From the NCBI GenBank assembly GCA_003999685.1, contig CP021224.1, positions 1,488,001-1,552,000 of the forward strand: a stretch of 64,000 nucleotides of DNA. Direction: 5' to 3'. Source of the stretch: Taiwanofungus camphoratus (lineage: Eukaryota > Basidiomycota > Agaricomycetes > Polyporales > Taiwanofungaceae). The notes below the pieces were generated by a model. The model ran no database searches and was not told the DNA's origin. It saw only the letters and a program-made list of their open reading frames with translations. Shown piece by piece: positions 1 to 64,000 of this stretch; positions within the stretch are counted from its first letter, which is position 1; each line of letters starts with the position of its first letter. The translations under genes were made by a program, and so were the position numbers.

Positions 1-602
1 TATTGTGAAGGCATAGCCGAAATGTATTCTTATTGTGTGGTGATGGTGGACGGAGAGCAGGACACAACAGAGACCCTCATCCACTGCAAATTGCATACCA
101 AGGGCAAGCCTCGAGTCATAGATGCCAAGCAAGGTGTCACCCAGAAGAAACCGGAAACCCCCAGAAAATCTCCCAGTGGAGAATGCTATGGTGTCACCCG
201 GTATACAATGTTTCTAGATTATTTGCCTAAAGAGCTTCCTCCTGGAATCATGCTTCAGGATGTGCTACCTCACAGAAGAACACATTCCAGACTTGTAATG
301 AAAACCTATGGGTGGCCTGTGAGATTTGCAAAGTCCGTTTTGGAGACTGTCAAAGTGTTTCGAGATGTCATCATAGGTGCAGATTTTACATGGTCTGCGA
401 GTGTATGAAATGACTGAGATGTCAATGTATTATCAATACAGGACATCACAATTTGGTATAAAAGGGTGTACTTCATTGCGATATCAGTGTAGGGAATATT
501 TTGATAACTGGTAGAAGCAAGTGTGGTCGCTGAGGCATCTTGATTGACTACAAGATTGCCATCCGGGAAGGACATATGCCACTTGCTGATGATGCTGTCA
601 CA
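1..602 (+). pseudogene. FunK1-type kinase fragment, left copy
   Basis: Middle part of a fungal-type (FunK1) protein kinase, cut by the window edge. The first exon (1-376) aligns with the complete kinase at 58,688-61,417, sharing the block THSRLVMKTYGWP and the start CEG-A---SYC-VMVD. A GT-AG intron at 377-441 sits where the complete gene has one. The second exon (442-602) carries the catalytic loop HCDIS-GNILI and the IDYKIA metal-binding segment, then a GTAAGT donor at 603. Two in-frame stops (TAA at 459, TGA at 531) are sense codons CAA and CGA in the mirrored copy near 48,600-48,790, so this copy is dead. No exon matching the kinase C-terminus is visible after 603. It is the outermost part of the left arm of the large inverted repeat. 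Confidence 0.85.
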
Positions 603-2338
603 GTAAGTCTACTTCATGTTTATTATGGTAGTTGATCCTGATGTTCATTTTGCCTAGAGAACACACATTGGGAAAAACCTCCTGGCCTGATTAGCATTAA
701 GTAGAGCCTATTGTACTCTATTGGTTCACTACTGCACTATATGCTGGCTACTACAAGACTACTTTGGGCCTCACAATGCTAATCCCCCTATGAGGCTGCT
801 ATTTTGCACTGAGCTTGAGTATACACAACTATTTCAATGTACCTACTAGTCTATTATATATAAAATGTGGTTCAGTGTGGAAAATAAGGACCTTTGGATA
901 TTATGCATCCAAAATATTGCTGTTCAAACTAGAATAGGGTCATACATGCCTGTCAGTCTGTAAAGGGATTGAGGCAGAATAAAGGGCTCTTATCATTACT
1001 ACTTAATCAATTTTGTGGTGCAATGGGACTGAAGTTTGGGTACAAATGGCAGCTCCACTTTATGATCTGGATATCAATAATACTTGCGAGATGAACACTG
1101 TTGCAAATGCAGCGCAATACCTTATAGAGCCCATGTATTCAGTCATAACCTGTAAACACAGTAAACCACTTGATACAGATAAGGTGTGCTGGACATGACT
1201 GATTAGGAAATGTCTTGGACATGCTTCCGAGGGAACAAGAAGACATGTCGAACTTGACCAACATGATAACTGGGTGTTTTGCAGAATAGTATTAGCTATG
1301 ATTACATAGGAGTTACAATCAGAAACATACCTGCAACACCTACAGAGCTGGCACCACCCTTATTGACATGCACAGTGTCAAAGTGCCCAGAGACATCATG
1401 CTTCTGCTTATCCTTGCGTTGAGAGACTCATAGTGAGTTGGTGACAAGAGATGGAAACTGGGAGATGGTCAAAGCCGAGCCATATCAACTTTGATTGGAT
1501 CTGAAACCATTATTAGCCAATGAGGAGCAATAGAGGCACATGGCTCACTTATGTAAGTGGCTAGCACAGCAGCATTATACCAAGCATGTCTCTTTTCTGT
1601 CTTACCCTTGCTTGCATCTCCTCTTACATTCTGCCCATCATTCTCTTTTATTTCTTTTGAGTGCCGATAGCATCCAGTACATGGGAAGACACTAACCATG
1701 CTGACACACTGACCATCTGTGGGGTTGCATCATATAAGGTATGCATAATTGACTTGAATATGCATGTAGCCAGCTCACTGTGTGTACAATTTCTGTGGTG
1801 AGATCAAGAAGAGTCAACACTCGGCATGCTAGAAGGAAATCAATTGACTGCTGTAAGACTGCTACATTTAACCCATGTAACCTCCTGGTGCGTCACCACT
1901 GATTGACAGTGTTCCACCTATCCACAGCTTTTACAGTAGTCTGTCCAAACTCTGACATGGTTTGAATATCTAGGTTCTCTGTCTCAGATTGATAAGTTCA
2001 CATCAATTTATCTCTGGATCACACAAATTGAACAATTTTTGATGGCAGGATGTCGTTGACATTATGCACTGTCTCATCAAGAAGGTTGGATATGTATAGC
2101 AACAACAGGGCAAGAGCATAAGTTGTTGGGCTAAAGCACACAGGATGACTACAAGGTACGTGAGCTATGGTATGCAAACAGACTACAAGGCTAACAAACT
2201 TACCCTCAGTATGCACTCAATACTAGTAAGCAAGGCTGAGGGTACAGTCACTGAACAGCTGATTCATGTGGTCGACAACAGCAAGGAACAGGAGCAATGA
2301 GCCAGCATAACAGAAAATAACCAAAAAGGTACAGACAG
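437..2338. repeat. Outer inverted repeat, left arm (partner 46,891-48,792)
   Basis: This stretch pairs with the reverse complement of 46,891-48,792 with positions summing to 49,229. Translated blocks at 1,013-1,198, 1,469-1,699 and 2,019-2,216 are identical in the partner; a few transitions occur near 440-560. From 603 to 2,338 I recognise no gene, transposon or RNA. Only short open frames occur, none with a known motif. The region ends exactly at an A-family LTR in both arms. Confidence 0.85.
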
Positions 2339-3361
2339 TGATAGGTGCCAGGCCCTTCTAGACTCTGTAGAGCGCCCTCACTCGATCCTAGGACCTTAGT
2401 CATGGCTTCAATGCCACTTGACGTGTCTGATACAGCCCGAAAAGCCACTGTGGGACTCTCTGATAGCTTCGAATCACACCACAGCCACTTCACCAATTCC
2501 GGTCTGATGTTCCAGTGCACAATTCTCTCTACACACAACACACCACACACAGTTTCCACTCACTCGCACGTGACCAGTCATGCCATCCCAATATCGCTCA
2601 ATCAGCTTCGATGCACCACTTGATGTGCTCGATGACACTATGGCCACAGGTGTTGTCTTAGTCTATATACGTTCCGTTATCTCAGCCTTCCTAGTGACAT
2701 CAGTACAGTAGCCACTCCCTTTATGAGCTACTCTGTAGTTCATAGTACACAAGTAGTTAGGATGCCACTCGTACTACACCACTCCCAATGCGCCTTACAT
2801 AAAGTAGTATAAACGTGAGGTACGACGTCTCAGACCAACAGAGAAGTTTTCCCATCCTGCAGAGCTCAAGAAGAGCACCTTTAATTCAGTCTCCTACTGC
2901 GTTCTACTACATCTTCCTGTCTTCAATTACATTCGAAGAGTTGTGTTCAGTCTCCGCCTTCTACAGTATCTTAAAGGGTTGCATCTCATCCATCTTCGAT
3001 ATCCGTCAAAGGGTTGCGTTCAGTCTCACGTCCACCTTCGAGTCACATCGAAGGGTTGCGCTAGCAAAGCGCCTCTAACCCAAGTCCACCTTCTACAGTA
3101 AATTGAAGGGCTGTGTATCAGCTAAGTCCTCACATTTAGCCTCCCCTTAGTATGGTACAGCATAGTAACACATAGAAGCTACATCGAGCAGTCACGACAC
3201 ACGTCATAGGTCATTGAAAACCTTTATAGACATCTCTCGACCCATTTGAGATCAAGAACTCTTTGCTGCTGACTCTCCCCTGCACACTAACTAGTACTAT
3301 AGCTTTCCAGCTTCTCTATAGGTTGTACCCAGCAGGGGTTGGAGTGTTATAGTGCATATCA
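2339..3361 (+). mobile_element. Gypsy-A 5' LTR of copy A1
   Basis: About 1.02 kb, starts TGATAGGTGCC and ends GTGCATATCA, the TG...CA ends of an LTR. The same sequence occurs complete or in part at 4,032-5,011, 40,937-41,166, 44,643-45,672, 45,673-45,824, 45,825-46,853, 55,841-56,377 and 56,378-57,081. It is followed directly by gag-type coding sequence. Its 3' half holds short hairpin-forming units (see findings). Confidence 0.88.
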
Positions 3362-3365
3362 TTTC

Positions 3366-3382
3366 TGGAGCCCACCGTGAGG
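3366..3382 (+). promoter_or_regulatory. Candidate tRNA-type primer-binding site of Gypsy-A
   Basis: Starting four bases after the LTR, TGGAGCCCACC begins with the TGG expected for pairing to a tRNA CCA end. The same 11-base core follows the related LTR in the A3 copy near 40,925. I could not name the tRNA. Unlike Gypsy-B and Gypsy-C, I see no matching self-primer within this LTR. Confidence 0.5.
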
Positions 3383-4031
3383 GGATTTCAGGCAAGGAAT
3401 CTGCTGCTATCAGATTTGCCAAAAACATCTCCAGTATTCACCCGCTCGCAAGTGCATGAGGCTGTCAGTCATAGTGCAAGCGAAAACCTCAACAACAGTT
3501 CTAACACTGTTTTCACAACTCCCAACACCTTTGACCACGAGGAAGAAGACCTCATAGATCATGAGTTACAATTTTCTTCGACCTCAGACGAATGTACTTC
3601 ATCTCTCGAACTTCTAGGGCTATCTACGCCAGAAGTCAACCTCTCATTCCCTGACCCCTACGAACAGTCTGGTTCATCGCCTGAGCCAGAGGACCCAGTA
3701 GAATTAACATTGCATACCGCTATCCCCACTACCACAAATCTACCCTCGTCCCAGCAGACCGTTACTCCACAAGTTCTTCCCAGTTCTTCGAACCACCCCG
3801 CACCAGTCACCGTTAATCCCCCTACTCAAGTTACAATGAATCAGAATGCAGCAGCTACGTCATTCATGCCCCCTCGAGGCCACTCGACAGCCCCCACCTT
3901 CGACCCAACAGAAGTCCAATCACTTCGACACTACTTCCAGAACATCAAAGTCTTATTTACTCAGTGTAGAATTACCGACAACACAGAAAAGAAGTCATGG
4001 GCCATTCGTTACCCCTCGATCGATGTCACGG

Positions 4032-5011
4032 TGATGCGCACTATAACACTCCAACCCCAACTGGGCACGACCTAGAGAAGCTGGAAGGCTATAGAACTAG
4101 TTAGTGTGGAGGGGAGAGTCAGCAGCAAAGGGTTCCCGATCTCAAATGGGTCGAGAGACGTCTACGAAGGTCTTCGATGACCCTCTACGTGTGTCGTGAC
4201 TGCTCGACGTAGCTTCGATGCGCTACTATGCTGTACTATACTAGGGAGAGGCTTAAACGTGAGAACTTAGCTGATACGCAGCCCTTTGAAATACTGTAGA
4301 AGGCAGACTTGGGTTAGAGAGAGATGCTAGCGCAACCCTTCGATGTGGCTCGAAGGCGGACATAAGACTGAACGCAACTTCTTCGATGGATGTCGAAGAC
4401 GGACAAGACGCAACCCTTCAAGATACTGTAGAAGGCGGATAGTAGATGCAACTCTTCAAACGTAATTGAAGACGGAAGGACGCAGTAGGACGCAGTAGGT
4501 GACTAAATCGAAGGTGCTCTTCTTGAGCTCTGCAGAATAGAGGAAAACTTCTCTGTTGTTCCGAGACACCATACCTTGCGTTTATACTACTGTACTATAA
4601 TGTAAGGTGCATCGGGAGTGGCATAGTACGAGTGGCATCCTAACTACTTGCGTACTACGAACTATGGAGTGGCATAAAATATACTAAGACAAGACCTGGG
4701 GCCATAGCGTTATCGAGTACATCGAGTGGCACATTGTAGCAGATCGAGCGATATCGGAGTGGCGAGACCGGTCACGTGCGAGGACATTGAGTGGCAACTG
4801 TGTGTGGTGTATTGTGCGTAGAGGGACCGGTACACCGGAACATCGGACTGGAACTGACGGAGTGGTGGTGGCGTGATTCGAGGCTATCAGAGAGTCCCAC
4901 GGTGGCTTTTCGGGCTGTATCGGATGCGTCGAGTGGCGTCGAAGCCATGACTAAGGTCCTAGGGTCGAGTGAGGGCACTTCACAGGGCCTAGAAGTGCCT
5001 GGTGCCTATCA
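4032..5011 (-). mobile_element. Solo Gypsy-A LTR inside A1 gag
   Basis: A 980-base A-family LTR in reverse orientation, TGATGCGCAC...GTGCCTATCA, flanked by the short duplication ACGG (4,028-4,031 and 5,012-5,015). The homologous gag at about 40,260 has no insertion here, so the empty site is visible in the same window. A solo LTR arises from recombination between the two LTRs of an inserted element. Confidence 0.88.
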
Positions 5012-5293
5012 ACGGACCTATGGGAAACCCTCAAATCCTTTTCCGATCAAACCAAGATGTACACACAGTGGAAAGCCAACATCCTGGCACTCTACCCAGG
5101 TACTGACGACACTAGGAAATGGTCCCTCACAGATATGGACCAACTGATTGGGGAGCACATGTGTATTGGAATCCACAACGCCGCAGATCTCGGAAGCTAC
5201 TACTGTGACTTTGTATCTATCACGAAGCACCTAATTGCGCAACAATGACTCTCCAACATCAAACAAAGTCGAGCATTTCTACAAGGGTTCCAG

Positions 5294-5770
5294 TGATACA
5301 AATTGGTATCTCAGATCCTAAACATTGCCTCACGCGTGAGGGCCTGACCACGATAGAAGGTGGCGAGGTCTTATGGTCGATATAGACCGAGTGTCGTGAA
5401 GTCCGTAGACTCGAGCGAGTATCACTCAGATATGAGCGAGAGGATACAAGACACGAATATAGTGGTAACAAGATCAGACTTAAGGTCCGACCTAAGCTAA
5501 AGTACATGCTATATATACAAGTACCTGGTATGCGCACGGATCAAGAACTACTCTAGGGCAGGAGGTCCGTAATGTGGTATGACTGTAGATAAATAGAAAG
5601 TGGTACGATCTGGGCGTATTAGCAATACGTATGAGTGATGAGGAATGTGGTAAGCGGCCCGGATATGAGTCAGAGTCCTATGCGTAAGCGGGGCCGATCT
5701 GGGGCCCGTACAGTAATAGTCCATATGTAAGCAATGGCCGTGGTAATGATAAGAAATAGAAATTGTTTCA
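5294..5770 (-). repeat. Gypsy-B 3' LTR
   Basis: 477 bases, TG...CA ends. Next to it, inside the element at about 5,771-5,786, is the polypurine tract (minus-strand AAGTAAGGGGGTAA). Same sequence as 12,921-13,397 apart from seven transitions. Confidence 0.93.
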
Positions 5771-5969
5771 TTACCCCCTTACTTAAGGTCGATCTCCGAA
5801 CGACCCTACTTGATTTTCTGTTAAATAAAAAAAATGTTCATCAGCCGTGCGGGTGTTTCACCGCGTACCATGAGGGTGTTTCACCTCGAACCTTGAGAGT
5901 GTTTCATCTCATACCTGGTGAAACTAACAACGACCGGGTAAGGACCCACGACATCGTGTCAGCCTCGTG

Positions 5970-6159
5970 CAATGTAGGCATGTGGGCAGCCGGGTAAGGA
6001 CCCAGCACCACTTGCAACCTACCGCCTCAAGCAAACAGCACCCCTACTGTTCACCATCACCATACAATGTAGGCATGTGGGCGGCCGGGTAAGGACCCAG
6101 CACTGCTTGCAACCTACCGCCTCAAGCAAACAGCACCCCTACTGTTCACCATCACCGTA
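5970..6159. repeat. 95-base tandem duplication at the end of the Gypsy-B third ORF
   Basis: Two copies in direct tandem (from 5,970 and from 6,065), each starting CAATGTAGGCATGTGGGC. They cover the C-terminal codons of the third ORF and the start of the 3' untranslated part. Upstream, 5,840-5,930 holds three repeats of a GTGTTTCACC/ATC motif. Confidence 0.85.
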
Positions 6160-7548
6160 ATCCTCAAACCCGTAGTCATCCCACTCGTCGTCGTTCATGT
6201 AGGAGTTTGAGGGTGGGTCGTAAGTCCCGCGGCGGTAAGCAGGTGGTGGAGAAACGACAGGGGGGATGTGATAACTGGACGGGGGAGGTGGGATGACTGG
6301 GGGAGGGGTAAATCGGCCGTCGGGGCCATGAGTGAAGGGGCCAGTACTTGCCCTGGGTTCTACAAGGTGTTGGTTGGGCGGTATACCCGGTCCGGACAAA
6401 TGGTTGAGTGATGGCCCGGGTGCGCGTGGGTGAGGGTAAGGCGTGTCGATTCGGGATGGGCCGGCTGCTGCATTAGTACGAGGGGCGGACATCCCATTAA
6501 CTCTAGGGTGGGGTGGGGTAGGGGGGAGGGGTTGCTCTCTTCGGGACATAAGAACGCGTGGAGGATTGGTGGCTGACATGACTGGGATGGGTGCCTGTGT
6601 GGGGCGGTGGATCGAGTCGACTATCTCGCGACGATGACCCTCTCCCGGGGCGGGTAGTATGGGTGGAGCTGATGCGTGGCGTGCTACTGTGCACTCTCGG
6701 GATAGATGCCCCGGGGCTGTGCAATGACACCTGGCGCAAGTGTAGTTGGGACAGTCATGTACCCAGTGCATCATGCTGCCGCAAGCGTGACAGCGCCCTC
6801 GAGGTCTCCAATTGGGCCCAGGGCGCATGTAGTTCGGGAGGGAGTCGATCCTGCTAGGTACGGCTCCAATGGACTCTTGTCCGGCCTGGGTGTCGATGAA
6901 GGTTTGTAAGGGGTTTTCGGGTTCGGGTGGAGGGGTAGGTCCGCGTGTGACAATGTCGGGTTGGGATCGTCGTACAAACCTAGAATGATCGGTTCGTCGG
7001 TGTGGGGCGATCATGTCCTGTAGATGACGGGCCATGGACATATCGTCCATCCTCCGTAGGGTGCGGACTACCTTGAAGTCCAACTGCCGGACTTTGTCCT
7101 TCCATATTGCAAGCTGTTCAGTTGCGTCATCTACCGCTCCTAAATATTGTAGCCTGGCGTCAATATACTCTCCGAACGCCTCTTGTTCATCCTGGTTGTT
7201 TCGTGTATTCGGCAGAGAACCAAGCAACCGTGCGATGTCCCTCGAGTGTCGAGTCAGGATGTCGAGAAGGATTGGGTCCACGTCGTAGATGCAACGTGGG
7301 TAGTAGATGATGTCGGCTTGTCGGGGTAGGGCGCCTTCTCCTGGTATGGGGTTGCGAAAATGGGCGGCGGTTTGAAATCCAAAGAGTGGGCCATGACCGG
7401 AGGATGCCGAGGACGCTGATGACGAGGGTTGTGCTGCCGTGGGAGAGGAGGCCGTCTGGGGTGTGCGGGTAGCACGTCGAGTGGCAAGGAAGGCGCGAGC
7501 TCGGCCACGAGCGGCGGCTTGGGCAGAGGTGTTAGACTGGCAAGGCAT
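6139..7548 (-). CDS. Third ORF of Gypsy-B, double zinc-knuckle protein (469 aa)
   Basis: An open frame directly downstream of pol, where an env gene would sit in some retroelements, but it is not envelope-like: no signal peptide or membrane segment is visible. It begins with a basic, Ala/Ser-rich stretch, has a helical acidic middle (roughly residues 75-190), then two zinc knuckles in tandem near residues 255-290 (CX2CX4HX4C and CX2CX6HX4C), a Pro-rich C-terminal half and an acidic tail ending YGDGEQ. Gypsy-C carries a shorter homologue with the same pair of knuckles in the same place. Zinc knuckles bind nucleic acid in Gag proteins; the role here is unknown. Confidence 0.8.
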   Translation of the reverse strand: MPCQSNTSAQAAARGRARAFLATRRATRTPQTASSPTAAQPSSSASSASSGHGPLFGFQTAAHFRNPIPGEGALPRQADIIYYPRCIYDVDPILLDILTRHSRDIARLLGSLPNTRNNQDEQEAFGEYIDARLQYLGAVDDATEQLAIWKDKVRQLDFKVVRTLRRMDDMSMARHLQDMIAPHRRTDHSRFVRRSQPDIVTRGPTPPPEPENPLQTFIDTQAGQESIGAVPSRIDSLPNYMRPGPNWRPRGRCHACGSMMHWVHDCPNYTCARCHCTAPGHLSRECTVARHASAPPILPAPGEGHRREIVDSIHRPTQAPIPVMSATNPPRVLMSRREQPLPPTPPHPRVNGMSAPRTNAAAGPSRIDTPYPHPRAPGPSLNHLSGPGIPPNQHLVEPRASTGPFTHGPDGRFTPPPVIPPPPSSYHIPPVVSPPPAYRRGTYDPPSNSYMNDDEWDDYGFEDYGDGEQ

Positions 7549-7591
7549 GTTGCGGTTGGGTGGTAGTTCGTTTGAAGGGAGTGAACTGGGT

Positions 7592-10500
7592 TTAGCTCAA
7601 GTTCCTTCTCTCCTTATATGCTCCCAGGAGCTCCTCCGCAGTACCGGCTAAATTTGCTTCCGGTTCCCATGAGTCATCCGCCGAAGAATATCCTTTCCAC
7701 CTGACCCTGTACTCGCAGCGGTTTTTCCGTAAATTCTCCCGATGTCCGATGATGGCTTCGACTTCGTAGTTATCTTCGCCTTCGATAAGTTCCAGGGGTG
7801 GCCTCGTGTAGTTCTGGCCATGGATCTCCATTTCCGTGTATGGGGATAGAAGAGCAGCGTGGAAAACAGGGTGTACTCGCCATGTCTCTGGGAGTTTCAG
7901 TTTGTATGTCACCGGGCCTAGGGCTTCAACGATCTCAAAGGGTCCCTCTCTCTTGGGTGCCAACTTCCTGGAAGGGTATGGCAATTTTAGGTTCCGGGAG
8001 TCAAGCCAAACCTGTTGTCCTTTTTGAAAACCTCTCCCTCGTGGTTTGATCCGTTTTGCCAGTATCGCCTGGGCTAGCTCCATTGCCGCGTGTGCTTGTT
8101 CTCTTATCTTCTGGAGGTTCTTCAGGCAATAAGCTGCGCCGGGTGTGTCCGATCCTTTGTGTACGACGGGAATTCCCCGCGGTTCGAAGCCCATCATGAC
8201 TTTAAACGGCGATGCCTTTATTGTCGAATGTTCCCTGGAGTTGTGGGCGAATTGTGCCGCGCTAAGTAAGGAAGACCACTTATCCGAGTTGTTGCTCGTG
8301 AAGCATCGAAGGTATACTTCAAGCTCCTGATTGACCAGTTCCGTTTCTCCGTCCGTTTGAGGGTGGAAAGCCGTGCTCATGGCGGATTGCACCCCTGTCA
8401 TGCGGCATAGTTCTTGGAATACCTTTGATGCGAATTGTGGTCCGCGATCACTGATCACCTTGTCTGGGAGTCCAAACCATTTGTAGACCTCGTTGTAAAG
8501 AAGCTCCGCCGTTCCTTGCGCATCAATGGTTTTGTTGCATGGAATGAAAATTACCCCCTTACTTAGGTCGTGGTCCACTACGACCAATATAGCATCGTAG
8601 CCATTGGAAAGGGGTAAATCGGTGATGAAGTCGCAACAGAAGGTGCTAAACAGTGTGGCGTGAGCGGCAGCTCGGATAGGGATGAGGGCGGGACGGTCCG
8701 GGTGAGTGTTAACCTTCATTTGTTGACATGTGCCACAGCCATGAACATACCGGGCGACGAAGTCGGCCATTCCAGGCCACCAATAGTCCCGTCGAATAGA
8801 TGAGAGAGTCTTCTGAATTCCAGGATGACCGGCGTGTGGGAGGTCGTGGTAATTCGAGACTGTTTGTCGTCGGAGGTCCTCGTCGAGGGGAATATATACC
8901 CGTTTATCATAAAGGAGTTCTCCATCTTGAACTGTCCAGTGATCGTTTGAGCCGTTTTGTGCATTACGCAGCCCTTCCATATACACCGAGTCGTTTACAC
9001 CTGCTTTCGCGATTGAAGTCCTTAGGCTCGTATCGATTGCCGCTGCCCATACCTTGTCAGGTAGGACAGTTACTCCCTGATTGTCTAATGAACCGTCGTC
9101 GTGGTCGGGGCGTCGGGAGAGTGCGTCGCTTTGTACCATTTGCGTGCCCGGGACGTGAACTAGCCTATAATCGAATTCGGATAGGCGGAGAGCCCATCGC
9201 GCCTGTCTCCGATTTAGATTTCGTGCCGTCTTCCAGTATGTCAGATTTTTGTGGTCACTGTAAATCGTGACGGGGTGTGGGCTTCCAATGAGCAGGTGAC
9301 TCCATTCATTGAGTCCTCTCATGACGGCCATGAGTTCTCAGTCGTAGACGTCGTAGTTTCGCTCTGCTGGTGTCATGCTTTGGGAGATATAACCGCATGG
9401 ATGCCAATCTCCATTGTCATCCTTTTGTCTTAGGACAGCGCCCGTGGCAAACTTCGATGCATCCGTTTCCAACGCGAACGGTTTCTCCGGGTCAGGCATC
9501 AATAGAACCGGTTGTTCCAGGAAAGCTTTCTTCAGTGTCTTGAATGCCTTCTGCTGTTCATCGTCCCAGTGCCATTTGACGTCTTTTCGCGTAAGCGAGA
9601 TCAGAGGCTGGGCCAGATGCGAGAACCTATGTATGAACCGACGATAAAAGTTTCCAAACCCGATGAACGACCGAACCTCTCTGAGGTTCTTAGGTATCGG
9701 CCAGTCTTTAATGCCGGCTACCTTGACTGGGTCCATGGCGAGTTGTCCGGGTCTAATGATCATGCCTAAGAATTCGACTTCTTGCACGTCGAATTTGCAT
9801 TTTTCCGGTTTGAGATATAGGTCGTTATCTCAAAGTCGCTCGATAACTCGCCGTGTTCGCTTCTTGTGCTCCTCGGGGTCCGTCGAGTAGATAAGGATGT
9901 CGTCCATGTAGATTGCCAACCATCCTTCCTTGAGCATGTCTGCGAAGACCGTGTTCATCATCCGTTGGAACGTCGCCGGTGAGTTGCACATCCCGAAGAA
10001 CATTACCAGGGGTTCGTAGAACGAGGGAGGTCCTTCCCCAGCTGCCGGAACACCGAAAGCCGCCTTCCATTCGTCTCCTTCTCGGATCCGTATATTGTTG
10101 TATCCTTGCCTAAGATCCATCTTGGTGAAGATGGTCGCCTTGTTCAGCCGTTCCAGGAGTTCCGATATTAGGGGGAGTGGATAACGATCCTTGATAGTTC
10201 CTTCGTTGAGTTCTCGATAATCCTGGCAAGGTCGATACCCCCCATCTTTCTTTTCTACAAAGAAGAATGGACTGGCCAATGGTGATTTCGACGGACGAAT
10301 GTACCCTTTTTGGAGGTTTTCTTCCAGGAACTTATCCAGCTCCTCTCATTCCTCTCTGTTGAGCAAATAAGTAGACTGCTTGAATTCCTTGAAATCTTCC
10401 TTTAAGTTGATCTCATGGTTGTGTTCCATGTGCTTAGGGAGTCGGGCTGCCGCTTGTTTGTCGAATACGGGTAGGAGATCGTGAAGGTACTCAGGTACGA

Positions 10501-11340
10501 GTTCCTTGACGGGTTTTTCTTTCTCCTTGGCATGTTCCTTGATTGCTAATTCCGTTGCTGTGGTAAGTCGACCGATGTCATGCCTGACCTGCCAGATGAG
10601 ACCATTTTCGAGGCGACGATAGGCTCCGTCGAGAGGATATTTCTCCTCGGTAAGAGGTGCGTCTCGATGTGCTGGGTACGAGTCCTGTCTATACGTTGTG
10701 ATTCGATCGTCGCCTTCGATAAACGCTATGACCAATTCATCGTCGTCGATCGTTTCCATGGCCTGTTTGAGTGTGATGCCGTTTACCGAGTTTTCTTCCG
10801 AGGTCGAGGGATTTCTACCGTGGGTAGGATCGGGGACATGGTGTCCACAACTTCCCCATCCCCTTCATCCTCAATTTCTTCGACTGAGGGTTGGCGAGCT
10901 TTAATGATTTCTCTAGAGAGAGATTCCGCCGTTAACCTCTTGATCTCCAGTCGTTTAGCTCTGGTCTCCAGTAGGTTTTTCTTCCATTCCCTAGACTCTT
11001 CTAGAGTCATGCGGTGTTTAAGCTCCACTCGTCCCGTCTTCCAGTCGATGTCCGGGTTTTCCAGTTTGAGCCAGGTATGCCCGAAGATAATATCTTCATT
11101 TCCTATGCTGGCTACATAGGCTTTAACGAATCGGGGTTCTCCTCCTATTTTGTAGGAAAGAAGGGCCCTTTTTGTGATGGTAGCTTGCTTGTTAGCCGTC
11201 CTGTCCACATTGAATACGGGCATTGGGCGGGGTAAAGCCTCGGTGCGGATGTTGTGTGCTTTAACAAATCTGGGATGTATGAATATCCCAGAGGCACCAC
11301 TATCAATGAAGGCGCGCGCTTCGACGTCTTTTCGTCCCAC
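7592..11340 (-). mobile_element. Gypsy-B pol region (protease, RT, RNase H, integrase, chromodomain)
   Basis: Protease signature FIDSGASG near 11,300; reverse transcriptase with YMDDIL near 9,905; RNase H segment ETDASKFATGAV near 9,450; integrase HHCC finger ending CGTCQQMK near 8,720 and core SDRGPQFASKVF near 8,430; C-terminal chromodomain YRVRWKGYSSADDSWEPE near 7,690. The chromodomain places it among chromoviruses, whose chromodomains direct integration to particular chromatin. Broken, about four breaks. Confidence 0.93.
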
Positions 11341-11441
11341 AGTAATCGGAATGTGTAGAGCTCTTTCATTCCGGACTACTAGTACAACACGAGACAGTGA
11401 AACTGAAATGGGCAGCGGTTGCGTCGACTCACCCTGCCCCC

Positions 11442-12773
11442 TTAAAAATCCTCTGTGGCCAATTCTTCCATGACCTCCCTCTTCTCATCGGCCGATAGGC
11501 TCTTGATGTAAGAGCGATAGTCCGTAGGGTGCGTGTCTTGCGCCTTGGGCGTGCTCTTTGTCCTTGCTGCCGCCTTCTTGCGACAGTCTCGTGCCGAATG
11601 TCCCCTATTATGGCAATAGAAGCATAGGTTGTTGTCGCAGTGGTATTTCCTCTCGCTTTCGTTCAAGGAGCAACCATCCGTCCACTGCTTCCTGACAGGA
11701 GGGGATGAAGAGGTGCGGGTTGGGCGGGTGACGACTGTGTCCACATCCATGGGTTCCCCATAGTCGACTGAGGTGGTGACGTTGGAGATCTGGTCAATCC
11801 CCCTATAGATTGCATCCAGGGATAGGACGTCTCTGTACCATTTTTCCATGGTGTCTGGCCTTTCGGATGTGGCCCTCCCGGCTAATGTGGCGTAGATCTG
11901 GCGGTCTAGCCCCTTGATGAATATCGCCCTAAGGGTAGGGTAATCGTTCTCGGTGCGGTTTCTGTTCGCATCGATGGTCGCGTCCTTCAACTTCGCCTTT
12001 TCGGCCAAGAGTCGGAATCTTTCCACATACATTTTAGTAGTGGCCCTCGTTTTCTTGTTCAGCTGTTTGGCTGGTAACTCCATGAGCACCTGATGGGCTC
12101 GCTGCACTCCCTCGTGTTCAGGGAATGCCAATTTGAGGGATGCTTTGAATATGTCCCATGTCCTGTAGGGCGCTTGGCCCCCCGCTGCTCGTTCGTAGAA
12201 CGTGTCACGCCATATGCGTGCGTCTTGCCCTCCCTTCATGAGGGCGACCGCGAATGCGATTTTTGCGTCATCGCTGAGGTTGGTGTTGTTCGTGGCGGTG
12301 AAGTAGTGTTCCACCCGCTGGACAAATCGGTCCAGATCTTCTCCTTGCCCGGTGAATGGATCCGGCGCAGGAATGTCGAGCTTGAGGGCTCGAGCCCCTT
12401 GCTGCTGGGTGCTGAGGCGAGCGATGAGTGCCTCCAGCTGCTGTTGGGTCATGTTTCCAATTGTGGCCATCGTGACTCGTCGAGGTATGGGTGCGGATAT
12501 TAGAGGAGTGGATGAGGAAGAGGATGGAGTAGGTGTGGGTGTTCGAGAAGTTGAGGTGGTGAACGTGTCCCCGGTGGTTGGTTCGATGGGTGTGGATTCC
12601 TGTGACCCTCCCGTGAATAAGATGGCGATGTCTTTTCCTTCGTCAACAGGGTTTCGCTGGAAGTAAGTAGCGAGGTTGGCCTGTGCTTGTTGGATTGATC
12701 GTCTGGATGTTGTTCTAACCCAGGTAAGCGGTGAACTTGGATAGATTGGGTTCCGGTTCGCGTCTACGAACAC
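11442..12773 (-). mobile_element. Gypsy-B gag
   Basis: Open frame of about 443 residues: Ser/Thr/Pro-rich N-terminus, a retrotransposon-gag type capsid core (ARIWRDTFYERA, MELPAKQLNKKTRA) and one zinc knuckle CFYCHNRGHSARDC near the C-terminus. It is clearly homologous to the Gypsy-C gag at 49,449-50,771. Appears uninterrupted. Confidence 0.92.
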
Positions 12774-12907
12774 TCGTTGTTCGATGTCGTAGAGAAGTGG
12801 TTCCTCTCCTCGTGTAGGTAACCCCCAATAGTCAGGATCGACGGTCCTGAGGTAAGACGTGGTAATGGATGTATGCCCACTAGATAGTACTAGGGGCGAC
12901 TTATTGC

Positions 12908-12919
12908 AAGTCTGATCTT
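12908..12919 (-). promoter_or_regulatory. Gypsy-B primer site matching its own LTR (self-primer)
   Basis: Immediately inside the 5' LTR the transcript reads AAGATCAGACTT. The reverse complement AAGTCTGATCTT lies in the LTR (13,097-13,108), about 36 bases after a TATATATA box, i.e. at the expected start of the RNA. This is the self-priming arrangement known for Tf1-type chromoviruses, where the 5' end of the RNA folds back to prime reverse transcription. Confidence 0.75.
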
Positions 12920-12920
12920 T

Positions 12921-13397
12921 TGATACAAATTGGTATCTCGGATCCTAAACGTTGCCTCACGCGTGAGGGCCTGACCACGATAGAAGGTGGCGAGGTCTTA
13001 TGGTCGATATAGACCGAGTGTCGTGAAGTCCGTAGACTCGAGCGAGTATCACTCAGATATGAGCGAGAGGATACAAGACACGAATATAGTGGTAACAAGA
13101 TCAGACTTAAGGTCCGACCTAAGCTAAAGTACATGCTATATATACAAGTACCTGGTATGCGCACGGACCAAGAACTACTCTAGGGCAGGAGGTCCGTAAT
13201 GTGGTACGACTGTAGATAAATAGAAAGTGGTACGATCCGGGCGTATTAGCAATACGTATGAGTGATGAGGAATGTGGTAAGCGGCCCGGATATGAGTCAG
13301 AGTCCTATGCGTAAGCGGGGCCGATCCGGGGCCCATACAGTAATAGTCCATATGTAAGCAATGGCCGTGGTAATGATAAGAAATAGAAATTGTTTCA
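12921..13397 (-). repeat. Gypsy-B 5' LTR
   Basis: 477 bases, TG...CA ends, TATATATA promoter element at about 13,137-13,144 on the minus strand. Pairs with 5,294-5,770. Confidence 0.93.
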
Positions 13398-14675
13398 TTC
13401 AGCCTGCTCTACTCGTGCGACTTGAGGCCTGACTTCACCTGAAGCATCCTGACCATTATTCTGACAACCCTTATCCATTTTCTGACATTCATGTAGCAGC
13501 AATGTTCATCCTACATGGTATTTCGAGTACGCCAACAGTTGCAGCACTGCAGCCAACAGCTTCGACAACTACTCCATCTGGCATAATCAAGACCGAAGAC
13601 ATCTCGACAATCATCGAGAGTTTGTCAAAGACCATTGCCACCCTTATTCAGCCCAGCAGTAGCAAATTGAACATAGCTGCTAGGCTCCCATCAACTCAAG
13701 GTGGCACAGAACAGACCTGCCATTTTTGTGGTGACCAGAACCATGGCATTCGAAGCTGCCTGCATGTAGAAGCAGACATAGCCGCCGGGAAATGCAAGTA
13801 TAACACCAAAGGAAAGGTCATATTTCCAAACGGTCTATTCATTCCACGCAGTATCTCTGGCATTACAATCTGTGACCGTCTCTACGAGTGGATTCATCGC
13901 AACATGCCAGCAGCACCTAGCCTGCTCTATGGGATCGATGATCAAGTCAGTGTCCAGACCTTCACACTCAACACAGAAGGCTGGATCGAAGTGCTCGAAA
14001 GGGAGCTCTTACAGCTTCGAAAGTGTAGAGAAGTCTTCGATGGCGTCGAAATTATACAGTGCAAGAAACCTACTACGACAGTGCCGCAGACTACAGAAGT
14101 TTCTGATGCGACTCCCATATCATGCAGTACCAACAACCCAGCACCTGACACAGCCAAGTCAGCCGCTCCTACCACAGTCCTGGTCCCAGCGACCTCAGCC
14201 AAACCTTCTTAGCCAAACCTTCGATGAATACCTCCACACCTTCAACGATTTCCACAGCTATAGTTCCCCCACCCACTTCATTGAACATACCTTCGACACA
14301 GCCCGCCGCTGCATCTACTCCGTCAGCGTCCCCAGTCCATCCCTTCCCAAATGCTCAAGACGTGACTTATGCTCCGCTGAACCTTTGAAACTTTGCTGCC
14401 CCACCCAAGTCTTTGAACAATAAGGGCAAGGACCCTGCGTACAAGACTATAGTTTCCATACACCAACCCAAGATAGCCGACAAAATCTTTGCATGCTCGA
14501 TGAGGTTCCCTCTCGTCATGTTAACACTGGAAGAACTCCTTTTGATCTCACCCGACGTACACAACAAGTATTGGAAAGCAGTTACACCGAAGCGAGTCTC
14601 AGTGAAACCTGTCACTTTGGTGCACATCATAGAGCTCACTGACAAAAACGAGGTAAAAGAGATGCACCAACTATC

Positions 14676-17600
14676 TTGTTCAGGCACAGTGCTACAGCCA
14701 GGAGCTACGGTCATACCCGACCCCTACAAAACCTACCTCAAGCACATCCTGATGGCAAGCATCCCGCCGACCTCACAGTTGCTCACGACTCGAACGCTAT
14801 CTGCTCGATCTACGCTCTAGTCAACAATAAAGAGCAGATTGAATACATCGTAGATCCAGGTTCACAAATTGTAGCAATGTCAGAGGAAGTTTGTTTAGGC
14901 CTGAAGCTTCTCTTCGACCCTATGATACAGTTAAACATACAGTCCGCCAACAGCGAAGTAGACCGATCTCTAGAGCTCGTACGCAACGTACCCTTCCAGA
15001 TTGGTGAAGTAGTATTATATCTTCAGGCTCTTGTTATCCAAAATGCAGCATACAACATCCTTCTCAGACAACCCTTCGATGTTCTTACACAAAGCATCGT
15101 AAAGAACTTCACAAACGAAGAACAAACTATCACGATAGTATGCCCCAACTCCAGCGAAACCATCACGATTCCTATGTATCCATGTGGAAAACCACACTTT
15201 TGACCGCAGCACCATAGAAGCTGCCCACACTCGGGTTTTCACGCTTTGAGGATTTGATACCCCATCGTCAAGGAGAAGCAGCCCTAGTCATCGACTACGA
15301 TGGGGCAAAATCTAGTATTTCCTTTATTGCTCCGATTGATTCTTTGATCCCTGACACAATCCAGTCTCTCTACCTTTCTGCTTGTTCTTCAGCCTCTGAA
15401 CATTTACAGTCTCTCTATGTCACAGACACCAAAACATCCAGTAAAGCTGTATTGAATGCTTTAACGTGGGCTTCGACACTTCTATTTTCAGCCCTCTTCG
15501 CCTCACTTCCTACCTCATCCTCTCCAAATTCTTCGACTCGTGCTCCGACCTTGCAGCTTACTAATTCCATTCTTCCAACATCTTCTACGTCAACTCATGA
15601 AACCTATACAGCTATCAAAAAGAAGTACAAACCAGTCACACTCAAGACTCATCCCGTTTTAGGAGCGGTCCCCGAGCGGTTTTGAATAGTTCGAGACATT
15701 AAGGGGGACCTCCTTTTTATTATGCCAGTACTCTCAACCAATCCCCCACTCTTCAAACCTACTGGCCAATATACGTGTGAACACTTCAACATCACGGAGA
15801 AGCTTCACGACGGCACCTTCCTGCTCCCCGATGAGCGTCAAGTCCTACACCACTTTATGTGCTTGCACAATGAAGCCTTCACATGGACCGACAAAGAAAG
15901 AGGATGCTTCAAGCCAGAGTACTTCCCTCTCATAGATTTTTCCATCATACCACATATGCCCTGGGTGCAGAAGAATATCCCAATTCCACCTGGGATCTAC
16001 AATCAAGTCTGCACAGTGATCAAGCGAAAGATCGACACAGACATCTACAAACCTTTAAACTCATCATATCAATCACATTGGTTCTGCATAGTAAAGAAAG
16101 ATGGGAAATCTTTTCAACTCATACACTCCCTTGAGCCCCTTAACGCAGTTATCATACAGCATTCTGGCATACCACCTACGCCAGAATATCTAGCAGAACA
16201 GTTTGGAGGAAGTCCATGCAGTGGCATGCTCGACCTTTACGTAGGCTACAACGAACGACTCATTGTGGAGTCTTCGAGAGACCTTACAACCTTCCAAACA
16301 CCCTACGGTGCCATGCGTCTAGTCACCCTTCCAATGGGTTGGATGAACTCTGTTCCTATATTCCACAATGACATCACGTACATTCTACAACCCAAAATTC
16401 CGCACTCGACAGTGCCCTACATTGATGATATTCCGGTCAAAGGCCCCGCATCAGACTACAATGACGAGTGGCTGCCCTCGAATGCTGGAATTCGAAGATT
16501 TGTGTGGGAACACTTCGAAAACCTGAATTGAATCGTTACTCAAATGTGCTATGCAGGAGGAACCTTCTCCAGTGTAAAGAGTGTTCTAATCTCGCGTGAG
16601 ATCATGGTCATAGGACACCGGTGTACTCCTGAAGGATGGTTGCCCAATGACTCTCGAGTCTCAGCAATACGTAACTGGGGTCCCTGCGCTACACTCTCTG
16701 ACATTCAAGTGTTCCTAGGAACCATCGGAGTTGTTCGAATATTCATATGCAACTTCATCCATCATGTCGATGTCCTCGTACGCCTTACGAGGAAGGACAT
16801 AGAGTTTGAATTCAGTCCTGAGCAAATCACAGCACAAGAAGACCTCAAGGACGCTCTACTCTCATCCCCCGCACTTCGCGCTATCAACTACGATTCCCCA
16901 TCCCCTGTAATCCTCGCAGTCAACACTTCATTCATAGCAGTCGGATACCACCTTTGTCAGTGCGATGAAGCCAACACTCGAGTCCACTACTACAACTGTT
17001 TCGGCTCTATCACACTCAATGATCATGAGCAAAGGTTCTCCCAACCTAAACTCGAGATCTATGGTCTATTCTGCGCCCTTCGATCCCTTCGACTTTACCT
17101 TATTGGCATTTGAAACCTCATTGTAGAAGTCGACGCTCGCTACATCAAAGGCATGCTCAAGAACCCAGATATCGCCCCCAGTGCAAGTATCAACTGCTGG
17201 ATAGTAGCCATCCTCACGTTCCACTTCACAATAGTACATGTTCCTGATACGATGCATGGCCCAGATGGTCTCTCTCAATGTACGCCCCAGCTGGGCAATG
17301 TCATCGTAGAAGAATCCGACGAAGACTTCGACGACTGGATTGATCACATGCACTCCTTCGTCCATCAGATACTACCTCCCCCTCCTACCCCCGCAATGCC
17401 CATTCTAACCAACACAGAAGCTGAGGACAGCTCCAAATTCAAAAAGGAGGAGGATAGCTATGAAATAGTCCCATGTTCAGAGCAAGTGCAGCTCGCAGAC
17501 GCAAGACTCGACAAAGTCCTCAAATTTCATCGAACACTTTTGAAGCCAGAAGACATTTTGGACAGCGAATACGAAGGCTTTCTCAAGTACTGCTTGCTGT

Positions 17601-18871
17601 TCTTTCTGGATAACGACACTCTATGGCGAAAGGACAGCCACAGCACACACAAGTTGGTCGTCAAGCCTGGTGATCGACTTTGAATCCTTCGAGAATGTCA
17701 TGACCACACAGCCCATCAGGGGATCTACACAATGAAAGTTTTCATCAACGAACAATTCTGATGGCCATTCCACTATGCAGACATAGCATGGTTCGTACAA
17801 ACGTGCCATCTATGCCAGTCTCATCAAGTACAGCAGATTCTTATCCCCCCTACCGTTGCAATGCCCGCTCCTATCTTCGCCAAGATACATATCGATACAA
17901 TGCATATGCCCACGTCTGGTGAATACAAGTATCACATACAAGGAAGATGCTCTCTCATGATGTACCTGGAATTTCAAATGCTTCAAAAAGAAACAGTGTC
18001 CGCACTTGCTGACTGGATCTTCAAAGACATTCTCTGCTGATGGGGCACACTCAGCGAGATCATTATGGACAACAGTGCAGTGTTTATCAAAGTGGCAGAC
18101 TATCTTTTGGAGAAATACCACATCAACCACATTCCAATCAGCAGCTACAACTCAAGAGCAAATGGACTCATTGAACGACCACACTTTAGCACAAGACAAG
18201 CTTTATTCAAAACTGCCAACGGAGATGAGAAGAAATGGTCTCACGCAGTGTACTTTGTATTCTGGTCCAAATGCATTACAACTTGACAATGCATGGGTTG
18301 CTCACTGTACTTTGCAGTCATGGGCACTCATCCTCTCATCTCTCTTGACATCGTAGAAGCCATGTACCTTCAGCCCCCTCCTGCTTCAATTCTTTCTATG
18401 ACAGATCTCATCACACGCAGAGCAATCACGCTCTAGATGTGTGTAGAGCAAATAGCTGAACTCAAATCAAAGGTCTACGAAGCGCGTTGAATGGCAGCAC
18501 TTCGCTTCAAAAGGGAACATGAGCACTTGATCAAGGACTTCAATTTCAAATGTGGAGATTTAGTGCTCGTACAAAACACAAAGATTGAGAAGTCCCTGAA
18601 TAGCAAGATGCGCCCCCACTACCTAGGCCCCCTCATTGTTGTATCACGCAACAAGGGCAGCATGTACATTGTCTGCGAACTGGATGGCACAGTCTTTGAC
18701 CGGCCCATCGCAGCATTCCGAGTCATCCCCTACTTCACTCAACAATCCATCCCCATCCCAGACAACCTGGAAGACGTCTCAACTGAGCATCTTCGAGAAC
18801 TTGAACGATCCAATTCGCTCGGTGATGACGACAATGACATCATCGAAGACGTCGAAGAAAGTGAGCAGTAG
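14676..18871 (+). mobile_element. Gypsy-A copy A1 pol region
   Basis: Protease-like segment with VDPGSQIVAMSEEV near 14,855; reverse transcriptase with TLPMGWMNSVPIFHND and YIDDIPVKGP near 16,330-16,445; RNase H segment DHEQRFSQPKLEIYGL near 17,025; integrase zinc finger and core (MDNSAVFIKVADYLL, NSRANGLIERP) at 17,690-18,290; a C-terminal module RPHYLGPLIVV (GPY/F-like) near 18,615 but no chromodomain. A different Gypsy lineage from B and C. Fossil with roughly ten breaks. It lies in the perfect palindrome arm and is mirrored at 34,524-38,719. Confidence 0.9.
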
Positions 18872-19251
18872 AAGCCCCTGTCTCTCTACTTGTACTACTA
18901 TGCGTACTTTCTACAGTCTCTTTTCTCTTATAATATGTTTGATTCAATTTTTTTTATTTTGAGCTAGCACCATTCTATTTGTACCATACACGATTCAACT
19001 CGACTAAGTCACAATATTGCTTCGATATTCTACAAATGCCTTGATTTGAACGTTGTGCAGAGGCTCACACTCTATGAGTCCTCCTAGGCAGTGATGACAT
19101 ACTGAGCCTACCAATGTCACCAATTTTTTTACCAAGTCCTTCAATATGTTCTTCGAATGCTTCTATTTCCTTCTATCACACATTTTCACATTGGGATGAA
19201 GAATGATTAATTTTCTATAGTACAAGACTACAACCTGCCGAAAGACAATGA

Positions 19252-20060
19252 CTACTCCTCGTCACCCGACTCTGGCCCAACTACAAATCCACCGCCCACA
19301 ATTGCCTCTTGTTTCATACACATCAGCTCCATGTCAAGGTCATGGAGCATGACACGATGAAATGTGATGTTCACATGCTCTGCCCGAATCATGCAGATGG
19401 TGGTGTGGGATTGCTCATCAAGGTCAAGCAAATCCAGGTCGTCTTGTTTCAGACCCAGGCAACTACCACCATCCAGAGGGACCTTGACAGTGGGATGAGG
19501 AGGCTGTGTCACCCGACAGCGCTTCAATCCACTGGCCTCCCCTGTTGAAGGACCAGTGGAAGGGGCATGCGCTGCAAAAAGAGAGGTTAGAAGCAAAGGC
19601 ATAAAAACTAACAAAAAAGTACTTACCTTGCTTCTTTCTGCCACCATGCATCTTCTTTGTCTTCCCCAAAACTGAGATGCCACCGAAATAACATCTCTGC
19701 ACTGTCTGTATGCAGCGGTCGCATGCCGTAGCACCCTCCAACCAGGCGCACTCAACGGTTTGGGTACGGGTGTGACATTGATTGCACTACAAAAGAAGCA
19801 TTAGCCAAATCGAGGACTTACAACATACAAATGCATACCTTCTCCCCTGCCTGCTGCTTCCACTGCGCAACTTGTGCCCAGTCAGTCTCAGGTGCCACTG
19901 AGCCATCGTGATTGCCCTTCAACGCCTTTTTATGAATCGGTCAGTAAACAAACAGAAAGAACAAAGCTCTAGCTACTTACAGCCACACTATCCCCCTCAT
20001 CCTCGTGAGCCCACTTCTTACCTTTTGAAGGAGCGGTGGCTCCTTTGAGGCACACAATCC
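19252..20060 (-). CDS. Antisense zinc-cluster gene in A1 (gene X, copy 1), 5' truncated
   Basis: Downstream of A1 pol and opposite to it. Exons from 5' to 3': about 20,060-19,980 (GKKWAHEDEG), about 19,930-19,840 (VAPETDWAQVAQWKQQAGEK), about 19,790-19,625 with the cysteine cluster CNQC...C...CDRC...C (CX2CX8CX8CX2CX6C, close to the fungal Zn2Cys6 pattern), and about 19,573-19,252 ending PESGDEE. GT-AG introns separate them. Copy A2 has a longer version between pol and the 3' LTR at 42,477-44,401. The upstream end runs into the tandem repeat at 20,071. Possible DNA-binding or regulatory protein; function unknown. Confidence 0.7.
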
Positions 20061-20070
20061 AGTAAGAAAA

Positions 20071-20350
20071 CCCCATTGCAACAGGCCAATAAATGCTGAG
20101 TTTGGCCTGTTGTGAATGGGCCGTCCGACATTGGCTGATCATTGAAACAAGCCCCGTTGCAACAGGTCAGCTGGGGATGGCACTATCCCATTGCAACAGG
20201 TCAGCCAGGGATGGGACCAGCCCATTTCAATGGGTCAGCCAGGCAGGGTACCTACCTGTTGAAACAGGTCGGCCAGGGATGAAACCTACCCATTGCAACG
20301 GGTCGGCCGGCGATGGACCCATCCCGTTGCAACGGGTCAGCTGGCCATTT
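20071..20350. repeat. 34-base tandem repeat with palindromic core
   Basis: About eight degenerate units of roughly 34 bases. Each has a core related to CCCGTTGCAACGGG, itself a perfect 14-base palindrome in the last unit, followed by TCAGCCAGGGATGG-like sequence. Lies between the truncated gene X copy and the acidic-protein gene. Mirrored at 33,045-33,324. Confidence 0.8.
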
Positions 20351-20510
20351 CTTATTTCCAGGGATGCCCCCTGGCCCTTGCAGCAGCCAGGTCAAGTCTG
20401 ATGCCTAAATGAAGGCCTCACTGTTGGGTAAAGCTTTGATCAATTACAGCCATGTTCAGATATACATGAAGTTCCAAGAACAGGAATGTAGATATGATTA
20501 CATTTTGTAC

Positions 20511-21168
20511 CTTTCTAGTACATGTGCAACAGAGTCCACCCCCAAAGCATTGAAGTCCCTCATGTCAGTCAGCCTTTGCAAAGAATCAGCAGATTTGACC
20601 TGCTCCACCCTGAGATGCTGATAAGCATATACCAACTGAGCGGCAGCTTGGGTCTCAGTGTGCTTATCAGCCCATCTCAGCAAGTCTGCAGAAAAGACAG
20701 ATTCTACATAAATGATGAGTGAACACAAAGGCAGAAGTTGGATGAGAGAACCATGATTGAGAACTCACTATTATCACTGGGGTCTGGCCCTTGAGCTTGT
20801 CCCCCTGCTGAAAATTGTGCCTGTGCATGCCCATGTACTATTAGAATCATGGAAAAGGGGAAAAAGGACTTATCTACCTGAGCCTGACCCTCATCCACCT
20901 CCATCTGATCTGCATGCTGCCCAGCATCAGAGCTGAGCTCTATGACATCCCCCTGCCCCTGCCCCTCCTCATCTTCCTCCTCCTCCTCCTTATCTTCCTC
21001 CTCCTCCTCCTCCTCCTCCTCCTCCTCATCATCATCATCATCATCCTCATCACTATCTGTCTCATACTGCAACCCCTCTCCAGAGCTCTGTCCCTCACTG
21101 CCAGATCCATCCCCAGAAGAGCCACTACCAGAAGAGGGGCGGGACACACAATATACTTCTTCACATTT
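20511..21168 (-). CDS. Acidic coiled protein, unknown (partial)
   Basis: I do not recognise it. Three exons can be proposed with GT-AG introns that keep frame: 21,168-20,878 (SRPSSGSGSSGD then a long Asp/Glu tract, then DVIELSSD and QMEVDEGQAQ), 20,820-20,769 (GGQAQGPDPSDN) and 20,685-20,511 (LLRWADKHTETQAAAQLV to DSVAHVLER, probably helical), followed by a GTACAA donor. No start codon is evident: the frame runs into the junction with the opposite-strand gene X fragment at about 21,206. Downstream exons, if any, would cross the 34-base repeat. Mirrored at 32,227-32,884. Confidence 0.5.
20972..21049. repeat. Trinucleotide microsatellite (CTC/ATC)n
   Basis: A run of CTC and ATC triplets coding the Asp/Glu tract on the minus strand. 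Its mirror at 32,346-32,423 has the same length and order. Confidence 0.9.
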
Positions 21169-21205
21169 TCAGTGAGAGGGATGACCTCCACGTCATTGTC
21201 ATACA

Positions 21206-21619
21206 TGATGCCGAGGAGCGTGTCGAGGGAACCGTCCCTTCTTTAAAGGGGAAGAAGCGGGCTTGGCCGGATGATGGCGGTGATGCGAAGGTAAGTGGTC
21301 TTTTGCTTGTTCCTTTCTTTTTCTTGTCACTAACCATGTCTTGAAAGCTGTTGACAGGTGGTTGTGACATCTCAGCGGCACCCGAGACTGACCGGGTATG
21401 TGTTGTGTGCATGAAACAGCAGGACAGTGAAAAGGTACGTAAGCTATGACCATTGTTATTTTCTTAGGCTAACACTTCTTCATAGTGCGATCAATGTCGA
21501 ACCTGCACTCAGACTGTTGAGTGCATCTGGGCGGAGGGCACCACCACGTGCGATCGGTGCATCCAGGTGGCCCAGGGCTGTTATTTTGGCAGTTTTTGGG
21601 TTCTGGGTCATACAAAGAA
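21206..21619 (+). pseudogene. Gene X fragment (copy 2), cut by Gypsy-C
   Basis: Part of the same zinc-cluster family as 19,252-20,060 and 42,477-44,401. Segments: EGTVPSLKGKKRAWPDD up to an intron donor near 21,290, SAAPETDRVCVVCMKQQ, then CDQC...C...CDRC...C and CYFGSFWVLG. It is closer in this part to the A2 copy than to the A1 copy. The 5' part is missing at a junction with the acidic gene, and the reading stops where the LTR of Gypsy-C copy C1 begins at 21,620. Mirrored at 31,776-32,189. Confidence 0.7.
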
Positions 21620-24600
21620 TGATACAAGCTGGTATCAACAACCGGGAAGCCTCGAACGTGAGGACCTGGCTACTAGAGATAGTAGTGAGGCTTTATGGAC
21701 ACTGTGTATATCCTCCTGGGCGAAGTCGATAGAGTCGAGCGAGTACTCAGGTACGAAGCGAGAGGTTGCAAGATACGAGTATAAGATTGCTAGTGGTAAC
21801 TAGCTACTTGGTAACCAGATCGAACTTAAGGTCCGACCTACAAAGTACAGGGCCTTATATACGTATTCTACTCTGCGCGCGGACCATAGCACGTGGTCTA
21901 AGAATCAGCATGAGTAAGCGTAAGTAAGGCGATATGAGTCATCAGGCCGTATTAGCAATCAGTAAGCGTAAGACGGAATGTGTCAGCGGGGCCCAATATG
22001 AGTCGGTGTCCATGAGTAACCGGGGCCCGTCCAGGGCCCGTACCATAAGCAGCGATGAGTCAAGATGCTGTGTGAAGAAGCTGGGCCCACCCGAGGCCCG
22101 TTCTAGAAGCGAAAGGTCATGGGACCGATCCGAGGTCCGACCGATAAGATATGCGATGAAAGAAATTGTATCATTACCCCCCTACTTATGATTGAACGCC
22201 TGGTCAATCAACTAAACTCCAATGGGGATGCATCGAGTCTCTCCAAGTTGAACTTTTTAGCAACCGTTGACGAACTTGACGAACTTCCCAGGACGACCTT
22301 GAAGACTTTTCTGGAAGTAGCGAGCGGGTGTTTCACCGCGACCTATAAGGGATGACCCTTGAACCCATAGGGGATGACCCCTCCAACCGTGAGGATCCTT
22401 TCACCTCGAACTTCACAGTTTTATGACATGTCAGTTGTGCGTTGTAGTTTAACGACATGCACGGTCGTTCCCTCGCAGTTTAATGACATGCAGAAACCAC
22501 TCTGGATGGTACGGCGGTTCCGGGTCGTAGGCGAATGCGTAATGGATGGTGGTGCATTCGTGCGTAAGGTGCCCAGGCGACGGGTGACTACAGCGGAGAC
22601 ATTTGTAGTCGGGGCACGTCCTGTGCGAGTGGTAAGTGCTACCACAGCAGTAACACGGACCGTAGCGAGTGAACGAGGATGAAGGACTGTTTGACTGAGA
22701 CATGCGAATGATGAGTGGGGTGAAAATGCGACTGATTGCACTCATCGTAAATTCTTGCGCTGCTTATATGCGTTTAGCAGCTCGTCTGCAGTACCGGCTA
22801 AGTTCTCTTCTGGTTCCCATGAGTCATCGGCGGATGAGTAACTTTTCCACCTGACTCGATATTCTCAGCGATTCCTTTGGCGATTCTCACGATGTCCGAC
22901 CAGAGCTTCGACTTTGTAGTTATCTTCGCCGCTGATAAGCTCTGGCGGTGGTTCCATATAGTTAGGACCATGGGTGTCCGTCTCGGTGTATGGCGAAAGA
23001 AGTGCGGTGTGGAAAACAGGGTGCACTCGCCATGTCGTCGGGAGTTTCAGCTTGTAAGACACCGGTCCTAGAATGTCCGTGATTTCGAAGGGGCCTTCGC
23101 ATTTGGGAGCCAACTTCCTCATCGGGTATGGCAGCTTTAGATTTCGTGAGTCTAGCCATACCTTTTGTCCTTTGCGGAAACCTGTTCCTTTGGGTTTCAC
23201 GCGTCTTGCTAACACCGCCTGTGCTAGTTCCATTGCTGAGTGTGCGTCTTCCCGAATCTTCTGCAAGTTCCGCAGTCGATAAGCGGTGCCCGGTGTGTCC
23301 GATCTGGGGTGTACAATGGGAATCCCTCGAGGTTCATAGCCTATCATGACCTTGAAGGGTGACGCCTTGATCGTAGAATGCTCACATGAGTTGTGAGCGA
23401 ATTGCGCTGAGCCCAGCAGTGATGACCAATTGTCCAGGTTGTTGCTTGTGAAGCATCGCAGGTAGATTTTCAATTCCTGGTTGACTCGTTCCGTCTCTTC
23501 ATCCGTTTGAGGGTGGAACACTGTGCTCATGGTCGACTTGACTCTGGTCATACGGCAGAGCTCCTGGAATACCTTTGATGCGAATTGTGGTCCTCGATCG
23601 CTAATGATCTTGTTTGGAAGACCAAACCACTTGTATACCTCTCAATATAATGCTTCGGCTGTCCCTGATGTGTCAATCGTTTTGTTGCATGGAATGAAAA
23701 TTACCCCCTTCGTAAGGTCGTGGTCCACAACGACCAAAATTGAATTGTAGCCTTCTGAAGTCGGCAAATCCATGATGAAATCACAGCAGAATGTGCTGAA
23801 TGGGGTGGCGTACTGCGCGGATTTGATCGGGAGTAGGGCCGGTTGGGTGGGGTGCGTGTTAACTTTCATTTGCTGACAAGTGCCGCAACCTTTGACGTAT
23901 CGTGTGACAAAATCAGCCATTCCAGGCCACCAGTAGTCTCATCGAATAGACGAGAGAGTCTTCTGAATTCCAGAGTGGCCGGTGGAGGGGAGGTCGTGGT
24001 AATTTGAGACCGTTTGTCATCGTAAGTCCTCGTCCAGGGGAATATACACCCAATTATTATAGAGGAGGTCACTGTCTTGAATCGTTCAGTGGTCATTTGA
24101 GCTGTTTTGTGCATTACGCATCCCTTCCGTATACACCAAGTCATTTACGCATGCTTCCACGATGGAAGCCCTTAGACTCGTGTTGATTGCTGCTGCCCAT
24201 ACCTTGTCTGGTAGGACAGTTACATCCTGGTTGCCTGATGAACTGTCATCATGGTTGGGGCATCGGGAGAGCGCGTCACTTTGCATCATTTGCGTGCCCG
24301 GGACATGAATTAACCTGTAGTCGAATTTGAACAAGCGGAGAGCCCATCGCACTTGCCTTCAATTCAGATTCTGTGCCGTTTTCCAGTACGTCAGATTCTT
24401 GTGGTCGCTATAGATCGTGACTGGATACGGGCTTCCGATGAGAAGGTGACTCCATTCGTTGAGTCCCCTCATGATGCCCATGAGTTCTTGGTCATAGACG
24501 TTGTAATTTCGCTCTGCTGGCGTCATGCTCTGGGAAATATAGCCACATGGATGCCAATCGCTGTTGTCGTCCTTTTGCCTGAGGACGGCGCCCGTGGTGA

Positions 24601-26833
24601 ACTTCGATGCATCTGTTTCTAGCGCGAACGGCTTCTCTGGGTCAGGCATCTGTAAAACCGGTTGTTCCAGGAAGGCTTTCTTCAATGCCTCGAAAGCTTC
24701 CTGCTGTTCATCGCCCCAGTGCCATTTGACGTCCTTTCACGTAAGCGAGATCAAAGGCTGGGCCAGATGCGAGAAGCTGTGTATGAACCGGCGGTAGAAG
24801 TTCCCAAATCCGATGAATGACCGAACCTCCCTGAGGTTCTTAGGTATTGGCCAGTCCTTGATGCTGGCTACCTTGACTGGGTCCATGGCGAGTTGTCCGG
24901 GTCTGATGATCATGCCTAAGAATTCGACCTCTTGCACGTTGAATTTGCATTTTTCCGGTTTGAGATACAGATCGGTATCTCTAAGTCGTTCGATAACTCG
25001 CCGTGTTCGCTTCTTATGCTCCTCGGGGTCTGTCGAGTAGATAAGGATGTCATCCATATAGATTGCCAACCATCCTTCCTTGAGCATGTCTGCGAAGACC
25101 ATGTTCATCATCCGTTGGAACGTTGCCGGTGAGTTGCACATCCCGAAGGACATTATCAGGGGTTCGTAGAACGAGGGAGGTCCTTTCCCAGCTGCTGGAA
25201 CACCGAAAGCCGCTTTCCATTTGTCACCTTCCTTGATGCGAAGGTTATTGTATCCCTGACGAAGGTCCATCTTTGTGAAGATTGTGGTGTTATTGAGGCG
25301 TTCCAGAAGTTCCGTTACGAGGGGGAGAGGGTATCTGTCTTTGATCGTTCCCTCATTGAGTTTCCTGTAGTCCTGGCATGGTCGGTATCCGCCGTCCTTC
25401 TTATCCACGAAGAAGAATGGACTTGCGAGTGGCGATTTGGACGGTCAGATGTACCCCTTCTCTATATTCTCTCTGAGGAACTTGTCCAGTTCCGCTCATT
25501 GATCCTGGTTGAGAGAATACGTCGACTGCTTGAAGTCCTCAAAATCCGGCTTGAGATTTATTTTGTGGTCGAACTCCGAATGTCTGGGAAGTCTCGCTGC
25601 CTTGGCTTTGTCGAACACTGGGAGGAGATCATGGAGGTACTCGGGGACGAGTTCCATGACCGGTTTCTCTTCTTTCTTAGTGTGCTCCTTGATAGCGAGT
25701 TCTGTGAACGTGGTGAGTCAACTGATGTCGTGCTTGACCTGCCAGATGAGACCGTTTTCGAGATGACAATAGGTTTTGTCGAGGGGGTACGTCTTTTCCG
25801 TAAGCAGGGCGTCTTGATACACCAGGTATGAGTCCCGTCCGTACATCGTGATTCGATCGTCTCCTTTGATGAACGCTATGACCAGTTCATCGTCATCGAT
25901 CGTTTCCATTGCCTGATCCAATGTGATACTGTTGACCGATTCTTCTACCAGGGGTGCGACTGGGATGTCACGGTGTGCTGTCTGCCTAGACATTTCTGTC
26001 GTTGGTAAGACAGGAGACATGGTGTCGATCACCTCAAAGTCTCCTTTATCCTCTACCTCCTCAATGGTGGGCTGCCATTGTTGCTTGAGGCATTTTTCTC
26101 GTTCGGCAAGGAATGCCACTACCTGTGGACAAGGGGGTGCTGACCAGTTTACCTCATAGTCTAGCACGGGATCCAGGGCTTCTTCCTGTTCTCGTTCGGC
26201 TAGTTTCTTTAGCTCCAGTCGCGCTACTCGTTGCGCGATGATCCCCTTCTTCCACTCTCGAGATTCTTGCAGGGTTATGTGATGCTTCAATTCCACACGA
26301 CCTCCCTTCCAGTCGATACTGGGGTTCTTGAGTTTGAGCCATGTATGTCTGAAGATGACGTCTTCGTACTGGCCACGTATGCTTTGACAAACCGGGGCTC
26401 ATTCCTGATTTTGTACGACAGCAGGGCTCATCTGTTGATGAGCGCTTGCTTGTTGGCAGTGCCGTCCACATTGAACACTGGTATTGGGCGTGGTAGCGCC
26501 TCAGTCCGTAGCTTGTGTTCCTTAACAAATTGTGAATGCACGAATATTCCCGATGCGCCACTATCGATAAAGGCGTGGGCTTCGACGGCTTTTCGTCCCA
26601 CAGTAATCGGAATGTGAAGAGCTCTGTCATTCCGGACTACAAGTACAACACGGGACAGTGAAATGGATACGGGCAGTGGTTGCGTCGGCTCACCCTGCCC
26701 CTTTAAAAATCCTCCGTTCCTAACTCCTTGAACATCGCCCTCTTCTCATCTGCTGAGAGCGTTTTGATGTACGAGCAGAAATCCATGGGGGATCGCACCT
26801 CGGGTTCCTTCGAGGTATTCCTTTGGCCTGTCT
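21620..26833 (-). mobile_element. Gypsy-C copy C1, 5' truncated at the palindrome centre
   Basis: Chromovirus on the minus strand: 3' LTR 21,620-22,173 (554 bases), zinc-knuckle 3' ORF 22,449-22,745, pol with integrase and chromodomain, RNase H, reverse transcriptase (YMDDIL near 25,055) and protease to about 26,620, then the gag C-terminus to 26,833. The rest of gag and the 5' LTR are gone, replaced by the mirror arm. Fossil with many breaks (about ten). Confidence 0.92.
26562..26833. other. Palindrome spacer, 272 bases
   Basis: The only part of the palindrome without a mirror. It holds the start of the C1 protease and the end of C1 gag. At 26,833/26,834 the gag sequence stops and the inverted protease sequence begins, with no shared bases at the join. 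The single-stranded form would be a 12-kb hairpin with a 272-base loop. Confidence 0.93.
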
Positions 26834-29800
26834 GTGGCGCATCGGGAATATTCGTGCATTCACAATTTGTTAAGGAACACAAGCTACGGACTGAGGCGCT
26901 ACCACGCCCAATACCAGTGTTCAATGTGGACGGCACTGCCAACAAGCAAGCGCTCATCAACAGATGAGCCCTGCTGTCGTACAAAATCAGGAATGAGCCC
27001 CGGTTTGTCAAAGCATACGTGGCCAGTACGAAGACGTCATCTTCAGACATACATGGCTCAAACTCAAGAACCCCAGTATCGACTGGAAGGGAGGTCGTGT
27101 GGAATTGAAGCATCACATAACCCTGCAAGAATCTCGAGAGTGGAAGAAGGGGATCATCGCGCAACGAGTAGCGCGACTGGAGCTAAAGAAACTAGCCGAA
27201 CGAGAACAGGAAGAAGCCCTGGATCCCGTGCTAGACTATGAGGTAAACTGGTCAGCACCCCCTTGTCCACAGGTAGTGGCATTCCTTGCCGAACGAGAAA
27301 AATGCCTCAAGCAACAATGGCAGCCCACCATTGAGGAGGTAGAGGATAAAGGAGACTTTGAGGTGATCGACACCATGTCTCCTGTCTTACCAACGACAGA
27401 AATGTCTAGGCAGACAGCACACCGTGACATCCCAGTCGCACCCCTGGTAGAAGAATCGGTCAACAGTATCACATTGGATCAGGCAATGGAAACGATCGAT
27501 GACGATGAACTGGTCATAGCGTTCATCAAAGGAGACGATCGAATCACGATGTACGGACGGGACTCATACCTGGTGTATCAAGACGCCCTGCTTACGGAAA
27601 AGACGTACCCCCTCGACAAAACCTATTGTCATCTCGAAAACGGTCTCATCTGGCAGGTCAAGCACGACATCAGTTGACTCACCACGTTCACAGAACTCGC
27701 TATCAAGGAGCACACTAAGAAAGAAGAGAAACCGGTCATGGAACTCGTCCCCGAGTACCTCCATGATCTCCTCCCAGTGTTCGACAAAGCCAAGGCAGCG
27801 AGACTTCCCAGACATTCGGAGTTCGACCACAAAATAAATCTCAAGCCGGATTTTGAGGACTTCAAGCAGTCGACGTATTCTCTCAACCAGGATCAATGAG
27901 CGGAACTGGACAAGTTCCTCAGAGAGAATATAGAGAAGGGGTACATCTGACCGTCCAAATCGCCACTCGCAAGTCCATTCTTCTTCGTGGATAAGAAGGA
28001 CGGCGGATACCGACCATGCCAGGACTACAGGAAACTCAATGAGGGAACGATCAAAGACAGATACCCTCTCCCCCTCGTAACGGAACTTCTGGAACGCCTC
28101 AATAACACCACAATCTTCACAAAGATGGACCTTCGTCAGGGATACAATAACCTTCGCATCAAGGAAGGTGACAAATGGAAAGCGGCTTTCGGTGTTCCAG
28201 CAGCTGGGAAAGGACCTCCCTCGTTCTACGAACCCCTGATAATGTCCTTCGGGATGTGCAACTCACCGGCAACGTTCCAACGGATGATGAACATGGTCTT
28301 CGCAGACATGCTCAAGGAAGGATGGTTGGCAATCTATATGGATGACATCCTTATCTACTCGACAGACCCCGAGGAGCATAAGAAGCGAACACGGCGAGTT
28401 ATCGAACGACTTAGAGATACCGATCTGTATCTCAAACCGGAAAAATGCAAATTCAACGTGCAAGAGGTCGAATTCTTAGGCATGATCATCAGACCCGGAC
28501 AACTCGCCATGGACCCAGTCAAGGTAGCCAGCATCAAGGACTGGCCAATACCTAAGAACCTCAGGGAGGTTCGGTCATTCATCGGATTTGGGAACTTCTA
28601 CCGCCGGTTCATACACAGCTTCTCGCATCTGGCCCAGCCTTTGATCTCGCTTACGTGAAAGGACGTCAAATGGCACTGGGGCGATGAACAGCAGGAAGCT
28701 TTCGAGGCATTGAAGAAAGCCTTCCTGGAACAACCGGTTTTACAGATGCCTGACCCAGAGAAGCCGTTCGCGCTAGAAACAGATGCATCGAAGTTCACCA
28801 CGGGCGCCGTCCTCAGGCAAAAGGACGACAACAGCGATTGGCATCCATGTGGCTATATTTCCCAGAGCATGACGCCAGCAGAGCGAAATTACAACGTCTA
28901 TGACCAAGAACTCATGGGCATCATGAGGGGACTCAACGAATGGAGTCACCTTCTCATCGGAAGCCCGTATCCAGTCACGATCTATAGCGACCACAAGAAT
29001 CTGACGTACTGGAAAACGGCACAGAATCTGAATTGAAGGCAAGTGCGATGGGCTCTCCGCTTGTTCAAATTCGACTACAGGTTAATTCATGTCCCGGGCA
29101 CGCAAATGATGCAAAGTGACGCGCTCTCCCGATGCCCCAACCATGATGACAGTTCATCAGGCAACCAGGATGTAACTGTCCTACCAGACAAGGTATGGGC
29201 AGCAGCAATCAACACGAGTCTAAGGGCTTCCATCGTGGAAGCATGCGTAAATGACTTGGTGTATACGGAAGGGATGCGTAATGCACAAAACAGCTCAAAT
29301 GACCACTGAACGATTCAAGACAGTGACCTCCTCTATAATAATTGGGTGTATATTCCCCTGGACGAGGACTTACGATGACAAACGGTCTCAAATTACCACG
29401 ACCTCCCCTCCACCGGCCACTCTGGAATTCAGAAGACTCTCTCGTCTATTCGATGAGACTACTGGTGGCCTGGAATGGCTGATTTTGTCACACGATACGT
29501 CAAAGGTTGCGGCACTTGTCAGCAAATGAAAGTTAACACGCACCCCACCCAACCGGCCCTACTCCCGATCAAATCCGCGCAGTACGCCACCCCATTCAGC
29601 ACATTCTGCTGTGATTTCATCATGGATTTGCCGACTTCAGAAGGCTACAATTCAATTTTGGTCGTTGTGGACCACGACCTTACGAAGGGGGTAATTTTCA
29701 TTCCATGCAACAAAACGATTGACACATCAGGGACAGCCGAAGCATTATATTGAGAGGTATACAAGTGGTTTGGTCTTCCAAACAAGATCATTAGCGATCG

Positions 29801-31775
29801 AGGACCACAATTCGCATCAAAGGTATTCCAGGAGCTCTGCCGTATGACCAGAGTCAAGTCGACCATGAGCACAGTGTTCCACCCTCAAACGGATGAAGAG
29901 ACGGAACGAGTCAACCAGGAATTGAAAATCTACCTGCGATGCTTCACAAGCAACAACCTGGACAATTGGTCATCACTGCTGGGCTCAGCGCAATTCGCTC
30001 ACAACTCATGTGAGCATTCTACGATCAAGGCGTCACCCTTCAAGGTCATGATAGGCTATGAACCTCGAGGGATTCCCATTGTACACCCCAGATCGGACAC
30101 ACCGGGCACCGCTTATCGACTGCGGAACTTGCAGAAGATTCGGGAAGACGCACACTCAGCAATGGAACTAGCACAGGCGGTGTTAGCAAGACGCGTGAAA
30201 CCCAAAGGAACAGGTTTCCGCAAAGGACAAAAGGTATGGCTAGACTCACGAAATCTAAAGCTGCCATACCCGATGAGGAAGTTGGCTCCCAAATGCGAAG
30301 GCCCCTTCGAAATCACGGACATTCTAGGACCGGTGTCTTACAAGCTGAAACTCCCGACGACATGGCGAGTGCACCCTGTTTTCCACACCGCACTTCTTTC
30401 GCCATACACCGAGACGGACACCCATGGTCCTAACTATATGGAACCACCGCCAGAGCTTATCAGCGGCGAAGATAACTACAAAGTCGAAGCTCTGGTCGGA
30501 CATCGTGAGAATCGCCAAAGGAATCGCTGAGAATATCGAGTCAGGTGGAAAAGTTACTCATCCGCCGATGACTCATGGGAACCAGAAGAGAACTTAGCCG
30601 GTACTGCAGACGAGCTGCTAAACGCATATAAGCAGCGCAAGAATTTACGATGAGTGCAATCAGTCGCATTTTCACCCCACTCATCATTCGCATGTCTCAG
30701 TCAAACAGTCCTTCATCCTCGTTCACTCGCTACGGTCCGTGTTACTGCTGTGGTAGCACTTACCACTCGCACAGGACGTGCCCCGACTACAAATGTCTCC
30801 GCTGTAGTCACCCGTCGCCTGGGCACCTTACGCACGAATGCACCACCATCCATTACGCATTCGCCTACGACCCGGAACCGCCGTACCATCCAGAGTGGTT
30901 TCTGCATGTCATTAAACTGCGAGGGAACGACCGTGCATGTCGTTAAACTACAACGCACAACTGACATGTCATAAAACTGTGAAGTTCGAGGTGAAAGGAT
31001 CCTCACGGTTGGAGGGGTCATCCCCTATGGGTTCAAGGGTCATCCCTTATAGGTCGCGGTGAAACACCCGCTCGCTACTTCCAGAAAAGTCTTCAAGGTC
31101 GTCCTGGGAAGTTCGTCAAGTTCGTCAACGGTTGCTAAAAAGTTCAACTTGGAGAGACTCGATGCATCCCCATTGGAGTTTAGTTGATTGACCAGGCGTT
31201 CAATCATAAGTAGGGGGGTAATGATACAATTTCTTTCATCGCATATCTTATCGGTCGGACCTCGGATCGGTCCCATGACCTTTCGCTTCTAGAACGGGCC
31301 TCGGGTGGGCCCAGCTTCTTCACACAGCATCTTGACTCATCGCTGCTTATGGTACGGGCCCTGGACGGGCCCCGGTTACTCATGGACACCGACTCATATT
31401 GGGCCCCGCTGACACATTCCGTCTTACGCTTACTGATTGCTAATACGGCCTGATGACTCATATCGCCTTACTTACGCTTACTCATGCTGATTCTTAGACC
31501 ACGTGCTATGGTCCGCGCGCAGAGTAGAATACGTATATAAGGCCCTGTACTTTGTAGGTCGGACCTTAAGTTCGATCTGGTTACCAAGTAGCTAGTTACC
31601 ACTAGCAATCTTATACTCGTATCTTGCAACCTCTCGCTTCGTACCTGAGTACTCGCTCGACTCTATCGACTTCGCCCAGGAGGATATACACAGTGTCCAT
31701 AAAGCCTCACTACTATCTCTAGTAGCCAGGTCCTCACGTTCGAGGCTTCCCGGTTGTTGATACCAGCTTGTATCA
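26834..31775 (+). mobile_element. Inverted copy of Gypsy-C C1
   Basis: Protease to 3' LTR of C1 in plus orientation, LTR at 31,222-31,775, zinc-knuckle ORF at 30,650-30,946. Base-for-base mirror of 21,620-26,561. Fossil with the same breaks as its mirror, showing that the duplication or conversion came after decay. Confidence 0.92.
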
Positions 31776-32189
31776 TTCTTTGTATGACCCAGAACCCAAA
31801 AACTGCCAAAATAACAGCCCTGGGCCACCTGGATGCACCGATCGCACGTGGTGGTGCCCTCCGCCCAGATGCACTCAACAGTCTGAGTGCAGGTTCGACA
31901 TTGATCGCACTATGAAGAAGTGTTAGCCTAAGAAAATAACAATGGTCATAGCTTACGTACCTTTTCACTGTCCTGCTGTTTCATGCACACAACACATACC
32001 CGGTCAGTCTCGGGTGCCGCTGAGATGTCACAACCACCTGTCAACAGCTTTCAAGACATGGTTAGTGACAAGAAAAAGAAAGGAACAAGCAAAAGACCAC
32101 TTACCTTCGCATCACCGCCATCATCCGGCCAAGCCCGCTTCTTCCCCTTTAAAGAAGGGACGGTTCCCTCGACACGCTCCTCGGCATCA
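31776..32189 (-). pseudogene. Mirror of gene X fragment (copy 2)
   Basis: Exact reverse complement of 21,206-21,619, next to the mirrored C1 LTR. Confidence 0.7.
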
Positions 32190-32226
32190 TGTATGACAAT
32201 GACGTGGAGGTCATCCCTCTCACTGA

Positions 32227-32884
32227 AAATGTGAAGAAGTATATTGTGTGTCCCGCCCCTCTTCTGGTAGTGGCTCTTCTGGGGATGGATCTGGCAGTGA
32301 GGGACAGAGCTCTGGAGAGGGGTTGCAGTATGAGACAGATAGTGATGAGGATGATGATGATGATGATGAGGAGGAGGAGGAGGAGGAGGAGGAGGAGGAA
32401 GATAAGGAGGAGGAGGAGGAAGATGAGGAGGGGCAGGGGCAGGGGGATGTCATAGAGCTCAGCTCTGATGCTGGGCAGCATGCAGATCAGATGGAGGTGG
32501 ATGAGGGTCAGGCTCAGGTAGATAAGTCCTTTTTCCCCTTTTCCATGATTCTAATAGTACATGGGCATGCACAGGCACAATTTTCAGCAGGGGGACAAGC
32601 TCAAGGGCCAGACCCCAGTGATAATAGTGAGTTCTCAATCATGGTTCTCTCATCCAACTTCTGCCTTTGTGTTCACTCATCATTTATGTAGAATCTGTCT
32701 TTTCTGCAGACTTGCTGAGATGGGCTGATAAGCACACTGAGACCCAAGCTGCCGCTCAGTTGGTATATGCTTATCAGCATCTCAGGGTGGAGCAGGTCAA
32801 ATCTGCTGATTCTTTGCAAAGGCTGACTGACATGAGGGACTTCAATGCTTTGGGGGTGGACTCTGTTGCACATGTACTAGAAAG
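32227..32884 (+). CDS. Mirror of acidic protein gene (partial)
   Basis: Exons 32,227-32,517, 32,575-32,626 and 32,710-32,884, identical to the minus-strand copy at 20,511-21,168. The start is not determined. Confidence 0.5.
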
Positions 32885-33044
32885 GTACAAAATGTAATCA
32901 TATCTACATTCCTGTTCTTGGAACTTCATGTATATCTGAACATGGCTGTAATTGATCAAAGCTTTACCCAACAGTGAGGCCTTCATTTAGGCATCAGACT
33001 TGACCTGGCTGCTGCAAGGGCCAGGGGGCATCCCTGGAAATAAG

Positions 33045-33324
33045 AAATGGCCAGCTGACCCGTTGCAACGGGATGGGTCCATCGCCGGCCGACCCGTTGC
33101 AATGGGTAGGTTTCATCCCTGGCCGACCTGTTTCAACAGGTAGGTACCCTGCCTGGCTGACCCATTGAAATGGGCTGGTCCCATCCCTGGCTGACCTGTT
33201 GCAATGGGATAGTGCCATCCCCAGCTGACCTGTTGCAACGGGGCTTGTTTCAATGATCAGCCAATGTCGGACGGCCCATTCACAACAGGCCAAACTCAGC
33301 ATTTATTGGCCTGTTGCAATGGGG
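33045..33324. repeat. Mirror of 34-base tandem repeat
   Basis: Reverse complement of 20,071-20,350. Confidence 0.8.
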
Positions 33325-33334
33325 TTTTCTTACT

Positions 33335-34143
33335 GGATTGTGTGCCTCAAAGGAGCCACCGCTCCTTCAAAAGGTAAGAAGTGGGCTCACGAGGATGAGG
33401 GGGGTAGTGTGGCTGTAAGTAGCTAGAGCTTTGTTCTTTCTGTTTGTTTACTGACCGATTCATAAAAAGGCGTTGAAGGGCAATCACGATGGCTCAGTGG
33501 CACCTGAGACTGACTGGGCACAAGTTGCGCAGTGGAAGCAGCAGGCAGGGGAGAAGGTATGCATTTGTATGTTGTAAGTCCTCGATTTGGCTAATGCTTC
33601 TTTTGTAGTGCAATCAATGTCACACCCGTACCCAAACCGTTGAGTGCGCCTGGTTGGAGGGTGCTACGGCATGCGACCGCTGCATACAGACAGTGCAGAG
33701 ATGTTATTTCGGTGGCATCTCAGTTTTGGGGAAGACAAAGAAGATGCATGGTGGCAGAAAGAAGCAAGGTAAGTACTTTTTTGTTAGTTTTTATGCCTTT
33801 GCTTCTAACCTCTCTTTTTGCAGCGCATGCCCCTTCCACTGGTCCTTCAACAGGGGAGGCCAGTGGATTGAAGCGCTGTCGGGTGACACAGCCTCCTCAT
33901 CCCACTGTCAAGGTCCCTCTGGATGGTGGTAGTTGCCTGGGTCTGAAACAAGACGACCTGGATTTGCTTGACCTTGATGAGCAATCCCACACCACCATCT
34001 GCATGATTCGGGCAGAGCATGTGAACATCACATTTCATCGTGTCATGCTCCATGACCTTGACATGGAGCTGATGTGTATGAAACAAGAGGCAATTGTGGG
34101 CGGTGGATTTGTAGTTGGGCCAGAGTCGGGTGACGAGGAGTAG
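33335..34143 (+). CDS. Mirror of antisense zinc-cluster gene X copy 1
   Basis: Exact inverted copy of 19,252-20,060, with the last exon ending PESGDEE at 34,143. Confidence 0.7.
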
Positions 34144-34523
34144 TCATTGTCTTTCGGCAGGTTGTAGTCTTGTACTATAGAAAATTAATCATTCTTCATC
34201 CCAATGTGAAAATGTGTGATAGAAGGAAATAGAAGCATTCGAAGAACATATTGAAGGACTTGGTAAAAAAATTGGTGACATTGGTAGGCTCAGTATGTCA
34301 TCACTGCCTAGGAGGACTCATAGAGTGTGAGCCTCTGCACAACGTTCAAATCAAGGCATTTGTAGAATATCGAAGCAATATTGTGACTTAGTCGAGTTGA
34401 ATCGTGTATGGTACAAATAGAATGGTGCTAGCTCAAAATAAAAAAAATTGAATCAAACATATTATAAGAGAAAAGAGACTGTAGAAAGTACGCATAGTAG
34501 TACAAGTAGAGAGACAGGGGCTT

Positions 34524-37500
34524 CTACTGCTCACTTTCTTCGACGTCTTCGATGATGTCATTGTCGTCATCACCGAGCGAATTGGATCGTTCAAGTTCTC
34601 GAAGATGCTCAGTTGAGACGTCTTCCAGGTTGTCTGGGATGGGGATGGATTGTTGAGTGAAGTAGGGGATGACTCGGAATGCTGCGATGGGCCGGTCAAA
34701 GACTGTGCCATCCAGTTCGCAGACAATGTACATGCTGCCCTTGTTGCGTGATACAACAATGAGGGGGCCTAGGTAGTGGGGGCGCATCTTGCTATTCAGG
34801 GACTTCTCAATCTTTGTGTTTTGTACGAGCACTAAATCTCCACATTTGAAATTGAAGTCCTTGATCAAGTGCTCATGTTCCCTTTTGAAGCGAAGTGCTG
34901 CCATTCAACGCGCTTCGTAGACCTTTGATTTGAGTTCAGCTATTTGCTCTACACACATCTAGAGCGTGATTGCTCTGCGTGTGATGAGATCTGTCATAGA
35001 AAGAATTGAAGCAGGAGGGGGCTGAAGGTACATGGCTTCTACGATGTCAAGAGAGATGAGAGGATGAGTGCCCATGACTGCAAAGTACAGTGAGCAACCC
35101 ATGCATTGTCAAGTTGTAATGCATTTGGACCAGAATACAAAGTACACTGCGTGAGACCATTTCTTCTCATCTCCGTTGGCAGTTTTGAATAAAGCTTGTC
35201 TTGTGCTAAAGTGTGGTCGTTCAATGAGTCCATTTGCTCTTGAGTTGTAGCTGCTGATTGGAATGTGGTTGATGTGGTATTTCTCCAAAAGATAGTCTGC
35301 CACTTTGATAAACACTGCACTGTTGTCCATAATGATCTCGCTGAGTGTGCCCCATCAGCAGAGAATGTCTTTGAAGATCCAGTCAGCAAGTGCGGACACT
35401 GTTTCTTTTTGAAGCATTTGAAATTCCAGGTACATCATGAGAGAGCATCTTCCTTGTATGTGATACTTGTATTCACCAGACGTGGGCATATGCATTGTAT
35501 CGATATGTATCTTGGCGAAGATAGGAGCGGGCATTGCAACGGTAGGGGGGATAAGAATCTGCTGTACTTGATGAGACTGGCATAGATGGCACGTTTGTAC
35601 GAACCATGCTATGTCTGCATAGTGGAATGGCCATCAGAATTGTTCGTTGATGAAAACTTTCATTGTGTAGATCCCCTGATGGGCTGTGTGGTCATGACAT
35701 TCTCGAAGGATTCAAAGTCGATCACCAGGCTTGACGACCAACTTGTGTGTGCTGTGGCTGTCCTTTCGCCATAGAGTGTCGTTATCCAGAAAGAACAGCA
35801 AGCAGTACTTGAGAAAGCCTTCGTATTCGCTGTCCAAAATGTCTTCTGGCTTCAAAAGTGTTCGATGAAATTTGAGGACTTTGTCGAGTCTTGCGTCTGC
35901 GAGCTGCACTTGCTCTGAACATGGGACTATTTCATAGCTATCCTCCTCCTTTTTGAATTTGGAGCTGTCCTCAGCTTCTGTGTTGGTTAGAATGGGCATT
36001 GCGGGGGTAGGAGGGGGAGGTAGTATCTGATGGACGAAGGAGTGCATGTGATCAATCCAGTCGTCGAAGTCTTCGTCGGATTCTTCTACGATGACATTGC
36101 CCAGCTGGGGCGTACATTGAGAGAGACCATCTGGGCCATGCATCGTATCAGGAACATGTACTATTGTGAAGTGGAACGTGAGGATGGCTACTATCCAGCA
36201 GTTGATACTTGCACTGGGGGCGATATCTGGGTTCTTGAGCATGCCTTTGATGTAGCGAGCGTCGACTTCTACAATGAGGTTTCAAATGCCAATAAGGTAA
36301 AGTCGAAGGGATCGAAGGGCGCAGAATAGACCATAGATCTCGAGTTTAGGTTGGGAGAACCTTTGCTCATGATCATTGAGTGTGATAGAGCCGAAACAGT
36401 TGTAGTAGTGGACTCGAGTGTTGGCTTCATCGCACTGACAAAGGTGGTATCCGACTGCTATGAATGAAGTGTTGACTGCGAGGATTACAGGGGATGGGGA
36501 ATCGTAGTTGATAGCGCGAAGTGCGGGGGATGAGAGTAGAGCGTCCTTGAGGTCTTCTTGTGCTGTGATTTGCTCAGGACTGAATTCAAACTCTATGTCC
36601 TTCCTCGTAAGGCGTACGAGGACATCGACATGATGGATGAAGTTGCATATGAATATTCGAACAACTCCGATGGTTCCTAGGAACACTTGAATGTCAGAGA
36701 GTGTAGCGCAGGGACCCCAGTTACGTATTGCTGAGACTCGAGAGTCATTGGGCAACCATCCTTCAGGAGTACACCGGTGTCCTATGACCATGATCTCACG
36801 CGAGATTAGAACACTCTTTACACTGGAGAAGGTTCCTCCTGCATAGCACATTTGAGTAACGATTCAATTCAGGTTTTCGAAGTGTTCCCACACAAATCTT
36901 CGAATTCCAGCATTCGAGGGCAGCCACTCGTCATTGTAGTCTGATGCGGGGCCTTTGACCGGAATATCATCAATGTAGGGCACTGTCGAGTGCGGAATTT
37001 TGGGTTGTAGAATGTACGTGATGTCATTGTGGAATATAGGAACAGAGTTCATCCAACCCATTGGAAGGGTGACTAGACGCATGGCACCGTAGGGTGTTTG
37101 GAAGGTTGTAAGGTCTCTCGAAGACTCCACAATGAGTCGTTCGTTGTAGCCTACGTAAAGGTCGAGCATGCCACTGCATGGACTTCCTCCAAACTGTTCT
37201 GCTAGATATTCTGGCGTAGGTGGTATGCCAGAATGCTGTATGATAACTGCGTTAAGGGGCTCAAGGGAGTGTATGAGTTGAAAAGATTTCCCATCTTTCT
37301 TTACTATGCAGAACCAATGTGATTGATATGATGAGTTTAAAGGTTTGTAGATGTCTGTGTCGATCTTTCGCTTGATCACTGTGCAGACTTGATTGTAGAT
37401 CCCAGGTGGAATTGGGATATTCTTCTGCACCCAGGGCATATGTGGTATGATGGAAAAATCTATGAGAGGGAAGTACTCTGGCTTGAAGCATCCTCTTTCT

Positions 37501-38719
37501 TTGTCGGTCCATGTGAAGGCTTCATTGTGCAAGCACATAAAGTGGTGTAGGACTTGACGCTCATCGGGGAGCAGGAAGGTGCCGTCGTGAAGCTTCTCCG
37601 TGATGTTGAAGTGTTCACACGTATATTGGCCAGTAGGTTTGAAGAGTGGGGGATTGGTTGAGAGTACTGGCATAATAAAAAGGAGGTCCCCCTTAATGTC
37701 TCGAACTATTCAAAACCGCTCGGGGACCGCTCCTAAAACGGGATGAGTCTTGAGTGTGACTGGTTTGTACTTCTTTTTGATAGCTGTATAGGTTTCATGA
37801 GTTGACGTAGAAGATGTTGGAAGAATGGAATTAGTAAGCTGCAAGGTCGGAGCACGAGTCGAAGAATTTGGAGAGGATGAGGTAGGAAGTGAGGCGAAGA
37901 GGGCTGAAAATAGAAGTGTCGAAGCCCACGTTAAAGCATTCAATACAGCTTTACTGGATGTTTTGGTGTCTGTGACATAGAGAGACTGTAAATGTTCAGA
38001 GGCTGAAGAACAAGCAGAAAGGTAGAGAGACTGGATTGTGTCAGGGATCAAAGAATCAATCGGAGCAATAAAGGAAATACTAGATTTTGCCCCATCGTAG
38101 TCGATGACTAGGGCTGCTTCTCCTTGACGATGGGGTATCAAATCCTCAAAGCGTGAAAACCCGAGTGTGGGCAGCTTCTATGGTGCTGCGGTCAAAAGTG
38201 TGGTTTTCCACATGGATACATAGGAATCGTGATGGTTTCGCTGGAGTTGGGGCATACTATCGTGATAGTTTGTTCTTCGTTTGTGAAGTTCTTTACGATG
38301 CTTTGTGTAAGAACATCGAAGGGTTGTCTGAGAAGGATGTTGTATGCTGCATTTTGGATAACAAGAGCCTGAAGATATAATACTACTTCACCAATCTGGA
38401 AGGGTACGTTGCGTACGAGCTCTAGAGATCGGTCTACTTCGCTGTTGGCGGACTGTATGTTTAACTGTATCATAGGGTCGAAGAGAAGCTTCAGGCCTAA
38501 ACAAACTTCCTCTGACATTGCTACAATTTGTGAACCTGGATCTACGATGTATTCAATCTGCTCTTTATTGTTGACTAGAGCGTAGATCGAGCAGATAGCG
38601 TTCGAGTCGTGAGCAACTGTGAGGTCGGCGGGATGCTTGCCATCAGGATGTGCTTGAGGTAGGTTTTGTAGGGGTCGGGTATGACCGTAGCTCCTGGCTG
38701 TAGCACTGTGCCTGAACAA
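34524..38719 (-). mobile_element. Inverted copy of Gypsy-A pol
   Basis: Mirror of 14,676-18,871: integrase at the left, RT near 37,000, protease near 38,500. Fossil, with the same breaks as its mirror. Confidence 0.9.
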
Positions 38720-38819
38720 GATAGTTGGTGCATCTCTTTTACCTCGTTTTTGTCAGTGAGCTCTATGATGTGCACCAAAGTGACAGGTTTCACTGAGACT
38801 CGCTTCGGTGTAACTGCTT

Positions 38820-40936
38820 CCCAATACTTGTTGTGTACGTCGGGTGAGATCAAAAGGAGTTCTTCCAGTGTTAACATGACGAGAGGGAACCTCATCGAGC
38901 ATGCAAAGATTTTGTCGGCTATCTTGGGTTGGTGTATGGAAACTATAGTCTTGTACGCAGGGTCCTTGCCCTTATCGCTCAAAGACTTGGGTGGGGTAGC
39001 AAAGTTCCGAAGGTTTGGCAGAGTGTAGGTTGCATCTTGAGCATTTGCGAAGGGATGGACTGGGGGTGCTGATGGAGTAGACACAGCGGCAGGCTGTGTC
39101 AAAGGAGTGTTCAATGACACTGGTGAGGAAACTATAGCTGCGGGAATCATTGAAGGTGCGGCAGTGCTTGTCGAAGGTTTGGCTGGGGTCGCTGGGACTG
39201 GAACTGTGGTAGGAGCGGCTGACTTGGCTGTGTCAGGCGCTGGGTTGTTGGTACTGCATGATATGGGAGTCACATCAGAAACTTCTGTAGTCTGCGGTGC
39301 TGTCATAGTAGGTTTCTTGCGCTGTATAATCTCGATGCCATCAAAGACCTCTCTATGCTTTTGAAGCTGTAGGAGCTCCCTTTCGAGTGCTTCGATCCTA
39401 CCTTCCATGTTGAGCGTGAAGGTCTGGATGCTGGCTTGGTCATTGATGCCATAGAGTAGGCTAGGTGCTGCTGGCATGTTGTGACGAATCCACTTGTAGA
39501 GGCGGTCATGAATGGTAATGCCAGGGATACTATGTGGGATGAATAGACCGTTTGGAAGTACAACCTTTCCTTTGGTGTTACACTTGCATTTCCCAGTGGC
39601 TATGTCTGCTTCTATGTGCGGACAGCTTTGAATACTGTGGTTCTGGTTGCTGCAAAAGTGGCAGGTCTGTTCTGTACCACCTTGGGTTGACGAGAGCCTA
39701 GCGGCTATGTTTGATTTGCTACTACTGGGCTGAATAAGGGTTGCAATGGTCTTCAATAGGCTCTCAATGATTGTTGAGATGTCTTCGGTCTTGATCATGC
39801 CAGGTGGAGTAGTTGTCGAAGCTGCTGGCTGTGGTGCTGCGACTGTCAGCGTACTTGAAATACCATGTAGGATGAACGTTGCTGCTGCATGAATGTCAGA
39901 AAGTGGATAGGGGTCATCGGGATAGTGGTCAGGATGCTTCAGGTGAAGTCGGGCCTTGAGTCGCACAAGTAGAGCAGGCTGGAACCCTTGTAGAAATGCT
40001 TGACTTTGTTTGATGTCGGAGAGTCGTCATTGCATGATTAGGTGCTTTGTGATAGATATGAAGTCACAGTAGTAGCTTCTGAGGTCTGCGGTGTTGTGGA
40101 TCCCAATACGTGCATGCTCTCCAATTAGTTGGTCCATATCTGCGAGGGACCATTTCCTGGTGTTGTCGGTATCTGGATAGAGTGCTAGGACATCAGCTTT
40201 CCACTGTGCATAGGTCTTAGTCTGATTGGAAAAGGATTCAAGGGTTTTCCATAGGTCTGTGATGTCGATCGAGGGGTAACGAATGGCCCATGACTTCTTT
40301 TCTGTGTCATCAATAATTCTACACTGGGTGAATAAGACTTTGATGTCCTGGAAGTAACGTCAAAGTGATTGGACTTCTGTTGGGTCGAAGGTGGGGGCTG
40401 TCAAGTGGCCTTGAGGGGGCATGAATGGTATAGGTGCTGCATTCTGATTCATTGTAAGTTTAGGAGTAGGGGGATTTACGGTAGCTGGTGTGAGGTGGTT
40501 CGAAGGACTGGGAAGGATGTACGGTGTAACGGTCTGCTGGGACGAGGGTAGAGTTGTAGTAGTCAGGATAGCAGTATGTGATGTTGATTCTACTGGGTCC
40601 TCTGGCTCAGGCAATGAACCAGACTGTTTGTAGAGATTGGGGGACAAGAGGTTGACTTCTGGTGTATATAGCCCTAGAAGCTCAGGAGACGAAGTATGTT
40701 CATTGAGGGTCAAAGGAAACTGTAGCTTGTGATCTATGAGGTCTTCTTCCTCATGATCGAAGGTATCAGAAGTTGTGGAAAGGGTGGTAGAACTGTTGTC
40801 AAGGTTTTCACTTGTGCTACAACTGGCAGCCTCACATGCTTGTGAGCGGGTGAATACTGGAGACGTCTTCAGCGAATCTGATAGCGGTGGATTCCTTGCC
40901 TGAAATCCCCTTGTGGTGGGCTCCAGAAATGATATG
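38820..40936 (-). mobile_element. Gypsy-A copy A3, gag region
   Basis: The continuation of the mirrored Gypsy-A into gag, but from a different, diverged copy: about 15% protein difference from A1, against none inside the palindrome. Zinc knuckle CHFCSNQNHSIQSC near 39,660. It lacks the solo LTR and the Gypsy-B element that interrupt A1, so it shows both empty target sites. The gag core is largely open; the N-terminal part is broken. Confidence 0.87.
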
Positions 40937-41166
40937 CTCTATAATACTCCAATCTCTACTAGATATGACCTAGAGAAGCTATAAGGCTATAGAACTAGTT
41001 AGTATGCAAGGAGAGTCAGCAGCAAAGGGTTCCCAATCTCAAATTGGTCAAGAGACATCTTCTAAGGTCTTCAATGACCTATGACATGTGTCACAACTAC
41101 TCGACGTAGCTTTGATGCGCTACTGTGATGTGCTTGTACTAAGGAGAGGCTTAGACGTGAGAACTT
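40937..41166 (-). mobile_element. Truncated A-family LTR of A3
   Basis: The last 230 bases of an A LTR (reverse orientation), adjoining the A3 gag through the primer-site core TGGAGCCCACC. It stops at a junction with A2 pol sequence in the other direction. Confidence 0.8.
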
Positions 41167-42476
41167 GCTCACGACATACCTGAAATTTTGAATGCTTCAA
41201 AAAGAGACAGTGTCCATGCTCACTGACTGGATCTTCGAAGACGTTCTCTGCTGATGGGGCACACTCAGCAAGATCATTATGGACAATAGTGTAGTGTTTA
41301 TCAAAGTGGCAGACTACCTTTCAAAGGAATACCACATCAACCACATTCAAATCAGCGGCTACAACTCCAGAGCGAACAGACTCGTCGAACAACCACACTT
41401 CAGCATGAGACAAGCTTTGTTCAAAACCACTGATGGAGATGAGAAGAAATGGTCTCACGTGGCATACTTTGTATTTTGGTCCAAACGCATTACAACTCGA
41501 CGACGCATGGGTTGCTCACCGTACTTCATGGTCACGGGCACTCACCCTTTCATCCCTCTCAACATCATAGAAGCCATGTACCTTCAGCCCCCTCTCACTT
41601 CAATTCTTTCTATGACAGATCTCATCACACGCAGAGCAATTGCGCTCTAGACATGTGTAGAGCAAATAGCTGAACTCAAATCAAAGGTCTACGAAGCGCG
41701 TCAAATGGCAGCACTTCGCTTCAAAAGGGAACATGAGCACTTGATCAAGGACTTCAATTTCAAATGTGGAGATTTAGTGCTCGTACAAAACACAAAGATT
41801 GAGAAGTCCCTGAATAGCAAGATGTGCCCCCGCTACCTAGGCCCCCTCACCATTGTCTTGCACAACAAAGGCAGAATGTACATCATTTGCAAACTGGACG
41901 GCAGTCCTCAACTGGCCCATCACAGCATTCCAAGTCATTCCCTACTTCACTCGACAATCCATCCCCATCCCAGACAACCTAGAAGACGTTTTAATGGAGC
42001 ATCTTCAAGAACTTGAACGATCCAATTTGCTCGGTGACAACAACGATGACATTATTGAAGACATCAAAGAAAGCGATCACTAGAAGCCCCTGTCTCTCTA
42101 CTTGTACTACTACGATGCGTACTTTCTATGATCTCTTTTCTCTTATGATATGTTTGATTCAATTTTTTTTATTTTGAGCTAGCACCATTCTATTTGTACC
42201 ATACACGATTCAACTTGACTGAGTCGTGATATCACTTTGACGCTCTACGAACACTTCAATTCGAACGTTGTGTGGAGGCTCACATTCTATGAGTCCTCCT
42301 AGACAGTGATGACATACTGAGCCTACAAAAGTCACCAAATTTTTTTACCAAGTCTTTCAATATGTTCTTTTCCTTCGAACACTTCTATTTCCTTCTATCA
42401 CACATTTTCACATTGGGAGAAAGAACAATTAATTTTTTTCTATACTATCAGACAATGGTCTGCCGAAAGACAACGA

Positions 42477-44401
42477 CTACTCTTCATCACCTGACTCAGG
42501 CCCAACTACAAACCCACCACCCACAATCGCCTCTTGTTCCATCCACATCAGCTCCATGTCAAGGTCATGAAGCATGGCATGATGGAATGCAATGTTTGCG
42601 TACTCTGCCCGAATCATATGGATGGCGGCATGGGACTGCTCATTGAGGTCAAGTGAATCAAGGTCATCTTGCTCGAGGCCCAGGTGACTGCTGCCATCCA
42701 AGGGGACCTTGACCACAAGATGAGACAGCTGAGCCACCCGACAACACTTCAATCTGCTGGCCTCACCCATTGAAGGCCCAGGTGAAAGAGGGGGTGCTGT
42801 AGAAAAAAGACAAGTTAGACTAGACCACAGGAACAAAAGACAAGGACTCACCCTGCTTCTTCATGCCGTCGCAAGTCTTCTTCGTACAACCCAGGACCAA
42901 AAAACTGCTGAAATAGCAGCCCTGGGCCACCTGGATGCACCGCTCACACGTGGTGGCGCCCTCCACCCAGACGCACTTGACGGTCTGAGTGCAGGTTCGA
43001 CATCGATGGCACTATGAAGAGGCGTTAGTGATACAAGCTGGTATCAATGACCGGAAAGCCTCGAACGTGAGGACCTGACTACAAGAGATAGTAGCGAGGG
43101 CTTTATGGACACTGCGTATGTCCTCCTGGGCAAAGTCGATAGAGTCGAGCGAGTACTCAGGTACGAAGTGAGAGGTCGCAAGATACGAGTATAAGTATTG
43201 CTAGTAGAGACTAGCTACTTGGTAACCAGATTGAACTTAAGGTCCAACCTACAAAGTACAGGGCCTTATATACATATTCTACTCTGCGCACAGACCATGG
43301 CACGTGGTCTAAGAATCAGCATGAGTAAGCGTAAGTAAGGTGATATAAGTCATCGGGCCGTATTAGCAATTGGTAAGCGTAAGATGGAATGTGTAAACGG
43401 GGCCCGATATGAGTCAATGTCCATGAGTAACCGGGGCCTGTCCAGAGCCCGTACCGTAAGCAGCGATGAGTCAAGACGCTGTGCAAAGAAGCTGGGCCTG
43501 TCCTAGAAGCGAAAAGGTCATGGGACCACTCCAAGGTCCGACCGATAAGGTACGTGATAAAAGAAATTGTATCAGTTAGCCTAAGAAAATAACAAAAACC
43601 ATAGCTTACTTACCTTTTCACCGGCCTGTTGCTTCATGCACATAATGTGCACCCTGTCAGTCTCAGGCACTGCCGAAACATTGCAATCACCTGTCAACAG
43701 TTTCTAAGACGTGGTCAGTGAGAAGAGAAAGAAAGGGACAACTAATTAATCACTTACCTTTGCATCACTGACGTCGTCCGGTCAAGCCCGCTTTTTGCCC
43801 TTCGAAGAAGAGACAGTTCCCTCAATGCACTCCTTGGCATCCTCGACCATTGAAGAAGCATTGCAAGCCAACCGAGCGGCCTCCTCTGCCTCCTGTGCAA
43901 GATGAGTGGCCACTTCCTTCTCCCTGACCAAGCGCTCAGCCTCCTCCTGTTGGTGCCACTTCTCCTCCATGCAATGAACTTCAGCAGCAGCAGCATGTGC
44001 CTCCTCTTCTAAGCGCTGCTCCTCCTCCACGCGACGCACAATGGTGATATTAATAACAACAGTGAACACAGGCCACTCGTTGCAGGCCCAGTGGACCCAT
44101 GACTCAGCTGCATACTCAGTGAGGTCCTCAATGAGCACAGCGATGCACCCATCAACCTCGAGATCCTTGGTGGCCCCACATACCCTACGATAAGCATTCT
44201 GCGGTAGTCACTGATTAGTCAAAAACAAGCAAAGGAGAAGAAGGAGCGTACCAGGAGGTCGGCCACATCCTAAGCCCAGACCTCTACCTCTTCAATGGGC
44301 GCAGCATCGGTGTAAGAAGTGTTGAGGGCCGCAACCAAGCGGTCACGAGCGTGTTGCGCATGTGAAATCATGACAGTGGGGGTAGCAGAATGAGAAGGCA
44401 T
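42477..44401 (-). CDS. Antisense cargo gene X in A2 (coiled coil plus Zn2Cys6-like cluster)
   Basis: The longest copy of gene X. From the start at 44,401 (MPSHSATPTVMISHAQHA): exon 1 to about 44,252; exon 2 about 44,205-43,760 with AVLIEDLTEYAAESWVHW and a Glu/Ala-rich coiled coil (VEEEQRLEEEAHAAAAE); exon 3 about 43,690-43,615 (AVPETDRVHIMCMKQQ); exon 4 with the cluster CX2CX8CX8CX2CX6C and GCYFSSFLVLG; exon 5 about 42,796-42,477 ending PESGDEE. All introns are GT-AG; the one before exon 4 holds a solo LTR. The gene lies wholly between pol and the polypurine tract of A2 and is antisense to it, so its introns would survive in the element's RNA. Part of a fossil with a few breaks. Function unknown; the cluster suggests DNA binding. 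Confidence 0.72.
43029..43574 (-). mobile_element. Solo Gypsy-C LTR in gene X intron
   Basis: 546 bases, TGATACAAGCTGG...AATTGTATCA, flanked by the perfect 5-base duplication GTTAG (43,024-43,028 and 43,575-43,579). The same intron is uninterrupted near 21,445-21,485. Confidence 0.93.
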
Positions 44402-44629
44402 GGAAAGAGTAAACAAGGGTGAAGTAAGAGGAATGGGAAAGTGTTGAGTGAGGAACGACGAGTGAAGAGAAAACAGCTAAGTTGCTTCAGCTTAAATCCA
44501 CTTTGATGGCATGTGACCGGCACAAGTCACAAGAAGGTCAGAACCATGTAGGTCCATATAGCGCTTCGATCCGGTCACGCCCATTGAGCTTCTAGACGTC
44601 ACATGTGGACTGAGGACAGTCCAAATTCC

Positions 44630-44642
44630 AAAAAGAAGGAGA
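44630..44642 (+). promoter_or_regulatory. Polypurine tract of Gypsy-A A2
   Basis: AAAAAGAAGGAGA immediately before the TGATAGG start of the 3' LTR: the plus-strand primer site expected there. It proves that gene X upstream is inside the element. Confidence 0.8.
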
Positions 44643-45672
44643 TGATAGGTGCCAGGCCCTTCTAGGCTCCACGGAGCACCCTCATCTGACCCTAGGACCT
44701 TAGTCATAACTTCAACACCACTCAATGTGTCCGATACAGCTCAAAAAGCTACTGTGAGACTCTCCAATAGCCTTGAATCACTCCACAGCCACTCTGTCAA
44801 GTCCAGTCCAACATTTCAACGCACTGTCCCCTCTATACACAATACACCACATGCAGTTGCCACTCAAAGGCCCTTGCACGTGACCGGCCACACCACCCTG
44901 ATATCGTTCAATCAGCTTCGACGTGCCACTTGATGCACTTGATAATGCTATGGTCACAGTATTCATCTTAGTCTATGTACGTTCCTTTATCTCAGCCTTT
45001 CTAGTGACGTCAGTACAGTAGCCACTCTCTCTACGAACTACTCTATAGTATGCAAGTAGTTAGGATGCCACTCATACTACGCCACTCCCGATGCGCCTTA
45101 CATTATAGTAAAGTAGTATAAATCTGATGTACGACATCTCGGACCAACAGAGAAGTTTTCCCCCATCCTGCAGAGCTCAAGAAGAGCACCTTTGATTCAG
45201 TCTCCTGCTACATTCTACTGCATCTTTTCATCTTCAATTATCTTGGAAGAGTCGCATCTACTGTCTGCCTTCTACAGTATCTTGAAGGGTTGCGTCTCGT
45301 CCGTCTTCAATATCCATCAAAGGGTTGCGTCCAGTCTCACGTCCACCTTTGAGTCACATTGAAGGGTTGCGCTAGCAAAGCGCCTCTAACCCAAGTCCAC
45401 CTTCTACAGTAAATTGAAGGGCTGTGTATCAGCTAAGTCCTCACATTTAGCCTCCCCTTAGTATGGTACAGCATAGTAACACATAGAAGCTACATCGAGC
45501 AGTCACGACACACATCGTAGATCATTGAAGACCTTTGTAGACATCTCTCGACCCATTTGAGATTGAGAACCCTTTGCTGCTGACTCTCCCCTAGCACACT
45601 AACTAAGTACTATAGCCTTTCAGCTTCTCTAGGTTGTACCCAGTTGGGGTTGAAGTGCTATAGTGTGCATCA
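44643..45672 (+). mobile_element. Gypsy-A 3' LTR of A2
   Basis: About 1.03 kb, complete, TGATAGGTGCC...GTGTGCATCA. Followed by a piece of another A LTR in reverse. Confidence 0.9.
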
Positions 45673-45824
45673 ACGGTGTGCCGAAATGTCAGCCCAGAAA
45701 TGGTGGAGTGGCGGTGGTGTGATTCGATGCTATCGGAGAGTTTTGTGGTGGCTTTTTGGGCTGTATTGGATGCATCGAGTGGCATCAAAGTCATGACTAA
45801 AGTCCTAGGGTCAAGTGAGGGTAC
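45673..45824 (-). mobile_element. A-family LTR fragment
   Basis: 152 bases matching the 5' part of an A LTR in reverse, squeezed between two longer A LTRs. Probably the remnant of the LTR into which A2 was placed. Confidence 0.75.
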
Positions 45825-46890
45825 TGGTACACACTATAACACTCCAACCTCAACTGAGTATGACCTAGAGAAGCTGGAAAGCTGTAGTACTTAGTTAGTG
45901 TGCTAGGGGAGAGTCAGCAGCAAAGGGTTCCCAATCTCAAATGGGTCGAGAGATGTCTACAAAGGTCTTCAATGATCTACGATGTGTGTCGTGACTGCTC
46001 GATGTAGCTTCTATGTGTTACTATGCTGTACCATACTAAGGGGAGGCTAAATGTGAGGACTTAGCTGATACACAGCCCTTCAATTTACTGTAGAAGGTGG
46101 ACTTGGGTTAGAGGCGCTTTGCTAGCGCAACCCTTCAATGTGACTCAAAGGTGGACGTGAGACTGGACGCAACCCTTTGATGGATATCGAAGATGGATGA
46201 GATGCAATCCTTTAAGATACTGTAGAAGGCGGAGACTGAACACAACTCTTTGAATGTAATTGAAGACGGGAAGATGTAGTAGAACACAGTAGGAGACTGA
46301 ATTAAAGGTGCTCTTCTTGAGCTCTGCAGGATGGGAAAACTTCTCTGTTGGTCTGAGACGTCGTACCTCACGTTTATACTACTTTACTATAATGTAAGGT
46401 GCATTGGGAGTGGTGTAGTACGAGTGGCATCCTAACTACTTGTGTACTATGAACTACAGAGTAGCTCATAAAGGGAGTGGCTACTGTACTGATGTCACTA
46501 GGAAGGCTGAGATAACGGAACGTATATAGACTAAGACAACACCTGTGGCCATAGTGTTATCGAGCACATCGAGTGGTGCATCGAAGCTGATTGAGCGATA
46601 TTGGGATGGCATGACTGGTCATGTGCGAGTGAGTGGAAACTGTGTGTGGTGTGTTGTGTGTAGAGAGAATTGTGCACTGGAACATCAGACCGGAATTGGT
46701 GAAGTGGCTGTGGTGTGATTCGAAGCTATCAGAGAGTCCCACAGTGGCTTTTCGGGCTGTATCAGACACGTCAAGTGGCATTGAAGCCATGACTAAGGTC
46801 CTAGGATCGAGTGAGGGCGCTCTACAGAGTCTAGAAGGGCCTGGCACCTATCAGCACTCCATGGGGTCTAGAAGGGCCTGGCACCTATCA
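45825..46890 (-). mobile_element. Gypsy-A LTR, right counterpart of 2,339-3,361
   Basis: Complete reverse-oriented A LTR (45,825-46,853) plus a 37-base direct duplication of its end (46,854-46,890, repeating GGCCTGGCACCTATCA). The flank beyond is identical to the flank of the left LTR at 2,339, so both descend from one insertion. The two LTRs differ by a few percent, mostly transitions. Confidence 0.88.
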
Positions 46891-48792
46891 CTGTCTGTAC
46901 CTTTTTGGTTATTTTCTGTTATGCTGGCTCATTGCTCCTGTTCCTTGCTGTTGTCGACCACATGAATCAGCTGTTCAGTGACTGTACCCTCAGCCTTGCT
47001 TACTAGTATTGAGTGCATACTGAGGGTAAGTTTGTTAGCCTTGTAGTCTGTTTGCATACCATAGCTCACGTACCTTGTAGTCATCCTGTGTGCTTTAGCC
47101 CAACAACTTATGCTCTTGCCCTGTTGTTGCTATACATATCCAACCTTCTTGATGAGACAGTGCATAATGTCAACGACATCCTGCCATCAAAAATTGTTCA
47201 ATTTGTGTGATCCAGAGATAAATTGATGTGAACTTATCAATCTGAGACAGAGAACCTAGATATTCAAACCATGTCAGAGTTTGGACAGACTACTGTAAAA
47301 GCTGTGGATAGGTGGAACACTGTCAATCAGTGGTGACGCACCAGGAGGTTACATGGGTTAAATGTAGCAGTCTTACAGCAGTCAATTGATTTCCTTCTAG
47401 CATGCCGAGTGTTGACTCTTCTTGATCTCACCACAGAAATTGTACACACAGTGAGCTGGCTACATGCATATTCAAGTCAATTATGCATACCTTATATGAT
47501 GCAACCCCACAGATGGTCAGTGTGTCAGCATGGTTAGTGTCTTCCCATGTACTGGATGCTATCGGCACTCAAAAGAAATAAAAGAGAATGATGGGCAGAA
47601 TGTAAGAGGAGATGCAAGCAAGGGTAAGACAGAAAAGAGACATGCTTGGTATAATGCTGCTGTGCTAGCCACTTACATAAGTGAGCCATGTGCCTCTATT
47701 GCTCCTCATTGGCTAATAATGGTTTCAGATCCAATCAAAGTTGATATGGCTCGGCTTTGACCATCTCCCAGTTTCCATCTCTTGTCACCAACTCACTATG
47801 AGTCTCTCAACGCAAGGATAAGCAGAAGCATGATGTCTCTGGGCACTTTGACACTGTGCATGTCAATAAGGGTGGTGCCAGCTCTGTAGGTGTTGCAGGT
47901 ATGTTTCTGATTGTAACTCCTATGTAATCATAGCTAATACTATTCTGCAAAACACCCAGTTATCATGTTGGTCAAGTTCGACATGTCTTCTTGTTCCCTC
48001 GGAAGCATGTCCAAGACATTTCCTAATCAGTCATGTCCAGCACACCTTATCTGTATCAAGTGGTTTACTGTGTTTACAGGTTATGACTGAATACATGGGC
48101 TCTATAAGGTATTGCGCTGCATTTGCAACAGTGTTCATCTCGCAAGTATTATTGATATCCAGATCATAAAGTGGAGCTGCCATTTGTACCCAAACTTCAG
48201 TCCCATTGCACCACAAAATTGGTTAAGTAGTAATGATAAGAGCCCTTTATTCTGCCTCAATCCCTTTACAGACTGACAGGCATGTATGACCCTATTCTAG
48301 TTTGAACAGCAATATTTTGGATGCATAATATCCAAAGGTCCTTATTTTCCACACTGAACCACATTTTATATATAATAGACTAGTAGGTACATTGAAATAG
48401 TTGTGTATACTCAAGCTCAGTGCAAAATAGCAGCCTCATAGGGGGATTAGCATTGTGAGGCCCAAAGTAGTCTTGTAGTAGCCAGCATATAGTGCAGTAG
48501 TGAACCAATAGAGTACAATAGGCTCTACTTAATGCTAATCAGGCCAGGAGGTTTTTCCCAATGTGTGTTCTCTAGGCAAAATGAACATCAGGATCAACTA
48601 CCATAATAAACATGAAGTAGACTTACTGTGACAGCATCATCAGCAAGTGGCATATGTCCTTCCCGGATGGCAATCTTGTAGTCAATCAAGATGCCTCGGC
48701 GACCATGCTTGCTTCTACCAGTTATCAAAATATTCCCTACACTGATATCGCAATGAAGTACACCCTTTTGTACCAAATTGTGGTGTCCTGTA
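46891..48792. repeat. Outer inverted repeat, right arm
   Basis: Reverse complement of 437-2,338, nearly identical. No recognised gene between 46,891 and about 48,590. Confidence 0.85.
48594..48792 (-). pseudogene. FunK1-type kinase pseudogene, catalytic-loop part (right copy)
   Basis: One exon, from about 48,787 down to 48,627, reading GHHNLVQKGVLHCDIS, GNILITGRSKHGRRG and IDYKIA. It has no stop, unlike the left copy. The C2 LTR begins at 48,793, two or three bases upstream of the exon's AG acceptor, so the insertion lies in an intron. The exon before it is missing here but present at 1-376. The N-terminal half of what was probably the same gene is at 57,082-58,330 on the same strand. Confidence 0.8.
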
Positions 48793-49346
48793 TGATACAA
48801 TTTCTTTCATCGCATATCTTATCGGTCAGACCTCAGATCGGTCCCATGACCTTTCGCTTCTAGAACGGGCCTCGGGTGGGCCCAGCTTCTTCGCGCAGCA
48901 TCTTGACTCATCGCTGCTTATGGTACGGGCCCCGGACGGGCCCCGGTTACTCATAGACACTGACTCATATTGGGCCCCGCTGACACATTCCGTCTTATGC
49001 TTACTGATTGCTAATACGGCCCGATGACTCATATCGCCTTACTTACGCTTACTCATGCTGATTCTTAGACCACGTGCTATGGTCCGTGCGCAGAGTAGAA
49101 TACGTATATAAGGCCCTGTACTTTGTAGGTCGGACCTTAAGTTCGATCTGGTTACCAAGTAGCTAGTTACCACTAGCAATCTTATACTCGTATCTTGCAA
49201 CCTCTCGCTTCGTACCTGAGTACTCGCTCGACTCTATCGACTTCGCCCAGGAGGACATACGCAGTGTCCATAAAGCCTCACTACTATCTCTAGTAGCCAG
49301 GTCCTCACGTTCGAGGCTTTCCGGTCATTGATACCAGCTTGTATCA
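48793..49346 (+). repeat. Gypsy-C 5' LTR with promoter and bZIP-type sites
   Basis: TATATAA at 49,105-49,111; likely RNA start near 49,139. Three copies of TGACTCA (48,904, 48,961, 49,025), the consensus of Gcn4/AP-1 type bZIP factors, lie upstream of the TATA box. Confidence 0.85.
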
Positions 49347-49348
49347 AA

Positions 49349-49359
49349 AGATCGAACTT
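49349..49359 (+). promoter_or_regulatory. Gypsy-C self-primer site
   Basis: AGATCGAACTT three bases after the 5' LTR; its reverse complement AAGTTCGATCT lies at 49,139-49,149, 34 bases after the TATA start. The two bases that differ from the Gypsy-B pair are changed on both partners, keeping the pairing. Confidence 0.78.
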
Positions 49360-49448
49360 TACGCTAAGTCGCCCCTAGTCTTATCTAGTAGGGCTAATCG
49401 TTAGACACCACGTCTACCATCGAGACAGTCGACCCCACCGCTTGGGGA

Positions 49449-50771
49449 TTGCCGACTCAAGTAAATGACGCACCGCTTCTGTACGATCATCTTTGTTGGA
49501 CTTTCGTTGACCAGAACCTTGATCTGATCTACCCGAACTCTCCACTCGCGTGGGCAGGGACAATTTCGAATCAACGAGCACAGGAGAAACTAGCCTCCTA
49601 TTTCAGACGTAACCCTCTGCCAGACGGAAGAGACCCAGCTGGTTTCTTTCCCGCGTCGATACCTTCAACATCGTTGATAGCCACCCCGACTACTCCCACA
49701 TTCCCATCGCTTCCTTCCACACCCGTAACACCTACTACCCCCACCACGATGGCTACTATCGCAACAATGACCAGGGCGGAGCTCGAGGCGCTCATAGCGC
49801 ATCTTTCGGTGCAACAGCATCAGGGGAGTCGACCCCTTAAGCTCGACATTCCTGCACCGGAGCCGTTCACCGGGCAAGGAGAAGATCTGGAGCATTTCCT
49901 CCAGCGGGTGGAGCACTACCTCACTGCCACCAACAATCAAGGGTTAAGCGATGATGCAAAGATCGCTTACACAGTCGCTCTCATGAAAGGAGGGCAGGAC
50001 GCACGTATCTGGCGCGATACATTTTATGAACGGGCCACGAGAGGGCATGCTCCCTATGCTAGCTGGGATGTATTCAAGGCGAGCTTGCGACTCGCGTTCC
50101 TCGAGCACGAAGGAGTCCAGAGGGCTCACCAGGTGCTAATGGAGTTGCCGGCCAAGCAACTAAACAAGAAGACCAGGGTCAGTACAAAGATGTATGTGGA
50201 GAGGTTCCGACTCCTGGCAGAGAAGGCCAAGTTAAAGGACGCTTTCACGAGCCTCCAAGGCCAACGCACCGAGAACGATTACCCCACATTGAGGGCGATC
50301 TTCATCAAAGGTCTGGACCGCCAGATCTACACGACACTCGCAGGCCGCACCAATACGGAGCGACCCAACTCCATGGAGAAATGGTACGCCGATGTTCTTC
50401 ACCTCGACGCCGTCTACAGAGGGATTGACCAAACCCTCTCCGCCACTACCGACGTCGACTACGGCGAACCCATGGAGGTGGACGCACTCGTTACCCCGCG
50501 TCCCACACCATTCACCAAAAAGTGGGAGGACGGATGCAACCTTAGCGAGAAGGAAAGGAAATACCACATGGACAATCGTCTATGTTTCTACTGCCATAAG
50601 GGAGAACATGCGGTGCGCAGGTGTCCGAAGAAGACGGCCAAGACAGGCCAAAGGAATACCTCGAAGGAACCCAAGGCGCGGTCCTCCATGGATTTCCGCT
50701 CGTACATCAAGACGCTCTCATCGGATGAGAAAAGGGCAATGTTCGAGGAGTTAGGAACGGAGGATTTTTAA
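49449..50771 (+). mobile_element. Gypsy-C gag
   Basis: Open frame of about 440 residues with capsid core (MKGGQDARIWRDTFYERA), and zinc knuckle CFYCHKGEHAVRRC. Homologous to Gypsy-B gag. No break seen. Confidence 0.92.
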
Positions 50772-50843
50772 AGGGGCAGGGTGAGCCGACACAACCACTG
50801 CCCATATCCATTTCACTGTCCCGTGTTGTACTTGTAGTCCGGA

Positions 50844-53800
50844 ATGACAGAGCTCTTCACATTCCGATTACTATGGGACGAAAAGCCGTCGAAGCCCGCG
50901 CCTTTATCGATAGTGGCGCATCGGAAATATTCGTGCATCCACAATTTGTTAAGGAACACAAGCTACGGACTGAGGCGTTACCACGCCCAATACCGGTGTT
51001 CAACGTGGACGGCACTGCCAACAAGCAAGCGCTCATTAACAGACGAGCCTTGCTATCGTACAAAATCGGGAACGAGCCCCGGTTTGTCAAAGCGTATGTG
51101 GCCAGTATAGGGAACGAAGACGTCATCTTCAGACATACATGGCTCAAACTCGAGAACCCCAGTATCGACTGGAAGGGAGGTCACGTGGAACTGAAGCACC
51201 GCATGACCCTGCAAGAATCTCGACAGTGGAAGAAGGGGATCATCGCGCAACGAGTAGCGCGACTGGAGCTGAAGAAGCTAGCTGAACGAGAACAGGAAGA
51301 AGCCCTGGATCCCGTGCTAGACTATGAGGTAAACTGGTCAGCACCCCCTTGCCCACAAGTAGCGGCTTTCCTCGCCGAAAGAGAAAAATGCCTCAAGCAA
51401 CAATGGCAGCCCACCATTGAGAAGGTAGAGGACGAAGGAGACTTCGAGGTGATCGACATCATGTCTCCTGTCCTGCCGACGACAGACATGTCTAGGCAGA
51501 CAGCACACCGTGACATCCCAGTCACACCCCTGGTAGAAGAATCGGTCAACAGTATCACATTGGATCAGGCAATGGAAACGATCGATGACGATGAACTGGT
51601 CATAGCGTTCATCAAAGGAGACGATCGAATCACGATGTACGGACAGGACTCATACCTGGTGTATCAAGACGCCCTGCTTACGGAAAAGACGTACCCCCTC
51701 GACAAAACCTATTGTCATCTCGAAAACGGTCTCATCTGGCAGGTCAAGCACGACATCAGTTGACTCACCACATTCACAGAACTCGCTATCAAGGAGCACA
51801 CTAAGAAAGAAGAGAAACCGGTCATGGAACTCGTCCCCGAGTACCTCCATGACCTCCTCCTGATGTTCGACAAAGCCAAAGCAGCGAGGCTTCCTCGACA
51901 CTCGGAGTTCGACCACGAGATAAATCTCAAGCCGGATTTTAAGAACTTCAAACAGACAACGTATTCTCTCAACCAGGACCAACGAGCGGAACTGGACAAG
52001 TTTCTCGAAGAGAATATTGAAAAGGGGTACCTCCGACCGTCCAAATCACCACTCGCAAGCCCGTTCTTCTTCGTGGATAAGAAGGACGGTGGATACCGAC
52101 CGTGCCAGGACTACAGAGAACTCAACGAGGGAACGATCAAAGACAGATACCCTCTTCCCCTCGTAACAGAGCTCCTGGAACGCCTCAATAACGCCACGAT
52201 CTTCACGAAGATGGACCTTCGTCAAGGATACAACAACCTTCGCATCAAGAAAGGTGATGAGTGGAAAGCAGCTTTCGGTGTTCCAGCAGCTGGGGAAGGA
52301 CCTCCCTCGTTCTACGAACCCCTGGTAATGTTCTTCGGGATGTGCAACTCACCGGCAACGTTCCAACGGATGATGAACACGGTCTTCGCAGACATGCTCA
52401 AGGAAGGATGGTTGGCAATCTATATGGACGACATCCTTATCTACTTGACAGACCCAGAGGAGCATAAGAAACGAACACGGCGAGTTATCGAAAGACTACG
52501 AGATACCGATTTGTATCTCAAACCGGAGAAATGCAAATTCGACATGCAAGAAGTCGAATTCTTAGGCATGATCATTAGACCCGGACAACTCGCCATGGAC
52601 CCAGTCAAGGTAGCCGGCATCAAGGACTGGCCGATACCTAAGAACCTCAGGGAGGTTCAGTCGTTCATCGGATTTGGGAACTTCTACCATCAGTTCATAC
52701 ATAGCTTCACGCATCTGGCCCAGCCTCTAGTTTCACTTATGCGAAAGGACGTCAGGTGGCACTGGGACGATGAACAACAGGAAGCTTTCGAGGCACTGAA
52801 GAAAGCCTTCCTGGAACAACCAGTTTTGCAGATGCCAGATCCGGAGAAGCCGTTCGCGTTGGAAATGGATGCATCGAAGTTCGCCACGGGCGCCGTCCTC
52901 AGGCAAAAGGACGACAATGGCGATTGGCATCCGTGCGGTTATATTTCCCAGAGCATGATGCCAGCGGAACGAAATTACGACGTCTATGACTGAGAACTCA
53001 TGGGCGTCATGAGAGGACTCAACGAATGGAGCCACCTTCTCATCGGAAGCCCGTATTCAGTCACGATTTATAGCGACCACAAGAATCTGACGTACTGGAA
53101 GACGGCACGGAATCTGAATCGAAGGCAAGTGTGATGGGCTCTTCGCTTGTCCGAATTCGATTACAAGTTAATTCATGTCCCGGGCACGCAAATGGTGCAA
53201 AGCGACGCGCTCTCCCGACGTCCTGACCACGACGATGGTTCATCAGACAACCAGGATGTAACCGTCCTACCAGACAAGGTATGGGCAGCAGCAATTGACA
53301 CGAGTCTCAGGGCTTCCATCGCGGAAGCATGCGTAAATGACTCTGTGTATACGGAAGGAATGCGTAATGCACGAAACGGCTCAAACGACCACTGGACAAT
53401 TCGAGATGGAGACCTCCTCTACGATAATCGGGTGTATATTCCCCTGGATGAGGATCTACGACGACAAACGGTCTCGAATTATCACGACCTCCCCTCCACC
53501 GGCCACTCTGGAATTCAGAAGACTCTCTCATCTATTCGACGAGACTACTGGTGGCCTGGAATGGCTGATTTTGTCACACAATACGTCAAAGGTTGTGGCA
53601 CTTGCCAGCAAATGAAAGTTAACACGCACCCCACCCGACCGGCCCTACTCCGGATCAAATCTGCGCAGTACGCCACCCCATTCAGCACATTCTGCTGCGA
53701 TTTCATCATGGATTTGCCGACTTCAGAAGGCTACGATTCAATTTTGGTCGTTGTGGACCACGACCTTACGAAGGGGGTAATTTTCATTCCATGCAACAAA

Positions 53801-54721
53801 ACGATTGACACATCAGGGACAGCCGAAGCATTATATTGAGAGGTATACAAGTGGTTTGGTCTTCCAAACAAGATCATTAGCGATCGAGGACCACAATTCG
53901 CATCAAAGGTATTCCAGGAGCTCTGCTGTATGACCAGAGTCAAGTCGGCCATGAGCACAGCGTTCCACCCTCAAACGGATGAAGAGACAGAACGAGTCAA
54001 CCAGGAATTGGAAATCTACCTGCAATGCTTCATGAGCAACAACCTGGACAATTGGTCATCGCTGCTGGGCTCAGCACAATTCGCTCACAACTCGTGTGAG
54101 CATTCTACGATCAAGGCGTCACCCTTCAAGGTCATGATAGGCTATGAACCTCGAGGGATTCCCGTTGTACACCCCAGATCGGACACACCGGGCACCGCTT
54201 ATCGACTGCAGAACTTGCAGAAGATTCGGGAAGACGCACACTCGGCAATGGAACTAGCACAGGCGGTGTTAGCAAGACGCGTGAAACCCAAAGGAACAGG
54301 TTTCCACAAAGGACAAAAGGTATGGCTAGACTCACGGAATCTAAAGCTGCCATACCCGATGAGGAAGTTGGCTCCCAAACGCGAAGGCCCCTTCGAAATC
54401 ACGGACGTTCTAGGACCGGTGTCTTACAAGCTGAAACTCCCGACGACATGGCGAGTGCACCACGTTTTCCACGCTGCACTTCTTTTGCCATACACCGAGA
54501 CGGACACCCACGGTCCCAACTACATGGAACCACCACCGGAGCTTATCAGCGGCGAAGATAACTACGAAGTCGAAGCTCTGGTCGGACATTGTGAGAATCG
54601 CCAAAGGAACCGCCAAGAATACCGAGTCAGGTGGAAAGGTTACTCATCTGCTGACGACTCATGGAAACCGGAAGAAAACTTAGCCGGTACTGCAGACGAG
54701 CTGCTGGACGCATATAAGTAG
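50844..54721 (+). mobile_element. Gypsy-C pol region
   Basis: Protease FIDSGAS near 50,905; reverse transcriptase [12 protein letters not shown] near 52,205 and YMDDIL near 52,425; RNase H; integrase finger CGTCQQMK near 53,600 and core SDRGPQFASKVF near 53,880; chromodomain YRVRWKGYSSADDSW near 54,620. Chromovirus clade, close to Gypsy-B. Broken, about four breaks. Confidence 0.93.
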
Positions 54722-54779
54722 CGCAAGAATTTACGATGAGTAAAAAGAAAGTCGCATTTTCACCCCACTCATCGCTTGC

Positions 54780-55034
54780 ATGTCTCAGTCAAACAGTCTT
54801 TCGTCCTCGTTCACTCGCTATGGTCCATGCTACCTCTGTGGTAGCACTCGTCACTCGCACAGGACGTGCCCCGACTACAAATGTCTCCGCTGTAGTCACC
54901 CATCGCCTGGGCACCTTATGCGCAAATGCACCGCCGTCAACTACGCATTCGCCAACGACCCGGTACTGCCATATCATCCAGAGTGGTTCCTGCATGTCGC
55001 TAAACTGCGAGGGAACGACCGTGCACGTCGTTAA
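54780..55034 (+). CDS. Gypsy-C 3' ORF, short double zinc-knuckle protein (84 aa)
   Basis: Begins MSQSNSLSSSFTRYGP, then CX2CX4HX4C and CX2CX6HX4C knuckles as in the 469-residue Gypsy-B third ORF, but without its long N-terminal and Pro-rich parts. Present also in C1 (22,449-22,745, and mirror). Same position, directly after the pol chromodomain. Confidence 0.7.
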   Translation: MSQSNSLSSSFTRYGPCYLCGSTRHSHRTCPDYKCLRCSHPSPGHLMRKCTAVNYAFANDPVLPYHPEWFLHVAKLRGNDRARR

Positions 55035-55286
55035 ACTACACTGTACGACCGACATGTCATAAAACTGTACAGTTTGAGGTGAAAGGATCCTCACGGTTGG
55101 AGGGGTCATCCCTTATCGGTCGCGGAGGAACGCCCGCAAGTTCACTTCTAGGAATCTTTCAAGTTCATCCTCGGAAGTTTGTCAAGTTCATCGTCGTTCA
55201 TCAAAAGTTCAATTCTGAGAAACTCAACGTGTCCCCATTGGAGTTTAGTTGATTGACCAGGCGTTCAATCATAAGTAGGGGGGTAA

Positions 55287-55840
55287 TGATACAATTTCTT
55301 TTATCGCATATCTTATCAATCAGACCTCGGATCGGTCCCGTGACCTTTTGCTTCTAGGACGGGCCTCGGGTAGGCCCAGCTTCTTCGTGCAGCATCTTAA
55401 CTCATTGCTGCTTATGGTACGGGCCCCAGATGGGCCCCGGTTACTCATGGACATTGACTCATATTGGGCCCCGCTTACACATTCCATCTTACGCTTACTG
55501 ATTGCTAATATGGCCCGATGACTCATATCGCCTTACTTACGCTTACTCATGCTAATTCTTAGACCACGTGCCATGGTCCGTGCGCAGGATAGAATACGTA
55601 TATAAGGCCCTGTACTTTGTAGGTCGGACCTTAAGTTTGATCTGGTTACCAAGTAGCTAGCTATCACTAGCAATCTTATACTCGTATCTTGCGACCTCTC
55701 GCTTCGTACTTGAGTACTCGCTCAACTCTATCGACTTCACCCAGGAGGACATACGCAGTGTCCATAAAGCCTCACTACTATCTCTAGTAGCCAGGTCCTC
55801 ACGTTTGAGGCTTTCCAGTCGTTGATACCAGTTTGTATCA
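55287..55840 (+). repeat. Gypsy-C 3' LTR of C2
   Basis: 554 bases, preceded by the polypurine tract AGTAGGGGGGTAA. The self-primer segment in this LTR differs by one base from the primer site. Confidence 0.92.
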
Positions 55841-56377
55841 ACAGTAGTATAAACGCGATGTATGGTGTCTCGGAACGACAGAGAAGTTTTCCCCCATCCT
55901 GCAGAGCTCAAGAAGAGCACCTTCAATTCAGTCACCTACTGTGTTCTACTGCATCCTTCCGTCTTCGATTACGTTCAAAGAGTTGCGTCTACTATCCGCC
56001 TTCTACAGTATTTTGAAGGGTTGCATCTCGTCCGTCTTCGACATCCATCGAAGAGTTGCGTTCAGTCTTACGTCCGCCTTCGAGCCACATCGAAGGGTTG
56101 CGCTAGCATCTCTTTCTAACCCAAGTTCACCTTCTACAGTATTTCGAAGGGCTGCGTATCAGCTAAGTTCTCAAGTTTAAGCCTCTCCCTAGTATAGTAC
56201 AGCATAGTAGCGCATCGAACACCGAAGGTCATCGAAGACCTTCGTAGACGTCTCTCAACCCATTTGAGATCGGGAACCCTTTGCTGCTGACTCTCCCCTC
56301 CGCACTAACTAGTTCTATAGCCTTCCAGCTTCTCTAGGTCGTACCCCGGTGGGGTTGGAGTGTTATAGTTCGCATCA
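55841..56377 (+). mobile_element. A-family LTR, 3' part
   Basis: The last 537 bases of an A LTR, starting abruptly after the C2 LTR and ending GTTCGCATCA. Contains two clear hairpin units (CTTCGA...TCGAAG) near 56,037 and 56,082. Confidence 0.85.
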
Positions 56378-57081
56378 ACGTGACCAGTCACGCCACCCTA
56401 ATATCACTCGATCAGCTTTGACGCACCACTCGATGCACTCGATAATGCTACGACCACAGATGTCGTCTTAGTCTATATACGTTCCATTATCTCAGCCTTC
56501 CTAGTGACATCAGTACAGTAGCCACTCCCTTTACGAGCTACTCCATAGTTCATAGTACACAAGTAGTTAAAATGCCACCCGTACTATGCCACTCCTGATG
56601 TGCCTTACATTATAGTAAAGTAGTATAAATGTGACGTATGAAGTCTCGAAACAACAGAAAAGTTTTCCCCCATTCTGCAGAGCTCAAGAAGAGCACCTTC
56701 TAGTCTGTCTTCTATTGTGTTCTACCGTGTCCTTCTGTCTGCGATTACATTCAAAGAGTTGCATTTAGTATCCGCCTTCTACAGTATTTTAAAAGGTTAC
56801 ATTTAAGTCTATCTTTGACATCCGTCAAAGGGTTGCGTTCAGCTAAGTCCTCATGTCTAAGCCTCTCCCTAGTATAAGCACATTACTGTAGCGCATCAAA
56901 GCTACATCGAATAGCCGTGACACACATTGTAGGTCATCGAAGACCTTAGACGACGTCTCTCGACCAATTTGAGATCGGAAACTCTTTACTGCTGACTTTT
57001 CTTGCATACCAACTAGTTCTATAGCCTTTCAGCTGCTCTAGGTCATACCCAGTAGGGGTTGAAGTGTTATAGAGCATATCA
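56378..57081 (+). mobile_element. A-family LTR, 3' part (second, in tandem)
   Basis: The last 704 bases of another A LTR, in tandem with the preceding one, ending GAGCATATCA and touching the kinase exon at 57,082. Confidence 0.85.
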
Positions 57082-58330
57082 ATGCCAAGTGTCCTTCACG
57101 ATGTAAACCTAAATTCACAATAAAAACATCATTACTCCAATGTCGACATAAAAAAATAAGCTAGTCACTTCTCAATTTTTCTCTGGCAGATGCATGTCTT
57201 TCTCATGCCATGCTTTCTATATCCATGTTGCTTGACCACAAATAACTTCTCTACATGCAACACTCATAGGCTTCCATAACACAAACCTCTGAAATATGTT
57301 CGAATGCATTTTGCATGAATTGTCAGCCCACGGTTTAGGCGTGTCAATCGTCCAATAGCATGGAGCTGGTGACTCTGCATACATCAACTTGTATGACAAC
57401 TTTGCTTCAGACTGAAGCAGTTCAGGCGAGGCAAAGACATTGCGCTTTTCTAGAGCCCGCAGCGAAGTGTCCCACCCTAGTCTTGATGGTGAGAGCAGGC
57501 AGAGCAAGGCAACAACACGTATTAGTTTCTTTGGCTCCTAACAAAATGGATGACCAGTGTCAGATCATAATAGCGAGGACGCATGAGGGAACATTACTTG
57601 GTGTATGTCAAACACCTCTGCCCCTAAGACACCCGACCGATCTGCAATGTATATATACAAGTTCTTCTGGGCGAGCATTAGACCAAACACGAAGCGTCGG
57701 TCAACAGACTCATGAAACACTTGACATTGATGTTGGAGAAGTTGTAAGAGCACTGGTCCATGAGTGGATGATTTCTTCACATCCATCGGAACATGAATCC
57801 GATCCCAAGTAGGTCGTGGATCATCGACTTTTCTTCTCTTCCGACTGCGAGAGCTCAGACTGTTCGTGGCCTCCGGGAAGTTCACAGTGGCCATGATATC
57901 AAGTCTCATGTCGGTGGCTTTGGAATCAAGAAACGTCGGAGAGCGAGTTGGATTAGAAACCAATGGGAAGCTTTGGTTCACGACAGCAATCCATGACGAA
58001 ATTGGCAATGTTGACGAATGGTTCATACAACAAAGCCTCGTGGTCAGCGGTCTTGAGGATGTCGGTCCAATGCTTGCCCCTGCGGGAGTGGCGACAAGGC
58101 TTTACAGAACATGCTCTTTCATAGATCGTGTTAACGACACGAGATAGGATGTTGAATAGCGTGTCCAAGAACTCCGGTGTATCAGAGAAGACGGAATGCG
58201 CCAACTCACCGTGAAGCTCTCGTTCAACTTGAGCGATTTGTGCTTTGGGATTCTCAAAGTCAAGTTGATTGGCAGTAACTTTGCTGTTGTCATGATTTGA
58301 TGTATTAGCTATGGCTCGCACCGACGACAT
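57082..58330 (-). pseudogene. FunK1-type kinase pseudogene, N-terminal half
   Basis: Starts at 58,330 (MSSVRAIANTS) and follows the complete kinase at 58,688-61,417: ALLYEPFVNIANFV, DIMATVNFPEA, RIHVPMDVKK, LYIYIADRSGVLGAEVFDIHQ, then an intron and WKAWHEKDM and VKDTW. A one-base frameshift is needed near 57,955, a TAG stop replaces the Trp codon of the VWKAW motif near 57,215, and the donor after LPE is lost. It ends at the A LTR boundary at 57,082, inside the exon that continues at window position 1 in the left copy. A tandem paralogue of the complete gene, 357 bases downstream of its end. Confidence 0.88.
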
Positions 58331-58687
58331 ACCCTGAGTTGTTGGTGATTTGACTCATCTCGTTGAAAGTGCATCCCACTTCATAGTGATGAGTCGGATG
58401 GCCACAAAAATGTACAATTGCGGCAGACGGCGATGTTCAACTTCAGGCCACATTGCCGTCCTACCAAAATCAATGACAACTGCCTTTTAGAGTCAGGACG
58501 ATGACTACGACAGCTCATCAAAGCAATGTTTACTGAGTACTCATATTATACGAAAGCAGCACATGTGGAATCATGCATACAAAGCAAAGGATCGCAATTC
58601 ATTATCCACATCCTCACCTCTCAATGGTCTGCCACGCCTCTTCGTATTGGTTTTCCACCACTGCGTATCAGATGTGTGCCCATACGA
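58331..58687. other. Intergenic, no feature
   Basis: The 357 bases between the stop of the complete kinase gene and the start of the kinase pseudogene on the same strand. I see no gene or repeat; it must hold the terminator of one gene and the promoter of the other. Confidence 0.5.
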
Positions 58688-61417
58688 TCAGCGATTGAGA
58701 GGAAAATTCCTGATGTCGAGCATCTCCCCGGTTTTAGCTCGCTTCGACTGCGGAGTAGGTGATCCAGGTTCTTCAAGGTAGGTGGGCAATGTTGGCGGGG
58801 GAGTTGGCGGATCCTGTGTCTCAACGGCCGTCTTCTGTGTCCCGGCGGCCGTCTTCTGTGTCTTAGGCGAAGACAAATCCCAATGTCCTTGCAAGTCCCG
58901 ATGTCGTCGTGCCTCCTCATGTTCCCTCAATTCCGCGTACTCTTTTTCAGCATCTGCAGGTCTCTTTTCCAACTCGTCCTCCATCGTCTGGAATGCGTTT
59001 ATGACGGCCTCGTAGATTTCGACGTCGAAATTGCGTTTCTCATCGGCGTACGCTTTGGCCAAGATATCATAGAACTTCCCCAAAAGGGGTAAAAGGGGTT
59101 CACACCAATCCGTAACATGGTCTATGACCACCGAACCGAATGATTCAGGAAGTCTGAATACTTCCTTTTTCATCAAAACCAGCTCACGGTCAGTCCCTTC
59201 AAACAGTCCCTTGAATGTTTCGCAAAACCCATCGTCCGTGGAGTTTGGGGTTATGAGCTCTTCCCGGCGCCTTGCTGGGCCGCTCCGAGACATGCAAAGC
59301 CAGACCAGAACCCAGAAGAAACTCTCTAGGTCATGAATGAAGTCGTGTTTCGGCTGTAATTGCGGCATTGTCTTAGGACGTTTTAGGTTGCCCTCTCGTT
59401 TGCTGTAGGCCCAAAGAGGACTTTTTCCCAGTATTTCGGGGGATATGAATGGACGTGTGCCCTGTATAAAAATAAAGTCATTAAACATATGATTGACGGT
59501 GTCGTGATTGATATACCGATAAGGGATCATCGAGGAGCGGTTCACGACCAGAATTGAGTATAATCGCATTTTCGTAGTCAATCAAAATTCCTCGATAGCC
59601 AGGTATAGGTTTGGAGGCGATTAATATATTCCCTATGCTGATATCTCGATGCAGCACGTTCCTCTGGAAGGAGTTACGGTGGCCTGAAAAATGAAATCGC
59701 TAGCATGCTTGTGTCAACACTTCGGTATAGCCAAAGGTGACTCACCGACAATAGCATCCTTAAATGCCCCTACCATCTCGAGAAGTGACTTCGCGAACTT
59801 GATTGGCCAACCATACGTTTTCATCACCAGCCTAGAGTGTGTTTTCCCACGAGGTTGTACATCCTTTAGTTGTATCCCTTCGGGTAAGGATTCCCTTGGC
59901 ACGTAATCCTGGTCAATGTAATACGTGACACTGTGCCACTCTTCACCAGGAGAGTGGATGGGGTACCGAGGCACTTGCTTCTGCCTTGCATCTATGGCGA
60001 TAGGAGTTCCTTCTGGTGCCAAGTCGCGTCGAATTAGGTTCCGAGTCGTATCGAGCTGCTCGTCTACCATGACTGCACAATATGAATGCAATTTCGCAAC
60101 ACCTTCACAGTCGCCAATTTCCGCGTACAGTTTGCCCTCGAGATCGCGCCTGTCATCCCTCCAAGTATCTTTCACGATATATATCTATCAAGTAAAAGTA
60201 CGATGAGTTCGAACATGGATAATCAACAGTTAGATGGCCGTACCTCACGTTCACTTTCAGGCAAGCCCATATCTTTCTCATGCCAAGCTTTCCAAACACG
60301 AGTGGCTCGCCCGCGGATCACCTCTGCTCGCGAAAGGCTAATAGACTTCCACAAAATAAACGTCTCCATGACGTCTGCCTGCATCTCCACTGGGTTGCCT
60401 TCCTTCTGCATTGGCATTTGAACCACCCAATAACATTCAACCGGGTTCCCCACCGAGTAGTCATGTTCGTATGAGGGCTTCGAAGCGGAAGCCGAGAATA
60501 CCGATGGACGCTCGAGTGCTTGCTTCGGTATAGCGCGCATGGTAGTGTCCCATCCGAGTTGGGATGCTGGAAGGGTTGCTATTGCAGCAATGACACGTAT
60601 GAGCTTGTGAGGCTCCTGCAGGTGAAGCCGTCAGTGTCGGGGTCGGCAATACATATAATTGACCTACCGTGTGCATATCAAACATCTCCGAGCCAAGGAC
60701 TCCAGAACGGTCCGCCAAATAGACATAAAGATTTCTCGCAGCTAGGACCAACCCGTAAACAAAGCGTCGATCATGGGATTCGTAGAAAACTTGTCGTTGG
60801 TATCCCAGAAGTTGAAGAAGAGCTGGTGCTTCAGACTGAGCTTTCTTCACTTCCATTGGAACGTGAATGCGAGACCACGGTGCCTTTGGAGGCGACTTCT
60901 TCGCCTCTACCTCTGGTCCTGGCTCAGGAAAGTTCAGAACAGCGACTATGTCAGGCTTCAGGTCCGCAGCCTTTGTATCTGAGAGGGCAGGAGAACGGTT
61001 AGGGTCGGAGAGCCACCGGACTGGGAGTTTGCTGGATGTGGTGCAAGACTGTGTGATGAAATTGGCAACATTTACGAATGGCTCATAGAGTAAAGCCTCC
61101 TGACGTATTGTCTTCTCTCTAGGAAACCCATTCCAGAGGGTCTCCTTGACACTATACACCGGAGGGTTCATGGAGCAAGCCTTCCTGTAGATTTCCTCAA
61201 CAAGCGAGGGGCAGACAGGAAAGAATGTGTCGAGAAAGTGCGGGGTGCTCGAGAAGACAGAATATCGGAGCTCATCGCGAAGTTCAGCATTGACTTGATG
61301 AGCAAGGGTCTTATACTCGGCCTGCTGAGAATGAGTGGTCTCACTTCTGTTTTTGCCCAAAGGTGTATTTTGCCAAATCAGACGGGGAAGACGCTTGATG
61401 TCAGGAGCCGACGACAT
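58688..61417 (-). CDS. Fungal-type protein kinase (FunK1 family), complete
   Basis: Five exons join in frame with GT-AG introns: 61,417-60,668, 60,615-60,244, 60,184-59,746, 59,683-59,517 and 59,461-58,688, giving 833 residues. Introns are 52, 59, 62 and 55 bases. N-terminal FunK1 segment: ALLYEPFVNVANFI, PDIVAVLNFPE, VPMEVKK and LYVYLADRSGVLGSEMFD. Kinase core: HRD at residues 532-534 with Asn539, IDYE at 555-558 in the place of DFG, and GTRPFISPEIL at 577. The C-terminus is Pro/Thr-rich with a basic KRAK. FunK1 kinases are expanded in mushrooms and linked to multicellular development; substrates are unknown. The catalytic residues are present, so it is probably active. Confidence 0.93.
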
Positions 61418-62346
61418 ACCCGGAACCAGGGGAGGTTTCAGTTAGCTCATCGAAAGAACGCTTCATATTAAGCTACGGACAGCCGCAGTGCCACAACGAT
61501 ATCTTGACCAAAGGAGCATGAACGGACCGCAGGTCAGAGCAAACGCTCTAGCACGGGAGACGGCACTCCATATCTCACCTTAAAATATGCTCGGCAAATA
61601 CCATTGCATATTGTGACCAATGCTGAGAGCTTTATTCACGCGGCATATGGTTCTGCAAACTCTAGATATGTTATTCACGAGTCATAAATTCTAGGGCGCA
61701 ATTTATAAATTCTTATTGTTCTAATATATAGCATTTGCCGGTTCAAATATGTGAACACCTGATAGCGTTACGCATATGGTAAATGTGGTGTTCTATATGG
61801 CATCGACCCATATGTTCTCCCAATTTTATGAATATGCAAGCTTGGATTATTCTGAATTTGTCCACTCACTGATGTTAGGATATGCTACAACTAAATACAT
61901 AAAGAGATATTATAAATGTGGATTTACATATGTCAGGGTGTGATAGTGATTGGCACATGCAGAATATGTAGACACCACAAATTGAGCGGTCCACTGAGCG
62001 GTCCACTGAGGTTAACTTAAGAGGCCAAACCATGTTTCGCAAACGCACCAGATGGCTCTAAGTACAGTGCATTTTGTTCGCACGTCTAAGGCCATTGTTC
62101 TACAGGCCGGGAACTGGTTTTGCTGTAGTAGAGTGATCTTACCATGCAGCACTAGCCAGACAGAATCTACCAGGGGCACAAGCTCAAGCTCAAGTCCCGA
62201 AGCACAATCAACACAGACAGAGATACATTTGCAGGTATAAATGTAAAAAGAGATACAGAGAACTACACTATGTGTGGAAGCAACAGAGCATTTGTCAAAG
62301 CATGAGCGCAACATAAGAAAATGAGGGCAACCGGAAGACTATCTAT
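61418..62346. other. AT-rich intergenic region, no gene seen
   Basis: Upstream of the kinase start. Contains AT-rich sequence around 61,660-61,960. A short open frame at 62,012-62,314 has no recognisable motif. The kinase promoter should lie at 61,418-61,700 but no TATA box is obvious. Confidence 0.5.
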
Positions 62347-63710
62347 CTATCTCCTCCTGGGCTTTACCCTTGGATCGACAATCCATACCAGATTCCTTTG
62401 ATCTTCCGGTATTTTCTGACGATTACCATCCACCTGCAACATCCACAGACCCTCTTGCCTAGAATTTTGACTACTTGTTGCCTTGTCTATTAATCCTGCA
62501 TTGGGACTGGTGATAGTTATTGCAAGGGCTCCAGTGCAAGCTAGAGAATGTTTCAAGTAGCAAGGGGGGACCCACAACAGCATCACCGACAATCATGTCT
62601 TGAACTCCACAGCCATCTTACCATCTCGGGGTAGAAGGCCAGGGACAGTGTTCACCCACGTACCTTCGTGCCTGCCATCTTCGAAGCCCACAACACCCTG
62701 TTCTTTGTGGGGCTTGGTATTGATGAGCTGCGTCGGCACAACGTACGTCTCTAGTGCACAGGCAAATGTCAGCAGTAAGAGCCACTCTGCAGTTCCAGCT
62801 GCCAAGATATATATCAATGTCAGTCAACATCTACACAAAACATCAGTACTCACGTGTGGGTATGAAATCCATGGGCACAACTGGTGCTTCTGGTGTCCAT
62901 TTGTGAAGTAATAAATGCAGGTCTGATGAACCTGGCATTCAAGAGGATGGATCCCACGTGGGATCAACGGCCAACACTGACAACGATTCAGCAGATGCTT
63001 CAAGTTTGAGGACAGAGGACTGGGGAGTGGAGGGCTGGGGAGTAGAGGGCCGAGGAGTAGAGGGCCGAGGAGTGGAGGGCCGAGGAGTGGAAGGCCCAGG
63101 AAATTGTGCCCCCACACCCTCAGACCTGATTTGAATTGATGGGTCGAGAGGGAGAAGTCGACTGCCATGGGACCTGAGCGGATATACATCAGCATCCATT
63201 TCAATGTTAAAAGTGGGATACATATACCAGAACGCTAGCTGCAAGAAAGAAAATGCATACAACTGTCCAACTGGTGTCACCATCTCAACGTCAATTGTTG
63301 AGACATTGACACTTTTAATGTATCCCAGATAGCCCTTGAACGGACCTGAGATGACCTGGACCATCTGCATAATCCATGGATTATGCATCGGACAGTTAGA
63401 GAATAAGTGCATATCACTCGGTATGCTCTCTGGATTCGCAAAAGTTAGTTGTGGGTCATGCCATGTAATGTCGTCTTGCAACACTTTGACCTGTGAGAAT
63501 GAATGTCAGCAGTTATAGAAGGTTTCAAAAAAAAAGGCGCACACTCTCATCTGTGTGGCGCTCGGCAAATGTCAAGTCTATCGTGTCTACAACTATGACA
63601 ATACCCTCTCACCTGTACTGAGCATCTGCTTGTACTCTCACATTGTCGCCAACTTTGAAGTGGCACTGTAAGCATCTGAGAGGCACCAAAACAATGTCGA
63701 CCGCTGATGA
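62347..63710 (-). pseudogene. KOW-domain (SPT5-like) protein, decayed
   Basis: Three exons on the minus strand: about 63,703-63,543 (VPLRCLQCHFKVGDNVRV, a KOW-type start), 63,490-62,854 (MVQVISGPFKGYLGYIKSV, a second KOW motif, then a repeated STPRP tract) and 62,798-62,347 (GTAEWLLLLTFACALETYV ... VWIVDPRVKPRRR). Introns are GT-AG. KOW motifs bind RNA or ribosomal/transcription factors, as in SPT5. Three in-frame TGA codons (near 63,608, 62,938 and 62,595) would each be CGA before a single C-to-T change, so it is a pseudogene by CpG decay. The 5' end is not defined. Sense of the family: many mushroom genomes have multi-copy KOW genes of this type (recollection, unchecked). Confidence 0.65.
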
Positions 63711-63852
63711 GTCCTGTGGCCTCCTGGGCCCCGAATCGTGATTTTAGGAGCTCTCCTATCCCCTAACAGACCATCCTATGACTCTTCTACAGCCTACGAC
63801 AGGTGGGATAGGTTCCTATAATGTTCCTAACACCTCCTTTTCTTCCTAAACC

Positions 63853-64000
63853 TGATACAAACTGGTATCAATGACCGGAAAGCCTTGAACGTGAGGACCT
63901 GGCTACTAAAGATAGTAGTGAGGCTTTATGGACACTGCGTATGTCCTCCTGGGTGAAGTCAATAGAGTTGAGCGAGTACTCAAGTACGAAGTGAGAGGTC
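63853..64000 (-). mobile_element. Gypsy-C LTR, cut by window end
   Basis: TGATACAAACTGG... matches the reverse-oriented C LTR at 21,620 over 148 bases. Solo LTR or element cannot be decided. Confidence 0.85.

Follow-up and report, generated by a model that had tools for sequence, protein, structure and literature searches.

A near-identical palindrome inside a retrotransposon block of Taiwanofungus camphoratus, probably left by a recent inverted duplication that started at a single broken chromosome end

The window, i.e., the whole stretch of 64,000 nucleotides analysed here, spans positions 1,488,001-1,552,000 of contig C5 of Taiwanofungus camphoratus and was searched against its own genome of 33,194,378 bases in 15 contigs. 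It contains a large palindrome, carried by a contig of 2.82 Mb that extends far past both flanks. The palindrome is set in a repeat-saturated block of about 95 kb (~1.476-1.572 Mb of C5), which consists nearly entirely of repeats; to the left of this block lie 60 kb without such repeats (1.412-1.472 Mb) and to the right the repeats are patchy, as judged within 264 kb only. Some 51 kb to the left of the window, an ORF agrees with a T. camphoratus protein at 383 of 389 aligned residues. Neither RNA families at the gathering threshold nor bacterial-type tRNA genes were found within the 64-kb window. The palindrome and its adjoining elements comprise:

13,400-14,419, plus strand: left outer flank, element X; further X parts at 3,362-4,029 and 5,012-5,290, split by insertions
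14,420-26,561, plus strand: left arm, probably the original (on modest statistics)
21,620-26,833, minus strand: TE1, Gypsy-type, cut off by the palindrome centre; second copy at 26,834-31,775, plus strand
26,562-26,833, no strand: spacer, 272 bp, single-copy, colinear with TE1
26,833-26,834, no strand: central inversion junction; strict microhomology 0 bp, or 4-bp TGGC plus one extra G
26,834-38,975, minus strand: right arm, the probable copy; differs from the left arm at 2 of 12,142 bp
38,975-38,976, no strand: outer junction, where X of the arm meets X', another member of its family
38,976-40,929, minus strand: right outer flank, element X', in opposite orientation and 84-86% identical to the left X, in three pieces
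5,294-13,399, minus strand: separate LTR element inserted in the left X only; LTRs identical at 472 of 479 positions
48,792-55,844, plus strand: TE1b, full-length TE1 relative with a reverse transcriptase domain, the reference for reading the central junction; LTRs identical at 521 of 555 positions

The arms are nested retrotransposons plus other repeats, and both junctions lie inside retrotransposons. Read from its outer end, the left arm is composed of the Gypsy-type X (to ~20,048), which encodes an RNase H-like domain of reverse transcriptases, a ~1-kb repeat (~20,057-21,137), an inverted piece resembling the ends of X (21,211-21,619) and TE1 (from 21,620). A relative of TE1 at 7,592-9,331, ~80% identical, carries an integrase and a chromodomain, from which we infer a chromodomain for TE1 itself.

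The preliminary description gave arms at 14,576-26,561 and 26,834-38,819 that were reverse complements without mismatch or indel. The coordinates and the lack of indels over 11,986 bp hold, but there is one mismatch, T at 19,991 against C in the complement of 33,404. An 8-base homopolymer common to both arms is indeed identical (T8 at 18,948), as is a CCT-type microsatellite, which measures 64 bp by TRF (20,964-21,027) against the 78 bases first given. The near-identical tract is longer than was first noted: 14,420-26,561 matches 26,834-38,975 with 2 mismatches in 12,142 bp and no indel, the second mismatch lying at 14,575/38,820. Divergence between the arms is thus 1.6e-4 (95% CI 2e-5 to 6e-4). 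Past the tract edge at 14,419/38,976, homology goes on to 13,400/39,981 at 86.2% identity (139 mismatches and 2 gaps totalling 14 bases), and the switch falls inside one 100-bp bin. The edge is real, since a run of 155 bp free of mismatches would have a probability of only 1e-10 if divergence were 13.8%.

Identity of this kind does not arise by chance. When 3.9 kb of the arm (17,684-21,619) were searched against the genome, 100% matches were found only at the two arms, the best others reaching 90% (among the 40 candidates scored of 176). The same families recur throughout the block in many copies, and one could imagine that these elements had become nested twice, independently and in opposite orientation. 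Yet the arms share the same nesting breakpoints and 100% identity over several elements, with the next best copies at 90% or less among the candidates scored. Separate insertions are therefore unlikely; collinearity through the nested breakpoints contradicts them, and their probability is practically negligible.

The arms were described as possibly extremely recent, and this is the reading that fits best: 2 differences in 12,142 bp separate them, whereas the two LTRs of the neighbouring element differ at 7 of 479 positions and those of TE1b at 34 of 555. If rates are alike, both elements would be far older than the arm duplication. Recency would account for the near-identity of the arms. No function is required.

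Two older inverted pairs surround nearly the same centre as the palindrome:

431-3,354, no strand: left member of an older inverted pair; partner at 45,832-48,797; 98.8% identity of aligned bases, 97.2% with gaps
56,378-61,552, minus strand: right member of an older inverted pair, carrying fungal-kinase pieces and a partial S repeat; 97.5% identical to its partner beyond the window, C5:1482563-1487716

An earlier inverted duplication may thus have occurred at the locus. The joint between the kinase unit and the S repeat is present in both members of the second pair, while other matches cross it by at most 2 bases (among the 40 candidates scored of 292). The intervening X parts, with their 84-86% identity, are at odds with a single simple palindrome of older date. 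The unit with kinase pieces (PF17667) has long matches in both orientations at at least seven places on C5 (94-100%, itself included) and at least four on C9 (92%), again among 40 candidates scored of 292, and is possibly mobile or segmentally duplicated. Its copies on C5 are:

1482563-1487716
1562152-1564868
1586146-1590615
1760904-1763927
1811090-1814836
1885935-1889771
56,378-61,552 of the window

Many S repeats of ~1 kb, or pieces of them, some as inverted pairs, lie at the breakpoints of the older pairs (2,339-3,361, 4,030-5,011, 40,930-41,166, 44,643-46,853 and 55,843-57,081).

Such a surrounding bears on the proposal that the palindrome is itself older and that arm-to-arm gene conversion maintains the identity of its arms, as in Y-chromosome palindromes or in the homogenised inverted repeats of some yeast centromeres; conversion would stop at 14,420 where X and X' become too diverged. 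The sharp edge does coincide with the start of diverged homology, and the collinear outer inverted pairs (97-99%, almost concentric with the palindrome) suggest that inversion symmetry has a history here. G+C-biased change is a usual, though not strictly defining, sign of gene conversion, and no G+C enrichment was found in the 1.8 kb of TE1 examined (25,000-26,833). Against 18 other copies pooled, the arm has G or C where the copy has A or T 944 times and the reverse 1533 times, and against TE1b the counts are 1097 and 1427; these counts are unpolarised and make for a weak test. The arms also lack indels, and conversion is not needed to explain their near-identity. The analogy with Y-chromosome palindromes that had been raised is thus dispensable, and conversion seems to us quite unlikely. 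Y-chromosome-type palindromes have large near-identical arms, a short spacer and gene conversion, and a palindrome of this type with gene conversion is reportedly found in willow. The present locus is alike in its large near-identical arms and short spacer, but its arms consist of retrotransposon and repeat DNA, not of kept genes, with no sign of conversion in the G+C test of 1.8 kb of TE1.

A bolder reading would take the nested inverted structure as the centromere core of this chromosome, repeatedly rebuilt by inverted duplication and homogenised by arm-to-arm recombination. In the available part of the T. camphoratus genome paper, the putative centromere is each chromosome's longest ORF-free region, mostly containing retrotransposons. 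In the accessible portion of a study of Candida tropicalis (PMC4741521), all seven centromeres have inverted repeats of 2-5 kb around a unique core of 2-5 kb. As far as that portion goes, the two cases are alike in being fungal inverted repeats that are more similar within than between loci, whereas the structure described here has a 272-bp retrotransposon spacer and occurs at one locus. If true, the centromere reading would provide a retrotransposon-built mushroom counterpart of the yeast inverted-repeat centromeres; it is, in our estimation, very improbable.

How the palindrome was formed is best approached through its two junctions. An inverted duplication by fold-back or sister fusion is expected to exit via a homologous repeat in opposite orientation, and the X/X' hybrid at 38,975/38,976 is such an exit: the left X (plus strand) and the right X' (minus strand) are 85-86% identical over ~1 kb beyond the arms. 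The two are not clear sisters. For the right flank, 11 other copies outscore the left X, while X' is the best match of the left flank by a small margin (1158 vs 1121 bits); apart from each other, the closest copies are C12:1073k and C3:1443k for the left flank and C10:991k, C10:1508k and C8:1734k for the right flank. In the 401 bp around the edge, the 38 X copies besides the two present here are only 77-88% identical, so that the edge block is not specially conserved. Copies whose relative similarity favours the left flank over the right also tend to resemble the arm's X more closely (rho 0.58, p 0.0014), in a test run on 27 of the 29 shared copies, two having been dropped, and on copies that are non-independent. 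Plain correlations over n=29 are not significant either for the arm and the left flank (rho 0.21, p 0.28) or for the arm and the right flank (rho -0.28, p 0.15), and significance in this comparison lies in the difference between flanks only. These similarities lend modest support to a left arm that would be the original and a right arm that would be the copy, with a hybrid element at 38,975/38,976.

At the centre, TE1 continues rightward out of the left arm and across the spacer as far as 26,833, where it reverses at the equivalent of 26,561. An unduplicated spacer between the inverted copies, as expected of a duplication by fold-back or sister fusion, is thus present, and the fact that it is one single-copy, TE1-colinear piece of 272 bp supports an end that was folded or trimmed. 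The short inverted homology expected of fold-back priming proper was not found upon direct reading of the TE1 loci. Indeed, the native sequence after the spacer is TGGCC in all 19 TE1 loci read (18 others and TE1b). A 5-bp microhomology, GTGGC/GCCAC, was suggested by BLAST overlaps at 26,834-26,838, and it was discarded because the native sequence in the 19 loci is without the G. The TGGC match is unremarkable once a one-base offset is permitted; random folds of TE1 give at least 5 bp in 0.5% and at least 4 bp in 1.6% of cases. With no strict microhomology, fold-back priming loses ground to sister-chromatid end joining, although either would yield the same product. The predicted fold of spacer and stem was set aside as evidence, as it merely mirrors the given arms. 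With a 601-bp query across the junction, full coverage was obtained from a single place in the genome, the palindrome itself (among the 40 candidates scored of 137).

A structure of this kind could also be produced by the assembly, as the preliminary description had pointed out. A fold-back chimeric read would make the assembler retrace the arm, from which another misjoin, via X/X', would let it out again. Large identical inverted repeats are a classic source of assembly trouble, and the locus lies within repeats. In the part of one survey available to us, foldback reads make up ~0.55-0.6% of nanopore genomic reads, which counts for an artefact, but virtually none or 0.03% of the reads in three PacBio data sets, which counts against it (PMC12870357). 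The published T. camphoratus monokaryon genomes were obtained with PacBio and Illumina, which also counts against it, though they may not be the same assembly as that used here. Two independent errors would be required, one of them at a hybrid of copies that are only ~86% identical; moreover, the arms differ at two bases and the 2.82-Mb contig runs far on both sides. A fold-back read leaves unexplained both the second junction, a retrotransposon hybrid embedded in that contig, and the two base differences, and we consider an artefact unlikely.

Altogether, the palindrome is probably the product of an inverted duplication that took place recently, starting from a single broken chromosome end within the retrotransposon block. 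A double-strand break would have occurred inside TE1, and the end would then have either folded back, priming synthesis with a 272-nt loop, or joined its sister chromatid after losing 272 nt. Copying would have proceeded outward along the left arm, about 12 kb leftward, after which the new end in X would have recombined with the oppositely oriented X' on the distal side to restore one linear chromosome, the sequence between the break and X' being lost. The abrupt drop of identity inside X favours this scheme, while the centre without microhomology and the nominal rank of X' as best match of the left flank count against it.

The type of mechanism is already known, and it is the scar that is unusually readable. 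The locus appears to behave as a foldback inversion does. It is not assigned to fold-back proper, since short inverted homology was looked for at the centre and was not found. In the available parts of two reports on S. cerevisiae (PMC7467729, PMC10622511), foldback inversions likewise combine an inverted duplication from one end, a single-copy loop and an exit by opposite homology or repeat on the same or another chromosome. According to the same part of the first report, most are resolved by homology, most commonly via ura3-52 and URA3, which lie in opposite orientation on a single arm, others via Ty elements or other repeats, and loops are larger in MRE11- and SAE2-proficient strains (median 36 nt, some reaching thousands) (PMC7467729). 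A template-switch version without a dicentric is proposed, and not ruled out, in the accessible text of the second (PMC10622511). In contrast to these inversions, the present case concerns a natural locus with no selection or mutant, where the event itself was not observed, the exit lies between copies ~86% identical and no clear hairpin stem is seen at the centre.

Human fold-back inverted duplications, as presented in the part of PMC3907307 at hand, also have an unduplicated spacer, and hybrid repeats are found at 3 of 21 junctions. Outside repeats, 13 of 18 junctions have 2-8 bp of microhomology and the other five have insertions (PMC3907307, same part). The sequenced human spacers there measure 766-70,466 bp, whereas the spacer here is 272 bp and comes with no microhomology; the human duplications are terminal and this palindrome is interstitial (PMC3907307).

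If real, the palindrome is a fresh natural inverted duplication with both junctions readable to the base or nearly so, a break in one retrotransposon and an exit in another, and it would indicate that retrotransposon copies ~14% diverged can heal such an event outside laboratory mutants. Should it be an artefact, it exposes a pitfall of a fungal assembly at chromosome scale. Literature titles and abstract openings yielded no large natural palindrome from a mushroom, which is a weak negative, and the strings 'palindrom' and 'inverted' have 0 occurrences in the main text of PMC8865532.

Further observations concern the repeats themselves. An ORF with an SPT5 KOW5-like match (2.6e-7) lies at 62,939-63,484 (minus strand), within the repeat block. 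The ~1-kb repeat of the arms (20,057-21,137 and 32,258-33,338) has at least four other copies at 85-90% identity among the candidates scored and is strongly depleted in CpG, with an observed/expected ratio of 0.16 against ~0.6-1.0 in the adjoining elements. Between the X flanks (13,400-14,419 and 38,976-39,981), 129 transitions, of which 38 fall at CpG, were counted against 10 transversions, a strong bias that perhaps reflects methylation-linked decay.
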